Counted from the stretch's first letter, positions 1 to 27,759 are shown. The stretch is 27,759 nt of DNA from a virus (IMGVR_UViG_3300046474_000252:1-27759), one strand, 5' to 3'. Notes: generated by a model from the letters alone, not told the origin. Made by a program: numbers and translations.

Positions 1-26
1 CTGGCCGTAATTACGATATCCGTCAT
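1..26 (-). CDS. 5' end of a phage head/tail-region protein (partial)
   Basis: Only the first eight codons (MTDIVITA) lie inside the window; the gene runs off the left edge. The ATG follows a good ribosome-binding site (AAGGA, about six bases upstream) and lies about 110 bases after the head-tail connector gene, on the same strand. The opening resembles, from memory, small structural proteins near the head-tail joining genes of rhizobial siphophages, but eight residues cannot establish a function. Confidence 0.5.
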
Positions 27-66
27 AATGGTTCCTTAGCGGCTCAGCCGCGCCTGAAAATGGAAT

Positions 67-83
67 GGCCGCTATTGGCGGCC
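67..83 (-). other. small GC-rich hairpin between structural genes
   Basis: GGCCGC and GCGGCC pair perfectly around a five-base loop, between the end of the head-tail connector gene and the start of the next. No clear T run follows on the transcribed strand, so it may be an RNA-processing or stabilising stem and not a strong terminator. A 17-codon reading frame (MSISGGLLTHGQAKGRQ) just before it has only a weak ribosome-binding site and is not called as a gene. Confidence 0.35.
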
Positions 84-138
84 CTTAGCTTGACCGTGCG
101 TGAGCAGTCCACCTGAAATTGACATGTTGGGGTGTCCT

Positions 139-708
139 CTATGCTGCCCAATCCCGATACGGCATGAGCAGCGCATCTACTGCAATTGGCAGATCGGTAA
201 TCTTGGTCTCGGTAGCCGCTTCGCGATGCTCGAACCAATGGCCGATGAGCAATAGCGCCGCCTGCTTCAGGGAAGTCGGCGCGGTCTCAAAACCAGCCGT
301 GAATTGGATTCGAACCGCGTTGGGCTCGCCGTTGGTCACTGGCCACGCGGCACCAATTGCCGGCAAGATGTAACCGCCATCCGTCACACCTTCGTCGAAA
401 GTGCGGAAAGTGGTTAGTTGCACCTCTGCACCGTCAGGTGGCGTATAGAAAACAGCCGTAACATCGATCAGCGGCGGCTTAGGAAGCCGAACTTCGCCGA
501 TCGGGAACGCTTTCAGCGTTAATTCCCATTCTTGCTCAATGACGGATCGGCCGAGCCAGTTTTTCTCGCCAGCCATCCAATCTTGAGCGGCAGCAATCAA
601 GCCGCCGATATAAGTGTCTTCATCTTCGTGGAAGATGCGAAGATGCGCCTTGGCTTCGGCCAACGACACAATCGTCGCCGCTGCCGGCGTCACAAGGCGC
701 AAACTCAT
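139..708 (-). CDS. head-tail connector protein (gp6 / phiE125 gp8-like)
   Basis: This 189-residue protein matches the gp6-like/phiE125 gp8 connector family in length and pattern. It has an N-terminal SLAEAKAHLRI segment, acidic residues leading into a helix (EDTYIGGLIAAAQDWM), a beta-rich middle built around proline pairs (LPKPPLIDV), and a C-terminal helix (LKQAALLLIGHWFEHRE). In this family the protein forms a ring under the portal that joins head and tail. It follows the capsid block and the small 61-residue gene, with only two bases between that gene's stop and this ATG. The window holds no tail gene to confirm the order further. Confidence 0.85.
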   Translation of the reverse strand: MSLRLVTPAAATIVSLAEAKAHLRIFHEDEDTYIGGLIAAAQDWMAGEKNWLGRSVIEQEWELTLKAFPIGEVRLPKPPLIDVTAVFYTPPDGAEVQLTTFRTFDEGVTDGGYILPAIGAAWPVTNGEPNAVRIQFTAGFETAPTSLKQAALLLIGHWFEHREAATETKITDLPIAVDALLMPYRDWAA

Positions 709-710
709 GG

Positions 711-896
711 CTATTTCGTCCTCTTGGCAGGCTTTTCGGCCTGCTGATCGGCGGTCGCTTCGCCAACCGCTTCAACCCATCCTTCAGCAACGAGGCCATC
801 AGCCATCGATCCGAAGTCACGCTCATCCCCGATCGACAGGTCAATGAGCGTGAAGCCGTCCTCAGAGTATGGGAACGGCTTCACAACACGGTGCAT
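711..896 (-). CDS. small conserved head-cluster protein, function unknown
   Basis: This 61-residue protein begins MHRVVKPFPYSEDGFTLIDL and ends with a charged, Lys-rich tail (AEKPAKRTK). The ATG at 896 lies one base after the TAA of the preceding gene (TAATATG), so translation is probably coupled; a TTG nine bases further upstream would add three residues. It sits between the 129-residue beta-rich protein and the head-tail connector, where many HK97-like phages of alphaproteobacteria carry a short conserved protein. No catalytic motif or membrane segment is visible. A head-completion role is inferred from position only. Confidence 0.7.
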   Translation of the reverse strand: MHRVVKPFPYSEDGFTLIDLSIGDERDFGSMADGLVAEGWVEAVGEATADQQAEKPAKRTK

Positions 897-897
897 A

Positions 898-1287
898 TTA
901 GGCAACCGGCTTGCTGCGTGCGTGCGACGTAACGACGACCGCGCCAGCGGCGATCGAGGTGCCGGACGCCAGCGTCAGAACTGGGCGGATGTACCGCTTG
1001 GCGCCGAGGTAGCCGATCTTATAGACGGTAGAAGCGGCAAGCGGGGTCGGAAGAGTGCCCTGGATCTTGGATGCGGCAACCGCCGTATAACCAGATCCAG
1101 ATACGTCCGATTCCTCGAGCGTGACGTTGAACACGCCAGCGCCGGCAATCGCACCGGTATTGATAATCACTGCGGCCGCTTCAAAGCCGGCCGTGTCGAC
1201 GCCGGTGCCAGTTGCGGTGGCGGTAAGAACGGCGGGAACGATGGAGGTCGTCACGCCAATATTGTCGTAAAGGTCTTTGGAAGCCAT
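898..1287 (-). CDS. beta-rich capsid-associated protein (possible decoration protein)
   Basis: This 129-residue protein is rich in Ala, Thr, Val and Gly, consistent with a compact beta fold. It includes a segment of the type FNVTLEESDVSGSGYTAV that recurs in proteins encoded next to HK97-type capsid genes. It lies directly downstream of the major capsid gene, beyond a strong hairpin, and has a good ribosome-binding site (AAGGAGA). Position and composition suggest a decoration or head-stabilising protein; the sequence does not prove this. It has no signal peptide, transmembrane segment or ANDN motif. Confidence 0.75.
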   Translation of the reverse strand: MASKDLYDNIGVTTSIVPAVLTATATGTGVDTAGFEAAAVIINTGAIAGAGVFNVTLEESDVSGSGYTAVAASKIQGTLPTPLAASTVYKIGYLGAKRYIRPVLTLASGTSIAAGAVVVTSHARSKPVA

Positions 1288-1314
1288 CAGGCTATCTCCT
1301 TAAAGGGTGGAAAT

Positions 1315-1335
1315 GGGCGCTCACGAAGAGCGCCC
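1315..1335 (-). terminator. strong hairpin after the major capsid gene
   Basis: GGGCGCTC and GAGCGCCC form a perfect eight-base stem around a five-base loop, starting nine bases after the capsid stop codon. The following ATTTCC is only a weak T tract. A partial terminator or a 3' stabilising stem would let the capsid mRNA accumulate above downstream messages. The next gene's ribosome-binding site begins shortly after. Confidence 0.55.
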
Positions 1336-1344
1336 GCTGTTGGC

Positions 1345-2637
1345 TTAGACCGAGCAGGTCAGCTTGCGGATTGCTTCAGCCAGGACAACCTGACCGCCGA
1401 GGCGACGGCGGAAGATGAAGCGGACGTTGCCGCTCGTTGCCTGCGTGTAAGGATCGCGGAGCATTTCCATGGCAATGCGGTCAACCAGGTTGTAACCGCG
1501 GGCGAAGTCGCCGTAAGCTACAGGCGTGGTGCCCGCGCCTTCGTTCGGCATGTCCGGAACTTCGACGTAGGGGTCGCCGTCGATCGTGTTCGGGCGGCCG
1601 AGGGCAATCCCGGGCATCCAGATATAGTTGTTCTGGCCGTCCTTCAAGCGACGTACAGAGCCGAGCGTGGTGCGGTTCAGTGCCCACGAAGCGTTGCGCG
1701 TGTAGGCGGTCTTGAGGCCGTACTTCAGCGACAGCAGGCCGTTCGCCTGGCCGGTAGCATCGGCGATCGTGGTGGCAGAGCCGGAGTTGTTGCCCGAAAC
1801 GCCAGCAGCGACAAGGAAGCCTTCCGGCTTGCCGACGCCATTGCCGGACACGAAGGCGGCGCCTTCAGCGACAGCGAACTGCTCGGTAGCTTCGAAGCTG
1901 ATTTCCGATTCCATGTTGAATGCGGAGTCTTCGAGGTTCTGGTTCGAGATATCGATCAGAGCGAAGAGCTCGTGGGTCGGGATTTCCCACATGCCGTAGC
2001 GCAGGCCGTCGGTCTCGGACTTGGTGCCCTGCTCAGCAACCCACTGCGCGGCAAACTGGCCAGTGCGCTTCGGGATCTGGATGGACTTGGAAGCGGTCTG
2101 GCGAACGCGAGCAAGCGCGCGTGCCGGAGAGATTTCCGTAACGGTCTTGATGATTTCTCGGACGTATTCAACCGGAGCAAGGTAGCCGCCAGTCGTGTCG
2201 TTGCCGACAGAAAGTGCCTTGTATTCAGCGGCGACGTCAGCGAGAGCCTTCTGCTGTTCGGTAGAGAGGTTCGGAACGCCGATCGTGTGAGCGCCGACGA
2301 CTGCACGAGCCCAGAGGTTTACCTTGGACTTTAGTTCTTCCTTGCGCTTTTCCGGATCAGACGAACCAGCGAGCGACAGGCGATTGAGCTTTTCTTCGAG
2401 CTCATCGACGTGCTTCTTTTCGTCATCGAGAGCCTTCTTGGTCTCGAGCAGTTCGGCGGTTGCCTTCTGGTTGTCCTTTTCGAACTTGTCCAGAGCGCCG
2501 TTGATGCGTTCAACCTTTTCGGAGAGGACGACGTCAGCGGCGCCCTTCTTTTCGATTTCCTTGAGGCGATTGTCGTTGGCTGCCTTGAACTCTTCGAAGG
2601 CAGACATAACCTGCTCGACGGCAGTTTTGTCAGTCAT
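1345..2637 (-). CDS. major capsid protein, HK97 family
   Basis: This 430-residue protein has the typical HK97 layout. Roughly the first 105 residues are charged and helical (a coiled-coil delta/scaffolding domain rich in Glu and Lys). The capsid fold follows, with signatures such as GGYLAPVEYVREIIKTV, a Trp-containing N-arm, and GNVRFIFRRRLGGQVVLAEA near the end. The prohead protease encoded just upstream is expected to remove the delta domain during maturation. The start is fixed by AGGAGACC before ATG. An ANDN tetrapeptide lies near residues 20-23, inside the part predicted to be cleaved off. The family call is secure; the cleavage site was not determined. Confidence 0.95.
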   Translation of the reverse strand: MTDKTAVEQVMSAFEEFKAANDNRLKEIEKKGAADVVLSEKVERINGALDKFEKDNQKATAELLETKKALDDEKKHVDELEEKLNRLSLAGSSDPEKRKEELKSKVNLWARAVVGAHTIGVPNLSTEQQKALADVAAEYKALSVGNDTTGGYLAPVEYVREIIKTVTEISPARALARVRQTASKSIQIPKRTGQFAAQWVAEQGTKSETDGLRYGMWEIPTHELFALIDISNQNLEDSAFNMESEISFEATEQFAVAEGAAFVSGNGVGKPEGFLVAAGVSGNNSGSATTIADATGQANGLLSLKYGLKTAYTRNASWALNRTTLGSVRRLKDGQNNYIWMPGIALGRPNTIDGDPYVEVPDMPNEGAGTTPVAYGDFARGYNLVDRIAMEMLRDPYTQATSGNVRFIFRRRLGGQVVLAEAIRKLTCSV

Positions 2638-2680
2638 GGTGGTCTCCTGGTGATGTGGTGTGGTTAAGAGCGTGCCGCCG

Positions 2681-3418
2681 CTAGGCGATCAGCGCCTTGA
2701 TGCGCTCCGCCAGCCCGGTAAGCTCGGCGTCGCTCTTGATTGCCGCTTCGTCCTCATCACGAGGATCCGTTTCCGGCTCTGCTTCGTCGCGAAGCAGTAT
2801 GCTTTTGAAGACTGCAACAGCTTTCACGCTGTCTGCCCGCGACAAACCTGCATCTCGCAGGCCGTCTTCGATTTCTCGCGGATTAAGTTCGGATTTCACG
2901 CTCAGAACGCGCGCCTTTCCGTTCATTGGGAACGTCACGAGGCTGCATTCCAGCAGATCGACCGCCTTCAGCGTGCGCCGCGGCTCAGTTGGAGTGCTGC
3001 GAAGCGTCCATTCCTTGGCTCGGTAGCCGATGGAAAGCCCTGAAATCGCCGGCCGTGGCTTCATTTTCAGAAGCTCGTAAACCTCGCGGCCGCGCTCCGT
3101 ATTGGCAAGTTTTCCTTCGACATAGAGGCCAATATCGTCCTCTTTCATCTCGGTCCACACGCCAATCGGGGTCATTTGGCTGCCATAAACGCCATGCTGA
3201 GACAGCATTGCAGGCCAGATTCCCGTCGATTTCGCCGCTTTGATCGTTTCTGCGAACGCACCCTTCAAAATCAGGTCGTCGCCGGCGTCGACGTTATTAA
3301 ACACCGCGCCGTAGCCAGAAAACGTCATTTCACCGTCAGATGCGGTGATATCGGCGACTTTTAGTTCGCCAAGGCCAAAACTGCGGTGCTCAATGGCACC
3401 AACACCTTTATTCGTCAT
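2681..3418 (-). CDS. prohead protease, HK97 family (peptidase S78)
   Basis: This 245-residue protein fits the HK97 prohead protease family. It has the FSGYGAVFNNVDAGDD opening, LKGAF, a catalytic-type His in LSQHG (about residue 75), and the serine motif SGLSIGY (residues 126-132). The later VDLLECSLVTFPMN segment is also typical. The enzyme cleaves the capsid scaffolding domain during prohead maturation. The ATG overlaps the portal stop by four bases (ATGA), the usual portal-protease-capsid order. The last 70 or so residues are an acidic and basic helical extension that may interact with scaffold. Confidence 0.95.
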   Translation of the reverse strand: MTNKGVGAIEHRSFGLGELKVADITASDGEMTFSGYGAVFNNVDAGDDLILKGAFAETIKAAKSTGIWPAMLSQHGVYGSQMTPIGVWTEMKEDDIGLYVEGKLANTERGREVYELLKMKPRPAISGLSIGYRAKEWTLRSTPTEPRRTLKAVDLLECSLVTFPMNGKARVLSVKSELNPREIEDGLRDAGLSRADSVKAVAVFKSILLRDEAEPETDPRDEDEAAIKSDAELTGLAERIKALIA

Positions 3419-4659
3419 GTTTTTGGATCCTGTCGGCCGTCCTGCGGCTTATTCGGCGCAGGAGCGCCGCCAACACTGGTCGGTTTTGGCAGTTCGTCAC
3501 CACCGGCAATCGGATTCATGTCCTCGAGAGCGCGTATTTCGTTCGGCGTCATCCAGGCAGGCGAGCCGCCAGAGCCCAGCGCCTTCGAATAGAACTCGCT
3601 TCGGTCCTTCGCGGCGCCTTTCAAAAGGCCATTCGCGTTGAATTTCGCGCAGAAACCTTCATCTTCGTCACCGTCCAGCAGATTAGCATCGATCGATTCC
3701 TCGATACGGCGCCACCAAGGGCCAAGCGTATGGACAACGTGCGCCAGAAACACCTGCTCGGCGCTGGCAAAGGTCATTGCCTGACCGGCGTGGCCGATCA
3801 TCTGGGGAAATACGCCAAACGACTGGCAAACCTGCTCGGTTTGGAACTTTCGCGTTTCCAGATGTTGGGCATCAACGCCCGTCATCGTCTGTTGGGTCCA
3901 TTTGAACCCGGAATCGATGACAAATGGCTTATGCTTGTTCGCTCCACCGATTTGCGCGGCGATCCAAGCTTGAATCTTCTTGTATTGGTCCGGATCGAGC
4001 TTCTGATCGGTAGAATATGTGCCCGCCGCCTGCAAACCGTTGGAATGCATCTCGGCTTGCGTGTTCTCGGTGGCGATCGTCAGGCCGATTGCCTCACGAG
4101 CCTGCCGAACAGCGTCCAGGCCCCGCCAAGTATCCCACGAAGGGCCTTTGACGTGCCAGATCAACGACTGTGGAAGCTCCATAGTGCGGCCATCGAGGCC
4201 GCTCACGCGATATGTCAACGAATAATCGTTGTTGCGGGTGATTGTCACCGAGCCAGGGTCGATCGGAATCAGTTCCTTGACCTTGCCGCGTACTAGGTTC
4301 TTGTAGAAAAATGCGTTGCCAGTGAGGGCAACGTGGAAAATCATGGTCTCGAGAAGCTCGAACGCGGTCATCCACTGGTTAGGACGACGGTTCAAGACCT
4401 TATAGAGCGGGTGGTCTAGCGCAGGTGTTCCACCCTTCCCGTTCGGGAGTTCCTTCATGACCTGCAACGGCACCTGTGCAACACCGTTCGCTATGACGCG
4501 AAGGCATGCAAAAACGGTGCTAACGTCCAGCGCGCGCTCCCAAGAGACCGAAACACCGGCCTTGGACTGACGCGAGCCGAACCAATCGAGCCAAACAGGG
4601 TCAAACGACACCGATTTCGCTTCGGTGTCGCGACGAAGCAATCTATTCCAGATACCCAT
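3415..4659 (-). CDS. portal protein, HK97 family
   Basis: The 414-residue product matches the HK97-type portal family: MGIWNRLL start, then DVSTVFACLRVIANGVAQVPLQV, LNRRPNQWMTAFELLETMIFHVALTGNAFFYK, and LIWHVKGPSWDTWRGLDAVRQAREAI. In the virion twelve copies would form the DNA entry channel at one capsid vertex and dock the terminase. AAGGA lies upstream of the ATG, and the gene ends in an ATGA overlap with the protease. The C-terminal PNKPQDGRQDPKT tail is proline-rich and probably disordered. Confidence 0.95.
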   Translation of the reverse strand: MGIWNRLLRRDTEAKSVSFDPVWLDWFGSRQSKAGVSVSWERALDVSTVFACLRVIANGVAQVPLQVMKELPNGKGGTPALDHPLYKVLNRRPNQWMTAFELLETMIFHVALTGNAFFYKNLVRGKVKELIPIDPGSVTITRNNDYSLTYRVSGLDGRTMELPQSLIWHVKGPSWDTWRGLDAVRQAREAIGLTIATENTQAEMHSNGLQAAGTYSTDQKLDPDQYKKIQAWIAAQIGGANKHKPFVIDSGFKWTQQTMTGVDAQHLETRKFQTEQVCQSFGVFPQMIGHAGQAMTFASAEQVFLAHVVHTLGPWWRRIEESIDANLLDGDEDEGFCAKFNANGLLKGAAKDRSEFYSKALGSGGSPAWMTPNEIRALEDMNPIAGGDELPKPTSVGGAPAPNKPQDGRQDPKT

Positions 4660-4674
4660 CCGGCATTCCTTGTT

Positions 4675-6360
4675 TTAGTATTGCTGGTTGGGATCGAGTA
4701 CCTCCCAGAAAGACTGAGTATTGCGCGCTTCCGGGTTACGACTCATCAATATCGCGGCGTTGAATACCGCAACGAGTGGATCGATCTTTGCTCTGCCTGC
4801 CGTCTGCTTCGTAATGAGGACGGCGCCGCCTCTGACTTCCGTCTTGGCATTTCCGACGCACCAATTCATTAGGCGAGATCCTGAATGCCAGAACGTTCTG
4901 TTCTTCAGCTTGATTTCGATCCCCCAAGACGCAGGCGAAAGTGCCGCCCCCTGCCGAATCGCCGTTAGAACGTCGCCCTCAATGCCGCGCGTCGACAACT
5001 CATCAACGAGCGCGCCGATCCCGAACGGATCGAGGCCAACGCCGTGGACATCCGGCAGCAGTCCTGATGCTTTCACCTTCTCCACGATAGTCGCGGCATC
5101 GGTGAGCGGCTTGAGCGCGTCACTGCAAATTACCAGATCCTGATCTTTAGCAAAGTCAGCAAGCGCTGAGGCTATATCTTTTCGCCTGGTGAGCACGTCG
5201 TCGTGTGCCCACGCCTTAGTCCAGCAAAGCCAGTCACGGGTGTTCTTGTCCCGGCCAATTACGGCAAGGCCGAACAAGTCGTCCAAGCCGCCACCGTCGA
5301 TGCCAACCGTCACCACTTCCGAGCGGTCAAGAAGAGCTTCTAGCGTCAATTCAGACGCTCCGCCTTCCCAGTAGTTGGCGCCAGGCCAACGATCGGCGCG
5401 AAGGTTTAGCCCGATCTCTACATTCAGGTGCTTCGAAAGAAACACCTGCTTTGTGTCGCCGTCGCCAGAGAGGACCTTGCGAAGTTCGTCCTCTAGCCAC
5501 TCTTTGCTTACCGACCGCCCCATATTCGGGTTGGTGATGTAGAAATTCTCCGGCTGAAGGTATTCTTCCTTCTCGACCATCTGCCTCGGAAACTCATACA
5601 GAACCCCGAGGCTCTTTGGATCGTCGATCACGCCGTCTCTAACGGATCGGTAGTACTCAAGCTTCTGCTTGAACACACCAGCAGGCGGTGCATCCGATTG
5701 CGTCGACAGGTAGATGACGAAGCCCTCGGGCCTCGACACAAGGCCGCCCGTTGCTTCGCGGAGCATCGCGTCAGCATTCTCCTTCTTGCCGAAGAGCCAG
5801 AGCTCGTCGACGAGGACAAACGCAGCCTTTTTGCCGGATACGGTATCGTTGTCCGCAGCCACTACCTTTAGCGTGGCGCCGGTCTTCCTATGCTTGATCG
5901 TGCGATAGTGATCCTGAACATGCATCATGTCCTTAAGGATCGGATCCGCTCGGATCATGTCGGAGGCAGGCTTGTAAGCGTTATCCGCAACTTCCTTGGT
6001 TGGCGCCAGGATCAGGATTTCTGACGACTGCCGCCAGTTCCGAATAAGGGCCGTGACCATGATGCCGGCCGCGAGCGTGGACTTTGAGTTTTTCTTGCTG
6101 ATCAGCAGAAAGAACTCACGGATCAGGCGCTTGCCTGTCGATGTATCGTAGGCGCCAAAAATCGCCGCCACAAAGTCAAACACCCACTCCTCGCAAGCCT
6201 CACCGAAGGTTGGCTGGCCTGGGGCATCGACAATGCGGAGCGATTTGAATACGGCGAGCGCCGCAGCGGCCTCTTCGGAGTAAAGAGGCGCAGGAACGAT
6301 AGATTCACCAGCGACGATGCGCTCTTCCCAATCGGGGCACGCTGTCGTCCACTGCATCAT
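4675..6360 (-). CDS. terL: terminase large subunit (ATPase-nuclease)
   Basis: This 561-residue protein is a terminase_1/HK97-type large subunit. The ATPase half has a Walker A-like loop (SKKNSKST, about residues 88-95) and a Walker B segment (FVLVDE, about 181-186) followed by a coupling-like STQSD. The nuclease half starts near residue 350 with [20 protein letters not shown], where Asp355 is the likely first metal ligand. It pumps DNA into the prohead and cuts concatemers. The tandem ATGATG start overlaps the stop of the small subunit gene. The portal gene follows 15 bases after its stop. Confidence 0.95.
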
Positions 6361-6680
6361 CCAACCTTCGGCGGCGCCGGTACGGCGAACCTGCTATCTT
6401 CGGCCAGGCGTTCGGCCTCGGCCTGGGCCTGTTCTTTCTTACCACCAGCCGCGTCTGCAGCCTTGGCGTGGACATACGGAGCCGCGGCAACCGCCATGCG
6501 GTCTCGGCGTTCGCTGTCCGCGTCCTCGCTGTTCATAACAGTGAGCATGTAGTCGAGCGGCGTCATGCCCGACTTTCGGGCCGCCTTCTTGATGTCCGGC
6601 GCAACCTTGATTGGTTGTGCCTTCGGGGCTTTCGCGCCTTTGGGGCGCCCTGCCCCAGCACGAAATCCGCCGCTGGCCAT
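6357..6680 (-). CDS. terS: terminase small subunit
   Basis: This 107-residue protein lies directly upstream of the large terminase gene and overlaps it. It begins [19 protein letters not shown], the basic Gly/Arg-rich opening common to small terminases. It continues with [12 protein letters not shown] and [18 protein letters not shown], a pattern shared by small terminases of many alphaproteobacterial phages. It would recognise the packaging site and recruit TerL. The middle is helical and the C-terminus is Ala/Glu-rich. Position and sequence pattern agree, although small terminases diverge quickly. Confidence 0.88.
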
Positions 6681-6788
6681 GGCCGTTCAACCTCACATAA
6701 AAAATCAAAGATCGGAATTTTAGTTGCGCATGAGGGGGACGCGGGTTCGTCGGCCGGCAGGGTTCCGAACTTTTGACCCCCGGTGGGG
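6681..6788. other. noncoding gap before terS; candidate packaging (cos) region
   Basis: This 108-base gap separates the packaging HNH gene from terS. It has an AT-rich stretch next to terS and, right after the HNH stop, an inverted repeat GACCCC-CGGT-GGGGTC (about 6775-6790). In cos phages of HK97 type the cohesive-end site usually lies close to the HNH/terS genes. No cos overhang can be identified without the genome ends, so the role is an inference from position. Confidence 0.3.
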
Positions 6789-7148
6789 TCACCACCAGAC
6801 GCCAGTCGGCTCCGCCTGCTCTTCCCTCTGCTTCTCTTTCGAGTGGCATTCTTCGCAAAGGCACCACAGATTGCCCCGATCCAAGAACAACTGCGGATCC
6901 CCACGATGTGGCTTGCGATGGTCAGCAACCAGCTTCGATGTATCGCCCTCTAGCTTGCCGCACATCTGGCAAGTGAACATCGCTTCGACGAGTACATCCC
7001 ATCTCATCGATCTCCATCTCTTCAGACCATACCACTTGCGCCAGGGCGCGCGCTGTGCGCGCTCTTGGTCCCGCGTCAGTGGCGCTGCCTTGCCGATGGT
7101 TGTTGGTGCGGACGATAGGCGAGGCTTAAGCGATGTTAGCTTGGTCAT
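6789..7148 (-). CDS. HNH endonuclease of the DNA-packaging module
   Basis: This 119-residue protein has a compact HNH fold: CQMC (C60, C63), the core VADHRKPHRGDP (D76, H77), NLWCLCEECH (N93, C98, C101, H102). The pattern matches HNH proteins encoded beside terminase genes in HK97-type cos phages, which are required for specific cos cleavage (HK97 gp74 is the known example). The ATG at 7148 overlaps the upstream TGA by four bases and has AAAGG upstream; an earlier in-frame start lies inside the previous gene and is less likely. It is probably a packaging factor, not a homing enzyme. Confidence 0.87.
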   Translation of the reverse strand: MTKLTSLKPRLSSAPTTIGKAAPLTRDQERAQRAPWRKWYGLKRWRSMRWDVLVEAMFTCQMCGKLEGDTSKLVADHRKPHRGDPQLFLDRGNLWCLCEECHSKEKQREEQAEPTGVWW

Positions 7149-7972
7149 GCTACCTTTGAAAACAGGCTTGGCTGAGCAGGCGGCGTATTGCCCTTGAAAG
7201 CGTTGCACTTCCTGCATGCGCACTGCGTATTTAAGTAGCTGTGCGCGCCACCCAAGCTAAGCGGCATGATGTGATCAAGCTCTGGAGCCCTGTCATCATA
7301 TGTGCCACGCAGCTTCCGTGGCGTCTTCACACCGCATATCTGACATGTCCACTTATCTCGGTCGAATACCTTGTTTGGATCAACCACCTCAACGAACGCT
7401 GCCCTGAGGCGGGCTCGCTCTTTATGGCCAGCCTTGCGACCATGATTTCTTCTTCCGCATTTTGCGGAGCAATATACGGACCTGAAGTCACCGTACGATG
7501 TGGTAAAAGTCTCGCCACACTCGGCGCAAGTTATGGGAGAATGATCGCGGTTGTCATTGGCTGCGTTAAGCTGCTTCGCCCTAACGCTCTCTTTTTCTGC
7601 CCTGCAACGATCAGAGCAGAACTTCGAAGTTGTCGTCTTTGCGGTGAACCAAGAGACGCACACATCGCAACGCTTCTTTAGAACCACAAATTGGACAGGA
7701 GCCGAGATAGCTGCCCTGTCTCGATAATTCTCAAATGCGCAATCACGACTACAGAACCTAGTTCTGTCAGTTCGCTTTGGCTTGAACACTACCTTGCACT
7801 GTTCACACTCGTAGTCCGCCTTGACAGTGTACTTTGCCGTAGCGACAGCGCGCTGGCACTTTTCGGAGCAATACTTCTGCCCATGCCTTGGCTTAGCAAT
7901 AGTTGCGTCGCACTTGGCGCAACGCAGAACATTATCGTTGGCAGCAACAGGGCCGCCGAATAGTGCATCCAT
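7145..7972 (-). CDS. zinc-finger HNH endonuclease (homing type)
   Basis: This protein of about 275 residues carries a series of Cys-pair zinc-ribbon modules (CAKC...KYCSEKC, CEQC...RFCSRDC, CDVC...KFCSDRC, CAEC...VYCSAKC). A C-terminal HNH domain follows: WTCQICG, ELDHIMPLSLGG, NTQCACRKCN. This layout suits a free-standing homing or group I-like endonuclease with DNA-reading fingers. Two ANDN tetrapeptides occur, one near the N-terminus and one between finger modules. The C-terminus PAQPSLFSKVA resembles a sliding-clamp-binding peptide. The start could be ATG 7972 or the TTG at 7975, which is better spaced from AAGGAG. Its stop overlaps the packaging HNH gene. Confidence 0.85.
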   Translation of the reverse strand: MDALFGGPVAANDNVLRCAKCDATIAKPRHGQKYCSEKCQRAVATAKYTVKADYECEQCKVVFKPKRTDRTRFCSRDCAFENYRDRAAISAPVQFVVLKKRCDVCVSWFTAKTTTSKFCSDRCRAEKESVRAKQLNAANDNRDHSPITCAECGETFTTSYGDFRSVYCSAKCGRRNHGRKAGHKERARLRAAFVEVVDPNKVFDRDKWTCQICGVKTPRKLRGTYDDRAPELDHIMPLSLGGAHSYLNTQCACRKCNAFKGNTPPAQPSLFSKVA

Positions 7973-8006
7973 CAAGGTCTCGACTCCTTGCCGACCTCAT
8001 GTTGAA

Positions 8007-8032
8007 AGCGGGTGAGCCGAAGCCCACCCGCT
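8007..8032 (-). terminator. strong UUCG-type hairpin between tRNA and HNH genes
   Basis: Two eleven-base arms (one G-U pair) close a TTCG tetraloop on the minus strand: AGCGGGTGGGC, TTCG, GCTCACCCGCT. A short TTTCAA follows. It lies between the tRNA-Thr gene and the HNH gene, so it may end the tRNA transcript or limit read-through into the late genes. The weak T tract makes an RNA-processing stem possible. Confidence 0.6.
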
Positions 8033-8080
8033 ACAGATCAGCGCAAGAGGTCGAGAATTGCGCCGATACATTGAATTGAA

Positions 8081-8150
8081 GCCGCCACCAGGATTTGAAC
8101 CCGAACCAACCGGATACAAGCCGGACACGCTACCGTTACGCCATGGCGGC
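8081..8150 (-). tRNA. tRNA-Thr (anticodon UGU)
   Basis: The minus strand folds as a complete cloverleaf of 70 bases. The acceptor stem is GCCGCCA/TGGCGGC, a perfect seven pairs. The D arm has the AACGGTA loop and two wobble pairs. The anticodon arm CCGG-CTTGTAT-CCGG places TGT in the canonical C-T-anticodon-A-T loop. The T arm has loop TTCAAAT. One T-T mismatch closes the anticodon stem. The discriminator base would be T at 8080, and the CCA end is not encoded. It would read ACA threonine codons. Phages often carry tRNAs; the T-T mismatch and wobble D stem leave some chance that it is decayed. Confidence 0.78.
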
Positions 8151-8712
8151 ATATGAAACCGAAAGCAGCAGGGAGGTAACCGGTTTATCTATCCGGTCCT
8201 CAACCTGCCGCAGGGATCGCCTGTCGCCGAGGAGGAGAAGCGCCAGGAGATTGGAAACTGCGGGATTTGTGGCCGCAACGTTTAGCGCGCCGTTATCCCG
8301 ACCCGCACTACGCCTCCACATACAGCCATGGCAGGAATGGCATATGCATCAACGGCCTCTTGGATAGGTGGGGATGGCAACGTGCATCACGTGGGGCGTT
8401 AATGCTGCCGTTTGTCCATCCCCGACGACCGCCACGTTGTGGCGTCGCAGATAGTTGCATCCAGCCACTGCGCGTCCGCAGCGCCCTCCTGTTGCTTCAG
8501 GATGTTAGGCATAAGCTCGAAATGGCGACGGTACGAAACCCGGCGCAATCTAAAACTCAGAGGACTAGGATGCCCATAGTTACCCAAAGCTCAGCGGCTG
8601 CAACATAGTGCAGCATGGCGATGGGTCCGTCGCTTAGCGCACGGAACGATTTGGGACATCGCAACTACGTTGCGCCATCCCCTCGCTCTACTCTCTCCGA
8701 GATCGTGGAAAG
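8151..8712. other. gene-poor stretch between tRNA-Thr and the regulator gene
   Basis: No reading frame on either strand here has a convincing start, ribosome-binding site or protein-like composition. Visible structure includes the palindromic hairpin CGCAAC-TAC-GTTGCG at 8660-8674, about 40 bases beyond the stop of the 308-residue protein; CGCCACGTTGTGGCG near 8430-8445; and a short GCTGC/GCAGC pair near 8600. A plus-strand frame contains a CGICG finger-like fragment but has no start codon. It may be decayed sequence, the remnant of an insertion, or a regulatory region ahead of the late genes. Confidence 0.5.
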
Positions 8713-9639
8713 TCAGATATCCATCGAAGAATTTGCAGTCTTCGCCAAATAAAGTGCATCTGCCAGATTATCATTGGCGGCGACAAGCAGGCGCTTACCG
8801 GCTTCGATGGCATACTGCCCTTTAAAGCCGCGTGCTTCGCCGATCTGCTTCAGGCTGCTGGCCTTAACTGCAAGCGTCAGAATCTTGAAATGTTCATCAG
8901 CCATCTTGCTTACCGCATCCAGCCATTCCTGACGCTCTTCGCGCTGGCTGACGATGTCCTGCCACATGACTGAACCGCCACCTGCGCAAGTCGTCTTCTG
9001 CATACCCAGGAAACTGTCGGCGACCTTCTTTGCGCCACAAGGAAGGCCGTCTGGATACTTGGTGAATGTCACCTTGCTCATGTCGGTGTTGGCGTATGCC
9101 TTGGCCAACTCCGCCTTTGCCTCGTCATGGGTGATCTTGATGCGCTCGCCTTTGGGGCGCTTGCCAGTGAGATATCTCGGCTTCTTGGTGTTCAGCATGG
9201 CACAGAAGTATTCGTTGCTATCCGTAACCTCTTGCGGGTTCTCTTCGCCACCGAGCGCGACATCGACTTTATCACGGCAGCGAAGCATGGCGCCTGCTGG
9301 CATTCTGGCCGCGTATTCTTCAAGCTTGCCGTCGATCGTGAAGCGGAATGCCTTCTCCGTCTGGGTGCCGTCGCTGAAGCGCAACTTGCCTATTCTGATT
9401 ATCTGGCCTGTTTCGTTTTGCTCCACATCGGCAAGACGGACGTTTCTCATGATTTCGGCAACAGATGGAGTGACCAGCCGCTTGCGATCATGTTTTAGCT
9501 CAGCGACATCTTCCGGGTCATTGTCGTTGGCAGGTACGGTTGCCCAGTTTGTTTGAACCGGCTCTGGTTCATGGTCCGCAACGGAGATTAGCTCATTGAT
9601 CGCAGATAGCTGCTCTGCGAGCGATCCGTGGCGAGCCAT
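8713..9639 (-). CDS. unknown protein with C-terminal HTH-like segment; possible late-gene regulator
   Basis: This 308-residue protein is not recognised as a named family. The first 60 residues are low in structure and contain VPANDNDP. A central region (about 60-130) looks beta-rich, and a conserved-looking Cys pair follows (DGLPCGAKK...KTTCAGGGS). The final 70 residues are helical, and LKQIGEARGFKGQYAIEAGKR reads like a helix-turn-helix, followed by VAANDN. It is encoded after the phage promoter at 9943-9971 and is the last protein-coding gene before the tRNA and packaging block, so a late transcription activator is plausible. That role is inference. Its start overlaps the preceding stop as TAATG. 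Confidence 0.75.
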   Translation of the reverse strand: MARHGSLAEQLSAINELISVADHEPEPVQTNWATVPANDNDPEDVAELKHDRKRLVTPSVAEIMRNVRLADVEQNETGQIIRIGKLRFSDGTQTEKAFRFTIDGKLEEYAARMPAGAMLRCRDKVDVALGGEENPQEVTDSNEYFCAMLNTKKPRYLTGKRPKGERIKITHDEAKAELAKAYANTDMSKVTFTKYPDGLPCGAKKVADSFLGMQKTTCAGGGSVMWQDIVSQREERQEWLDAVSKMADEHFKILTLAVKASSLKQIGEARGFKGQYAIEAGKRLLVAANDNLADALYLAKTANSSMDI

Positions 9640-9899
9640 TATGCCGCAATCCGATTTGAGGGTGCGCCATCGTGGTTGTTGTCGTTGGCCGCCATTTTCT
9701 TCGGTGAGTGAAGAGCCGCTATCCTGTCTCTCTGTGCCTGAAGGGCAATATCTTCTTGGTGCAGCTTCTCAGCCACTCGAAGGCGCCCTTCTTCTCGTTC
9801 CAACGGCGATCTTTCTGCCATTGACATACCGGTAATCGCACTCTTTGCGAAACGTGGTTTAGTCTTGTAGGTGGCTGTGGAAAAATCTCGATCAGTCAT
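9639..9899 (-). CDS. small charged protein, function unknown
   Basis: This 86-residue protein is rich in Arg, Glu and Ala. Its middle is helical (SPLEREEGRLRVAEKLHQ and onward) and could form a short coiled coil; an ANDN tetrapeptide sits in the C-terminal tail (KKMAANDNNHDG). GAGGGG precedes the ATG, and its TAA shares a base with the ATG of the 308-residue protein, so the two are translated together. It is the first gene after the promoter at 9943-9971. Function is unknown; a partner of the downstream protein is possible. Confidence 0.72.
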   Translation of the reverse strand: MTDRDFSTATYKTKPRFAKSAITGMSMAERSPLEREEGRLRVAEKLHQEDIALQAQRDRIAALHSPKKMAANDNNHDGAPSNRIAA

Positions 9900-9942
9900 A
9901 AAGTCCCCTCAAGGTGTGGTGGTGATTTGGCTTGGTGAACAC

Positions 9943-9971
9943 AAGATGATGTAAACTTACAAATTTGTCAA
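9943..9971 (-). promoter_or_regulatory. sigma70-like promoter with palindromic operator (copy 1)
   Basis: A perfect -35 box TTGACA (9966-9971) is followed after 17 bases by CATCTT, a weak -10. The -35 box runs into the palindrome ACAAATTTGT. TTGACAAATTTGTAA is shared exactly with two other sites in this window (10315-10320 and 18811-18816 mark their -35 boxes). It lies 44 bases upstream of the start of the 86-residue gene, right after a terminator. Confidence 0.65.
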
Positions 9972-10001
9972 GAACGACAAAGGCCGCGCAATGGCGGCCT
10001 T
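9972..10001 (-). terminator. Rho-independent terminator after the secreted small protein gene
   Basis: On the minus strand AAGGCCGC and GCGGCCTT form a perfect eight-base stem with loop CATTGC, followed by TGTCGTTCTT. It begins about 25 bases after the stop of the gene at 10026-10256 and directly precedes promoter copy 1, separating two transcription units. Confidence 0.75.
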
Positions 10002-10025
10002 GCTCATGTTGAAGCTACAAAAACT

Positions 10026-10256
10026 CTAAACAGCTGTGCCGCAAGCCTTCTTGGTGGCTTGCTGGACCGTGCGAACATAAACTCGCAGCCCGTTCTGAAG
10101 GTCGGCGGAGACATGTGAGCGCTCGGCGTCGTCCAGAGCCTGCCACGCATAGGCTTCGATAAACCGAGACAGGCGGCAATCCGACGAGACGACGGCTTGG
10201 GCGTTTGCGGTGGAGATAGTGGCGGTCAAAGCCGCGGCGATAATAACTGCTTTCAT
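10026..10256 (-). CDS. small secreted (periplasmic) protein, function unknown
   Basis: This 76-residue protein starts with a clear signal peptide: MKAVIIAAALTATISTANAQA, basic residue, hydrophobic core and an ANA-QA type cleavage site. The mature part of about 55 residues has two Cys (positions about 27 and 72) that could form a disulfide. It has its own promoter (10292-10320), a strong ribosome-binding site (GAGGAGG) and its own terminator, so it is expressed as a single-gene unit. Such genes in phages often act on the envelope, for instance in superinfection exclusion or lysis control. No known family is recognised. Confidence 0.8.
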   Translation of the reverse strand: MKAVIIAAALTATISTANAQAVVSSDCRLSRFIEAYAWQALDDAERSHVSADLQNGLRVYVRTVQQATKKACGTAV

Positions 10257-10291
10257 GTTCGGCCTCCTCTGTGTGGCTGTATGGTGGACTG

Positions 10292-10320
10292 AATGTAGGT
10301 GCGTTTTACAAATTTGTCAA
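10292..10320 (-). promoter_or_regulatory. sigma70-like promoter with palindromic operator (copy 2)
   Basis: TTGACA (10315-10320), a 17-base spacer and TACATT (10292-10297) form a near-consensus promoter. The spacer begins with the same AATTTGTAA as copies 1 and 3, giving the palindrome ACAAATTTGT over the -35 region. The -35 box overlaps the TGA stop of the VRR-NUC gene, and the start of the secreted-protein gene lies 36 bases downstream. Confidence 0.75.
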
Positions 10321-10781
10321 TAGAGCCACGAGCGAACTAGCGCGACTGCCTTCTCGGCGCCTTCCATGCAAGCCTCGGCTCTCACTACCTCGACAGTGAA
10401 GCCAAGGCGAGCGAGAGCAGCATGGCGCTCCACCTGTGCCGGCGAGAGCCGACCGTTGCCGACCTTGTTCTCGATCATGCGAAGCTGGCCGCCCGCTACG
10501 TAGATGCGAAGATCTGCTTCGCCTGGCGTCATACCTGCCGCAATAGCCTCCTGCTGGGCGCGTGGGCCGCGCTTTGCGCTGTTCTGATCGCCAGCCAGTA
10601 AGAACAGCTTGCCGTATTCGGGCATGGCACGCAGAGCTCGCACTTGGGCTGCCTGCAGTTCCCATTCCTTCGGCAGAGCGTCGGTGACTTTCACGCTTGT
10701 GCCTGTGGCAGTGACGGTCGTGACGATGCGAACGCGCTTACCTGCGAGGCGGGTAGTCTGTACTTGGCGGGTGGCTTTCAT
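10317..10781 (-). CDS. VRR-NUC domain nuclease
   Basis: The C-terminal part of this 154-residue protein is a VRR-NUC domain of the PD-(D/E)XK superfamily. The core is GMTPGEADLRI (Asp90), IENKVG (Glu104, Lys106), LSPAQVERH (Gln116), then LGFTVEVVR. These enzymes cut branched or flap DNA and often act as resolvase-like nucleases in phages. The N-terminal 60 residues are basic and may bind DNA. The gene stands alone after an AT-rich noncoding region with repeats, has AAGGAGA before the ATG, and ends inside the next promoter. The family call is strong; the exact substrate is unknown. Confidence 0.88.
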   Translation of the reverse strand: MKATRQVQTTRLAGKRVRIVTTVTATGTSVKVTDALPKEWELQAAQVRALRAMPEYGKLFLLAGDQNSAKRGPRAQQEAIAAGMTPGEADLRIYVAGGQLRMIENKVGNGRLSPAQVERHAALARLGFTVEVVRAEACMEGAEKAVALVRSWLY

Positions 10782-10890
10782 GGTGTCTCCTTCGTGGTGT
10801 GGTGGTTTTTAACGTTGTTGCAAATGTAAGGACTATTATTCATTCCTATGGACTATGGATTCTATGTGAAAAGAGATAGACATTACATTT

Positions 10891-10991
10891 TACAATGAAA
10901 GGGCTTAAGTCATTGTATTTAGTACAAAAGACGTTGCAGGAATTTTTGCAATGAATTGCAATGAAAACGGATTCGCTCGATTTCATTGCAA
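10891..10991. repeat. AT-rich array of direct and inverted CAATGA repeats
   Basis: Visible elements on the plus strand are TACAATGA (10891-10898), its perfect inverse TCATTGTA (10910-10917), a tandem TTGCAATGAA (10946-10955 and 10956-10965), and the inverse TTTCATTGCAA (10981-10991), which pairs perfectly with 10956-10966. The surrounding gap (10782-11046) is far more AT-rich than the genes. It lies between the prim-pol/helicase gene and the VRR-NUC gene. A replication origin with iterons or a multi-site operator would both fit. Confidence 0.6.
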
Positions 10992-11030
10992 ACGTCGAAA
11001 ATCCCCGCAACGAAAAAGCCCCAGTTGCGC

Positions 11031-11056
11031 GAAAAGAAAAGACCGCTTACGCGGCC
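11031..11056 (-). terminator. Rho-independent terminator overlapping the end of the primase gene
   Basis: On the minus strand GGCCGC-GTAA-GCGGTC (one G-T pair) is followed by TTTTCTTTTC. The loop contains the TAA stop of the prim-pol gene, so the terminator uses the last codons. It ends the long methyltransferase-primase operon. Confidence 0.72.
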
Positions 11057-13404
11057 TCCCCTTCATCGTTCCGTAGTTTGATCTTGACGCCCTTGCCATT
11101 GATTGCCGGCGTATAGATTTGCCCTGATACGGCGAGCCGATCGAGCGCCGCCTTCACCATCCTGTCGTCTGCCTTAGAGACCCCCTTGGCACGCACGAGC
11201 TTAGACTGCGCAATCTCGCCTCCGGCCCTGGTCAACTCACGCATGATGGCTTTGCAAAGATCCTCGAACACCGACCCAGACATGTATTCCCGCGCACCAG
11301 CATCAAGAGAGTCGATAGATCGCTGCACTACCGCGTAGGCCCATTCGATGTCGTCGACCGTGACGCGCGGATCGCTGGGATTGTTGCTGAGCGCCCTCAC
11401 TGTCGCGATCTTGACGACATGCTCAGCCGTTCGTCCGATGAGGCCATCGTGGGCGCCGTGCTCCTCGATTTGTTCATATTGCCAGTCCTCGATTGATAGC
11501 CACTTTCTTTCCGCTACCTCATCAGCCCACGGCACGGTGTATAGGTGAGGCCGCATACTCGCGTTACACCAATTGGCCTTTGCAATATCGGGAACAGGCA
11601 AAGCTGTGCGGGCGGCCTTCAACATTTTGATCAGCGAGGCAGGCGTCACCATCAGTGGAGGTGCATCGTGGCGTTCCGGCCTCACCTTCGCCTCCACCAC
11701 CACAAGGCGCGCCACGAAGCCGTCGCTGAGGGTTTCCTCCGTGAGGCCGCGGTAGAACGTGGTCGGCGTCGACATGCCATATAGAGATATGGTCGGCGCG
11801 AAGATCGGATCCGAACTGCTATCTTTCAGCGGGTCGGCGTGCTCCTTTCCTGACCAGACGCTGGTAGACTTGGAGAACACTTCCAGCAGCACCTTTCTGA
11901 TCGTCTTTGCCCACGACGACGATCCAGCTCCCGTTACAGACTGTAGGACGACGCCCATCTCATCCCACGGCATGACAAACACCGGGCGGCGCCTGGCAAC
12001 CTTTTCAATCGCGCTGCCGCTAGTCACTTCGCCGGGTCCGATCAGGGATTGCATGCCGGTATCGAGGGCGAGCGTGTGCATCGTCTTGTGTGCGTGTTCC
12101 TTTCCAAAGCCAGGACCGGCGATACCGACGAGATACAAGTTTACGCCAGCACCAGTCGGCCCGACAACCTGCCGGCCGAACATGGTGGCGACATACGACA
12201 ACCCAGACAAGACGGAGAACTCAGCCACAGGACGTCGGGCTGATTCCAGTGACCATTGCGCGATTGCACCGATGAGGCCGCCCGCAGCCTGCGGCGTGAA
12301 CGGATCGAACCTGCCCCGCGGCGCGCGGATTTGTGGCGTCTCCTCTAGCGGTTTAGCTGGCGATGACGGTTCAACAGCCGTTGGAGTACTGCGTCGCGAC
12401 CGTGATTTTTCTGCGATCCGCATTGCTGACGCTGCGCCGCGCTTTACCCATTCTTCATCATCAGGCTTGTAGCCCGTTTGTCGTGTCAGCCAGTCATAAG
12501 CCGGCTCGAACATGTTTGTCTGCATCGCCGACATCACAAGGTCGATCGGCGTATGCGATGACCCGCCGCCCCAATCGGTGATGCCATCAGGATGAATGCC
12601 AACGTTATAATTCTCGACCCCACGCCAGAAGGCGCGCGCTCTATAGCCGTCCCGAGTCCGCTTCAGGTCGCTCTGTGAGAAGAGGGCCGGAACCCACGAC
12701 TCAAGGTTTGCCATCGCGAAGTTGTTGACTTCGCGCCATATGCTCTCGCCGAAGACTTCTTCACCGTTCCGGACGAGCGGCTTGAACTCGCGAAGCTCTC
12801 CGAACGGACGCAAAGCATCTTCCAGGCGCTGGGCTATGTCGTCTGGCAACTCCGGCAACTTCTCGATCGGCGTGTCCAGGAGTGTGTCTTCAGTTATCCA
12901 CTCATATGCGTGTTGCGTGTCTGGGTGGATCGTCGGAGGCAAAACGGTCTGCCTGCCGTGAGCAAGGAGATCGATTATTCGGCTTTCGAAACCACCGGCG
13001 AGGATGAGGCTGAACGGGCGGCTAACGATGTTCTCCGAGCCACGATAGAACGCGCTGTATCCTTTTTGACCCCTTTTCTTTACCAACGGCTCGGGGATAA
13101 CTGCCTCGATCGCCGCACGGATCTCCATATCATCGGTGTCGACATCGATAACCTTGAGATGGTGGTCTATCGCTACGCAAACGCCAGCATCCGGCCAACG
13201 CGACCAGATGCTGGTTTCAATTTCAGTTGGTAGGCGGTCGCAGAACCGCGACCAATCCATATCGCCGTACCATTTGCCGTGCGACATGGATCCCGGCCGT
13301 TTGCTCCCCGGCAGGACTGGAATAGCGTGATACCCCATGTCAACCAGGTCTGCGCCGACGCGAGCGTATGGGCTGTCGATCTTCTGCTTGCTGTTGATAA
13401 GCAT
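11047..13404 (-). CDS. bifunctional prim-pol / helicase-like replication protein
   Basis: From the ATG at 13404 the protein has 785 residues. The N-terminal 200 residues are a prim-pol domain: YARVGADLVDMGYHAIPVLPG, GVCVAIDHHLKVIDVDTDD with the metal-binding Asp pair about residues 87 and 89, then a conserved LLAHGRQTVLPPT. A linker follows, then an ATPase domain with P-loop GIAGPGFGKE (about 427-436) and a Walker B-like VMPWDEM (about 477-483), as in DUF3987-type helicase proteins. The last residue of the Walker A (Glu for Ser/Thr) is unusual. It would prime and unwind the phage origin. The ATG overlaps the upstream TAA (TAATG); longer starts inside the upstream gene are unlikely. Confidence 0.88.
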   Translation of the reverse strand: MLINSKQKIDSPYARVGADLVDMGYHAIPVLPGSKRPGSMSHGKWYGDMDWSRFCDRLPTEIETSIWSRWPDAGVCVAIDHHLKVIDVDTDDMEIRAAIEAVIPEPLVKKRGQKGYSAFYRGSENIVSRPFSLILAGGFESRIIDLLAHGRQTVLPPTIHPDTQHAYEWITEDTLLDTPIEKLPELPDDIAQRLEDALRPFGELREFKPLVRNGEEVFGESIWREVNNFAMANLESWVPALFSQSDLKRTRDGYRARAFWRGVENYNVGIHPDGITDWGGGSSHTPIDLVMSAMQTNMFEPAYDWLTRQTGYKPDDEEWVKRGAASAMRIAEKSRSRRSTPTAVEPSSPAKPLEETPQIRAPRGRFDPFTPQAAGGLIGAIAQWSLESARRPVAEFSVLSGLSYVATMFGRQVVGPTGAGVNLYLVGIAGPGFGKEHAHKTMHTLALDTGMQSLIGPGEVTSGSAIEKVARRRPVFVMPWDEMGVVLQSVTGAGSSSWAKTIRKVLLEVFSKSTSVWSGKEHADPLKDSSSDPIFAPTISLYGMSTPTTFYRGLTEETLSDGFVARLVVVEAKVRPERHDAPPLMVTPASLIKMLKAARTALPVPDIAKANWCNASMRPHLYTVPWADEVAERKWLSIEDWQYEQIEEHGAHDGLIGRTAEHVVKIATVRALSNNPSDPRVTVDDIEWAYAVVQRSIDSLDAGAREYMSGSVFEDLCKAIMRELTRAGGEIAQSKLVRAKGVSKADDRMVKAALDRLAVSGQIYTPAINGKGVKIKLRNDEGEAA

Positions 13405-14075
13405 TATGCTGCTTTCCTCTCTGCGGCCTTGTTGTCGTTGGCGTGAGATAGTTTGTGGCCCGCGGGTGATACTGCGCGTAACCGAGCGTGAACGGCGTGG
13501 TATTCCTGCCAAGCGCGGCGAAGGTCGACGTCAACGATGCAGTAGGTAACGCCTCCATCATGCGAGATCGCATCGACGTCATCAGCCTTAAACCCATGGC
13601 CAGACAGAAAGTCTGCCATCATCTTCGCGAATGTATTAGGCGGCGCGTGGTCAATCTCGGCTGAGGCGTTATCGATGACGCCGCCTGTTATGGCGCAAGA
13701 CGATGTGCCGCTGGCAAATGTCTCCCTCCTGAATGCATCAATCTGCAGGAAAATCTCATTGCGAAAGGCGCGCTTTGCCTTCTGCTTTTTCGATGGCCGG
13801 CCATTCAGGCAGATAATGTAAGAGAAGTCGTCGACGGAACCGTCGGTGCGGAGGATGTAGAAACCCCTGCTGTAATAAGGCGGGACAAGGTCAACCTTGA
13901 ACGCCAAAACCCCGGCGCCGATTTTCTCATCGGCTGCCGGGTGCTCTTGGAGGAGCGATAGAAGGTCTTCATGGTGTTCCGCTAGGCGTTCGCCGATTTT
14001 AGCGGTGTTCAGGATGTTGGAGAAATAAGCCTTTCTGGCTTTCTTGGTTGGCTTTTTGTCTGCTTGGCTAGTCAT
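13404..14075 (-). CDS. DUF3223 domain protein
   Basis: This 223-residue protein has a Lys-rich N-terminus and a region matching DUF3223: an FRNEIFLQIDAFRRE segment, then CAITGGVIDN and AEIDHAPPNTF. The C-x2-TG and DH-containing motif resembles a degraded HNH-like fold, but nuclease activity cannot be assumed. An ANDN tetrapeptide lies in the C-terminal tail (LSHANDNKAAERKAA). The gene is coupled on both sides: ATGA with the end of the cytosine methyltransferase frame and TAATG with the primase. Its constant place in a replication operon suggests a DNA-related role. Confidence 0.8.
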   Translation of the reverse strand: MTSQADKKPTKKARKAYFSNILNTAKIGERLAEHHEDLLSLLQEHPAADEKIGAGVLAFKVDLVPPYYSRGFYILRTDGSVDDFSYIICLNGRPSKKQKAKRAFRNEIFLQIDAFRRETFASGTSSCAITGGVIDNASAEIDHAPPNTFAKMMADFLSGHGFKADDVDAISHDGGVTYCIVDVDLRRAWQEYHAVHARLRAVSPAGHKLSHANDNKAAERKAA

Positions 14076-14770
14076 GCCGCTTTAGTCTCCTCATTGTCAC
14101 CGAGCGGTGAATTGTCGTTGGCGGGTGTGGTGGCAACCGCGAAAGGAGCGCTAACCGCAGCCAACGCCCGCTCAACCCTCATGATGGCTCGACCGATGGC
14201 TTCTGGGATCTGCGGGCAGACTGCGTCGCCGAACGCCTCGACGATGAGGCTAGCTGCAACTGTCCCGCGTGGACCGCCGACTGCAATGCGCGACTGAGCC
14301 ACCCACTGGGATAACCCATCATCCACCCGTAGGTGATGGGCAAGGCCGCGGTTCCAGTCAGCCCATGGCTCTGCAATAGGTGTGCCAGTGCCCTCGCTCC
14401 CGCCCATTTCTCCGATGCCCTGCCCGTCATGGCTCCGTCCATCACTGCATCCATCGTCGGACTGTGGCGCTTGTCGTAGGCTGGACTCCACGAATCCATC
14501 CTCTTGTCGCGCTTCGTTGGTGTTGGCAGGGTTTCCAATTGGCGAGTTCCCATCGCCATTGTCGTTACTAGCGATACTCCGGTAGTTTTCTCGCTCGTCG
14601 CTTTGGTTATCTCCGGACCATGATTCGCATCCGATGCTCTCGGAGTTGGCATCATTGCCTTGCGCGGTGTTGCCAGCATCACATTCCACGGCCGGCACGA
14701 TTCCCATTTCTGCATGCTGTCTGCTGCGAAATTGGCTTTCGTCGTTGGCGTGTGAAACATTTGAATCCAA
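14072..14770 (-). CDS. C5-cytosine methyltransferase, C-terminal part (shifted frame)
   Basis: This frame carries the end of the cytosine methyltransferase that starts at 15258. Near its C-terminus lie LRVDDGL and EAFGDAVCPQIPEAIGRAI, matching C5-methylase motifs IX-X (the GNAVxPQ element). It then ends TTPANDNSPLGDNEETKAA with the phage-wide ANDN motif, and its TGA overlaps the ATG of the DUF3223 gene. The first 130 residues are hydrophilic and of low complexity. No good start or ribosome-binding site precedes it, so it is probably not an independent gene but the continuation of the methylase after two single-base shifts near 14813 and 14767. Confidence 0.7.
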   Translation of the reverse strand: MDSNVSHANDESQFRSRQHAEMGIVPAVECDAGNTAQGNDANSESIGCESWSGDNQSDERENYRSIASNDNGDGNSPIGNPANTNEARQEDGFVESSLRQAPQSDDGCSDGRSHDGQGIGEMGGSEGTGTPIAEPWADWNRGLAHHLRVDDGLSQWVAQSRIAVGGPRGTVAASLIVEAFGDAVCPQIPEAIGRAIMRVERALAAVSAPFAVATTPANDNSPLGDNEETKAA

Positions 14771-15258
14771 TAAGCCAGCTTCGCTTGCGTTCGTGGTTGG
14801 CTCCGATGTTTTCCAGCACTGACCACAAACGGCCAGCAGGTGTAGCCGATGCCTTCCAGCGCATCGATGACCCTGTCTGCTCCTCTAGTTCTGAGATTAG
14901 CGCTATTCTCAAGAGCGAACCAACGAGGTCTGCATTCGTCAATGAGCCTGACTGCTTCGAAGTATAGTCCGCTGCGTTCCCCGTCGACGCCCTTTCCTTT
15001 TGTGTTGGCGCCGCTGATGTCTTGGCACGGCGGGCTGCCGACGACGATGTCTGGAAGTCCAATACCGTCCCGAACAAGTCTGTCTGCTGTGAGTGTGGTG
15101 ACGTCGTCATAAACAGGAACTCCCGGGTTGTTTTCGGAATAGAGTGCTCGGCGCCAGTGGATTACTTCGCATGCGGCAATGGTGCGGTAGCCGGCGCGGT
15201 GCATGCCGAGCGACCAGCCGCCGGCCGCTGCGCTGAACAGGTCTAGGACGCGGATCAA
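14179..15258 (-). CDS. C5-cytosine DNA methyltransferase, N-terminal part (apparently frameshifted)
   Basis: The frame opens with TTG at 15258, seven bases after GGGAGG, and overlaps the upstream stop. It shows C5-methylase motif I (DLFSAAAGG, residues 6-14), motif IV with the catalytic Cys (GSPPCQD, Cys78) and motif VI (ALENSAN, about 116-120). Motif VIII is missing in this frame but appears as ENIGANHERKRSW one frame over, and motif X appears in a third frame (14072-14770). Removing one G near 14813-14814 and one near 14767-14768 joins them into a single 394-residue enzyme. The remaining 200 codons of this frame contain PTP repeats and GWMMGYPSGW and seem to belong to an overlapping protein. 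Confidence 0.75.
   Translation of the reverse strand: MIRVLDLFSAAAGGWSLGMHRAGYRTIAACEVIHWRRALYSENNPGVPVYDDVTTLTADRLVRDGIGLPDIVVGSPPCQDISGANTKGKGVDGERSGLYFEAVRLIDECRPRWFALENSANLRTRGADRVIDALEGIGYTCWPFVVSAGKHRSQPRTQAKLAYWIQMFHTPTTKANFAADSMQKWESCRPWNVMLATPRKAMMPTPRASDANHGPEITKATSEKTTGVSLVTTMAMGTRQLETLPTPTKRDKRMDSWSPAYDKRHSPTMDAVMDGAMTGRASEKWAGARALAHLLQSHGLTGTAALPITYGWMMGYPSGWLSRALQSAVHAGQLQLASSSRRSATQSARRSQKPSVEPS
14679..15110 (-). other. overlapping reading frame inside the cytosine methyltransferase gene
   Basis: This frame starts at ATG 15110, about nine bases after GGGAG, and gives MTTSPHSQQTDLFGTVLDF, then SSSAARRAKTSA, LLRIALISELEEQTGSSMRW and KASATPAGRLW. From memory these phrases recur in phage proteins with PTP repeats and a final GYPxGW. 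The same two single-base shifts that repair the methylase would carry this frame through KTSEPTTNASEAGL into the frame containing FHTPTTKANF, LPTPTKRDKRMDSWSP and GWMMGYPSGW, ending at 14179: about 309 residues, entirely overlapping the methylase. Whether it is translated is unknown. Confidence 0.45.
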
Positions 15259-15647
15259 AACGGCGCCTCCCGAAGAGCTTCACGAATCCCCTCAGCACAT
15301 CCGCGCCATGCTGCTTTAACCAGCATTAGCTGCATGAGCTCGTCATAGTGTGCTAGCTCGGTCACGCCACCATTGGCGGCGATCCACTCGCCGACGGCCT
15401 CGACGCCCTTCTCGAGCGCCTTCACTTCGTACAAGCTAATTCTGTCCAACTTCGTGAGGTCTCCTGTTGCGACGATACATGGCTTGCAGAGGTAGCCTGG
15501 ATCAGGCGGCCGGGATTTGTCACCGGGAGTGGAGCGGCCGAGCCCGATCGACATGCAGCCACACGCCTTGCAGACGGTGGGGTTTTTCTGGACATCAACC
15601 GTCGGCGTAAACGGGATGATTGGCTTGCCTGTTGGGAGGGGGGTCAT
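15255..15647 (-). CDS. small zinc-binding protein (DUF6511-like)
   Basis: This 130-residue protein has a Cys-x2-Cys pair (CKACGC) and a second pair (LCKPC), likely binding one zinc, followed by a helical region (LTKLDRISLYEVKALEKGVE, then LAHYDELMQLMLVKAAWRGC). The layout resembles DUF6511 proteins of alphaproteobacterial phages; the match is from memory. The ATG at 15647 overlaps the stop of the N6/N4 methylase (ATGA), and its own TGA overlaps the TTG of the cytosine methylase. A longer frame upstream lies inside the methylase and is rejected. It may assist or recruit the flanking methyltransferases. Confidence 0.75.
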   Translation of the reverse strand: MTPLPTGKPIIPFTPTVDVQKNPTVCKACGCMSIGLGRSTPGDKSRPPDPGYLCKPCIVATGDLTKLDRISLYEVKALEKGVEAVGEWIAANGGVTELAHYDELMQLMLVKAAWRGCAEGIREALREAPF

Positions 15648-16501
15648 GCTGCCACCGCAGAGAAGAGGTCGGCGGGACGGTTGTCGTTTGCCTGTGCGAA
15701 GCAGTGGCCGCCACAGCACTCGCCGCGGTCGTATCTGGCCGCATCGGGGCACGGCACGGCGGCTGGCCGTGCTCGCGCGACAGCGGGCCGCCTGTTGTCA
15801 TTGGCGCCGTTGATGCGCTGCTCGGCTATCGCGAAATAGCTAGGATCCCGCTCAATGCCTACGAAGCTACGACCAGCAAGGCGGCAAGCAACGCCTGTCG
15901 TGCCGCTCCCCATCGTGTTGTCCAAGACCGTTTCACCCTCATTCGTGTAGGTGCGAATGAGGTACTCGAAGAGAGCGACTGGCTTTTGGGTGGGGTGGCC
16001 ATCCTTCACGCGGGGCTGCGGAATAGCCAATATGCTCGTTGGGTAACGTCTGCCGTCGCTATCTGTAGAGTTATACACCTGCGATCCATAGTTGGACGTC
16101 GCATGTGATCTGCTGATCGAATACGGCTTGCCATCGCTGAACTGCGGGTTGTACGTCGGCTGCCTGCTATAAAAGACAAGCACATCCTCATGCCGGCGCA
16201 GCGGTTGCTTTTTTGCGTTCAGGAATCCTGTTACCTGCGATTTGTACCACACCCACTGGTACTTGAATAAGTCTGGTGCGCTCATCACCAAGGCGCTGGT
16301 GAACGGCTGTGCAGCGGTCAGAACTATTGCGCCTCGGCATATCCGACGGTACTCCGCCCACAGACGATCCAACGGAATGATGGAGTCCCACTTGTTCTGC
16401 GTTGTGCCGTAAGGAAGGTCGCACAGCACCATATCGACGCTGCTGGCGGGAATGGTAGGAAGTATTTCAAGGCAGTCACCATGTCTCAGATCTATGCGCA
16501 T
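15644..16501 (-). CDS. N6/N4 DNA methyltransferase (beta class)
   Basis: From ATG 16501 the protein has 285 residues. It follows the beta-class order: catalytic motif IV (CDLPYGTTQNKWD, about residues 27-39) before the cofactor motif I (DNTMGSGTTGVA, about 194-205), with HPTQKPVALFEYLI between. It should methylate adenine N6 or cytosine N4 at a specific sequence, probably protecting phage DNA. The C-terminal tail after residue 215 is unusual: two ANDN motifs flank a Cys-rich stretch (GECCGGHC), and it ends PADLFSAVAA. The start overlaps the MT-A70 gene by ten bases. Confidence 0.9.
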   Translation of the reverse strand: MRIDLRHGDCLEILPTIPASSVDMVLCDLPYGTTQNKWDSIIPLDRLWAEYRRICRGAIVLTAAQPFTSALVMSAPDLFKYQWVWYKSQVTGFLNAKKQPLRRHEDVLVFYSRQPTYNPQFSDGKPYSISRSHATSNYGSQVYNSTDSDGRRYPTSILAIPQPRVKDGHPTQKPVALFEYLIRTYTNEGETVLDNTMGSGTTGVACRLAGRSFVGIERDPSYFAIAEQRINGANDNRRPAVARARPAAVPCPDAARYDRGECCGGHCFAQANDNRPADLFSAVAA

Positions 16502-17076
16502 GCCCGCACCTCCGCATTGTCGTTCGCCGCCACCACAGGTGCAGCCTCGAACTTCCCCACCTGATTCCCCCACGCCGACCACCCGGTCCACGCCTGACGC
16601 GCAAACAACTCGAGATACGGCCCGCCGACCAAGGACTCGACGCGGCCATAGACCTCGTCCGGCTTGCGGCTATGCTCGCGGCGCGGCGCGCGGATAACGG
16701 AGCGCACGCCCTTCCCTAGCCGCCGAGGCTTGCCGCGCTTGAATAGGTGGCAAATCTCCACTTCCTGGCGCGTCCAGTAGCCCATGCCCATGCGGCCTTT
16801 GTCCCAGACGAAGGCGATCGACACAGGCGAAAAACCCCATGCGGCCGCAACTTCGAAGGCCGGCTGCTGGAGATGAGAAACGGTCCACATGAAGAGCAGA
16901 CAGTTCGGCGCCGCAACGTCAGTGACGGGCAGCGCCTTGATGTCGTCGATCGACATTACGGAATACGGCTGTGCGCCTCGAGCGGGCGCGACGTTGGCTT
17001 TGGAATACGTTCTGAACGACCACGGCGGATCCGCCAAGATCGCGCCGAATCTTCCCTCCGGTAGTGGGTTTTCCAA
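16492..17076 (-). CDS. MT-A70 family adenine methyltransferase
   Basis: This 194-residue protein has the MT-A70 signature: ILADPPWSF with DPPW at residues 16-19, YSVMSIDDIKALPV, LLFMWTVSHLQQPAFEVAAAWGF, and ELFARQAWTGWSAWGNQV. It would transfer methyl groups to adenine N6. The start codon is TTG, supported by a strong AGGAGA five bases away. The final residues carry VAANDNAEVRACA. It heads a coupled operon of methyltransferases, DUF3223 and prim-pol genes, behind two leader hairpins at 17100-17136. Confidence 0.9.
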   Translation of the reverse strand: MENPLPEGRFGAILADPPWSFRTYSKANVAPARGAQPYSVMSIDDIKALPVTDVAAPNCLLFMWTVSHLQQPAFEVAAAWGFSPVSIAFVWDKGRMGMGYWTRQEVEICHLFKRGKPRRLGKGVRSVIRAPRREHSRKPDEVYGRVESLVGGPYLELFARQAWTGWSAWGNQVGKFEAAPVVAANDNAEVRACA

Positions 17077-17099
17077 TTGTATCTCCTCATGTGGTGTTC

Positions 17100-17136
17100 C
17101 CCTGCAGCAGCAGGGCCGCGCGTTGGTGGCGCGCGG
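17100..17136 (-). promoter_or_regulatory. double leader hairpin, one with ACCAA loop (H1)
   Basis: Two stems abut. CCGCGCG/CGCGCGG (17116-17136) closes the seven-base loop CCACCAA on the minus strand. CCCTGC/GCAGGG (17100-17115) closes a four-base loop. They precede the ACACCACATGAGGAGATACAA leader segment of the MT-A70 gene. The loop ends in ACCAA as in the hairpins at 24958, 25400 and 27650. No T run follows, so an RNA regulatory element fits better than a terminator. Confidence 0.6.
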
Positions 17137-17157
17137 GTGGTCTAACTATTGCGTACT

Positions 17158-17535
17158 TCAGGTGCGCGAAAGTTCGGGATGTTCACCGAAAATGCGTTTT
17201 TCAACGATCGGTGAAAATGCCAATAATGGTGAAATTGCCCGACTGCGCGCTAGGGCAGTGGGGCTTGGCGGCGCGGGGAGCGGCTGCCAATGGGTAGGCT
17301 GCGGCCAGCCGTCAACGCCCATGAACCAGTCAAGCTTGGCTGTTGGATGCCGCTTGTCTGGGCCGACCCACTTGCACTGGCTTATCCATTGGTTACGCTG
17401 GCCCAGTCGGGCAACGGCCAAAAACAAGCTGCCATCCTTCGGCGCGCTATCAATAGGCAGCCACCCGCCGCCTTGTTGCGCGGCAACAATGGGGAGGGCT
17501 GCCGCAACTCTCGCGTCTGCTTGATCCCACGCCAT
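17158..17535 (-). CDS. DUF551-like protein
   Basis: This 125-residue protein contains the DUF551 pattern: GWLPIDSAPKDGSLFLAV near the start and GWPQPTHWQPLPAPP further on, with Trp, Pro and His spaced as in that family. DUF551 proteins are common in tailed phages and have no agreed function. The C-terminal 40 residues extend beyond the usual domain. The ATG overlaps the upstream stop (TGATG); a GTG one codon earlier is possible. Confidence 0.75.
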   Translation of the reverse strand: MAWDQADARVAAALPIVAAQQGGGWLPIDSAPKDGSLFLAVARLGQRNQWISQCKWVGPDKRHPTAKLDWFMGVDGWPQPTHWQPLPAPPSPTALARSRAISPLLAFSPIVEKRIFGEHPELSRT

Positions 17536-17756
17536 CACGCTGCCCTCCCGATTGCGGCGCGAAGCGGCTCCATTACAAGCGCCTCCGTGCGTGCCGCGTT
17601 CTTACGCAGGCTCTTGAGCATCGCGTTGCATTCCGCTACGCCAGATATGCTCGTTGCGCCGCCTGCCTTCTCCACACGATCGAGCCACTGATAAACGGCC
17701 CCAAGCATTGCGGCCGCATTTGTTGCTGCCGTCAGTAGTTCCTTATTATCAGCCAT
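17535..17756 (-). CDS. small helical protein, function unknown
   Basis: This 73-residue protein is almost wholly helical and Ala-rich (LLTAATNAAAMLGAVYQWLD, then MLKSLRKNAARTEALVMEPL). It has no Cys pair, signal peptide or membrane segment. Its ATG and stop both overlap neighbours by one base, so it is translated with the 255-residue protein and the DUF551 protein. The coupling supports it as real; no family is recognised. Confidence 0.72.
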   Translation of the reverse strand: MADNKELLTAATNAAAMLGAVYQWLDRVEKAGGATSISGVAECNAMLKSLRKNAARTEALVMEPLRAAIGRAA

Positions 17757-18523
17757 CAGGCAGCCCTCTTGCTTTCTTCCACCCTAAACCCCGGCACGGC
17801 CCTTGCGCCGGCCCGCACAGCGGCGTCGGCGTTCTGCTGCGCCACGGCCAGCACTTCAGCCTTGGCGCGCGCCCAGCACCACTCCATGGCCGCGTCTTCG
17901 TCTTCAAGGACGGCAGTCCACACCGTCCGCAACCCCGTCCCCGTCGTCGCCGCCTTCCACGTCCTACTTGCGGAGCGTTCCAGTTTCTTCGCATCGGCCA
18001 GCAGCTCTTCGGCCTCTTCCCGCGCCGCGAGGTTGCCACTGCTGGCGCGGATGGCTTCATCGGCAGCAGCCTTGGCGGCAAGGGCAGCGGCCGCAACTCG
18101 CGCCGCCTCTTGCTCCTTGGCAATGCGGATGCGGTCACGCCATGGCGTGAGGAGTTTGGACAGTTCAGACTTGGTAAGATCTACCTTGCCGCGGTCCTTC
18201 TGTGTCAGGGGATTGTATTTGGCCTGTATCGCCTTCACCTGCTCGTCGAGCGGGTCTTTCTCCGCCTTTCGCAGCGCCTCGGCGCGCTTTCCGGCCTCAT
18301 GGATGCCGTCGTAAAGCTTTTCGATAGCATAATGGGTGGCCTGGTCCCGTATGGCTTCGCCGTCGCACCAGTGCTTTGCCTCCTCAAACAGGTCTTCGAT
18401 TTCCTGCTTGATGAGGTCGAATGGAGTCGGCGCTGGCTCTTCAGGCGGCTGGTTGTGGCCAATACCGGCCGTGGCGATGGATGTTGGATCAAAGTCGGTG
18501 GCTATTGCGGAGGCGGGCTTCAT
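17756..18523 (-). CDS. Ala-rich coiled-coil phage protein, function unknown
   Basis: From ATG 18523 the protein has 255 residues. A short N-terminal segment with IGHNQPPEEPAPTPFDLI is followed by a long charged helical region (IEDLFEEAKHWCDGEAIRDQ, then AGKRAEALRKAEKDPLDEQ) and an Ala/Glu-rich coiled coil (about residues 130-190). A globular C-terminal part contains WCWARAKAEVL. From memory, proteins with GHNxPP followed by such helices are widespread in rhizobial phages near recombination and replication genes; their role is unknown. The ATGA overlap with the 78-residue gene sets the start. Confidence 0.78.
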   Translation of the reverse strand: MKPASAIATDFDPTSIATAGIGHNQPPEEPAPTPFDLIKQEIEDLFEEAKHWCDGEAIRDQATHYAIEKLYDGIHEAGKRAEALRKAEKDPLDEQVKAIQAKYNPLTQKDRGKVDLTKSELSKLLTPWRDRIRIAKEQEAARVAAAALAAKAAADEAIRASSGNLAAREEAEELLADAKKLERSASRTWKAATTGTGLRTVWTAVLEDEDAAMEWCWARAKAEVLAVAQQNADAAVRAGARAVPGFRVEESKRAA

Positions 18524-18756
18524 GCGGCCACCACACGGTAGCAGACGATGTCTGTGTCCATGCCGATGCGGTGCCTGTCGTGTGACCAAGCCAACTCATC
18601 GCCGGTATCATCGTAAACCGTGCCGTCGCGCAGTTTTACCTCGACAAGCGTTGCGCCATCGACGGGGCACTCGCCGCCTGCCCATTTAATCCAGCCGTCC
18701 GCCGCTTCGCCAGTTGCGGCGGCAAGACCGGCTATGCTTTGTCTTCTCTCACTCAT
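18520..18756 (-). CDS. small conserved phage protein, function unknown
   Basis: This protein of about 78 residues contains GWIKWAGGECPVDGATLVEV and ends DTDIVCYRVVAA, typical of short phage proteins with a Trp-x-Gly-Gly-Cys-Pro element. Three ATG codons stand in tandem after AGAGGAG; the third (18756) has the best spacing and begins MSERRQSI. Promoter copy 3 lies just upstream (-10 at 18788-18793), so this is the first gene of a transcription unit leading into the 255-residue protein. No enzyme motif is visible. Confidence 0.75.
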   Translation of the reverse strand: MSERRQSIAGLAAATGEAADGWIKWAGGECPVDGATLVEVKLRDGTVYDDTGDELAWSHDRHRIGMDTDIVCYRVVAA

Positions 18757-18787
18757 CATCATCTCCTCTACGTGGTGTAGTATCGCC

Positions 18788-18816
18788 AATGTCGCGTAAA
18801 CTTACAAATTTGTCAA
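18788..18816 (-). promoter_or_regulatory. sigma70-like promoter with palindromic operator (copy 3)
   Basis: TTGACA (18811-18816), 17 bases, then GACATT (18788-18793). The first 20 bases and more match copy 1 exactly, starting TTGACAAATTTGTAAG. It sits directly after the helicase stop, with a start site expected near 18781, about 25 bases before the small protein's ATG. The embedded palindrome ACAAATTTGT suggests repressor or activator control. Confidence 0.72.
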
Positions 18817-18821
18817 GCGCA

Positions 18822-20555
18822 CTAGAACGGGATATCCTCTTCCCACTCCTCGGCATAGCCTCGGCGGTTGTCGTTGGCGGCAGGTGGGGTGTTGTCGTTG
18901 GCTGGGCCGACTATGTGGCTGACGACATCCCAGTATTTTTCACGAGGCTTGACCATAATCTCAGACACTTCGGCCAACTCCCCTTGCCTCTCCAGCCACT
19001 CGAGCGGAGATTTAGGAAATGGCCGCAAGCCGCTGAGATGAATCCAAAGACGGTCAGCCTTCGATTTTGGAAAGCCAGTGTGACCTGGGCACGCCCATTC
19101 AGAAATGGAAGTCATGCCACACATGTAGCTTATCTTCACTGAATCTGGCTTCCCGCCTTTGCCTGGGTGCAAGCGAAATGTCCTGCTGCTCACCCTTCGG
19201 CTTTCGGGCTCGGCCACGGTTGCCAAGATAGCAACATCGGTCGGCTTGGCGGTGAACCCCGGCTTCTCCTCAAAGATGAACTCGTTGCCGCAGTTCGGGC
19301 AGACGCGAGCACCTGCCGCACAGATCTCCTCGCACTGCATGCACAATTTTATTGGCGCTTGGCCATCTCCCTTGCCTGGCTTCTTCGGCTGCACGCAATC
19401 GACAGGCCCGTGCCGCTCGATGTTTCCAGCAAAGTTCATGTAGCGGCAGTTAGGCTTCGGCCCGCGCGCAATCGCGGCCTTGCGGCCTTCTGCGTCCGTC
19501 GAATCTGGATCGAAGCCAGCAGGCCAAACCACTCGAGTTCCTCGAACCGCTCTCTGCACATAGCGGTTTGTGGACTCGGTCGGCGCCAAATCCGCAACAA
19601 GGTCAACGCGAGGAATATTTGTGCCGGTCGAAAGAACGTTATCGTTCGTGCACCCCCAAAGGCGACCAGACTTCAGATCCTCAATGATGCGACGACGCTC
19701 TCCCTTCGGCGTCTTACCGCTCAGCACTTCACACGACTTGCCGTATTGCCGTATTTCATCACGTACGTGGGTGGCGTGATCGATGCCGTTGCAGAATATA
19801 ATTGCGGTCGTGCGGTTCTCCGCTTGAGCCGCAGCCATAATTTCCGAAACAGCGGCGCGTGTCAGTTCCTCCTTATCGGTGGCTTTTGCCAGGTCTGATT
19901 TCTTGAAGTCGCCGCCGAGACGCCGAACACCCTTCATATCATAGCTGAAGTCGCACGGCTTGCTGGTGAGCCGCGTCAGGTAGCCATCATCGATGCCTTT
20001 GGCTAGATCGTATGTGTAAACTGTTTTGTCGAAAAGGCGATCGTCTCCCTCATCGAGGCGACCGAAGTCAAGCCGATAGAGCGTTGCAGAAAAACCAACG
20101 ATCTTCATGTCCGGATTGATTGCAAGCAATGCCGCAATGAGCTTGCGATACATCGTGTTGCCATCGTTTGGCACAAGATGGACTTCGTCAATGATCAGGA
20201 CATCGACGTGGCCAATCTCTAACGCCTTATCCCATACCGTCTGCAACTGCGCGAACAACACCTGCGCACGGCAGTCTCGCCGTCCAAGGCTCGCCGCATA
20301 GATACCCGCTGGTCCGAACGGGCGCATGCCTATGTACTCCTTGAAGTTGCCCTCAACGAGTTCTTCAACGTGCACGCATGAGAGCACACGCATGTCTGGC
20401 CAGCCATCCAGCAGTCGCTGAATGAGCATCGACATCGTGCCGCTTTTTCCAGACCCGCCGGCCATCTCGACGAGTGGATGACCGGGCTGCTCAAGCCAGT
20501 AATCGAAGACGCTGTCTACGGCCTCGACCTGATAATATCGAGGGGAGAATGCCAT
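18822..20555 (-). CDS. SF2 DEAD/DEAH-box helicase with zinc ribbon
   Basis: From ATG 20555 the protein has 577 residues. Superfamily 2 motifs are clear: a Q-like RYYQVEAV, Walker A MAGGSGKSG (31-39), Walker B IIDEVH (121-126), SAT (156-158), and YVQRAVRGTR as motif VI. A zinc ribbon follows (CMQCEEICAAGARVCPNCG). The C-terminal 100 residues end in a flexible tail with two ANDN motifs and the acidic tip AEEWEEDIPF, close to the tail of bacterial SSB. It probably unwinds phage replication or recombination intermediates and may recruit partners through the tail. The start overlaps the upstream stop. Confidence 0.92.
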   Translation of the reverse strand: MAFSPRYYQVEAVDSVFDYWLEQPGHPLVEMAGGSGKSGTMSMLIQRLLDGWPDMRVLSCVHVEELVEGNFKEYIGMRPFGPAGIYAASLGRRDCRAQVLFAQLQTVWDKALEIGHVDVLIIDEVHLVPNDGNTMYRKLIAALLAINPDMKIVGFSATLYRLDFGRLDEGDDRLFDKTVYTYDLAKGIDDGYLTRLTSKPCDFSYDMKGVRRLGGDFKKSDLAKATDKEELTRAAVSEIMAAAQAENRTTAIIFCNGIDHATHVRDEIRQYGKSCEVLSGKTPKGERRRIIEDLKSGRLWGCTNDNVLSTGTNIPRVDLVADLAPTESTNRYVQRAVRGTRVVWPAGFDPDSTDAEGRKAAIARGPKPNCRYMNFAGNIERHGPVDCVQPKKPGKGDGQAPIKLCMQCEEICAAGARVCPNCGNEFIFEEKPGFTAKPTDVAILATVAEPESRRVSSRTFRLHPGKGGKPDSVKISYMCGMTSISEWACPGHTGFPKSKADRLWIHLSGLRPFPKSPLEWLERQGELAEVSEIMVKPREKYWDVVSHIVGPANDNTPPAANDNRRGYAEEWEEDIPF

Positions 20556-20911
20556 CAGGCCGCCTCCTGCTTCTGCTGCCAAGCGGCCTTCCAGTCATGA
20601 GACCATTGGGCGCGTGCCTCCTTTGCAGCGCGCACTCGATCTTTTGCGGCCAGCGCCTCAGGCTCGCCCCGCTCGGTCAGGAAGTAGATGGTGGCGCCCT
20701 TTCCGAACGACAGGATGCTGGCCTTTACCCATCCGTTCTTGCGCATCTTTGTGAACGCTGGCCGCAACCAGCGATCACCCGGTTCCATGCGACCGCAGAA
20801 CGTGCCGTCGGCCTTCACGTAATCGGCCATGAGGCTGTCAATGTGTTTCGGCTCAGGCGGCAACTTGCGACCAACCAACTCCTCTGACCACGTCAGTTTT
20901 TTCTTCGCCAT
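20555..20911 (-). CDS. winged-helix-like small protein
   Basis: This 118-residue protein has a basic start (MAKKKLTWSEELVG), a middle containing RWLRPAFTKMRKNGWVKAS, and ATIYFLTERGEPEAL, which resembles the wing and final helix of winged-helix proteins (the LTERG element). The Arg/Ala/Lys-rich C-terminus (AAKDRVRAAKEARAQW) may contact DNA. It lies between the sigma factor and the helicase and is coupled to both by TGATG overlaps, so a regulator or helicase partner is possible. The fold assignment is inferred from a short pattern. Confidence 0.72.
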   Translation of the reverse strand: MAKKKLTWSEELVGRKLPPEPKHIDSLMADYVKADGTFCGRMEPGDRWLRPAFTKMRKNGWVKASILSFGKGATIYFLTERGEPEALAAKDRVRAAKEARAQWSHDWKAAWQQKQEAA

Positions 20912-21408
20912 CACGCCACCCTCCCCGCCACCACAGCAGCCCGCCGAAACGCCGTAATCTTCTGATGCACGCGCTGCCGGCTGACGCCCCGCATGGCCGC
21001 GATTTCCTCGCTGGTATGGCCCAAGGCAACAAGCAGCATGACGTCAGCGTGCGGGCTTGCGTCAATGGCCCGCAATGCGGAGGCAACATAAACGATGCTC
21101 TCCTGGCGCGCCGGCTCTTGCTGCAGGCGAGGATCATCCTTGTCGGCAATAAGGGGCCGCTTCTTCGCGCGCTCCGTGAAGGCAATGTGACGCATCTGGT
21201 AGACTAGCCAGCCGCCAAGGTTCTTTGCCGGATTGTAGGACGCCCAAAGGCGCAGCGCCTGTTCGATCGTCGACTGCACGAGGTCTTCGCGGTCGGACTC
21301 GTGCGCGAAGCGCGCTGACATGCGGTGCAGAAACGGCTCGTAGGAAAGGACTTGGCGGTCAAAGGTGGCGGGGCGGCTGTGTTTTGGCGGGGTTGCAATG
21401 GTCATCAT
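20911..21408 (-). CDS. sigma-70 family RNA polymerase sigma factor (ECF-like)
   Basis: This protein of about 165 residues has a region 2-like part (about 22-80: LSYEPFLHRMSARF, DREDLVQSTIEQALRLW, NLGGWLVYQMRHIAF) and a region 4 helix-turn-helix (about 105-160: VMLLVALGHTSEEIAAM, GVSRQRVHQKITAF). This matches the two-domain ECF-type layout and should bind host RNA polymerase to direct phage transcription. Two tandem ATGs follow GAGGAGA; 21405 may be the true start. A CACCACACCAC leader lies upstream. Its promoter targets are not known. Confidence 0.87.
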   Translation of the reverse strand: MMTIATPPKHSRPATFDRQVLSYEPFLHRMSARFAHESDREDLVQSTIEQALRLWASYNPAKNLGGWLVYQMRHIAFTERAKKRPLIADKDDPRLQQEPARQESIVYVASALRAIDASPHADVMLLVALGHTSEEIAAMRGVSRQRVHQKITAFRRAAVVAGRVA

Positions 21409-21443
21409 GGTCTCCTCGGTGGTGTGGTGGCTGGTGAGGCCGG

Positions 21444-22298
21444 TTAGGCTGCGTTGTCTTTCTTCACTGGATTGTTATCGTTGGCTGCGAGAGGGATTGA
21501 CAAGGCAAGGCTTGGTTGAAATGGCTTGTCTAGTTTTGCGCCCTTGCTCCTGTTGTCGGATTTCCACAACGGTCTCAAATTTGACAATGCCCAGCATCGC
21601 ATGAAGTCTATATCGTCGGGAGTTTCGTAGTTGTGCGCAGCTATGGGAACAATATGGTCGATCTCCCAGTCTCCATAGTTGCCCCAAGACATTCCAGGCA
21701 GAAACCTCTTTTCAAGGTGATCCTTCAACTGTTCGACGGTGTATCCGACGAGGTTTTCCCAGTGCCTTCTTGCCTTAGAGCCCTTCTGAATGCTGCCTTT
21801 TATACCACTCGAAATCGATGAGCTAAGCCTTCCTTTTGGGGTCGACCTGAACCTTTTAGCGTCCCGCCTCGCAGCTTTCTTTGCTTTTTCTGGATTGTCT
21901 GCTCTCCATTTTCGTACCCTGTCCCTGTCTTCGTTTGGGTTCGTCAACTTTCTAATATCTCGAAGATCTTTATCCCTGCCTGGGTTCTCGGCTCTTTGTT
22001 TCCTCTTCAGCTCCCTGAGCCTGTCGCGCTCGCTGTCTACATTTGCCCAATATCGATTTCGATGTCTTAGGTTCGTCTCTTCTCGTTTCTCGTCTCGAGT
22101 CTTCCAGTATTTTTCTTTGGCTTTCTCGCGATCACACTCTGAGCATGCGCAATTTGTGTTTCGCCGCGTCGACAGATGGCCGCGAATGCATGGGTCTCCG
22201 GTGAAGTAGAACTTTGCCCCTACCCTCTTCGCTTCATCGCGGCTCCTCGGTAGGTTGTCATTCGCAGCGACTATCTCCGTCACGCCAGATGGTTCCAT
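21444..22298 (-). CDS. HNH endonuclease (homing type)
   Basis: This protein of about 284 residues has a Cys-rich N-terminal part (GDPCIRGHLSTRRNTNCACS), a long Arg/Lys/Glu-rich middle (about residues 60-180) that probably binds DNA, and a C-terminal HNH-type domain: WEIDHIVPIAAHN, then CWALSNLRPLWKSDN. ANDN motifs lie near both ends (VAANDNLP and LAANDNNP). The start is uncertain: ATG 22298 is used here, 22325 has AGGA close by, and both overlap the upstream nuclease gene. The base composition is more AT-rich than its neighbours, which suggests later acquisition as a mobile endonuclease. Confidence 0.83.
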   Translation of the reverse strand: MEPSGVTEIVAANDNLPRSRDEAKRVGAKFYFTGDPCIRGHLSTRRNTNCACSECDREKAKEKYWKTRDEKREETNLRHRNRYWANVDSERDRLRELKRKQRAENPGRDKDLRDIRKLTNPNEDRDRVRKWRADNPEKAKKAARRDAKRFRSTPKGRLSSSISSGIKGSIQKGSKARRHWENLVGYTVEQLKDHLEKRFLPGMSWGNYGDWEIDHIVPIAAHNYETPDDIDFMRCWALSNLRPLWKSDNRSKGAKLDKPFQPSLALSIPLAANDNNPVKKDNAA

Positions 22299-23190
22299 CA
22301 CGCATTCTGTAAACGACAACTTCATTTTCCTCATCGATATCAATTTGATCTCCAGGCACCAACGCCGGTATGTGTAAATGAGCGGGACAGGCTTCCTTCT
22401 GCTCGTCGAAGGAAATGGGCTTGGCGAACCGACTGCAAGACCAATGACCGTCGCCTCCCATTTCAGGCGTGCTGAACAAGCACGATCGGCACGTCACGCG
22501 CGGCCAGGCGTCCTCTTTGCACGCGGCCTTATGCTTGCAGAACATGCAGCCAAAGAAGTCTGGCTTTTCTGAAATGCGCGACGGCGGCTCTGGCGAATTG
22601 ATAATCCGATCGAGACGTGCCAGCAGGCGCAAAGTGAAATCGGCATCGTATTCGATCCGCTCGGCATAGAGCGTGTCATCGTCTTTCGAGGCGACAAGAT
22701 ACAGGCAGCGCGTCAGGCCGAAAGCGTGCATACCAAGCTGGCACTGGCCGTAATGTAGCGGCTTCGCGACCTTGCATCCGTCCTTAATAATCAGCTTCAT
22801 GCCTTTGGCATTGCTACTTTTAAACTCTAGCAAGTGCTCGGTCTTCGGTGCCTCCGGAACGCCCATAGCCTTGCCGTCGCACTTGCCGCGGACATGCGAT
22901 CCGACAAGCCGAATGCGATCTTGCTGGCCGTAGACATCAACGCCGATGCGCTCCAGGTCGGCTACGAGGCGGTCTTCCTCGATATTGCCGGTTTCGAAGA
23001 GGCGCAGCTGGCGGCCGCTGAATTTCTCCAGCGGCGTCGCCCAACGGAATGCGTACCAGAGCGCGCGATCGCACTCCGCATTGGCCTCGCCTACGGATAT
23101 GCCGAGGCTATCCCAGCTTTCGTTTTTGGCTTCATATGCGGCGTAGATGGCCGAGACTGTGGATGCCTGCGGCTTCGGGATGGGCGCCAT
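22258..23190 (-). CDS. PD-(D/E)XK nuclease, Cas4/AddB-like with Fe-S cysteines
   Basis: This 310-residue protein carries the PD-(D/E)XK core KCDGKAMG (Asp105), EHLLEFKSS (Glu122, Lys124) and HYGQCQLGM (Gln149 or Gln151). Cysteines are placed as in Cas4 and AddB iron-sulfur nucleases: a lone Cys40 (AECDRALW) and a C-terminal CMFCKHKAAC (Cys215, Cys218, Cys224). A further Cys-rich region follows (CRSC...SCSR...CPAH). It is probably the phage exonuclease that resects DNA ends for recombination with the DUF669 and Sak4-like proteins. The TAATG overlap fixes the start. Confidence 0.85.
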   Translation of the reverse strand: MAPIPKPQASTVSAIYAAYEAKNESWDSLGISVGEANAECDRALWYAFRWATPLEKFSGRQLRLFETGNIEEDRLVADLERIGVDVYGQQDRIRLVGSHVRGKCDGKAMGVPEAPKTEHLLEFKSSNAKGMKLIIKDGCKVAKPLHYGQCQLGMHAFGLTRCLYLVASKDDDTLYAERIEYDADFTLRLLARLDRIINSPEPPSRISEKPDFFGCMFCKHKAACKEDAWPRVTCRSCLFSTPEMGGDGHWSCSRFAKPISFDEQKEACPAHLHIPALVPGDQIDIDEENEVVVYRMRDGTIWRDGDSRCE

Positions 23191-23585
23191 TACTGCTTCT
23201 CCCCGAAATGCTTCATCACAGCCCGCAGAGCATCGCCCGTCGTGGTCACTGCCAGGTTGGTGACGCCGACGAAGAAGTCACAATCCTTCGCTGCCTCACG
23301 GGCCTTGATAGGCGCGTGGTTTGAGAAGCGCACCTTGTACGCCTTGCCGCCCTTCCGCAGCGTGACGTACTTTGAAACGGTATGCTTTGCCTCGTAGAGC
23401 CGCACGTCGAAGTCGCGCCGAAGCGCGATCTCGCAGAACTCGATCCACTTTGGCTTGTGAAATCCCAGTGAAATGGCGCGCGCCGTCCGCAGCGCAAGAT
23501 ACGGCAGGGTCAGCGTCAGGTTCTTAGCCTTCGCTGCCTTCGGCGGGATTCGCACGGGCGCCGGAATGTTAGGAAGTGGCGCCAT
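23190..23585 (-). CDS. conserved phage protein, function unknown
   Basis: From ATG 23585 the protein has 131 residues. The start is Pro/Lys-rich (MAPLPNIPAPVRIPPKAAKA). A mixed alpha/beta region includes WIEFCEIALRRDFDVRLYEA, YVTLRKGGKAYKVRFSNHAP and DCDFFVGVTNLAVTTTGDAL. The basic strand-rich middle could suit a DNA-binding role, but no family is recognised. Both ends overlap neighbours by one base (TAATG), so it is produced with the clamp and the Cas4-like nuclease. Longer upstream starts lie inside the previous gene and lack a ribosome-binding site. Confidence 0.78.
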   Translation of the reverse strand: MAPLPNIPAPVRIPPKAAKAKNLTLTLPYLALRTARAISLGFHKPKWIEFCEIALRRDFDVRLYEAKHTVSKYVTLRKGGKAYKVRFSNHAPIKAREAAKDCDFFVGVTNLAVTTTGDALRAVMKHFGEKQ

Positions 23586-23869
23586 TACGACGCCACCCCC
23601 GAGAACAGCGGAGACGTTGCCAGAGCAGACTTGTGACCCCTTTCGTCGGTCTTGAGGACGTAAGTCGTCCACAATTCGCGGCCGTTGCGCGTTACAGGGT
23701 GCATCTGCTGGATGTGGAAATCCACATCGTCGACGCTGTCGGCGTCGATTTCGAAATCATCCCGGTTAACTTCGGCCTCGATAGAGGCCTCTGCGGCCTC
23801 CATCGTTTCTGCTTCGATCGTCCTGCTGGCGCGACCCTGAAAGGTATATTCGACCATGAACTTAGCCAT
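23585..23869 (-). CDS. small acidic phage protein, function unknown
   Basis: This 94-residue protein opens MAKFMVEYTFQGRASRTIEA and continues with an acidic stretch (EVNRDDFEIDADSVDDVDFH), ending in WTTYVLKTDERGHKS. The beta strand with alternating charges and the acidic middle resemble small phage proteins near replication genes, but no function is known. The ATG lies just after the clamp's stop (two bases apart), and its TAA overlaps the next start. An upstream GTG would overlap the clamp stop and is less likely. Confidence 0.75.
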   Translation of the reverse strand: MAKFMVEYTFQGRASRTIEAETMEAAEASIEAEVNRDDFEIDADSVDDVDFHIQQMHPVTRNGRELWTTYVLKTDERGHKSALATSPLFSGVAS

Positions 23870-23871
23870 CG

Positions 23872-24936
23872 TCACACCCGCATAGGCATGAGAACGGCAA
23901 GCAACTCTGGCGCTTTCTCAGACGTAAATACGGCCGGCGATCCACTGTCATTCAGGGCCAGATGGATATCACCTACAGGAAAAATGCCGACTAGCTCGGT
24001 AAGGTATGAAGCGTTGAACCCGATCTCGATTGGCTCGTCATCGTACCCGACATTGATTTCATCGGTCGCGCTTCCGTTATCCAGCGTGCTGACTGACAGC
24101 GTCGCCTCACCATCAGCGAAAGACAGCTTCACCGCACGGCCGCGCTCACCTGAGACAACAGAGACACGTCCGGCAGCCTGGCGCATATCTTCGCTTCCGA
24201 AGACAATCTTCTTGTCGTTGCCGGTTGGGATGACGCGCTGGTAATCCGGAAAGGTGCCGTCCACGAGCTTGCTAACGAGCGTGAAATCACCTGACTGAAT
24301 GCGGATCTTCGCCTCCGAAACAGAGACATTGACTGTACCCTTTGGCACGAGGCCAACCGCCTTGCGCGGCACGATCACGCCTTTGAATGGGTCTTCGCCG
24401 GTGTATGCCACTTGATGGCGCGACAATCGGTGGCCGTCCGTAGCAACGGCGCGCAACTGGCCGTCTTGAACATGCATAAAGATGCCATTTAGGTAATAGC
24501 GCGTCTCTTCCGTCGACATCGCAAATGCCACTGGCGCGAACAGCGCGGCAAGATCAATCTCGAAGCTGGTCGTGTACTTGCCACCGTCGAGCGACGGGAA
24601 GTCGGCAGCCGGGAGCGTTGATAAGGTGAAGCGAGAGCGTCCGGACGTGACGAGCAACTGTCCGTTGTCCTCGGACAGCGACACGTCGCCGCCGGCTTTC
24701 TTGGCTATGTCCGAAAGCAACTTGGCGTCGACACAGACGGCACCTGGCTGTTCGACGGTAGCTGCGGCTGCGTCGGTGGCGACAATATCAAGGTCGGTGC
24801 CGGTCACTTGCAGGCGGTCGGTGGTGGCCGTGAGCAGCACGTTGCCGAGGATCGGGATTGTGTTGCGGCTTTCGACTACGCGCCCGACGTTGGTCAGGAC
24901 GCGCGCTAGGTCGGATTTGGGGATGGTGAGTTTCAT
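23872..24936 (-). CDS. dnaN: DNA polymerase III beta subunit (sliding clamp)
   Basis: This full-length clamp of 354 residues has three matching domains. Recognisable parts are MKLTIPKSDLARVLTNVGRVV, TIPILGNVLLTA, a second-domain RYYLNGIFMHVQDGQLRAVATDGHR split by the usual loop, and the C-terminal AVLMPMRV typical of bacterial DnaN. It should encircle DNA as a dimer and hold polymerase and repair enzymes. A clamp encoded by a phage lets it recruit host or own polymerase during replication. AGGAGA and a hairpin with ACCAA loop (24958-24982) precede the ATG. Close resemblance to bacterial clamps suggests capture from a host. Confidence 0.95.
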   Translation of the reverse strand: MKLTIPKSDLARVLTNVGRVVESRNTIPILGNVLLTATTDRLQVTGTDLDIVATDAAAATVEQPGAVCVDAKLLSDIAKKAGGDVSLSEDNGQLLVTSGRSRFTLSTLPAADFPSLDGGKYTTSFEIDLAALFAPVAFAMSTEETRYYLNGIFMHVQDGQLRAVATDGHRLSRHQVAYTGEDPFKGVIVPRKAVGLVPKGTVNVSVSEAKIRIQSGDFTLVSKLVDGTFPDYQRVIPTGNDKKIVFGSEDMRQAAGRVSVVSGERGRAVKLSFADGEATLSVSTLDNGSATDEINVGYDDEPIEIGFNASYLTELVGIFPVGDIHLALNDSGSPAVFTSEKAPELLAVLMPMRV

Positions 24937-24957
24937 GGTGTCTCCTCTTGGTGGGGT

Positions 24958-24982
24958 GCCGCACGGTTGGTTGCCGTGCGGC
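24958..24982 (-). promoter_or_regulatory. leader hairpin with ACCAA loop (H2), before dnaN
   Basis: GCCGCACGG and CCGTGCGGC form a perfect nine-base stem around the loop CAACCAA on the minus strand, between the lipoprotein stop and the dnaN ribosome-binding site. Its stem is the arm-swapped counterpart of the hairpin at 27650-27674, so pairing is kept while the sequence changes. Confidence 0.68.
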
Positions 24983-24991
24983 TGGCTGGGG

Positions 24992-25375
24992 CTACTTCAG
25001 ATCGAAATCGGGGATGATCGTTGAAGGCTTGAAAATGACCTTGTAATGGTAGGTGCTGACGCCCGCCGCATCGATTTGTTCTGCGAAGTACGTGACGTTG
25101 TCAGAGATGCCGAGGAAGTGTTTCTTGAACTGGTTTGGTCCTGTCTTGCAGGTGACCGTCACTTCCTTCGGCCCGTCGTTGTTTCCTAGCGAGCAAAGCC
25201 CCTCGATCGTGAGGATATAGTCACCGCTGATGCCGTTGTAGAAAACGATGCGGCGGTTGATCTGGAACATGTCGGCGGCCTGCGACAGGTTGCGCGAGGC
25301 AACATTGGCGTCGCTGTCGCATCCGACCAATAAGGCGGTCGCGGCAATCATCGCGGCGAAAAAAATACGCTTCAT
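24992..25375 (-). CDS. phage lipoprotein
   Basis: From ATG 25375 the protein has 127 residues. It starts with a lipoprotein signal (MKRIFFAAMIAATALLVGC) with lipobox LVGC, so the mature protein is anchored by Cys19 with Asp at +2. The rest is beta-rich (RRIVFYNGISGDYILTIEG, then KEVTVTCKTGPN), with two further Cys. It resembles what phage annotators call beta-sandwich lipoproteins, suspected of superinfection exclusion; this is from memory. GAGGAGA and a hairpin with ACCAA loop lie upstream. A longer start 17 codons upstream would ruin the signal peptide. Confidence 0.85.
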   Translation of the reverse strand: MKRIFFAAMIAATALLVGCDSDANVASRNLSQAADMFQINRRIVFYNGISGDYILTIEGLCSLGNNDGPKEVTVTCKTGPNQFKKHFLGISDNVTYFAEQIDAAGVSTYHYKVIFKPSTIIPDFDLK

Positions 25376-25399
25376 AATTAGTCTCCTCTTGTGGTAATT

Positions 25400-25424
25400 G
25401 GCGGGCCGTTGGTGACGACCCGCC
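25400..25424 (-). promoter_or_regulatory. leader hairpin with ACCAA loop (H3), before the lipoprotein gene
   Basis: On the minus strand GGCGGGTCG pairs with CGGCCCGCC (nine pairs including one U-G) around the loop TCACCAA. The pairing is complete only in the transcribed RNA, since the other strand would have a C-A mismatch. It lies between the DUF669 gene stop and the lipoprotein ribosome-binding site. Confidence 0.62.
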
Positions 25425-25451
25425 ACGTTATGCTGTCACGCTACGGCGCTG

Positions 25452-26027
25452 TTACTTCTTCGCACCCCACGGCCTTGACCCGGCAGGCTTCGCTGCTGCG
25501 GCCTGCTGCTGGCCAGCCGGAGCTCGGGACGCAGGACGGTTGTCGTTCGCGGCGGCCGGTTTGGTGGGTTGAACTGCGTCGATTTCAGGATCGGGCAGGT
25601 CGATGGCGTTACCCTGATCGTCAGTCGGGAAGAAGTACTTCTTGATTTCGGCGCGGGCAGCGTACCCGTTCTGCGCCTTGCCGAGCCCAACCTTTGCGGC
25701 GAACGAATGAAAGTGCAATTCTTCGCTGTCATCCACGCTGTCGACGCCGATGGCACGGCATAGCGATGCAAATTGCTTCTGTCCGATTTCTTGCGCCGTC
25801 GGATTTGCGTTTTCGAGATTGTAGGTGGTGAAGAGCTTGCGACCCTTGTATTGCTCAGGCCCGATCACGACCATCGTGGTTTTCAGGATAGTGCCGTTGC
25901 CAGCCTTCGTCGGGCCGACGTCAGATGCTTCGATTTCGAGCGAGTACGTGCCATTCGGCAATTCCTCGTAGTCGCGCTGCTCAGTGTCGTGCTGCGTGGC
26001 GTCAAATCTTTGACCTAACTGTGCCAT
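25452..26027 (-). CDS. DUF669 single-stranded-DNA-binding-like protein
   Basis: This 191-residue protein matches DUF669: an N-terminal LPNGTYSLEIEASDVGPTK, IGPEQYKGRKLFTTYNLEN, and LCRAIGVDSVDDSEELHF, consistent with an OB-like fold. The tail after residue 150 is disordered, Pro/Ala-rich, holds AAANDNRPAS and ends SRPWGAKK. DUF669 proteins accompany Sak4-type ATPases in phage recombination modules, and here the Sak4-like gene lies directly upstream. It probably coats single-stranded DNA. AAGGAGA precedes the ATG, and a CCAACCACCACG leader lies before it. Confidence 0.87.
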   Translation of the reverse strand: MAQLGQRFDATQHDTEQRDYEELPNGTYSLEIEASDVGPTKAGNGTILKTTMVVIGPEQYKGRKLFTTYNLENANPTAQEIGQKQFASLCRAIGVDSVDDSEELHFHSFAAKVGLGKAQNGYAARAEIKKYFFPTDDQGNAIDLPDPEIDAVQPTKPAAANDNRPASRAPAGQQQAAAAKPAGSRPWGAKK

Positions 26028-26055
26028 TCGTAGTCTCCTTCTTCGTGGTGGTTGG

Positions 26056-26880
26056 TTAAGCTGCGTCTGCTTGGTCGGCAGACGAGTTGTCGTTTGCTGC
26101 TGACGGGAAGAACTTGGCCATCTCCTTATAGCCCTCGCCCTTCTTGTATTTGAGGCTGTCCGGCATACTGAACCGGTTCTTGGCTACGAAGCCGGCCTTC
26201 TCGTTGAGGTGAATATTGCGCTCGTTGCCGCCCTCTGCGTGTGTTACGGTCTTCTTGTTGCCGACGTCCGCCTTGACCAGAGAAACGCGATAGTTGACGA
26301 AGGCGACGACGTCCGCCTTTTCGCGCACCAAAGCGGCGGCTCGTTTATTCAATTTGATTTCGTACCGCGAATATGGGTCAGAAATCGGCGAGTTGAACTG
26401 CACGATGCCTGGGTGCGCAAGCTGGACGACCGTAATGCCAACGTCGGCAAGGTCGCTCAGCGCATCGAGGTATTCTCCCCACTCGACATCAGCCTCGCGG
26501 AAGCCGCGACCGAATCCGGCCGGGGAGCCTTGGCTATTGTCGTCGATGGAGACCGCTCCGATGCGGGCGCAAGTGCGAGCCCAGATGAGCGGCTCAATGC
26601 CGTCAAGTGAATCGACGATGAGCGTCTTGAAGTCGTGCTCAGTCGTCAGCAGTTCGCCAACCACGCCCCAAAGATCGTCCATAGACGTGATCGTGCCGGG
26701 AGTTGCCAGGTCGATATCGGCCGGCGCACGTTCGCCGGCGGTGGGCAGATACAGCGGAGACGGGAATTCGGCGGCAAGGGAAGTCTTGCCGACACCGTCA
26801 ACGCCATAGATAACGAGCAGCGGGGGTCTTTCCTGCGCCTGCTTTTTCGTTGATTTCAAACTTCCAAGCGAAATTGCCAT
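26056..26880 (-). CDS. Sak4-like/AAA recombination ATPase
   Basis: From ATG 26880 the protein has 274 residues. It has Walker A GVDGVGKTS (about 26-34), an acidic Walker B (LIVDSLDG, about 87-94) and a later VGITVVQLAHPGIVQF segment, as in phage RecA-like nucleotide-binding proteins of the Sak4/AAA_24 type. Such ATPases promote single-strand annealing with a phage SSB. The C-terminus ends FFPSAANDNSSADQADAA with the ANDN motif. GGAGGG precedes the ATG. The next gene, DUF669, is its likely partner; the Cas4-like nuclease further down would supply resected ends. Confidence 0.87.
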   Translation of the reverse strand: MAISLGSLKSTKKQAQERPPLLVIYGVDGVGKTSLAAEFPSPLYLPTAGERAPADIDLATPGTITSMDDLWGVVGELLTTEHDFKTLIVDSLDGIEPLIWARTCARIGAVSIDDNSQGSPAGFGRGFREADVEWGEYLDALSDLADVGITVVQLAHPGIVQFNSPISDPYSRYEIKLNKRAAALVREKADVVAFVNYRVSLVKADVGNKKTVTHAEGGNERNIHLNEKAGFVAKNRFSMPDSLKYKKGEGYKEMAKFFPSAANDNSSADQADAA

Positions 26881-26888
26881 TTTCCCTC

Positions 26889-27005
26889 CTAGTGAAAATA
26901 GAGAACGGCGGAAACCAAAGCCGCCGCGATGATTGCCGGCCACCAGCTATGCGGGTTGGGCGGCCACATGCCGGTGTCGGCCGGCGCGTCACGATCTGTA
27001 GTCAT
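26889..27005 (-). CDS. very small membrane protein
   Basis: This 38-residue product starts MTTDRDAPADTGMWPPNP and has one transmembrane segment, SWWPAIIAAALVSAVLYF, ending just before the stop. Its start overlaps the previous gene by 17 bases, and it ends only a few bases before the ribosome-binding site of the Sak4-like gene, so the spacing fits an operon gene. Small membrane proteins of this type occur in early phage operons, with roles such as exclusion or lysis timing. No family is recognised. Confidence 0.6.
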   Translation of the reverse strand: MTTDRDAPADTGMWPPNPHSWWPAIIAAALVSAVLYFH

Positions 27006-27252
27006 TGAGCCGATCCGCCAGTTTGCCGCCGTAGCGGACAGCGCCAACAACAACGGTGATGGCCAATGCGGCAAGAAATACCGGCGGGAAGTACATCATG
27101 ATGCCGACCACTACGGCTGCGCAGAGGCCGGCAATGCTGGCGCGCTTGAGCGTCGGTGCCTTGAAGCGCGTTGGCGTGATCGGGCGTACGGTGGCGTCGA
27201 TCGGCGTGTAATCTAGCGGCGTTCTGGTGAGCGGCGGGTCTTTCCAGTTCAT
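26989..27252 (-). CDS. small membrane protein, function unknown
   Basis: From ATG 27252 the protein has 87 residues. A soluble N-terminal half (MNWKDPPLTRTPLDYTPIDA onward) is followed by two adjacent hydrophobic segments (IAGLCAAVVVGIMMYF and VFLAALAITVVVGAV) and a basic C-terminus. A helical hairpin in the inner membrane is likely. The ATG overlaps the upstream TGA by four bases. With the 38-residue neighbour it forms a pair of small membrane proteins in the early region, possibly interfering with host envelope functions or other phages. Confidence 0.75.
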   Translation of the reverse strand: MNWKDPPLTRTPLDYTPIDATVRPITPTRFKAPTLKRASIAGLCAAVVVGIMMYFPPVFLAALAITVVVGAVRYGGKLADRLNDYRS

Positions 27253-27437
27253 GCTGCCTCCTTCATTTCTGTGGTGTCGTCGATGATGGTGTAGATGTCG
27301 ACGTGAGCCTGGCGCATCGCTTGTTCCAGCGCGTCGAATGCCTCGCGGTACTCGCCTGGATGATCCTCTTCGCTGGCCGCATCGAAGCGTTCCGCCGCAT
27401 CGACGAGGTATTGCGGGAGGTCGGGCGTGGGGGTCAT
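27249..27437 (-). CDS. small acidic protein, function unknown
   Basis: This 62-residue protein is helical and acidic (AAERFDAASEEDHPGEYREA, then LEQAMRQAHVDIYTII). It overlaps both neighbours by four bases (ATGA). No Cys, signal or membrane segment is present. It may act as a small inhibitor or adaptor like other early phage proteins, but nothing in the sequence decides this. Confidence 0.75.
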   Translation of the reverse strand: MTPTPDLPQYLVDAAERFDAASEEDHPGEYREAFDALEQAMRQAHVDIYTIIDDTTEMKEAA

Positions 27438-27637
27438 GCTGCTGCGGCCAGCAACAACTGGCCGGCAAAGATCCGCGCGTACTTGGCGTCCTGCCGCCTA
27501 CTGCTGAAGGGATATTCCTTGCCCTTCGGCTGGAACGGCACGTATCGGCTGGCCGGGTAACTATTGGCCTTGCGCTCGTTGGCGCGATCGACCTTGGCTC
27601 GGTATCGCGCATCGGCGCGGTCGGTCTGTCTGGACAT
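27434..27637 (-). CDS. small basic protein, function unknown
   Basis: This 67-residue protein is very basic and hydrophilic (MSRQTDRADARYRAKVDRAN, SRRQDAKYARIFAGQ), so it may bind nucleic acid. A strong AGGAGA lies a few bases before the ATG, behind the ACCAA-loop hairpin at 27650-27674. It is the first complete gene at the right side of the window and begins a coupled set of four tiny genes. Confidence 0.75.
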   Translation of the reverse strand: MSRQTDRADARYRAKVDRANERKANSYPASRYVPFQPKGKEYPFSSRRQDAKYARIFAGQLLLAAAA

Positions 27638-27649
27638 AAGTCTCCTCTC

Positions 27650-27674
27650 GCCGTGCGGTTGGTCGCCGCACGGC
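27650..27674 (-). promoter_or_regulatory. leader hairpin with ACCAA loop (H4)
   Basis: GCCGTGCGG and CCGCACGGC pair perfectly over nine bases around the loop CGACCAA on the minus strand. A CACCAACCACCACACCAG stretch lies upstream, and AGAGGAGA with the start of the 67-residue gene follows within 15 bases. The stem arms are exchanged relative to the hairpin before dnaN. Confidence 0.68.
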
Positions 27675-27704
27675 TTGCTGGTGTGGTGGTTGGTGGCGTT
27701 GGTT

Positions 27705-27759
27705 AGGCGGCGCGCATTACCCAGTCTTCGACCGCGGTTTTTGCCGTCGCCAGATGCAG
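27705..27759 (-). CDS. 3' end of an upstream gene (partial)
   Basis: A frame open from the window edge reads LHLATAKTAVEDWVMRAA before TAA at 27707-27705. It is in the same direction as all other genes, and a long leader (27638-27704) with a hairpin follows, so it is probably the true end of a protein-coding gene. Eighteen residues are too few to name the product. Confidence 0.55.

Follow-up and report, generated by a model that had tools for sequence, protein, structure and literature searches.

A peptide motif resembling the start of the host tmRNA tag recurs across the proteins of temperate rhizobial phages

ANDN Copies in the Window

The window, by which we mean the whole 27,759 nucleotide stretch that was analysed, is a virus record (IMGVR_UViG_3300046474_000252) related to the temperate rhizobial phage 16-3. 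The tetrapeptide Ala-Asn-Asp-Asn (ANDN) was counted in 17 copies across twelve proteins in the preliminary description, and this count was confirmed: every copy lies on the minus strand, in frame, within a long open reading frame. For sixteen of the 17, the position given there marks the low-coordinate end of the 12-base motif; the other, 26096, should read 26086-26097. The copies are as follows, with tails written up to the stop codon.

26086..26097, minus strand, C-terminal tail of a Sak4-like AAA protein (tail AANDNSSADQADAA; tail pLDDT <50)
25539..25550, minus strand, C-terminal linker of a DUF669 protein (AAANDNRPAS; protein end RPWGAKK)
22254..22265, minus strand, close to the N-terminus of an endonuclease VII/HNH-like protein
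21474..21485, minus strand, second copy in the endonuclease VII/HNH-like protein, C-terminal tail (tail AANDNNPVKKDNAA)
18891..18902, minus strand, helicase tail, copy 1 of 2 (tail PANDNTPPAANDNRRGYAEEWEEDIPF)
18867..18878, minus strand, helicase tail, copy 2 of 2
16516..16527, minus strand, C-terminal tail of an MT-A70 methyltransferase (tail AANDNAEVRACA)
15794..15805, minus strand, directly past the domain of an N6_N4 methyltransferase
15680..15691, minus strand, second copy in the N6_N4 methyltransferase, C-terminal tail (tail QANDNRPADLFSAVAA)
14111..14122, minus strand, tail of an ORF overlapping a cytosine methyltransferase gene (tail PANDNSPLGDNEETKAA)
13431..13442, minus strand, C-terminal tail of a DUF3223 protein (tail HANDNKAAERKAA)
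9678..9689, minus strand, C-terminal tail of an 86-residue protein (tail AANDNNHDGAPSNRIAA)
9520..9531, minus strand, N-terminal region of a 308-residue protein (phrog_36072)
8767..8778, minus strand, close to the C-terminus of the 308-residue protein (phrog_36072)
7931..7942, minus strand, N-terminus of an HNH endonuclease
7550..7561, minus strand, linker N-terminal to the HNH domain of the same HNH endonuclease
2569..2580, minus strand, conserved helix in the N-terminal delta domain of the major capsid protein (probable chance match)

The capsid copy is probably coincidental, because the homologous delta-domain helix reads FKxxNDxRLxEI (homologous delta domains read FKATNDATLAEI, FKSTNDARLNEI and FKEANDQRIKAL). 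The N-terminal copy in the 308-residue protein keeps its position in the relatives L009 and L017 and in phage NV1.1.1.

Counts were made on a set of 34 genes (8,209 residues), in which ANDN is the top-ranking tetrapeptide. When each protein was shuffled, the 2,000 trials averaged 0.06 copies and none exceeded 2, and a first-order Markov model gave 0.25, in line with the earlier estimate of well under one by chance. Permuted tetrapeptides had been proposed as a refuting test, which the motif passed: taken together, its 11 permutations occur once, vs. 17 for ANDN. The remaining five reading frames of the window contain no ANDN. Base changes among the copies fall at third codon positions only, as first described, and GCC and GAC are somewhat favoured relative to background. 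A DNA-level repeat (uptake, Chi-like or recombination site) was rejected because all 17 copies read in a single peptide frame with synonymous variation. The earlier view that selection acts on the peptide rather than on a DNA site agrees with the single frame, the lack of permutations, the positions outside domains, the low tail pLDDT and the crowding of copies towards the C-termini of related phage proteins (described below), and we consider a short linear peptide motif under selection well supported.

Sequence Context and Placement of the Motif

Across the related phages we collected 204 non-redundant copies, with the consensus [AP]ANDNxP. Ala or Pro precedes ANDN in 168/204, Pro is found at +2 in 90/204, and R, V, K, L and N are the commonest residues at +1. 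Most NDN tripeptides in these phages are preceded by Ala (ANDN 172), the nearest variants being TNDN (15), DNDN (14), SNDN (11) and ENDN (9). Half of the copies (103/204, 13% expected) lie within 30 residues of the C-terminus, and in the window proteins scanned the copies fall outside Pfam domains. Disorder prediction had been suggested as a check; an AlphaFold2 model of the Sak4 protein has pLDDT <50 from the motif to the C-terminus (residues 262-274). The motif sits in disordered ends and linkers, typically after Ala or Pro; the preliminary description had placed it mostly in tails or linkers.

DNA-metabolism proteins make up most of the carriers. Few are structural, and in 16-3 these are the portal and tape measure proteins. 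ANDN does not contain the QxxLF beta-clamp core; a QADLF-type motif stands beside ANDN in several methyltransferase tails and is separate from it. A further phage tail peptide is PANDNTPPAANDNRR.

Distribution Among Phages, Mobile Elements, and Hosts

Temperate rhizobial phages of the 16-3 group carry 7-20 ANDN per phage, vs. a permutation mean below 1, whereas random stretches of host DNA have 2 ANDN in 400 kb vs. 1.6 for permutations. This comparison of ANDN with scrambled tetrapeptides in phages and hosts, also proposed earlier, excludes a general habit of rhizobial hosts. Matches to ANDNR in a 5.4 Mb Shinella genome are found solely in a related prophage region. A search of 200 Rhizobiaceae genomes returned about 130 matches to [AP]ANDNxP and about 10 to its reverse; the former frequently group together in the manner of prophages. 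Some carriers are unrelated to 16-3: four prophage-like elements with primase/AAA proteins (L702-L705), an element whose methyltransferase has ANDN at both ends (L613), and small excisionase-like proteins. Most of the class-wide [AP]ANDNxP matches that we inspected are the conserved NDNAPGQ core of FabD and are unrelated.

The motif is not a feature of phages of every alphaproteobacterial host, since it is lacking in the virulent rhizobial phages and in the Roseobacter, Rhodobacter and Sphingomonas phages examined, several of which were covered over 26-40 kb only. Similar mimicry of the gammaproteobacterial tag was not detected: AANDEN is no commoner than a permuted control in viral contigs, and an NDEN...AA-stop pattern in 299 Pseudomonadota genomes matched almost only tmRNA genes.

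A tyrosine-integrase match was obtained for each of the 11 near-complete ANDN-rich phages, though for two it falls under the curated cut-off (one of these two is 16-3, whose integrase is annotated), vs. 0/8 ANDN-poor relatives, but the rich phages share ancestry and are not 11 independent events, which limits the weight of this link. The eight poor relatives have almost no ANDN, and homologous helicase, Cas4-type exonuclease or DUF669 genes are shared between the groups. An exception is the temperate phage phiLM21, with only 2 copies. The 11 rich phages all encode their own DnaN, for which we found no match in the poor ones.

Resemblance to the Host tmRNA Tag

The preliminary description knew of no described function for ANDN. 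It is, however, the opening of the host tmRNA (ssrA) tag. Tags predicted with ARAGORN in the host order start with ANDN in 27/27 cases, e.g., (A)ANDNYAEARLAA, the tag in the genome that carries the relative L001, and ANDNYAPVAQAA. The Ala preceding the tag-encoded residues is contributed by tmRNA itself. An alphaproteobacterial tmRNA was detected in 28/31 host genomes, and the adaptor SspB (PF04386) is encoded in 5/5 searched. Where compared, sspB adjoins the tmRNA gene; in one genome (G001) tmRNA lies at 242077-242438 and sspB at 242581-243042. SspB has solved relatives (2NYS, 2QAS, 2QAZ), and a 2007 study by Chien is said to deal with the specificity of Caulobacter SspB. We did not find a phage-encoded SspB in 14 records. 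The likeness to the tag was noticed once the motif was already known.

The phage copies are encoded in frame within genes and are not added by trans-translation, and are therefore a mimic rather than a tmRNA tag. Past ANDN the two also differ, the host tags having Y, N or H at +1, whereas in the phages aromatic residues are not preferred at that position and Pro is favoured at +2.

An -AA end, the other half of the tag signal, is present in the phages too. Among conserved ORFs of the same phages, -AA ends are found in 51/110 with ANDN vs. 60/325 without (p 3e-8), and by family in 21/31 vs. 14/71 (p 7e-6). Host proteins end this way in 11/265 cases, and carriers from elements mostly unrelated to 16-3 in 13/30. 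Many tails resemble whole tags: AANDNQPVKEAA, and, running to the stop codon, AANDNHAVAKVAA, AANDNEAARVAA, NDNVAAERLAA and NDNGIADKLAA. An NDN...AA-stop pattern recovered the tmRNA gene in most of the 200 Rhizobiaceae genomes, and of the 54 distinct matches listed beyond tmRNA genes 34 fall in the reading frame, where chance would give 1/3 (p 8e-6). The -AA end is missing from about half of the ANDN proteins, and the tails of the helicase and the DUF669 protein finish in DIPF or PWGxK instead. Overlap of stop and start codons as ATGA confounds the count of -AA ends. Where genes do not overlap in this way the association is weaker (23/88 vs. 48/276), and it disappears in those tails that are the most disorder-like, and within ANDN families -AA is found in 37/100 members lacking the motif vs. 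53/123 that have it.

A Putative Route to SspB and ClpXP, and Its Alternatives

In E. coli, SspB binds AANDENY and ClpX binds ALAA of the tag, and when ALAA is absent a doubled AANDENY still leads to degradation in vitro (PMC8512704). Together with the findings above, this makes it reasonably probable in our view that ANDN is a tmRNA-tag mimic, encoded in the genes themselves, that delivers phage proteins to SspB and ClpXP. ANDN would copy the first half of the alphaproteobacterial tag, to which the adaptor binds. Host SspB would dock on it in exposed tails and linkers and pass the protein to ClpX, for which the frequent C-terminal -AA would be the pore signal, and ClpXP would then unfold and degrade, or remodel, the protein. 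Carriers without -AA may be recruited via a doubled ANDN or be merely tethered, and the doubled ANDN in the helicase tail could fit the in vitro degradation of the doubled peptide. A temperate phage might in this way keep its methyltransferases, nucleases, helicase and recombination proteins short-lived and clear these DNA-handling enzymes at the onset of lysogeny or from a leaky prophage. Binding to SspB, turnover by ClpXP and an advantage for the phage are all inferred. Several observations count against this reading: the missing aromatic residue after ANDN and the Pro preference, the helicase and DUF669 tails, the ATGA overlap, the similar -AA rate of family members that lack ANDN, the low count in phiLM21, the examined phages of other alphaproteobacteria that have no ANDN, the shared ancestry of the rich phages, and the late recognition of the tag match. 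Among the guesses offered earlier (a sorting, docking or stability tag), the stability tag is the one that the evidence favours.

Docking to a different partner is the main rival. Here ANDN would bind a phage or element hub, or a Rhizobiales host factor, that for example gathers DNA-handling proteins, and its likeness to the tag would be a matter of chance or secondary; we regard this as possible but rather unlikely. The consensus that departs from the tag past ANDN would suit such a partner, as would copies at N-termini and in linkers and not in tails alone, tails that often hold further docking-like motifs (QADLF of beta-clamp type, DIPF of SSB tail type), a DnaN confined to the rich phages in our comparison, and the absence of ANDN from the examined phages of other alphaproteobacteria. 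Such docking would give no reason to expect that ANDN equals the opening four residues of the host tag, that -AA ends are in excess, or that ANDN recurs in unrelated elements of the same bacteria (L702-L705, L613).

There are two further readings. The copies might act as decoys that, instead of dooming their carriers, keep SspB busy in infected cells, so that the host would be slower to remove proteins, tmRNA-tagged ones among them. The many copies per phage and the carriers without a ClpX-type end (helicase, DUF669) would agree with this, and an SspB-like protein of Pseudomonas phage pf16 has been proposed to compete with host SspB (PMC5587285). A decoy, however, would need neither an -AA end nor a spread across low-abundance enzymes, and few copies are in abundant structural proteins, so that we think it improbable. 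Least credible, and largely refuted already, is that the motif has no function and is an Ala/Pro/Asn-rich linker or a DNA-level repeat spread by recombination. The tails are indeed rich in Ala and Pro and the motif somewhat favours the codons GCC and GAC, but such an origin is hard to square with the lack of permutations, the single frame and purely synonymous variation, the recurrence in non-homologous proteins and unrelated elements, and the imbalance between [AP]ANDNxP and its reversed pattern in Rhizobiaceae genomes.

More tentatively than the mimicry itself, we suggest that temperate rhizobial phages and other mobile elements may have incorporated the host's "destroy" tag in a large part of their non-structural proteome. 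Host quality control might then set the lifetimes of these proteins as a class and help to separate lytic growth from lysogeny, the virulent relatives with homologous replication genes being without the tag. If SspB delivery is correct, a single adaptor-protease pathway of the host would tune a large share of the proteins of a phage via a copied tag, and the tmRNA tag would have served as an evolutionary template for mobile elements. It would also provide a simple handle on the rhizobial lysis-lysogeny balance, a naturally occurring collection of SspB clients, and a rule by which unstable phage proteins could be predicted from sequence.

Comparison With Known Systems

To our knowledge, few SspB clients are known apart from tmRNA-tagged proteins, RseA being one. 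In E. coli, RseA(1-108) is delivered to ClpXP by SspB (PMC8138137). It is a natural, gene-encoded client with an -AA end, as many ANDN proteins would be, but its signal is not AAND, and it is a single host protein exposed by cleavage. The lambda O protein and the Mu transposase MuA are ClpXP substrates (PMC7804408), and thus phage DNA-metabolism proteins handled by host ClpXP. Each, however, has its own unrelated signal, without an adaptor motif common to the phage proteome. Single phage substrates of ClpXP are already known. Tag-like ends on phage proteins, or a tag-like motif across the proteome of a phage group, were not found in the literature that we searched. Pseudomonas phage pf16 encodes an SspB homolog (PMC5587285) and so touches the SspB pathway, but with an adaptor-like protein instead of tag-like peptides, whereas no SspB was found in the 14 phage records searched here.

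The closest parallel is the alphaproteobacterial tmRNA tag itself. It shares with the phage motif the (A)ANDN start and an exposed, unstructured setting, in hosts that have tmRNA and SspB, and about half of the ANDN proteins have an -AA end as well. The tmRNA tag is added on stalled ribosomes, whereas the phage motif is written into the gene and stands in complete proteins. Unlike the tag, the motif may also sit at an N-terminus or in a linker, with Pro at +2 and no preference for Tyr, Asn or His after ANDN.

Genes and repeats

The cytosine methyltransferase at 14072-15258 is apparently split across two frames. In relatives it is one longer gene, and the split is thus possibly a frameshift or a sequence error. 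A near-palindromic 15-mer, TTACAAATTTGTCAA, has three exact copies directly upstream of minus-strand genes, and looks like a repressor operator.

8080-8150, minus strand, tRNA-Thr(TGT) gene
9951-9972, 10306-10320 and 18796-18817, sites of the 15-mer
14179-15204, N-terminal part of the cytosine methyltransferase
ORF with its end at 14072, C-terminal-like part of the same enzyme

ANDN proteins and C-terminal ends

Among orthologues of the Sak4-like AAA protein at 26056-26880 (alignment A1), 7/12 retain an Ala-Ala end, although the tails are divergent and mostly lack ANDN. Four small alphaproteobacterial proteins (L724, L725, L740, L741) have two ANDN copies apiece.

QxxLF-like stretches lie near ANDN in the protein tails ending ADLFSAVAA (15644-16501) and QPSLFSKVA (7145-7975), and relatives have QADLF. 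These stretches resemble beta-clamp-binding motifs. Phages with such tails encode their own DnaN, at 23872-24936 in the window.

The helicase has this C-terminus:

18822-20582, helicase, C-terminal end EEWEEDIPF

Its orthologues end in DDDIPF, DDEVPF or DDSIPF, and shorter -IPF ends are also found in related beta- and gamma-proteobacterial phages. The ends of the helicase and its orthologues are similar to the C-terminal tip of SSB.
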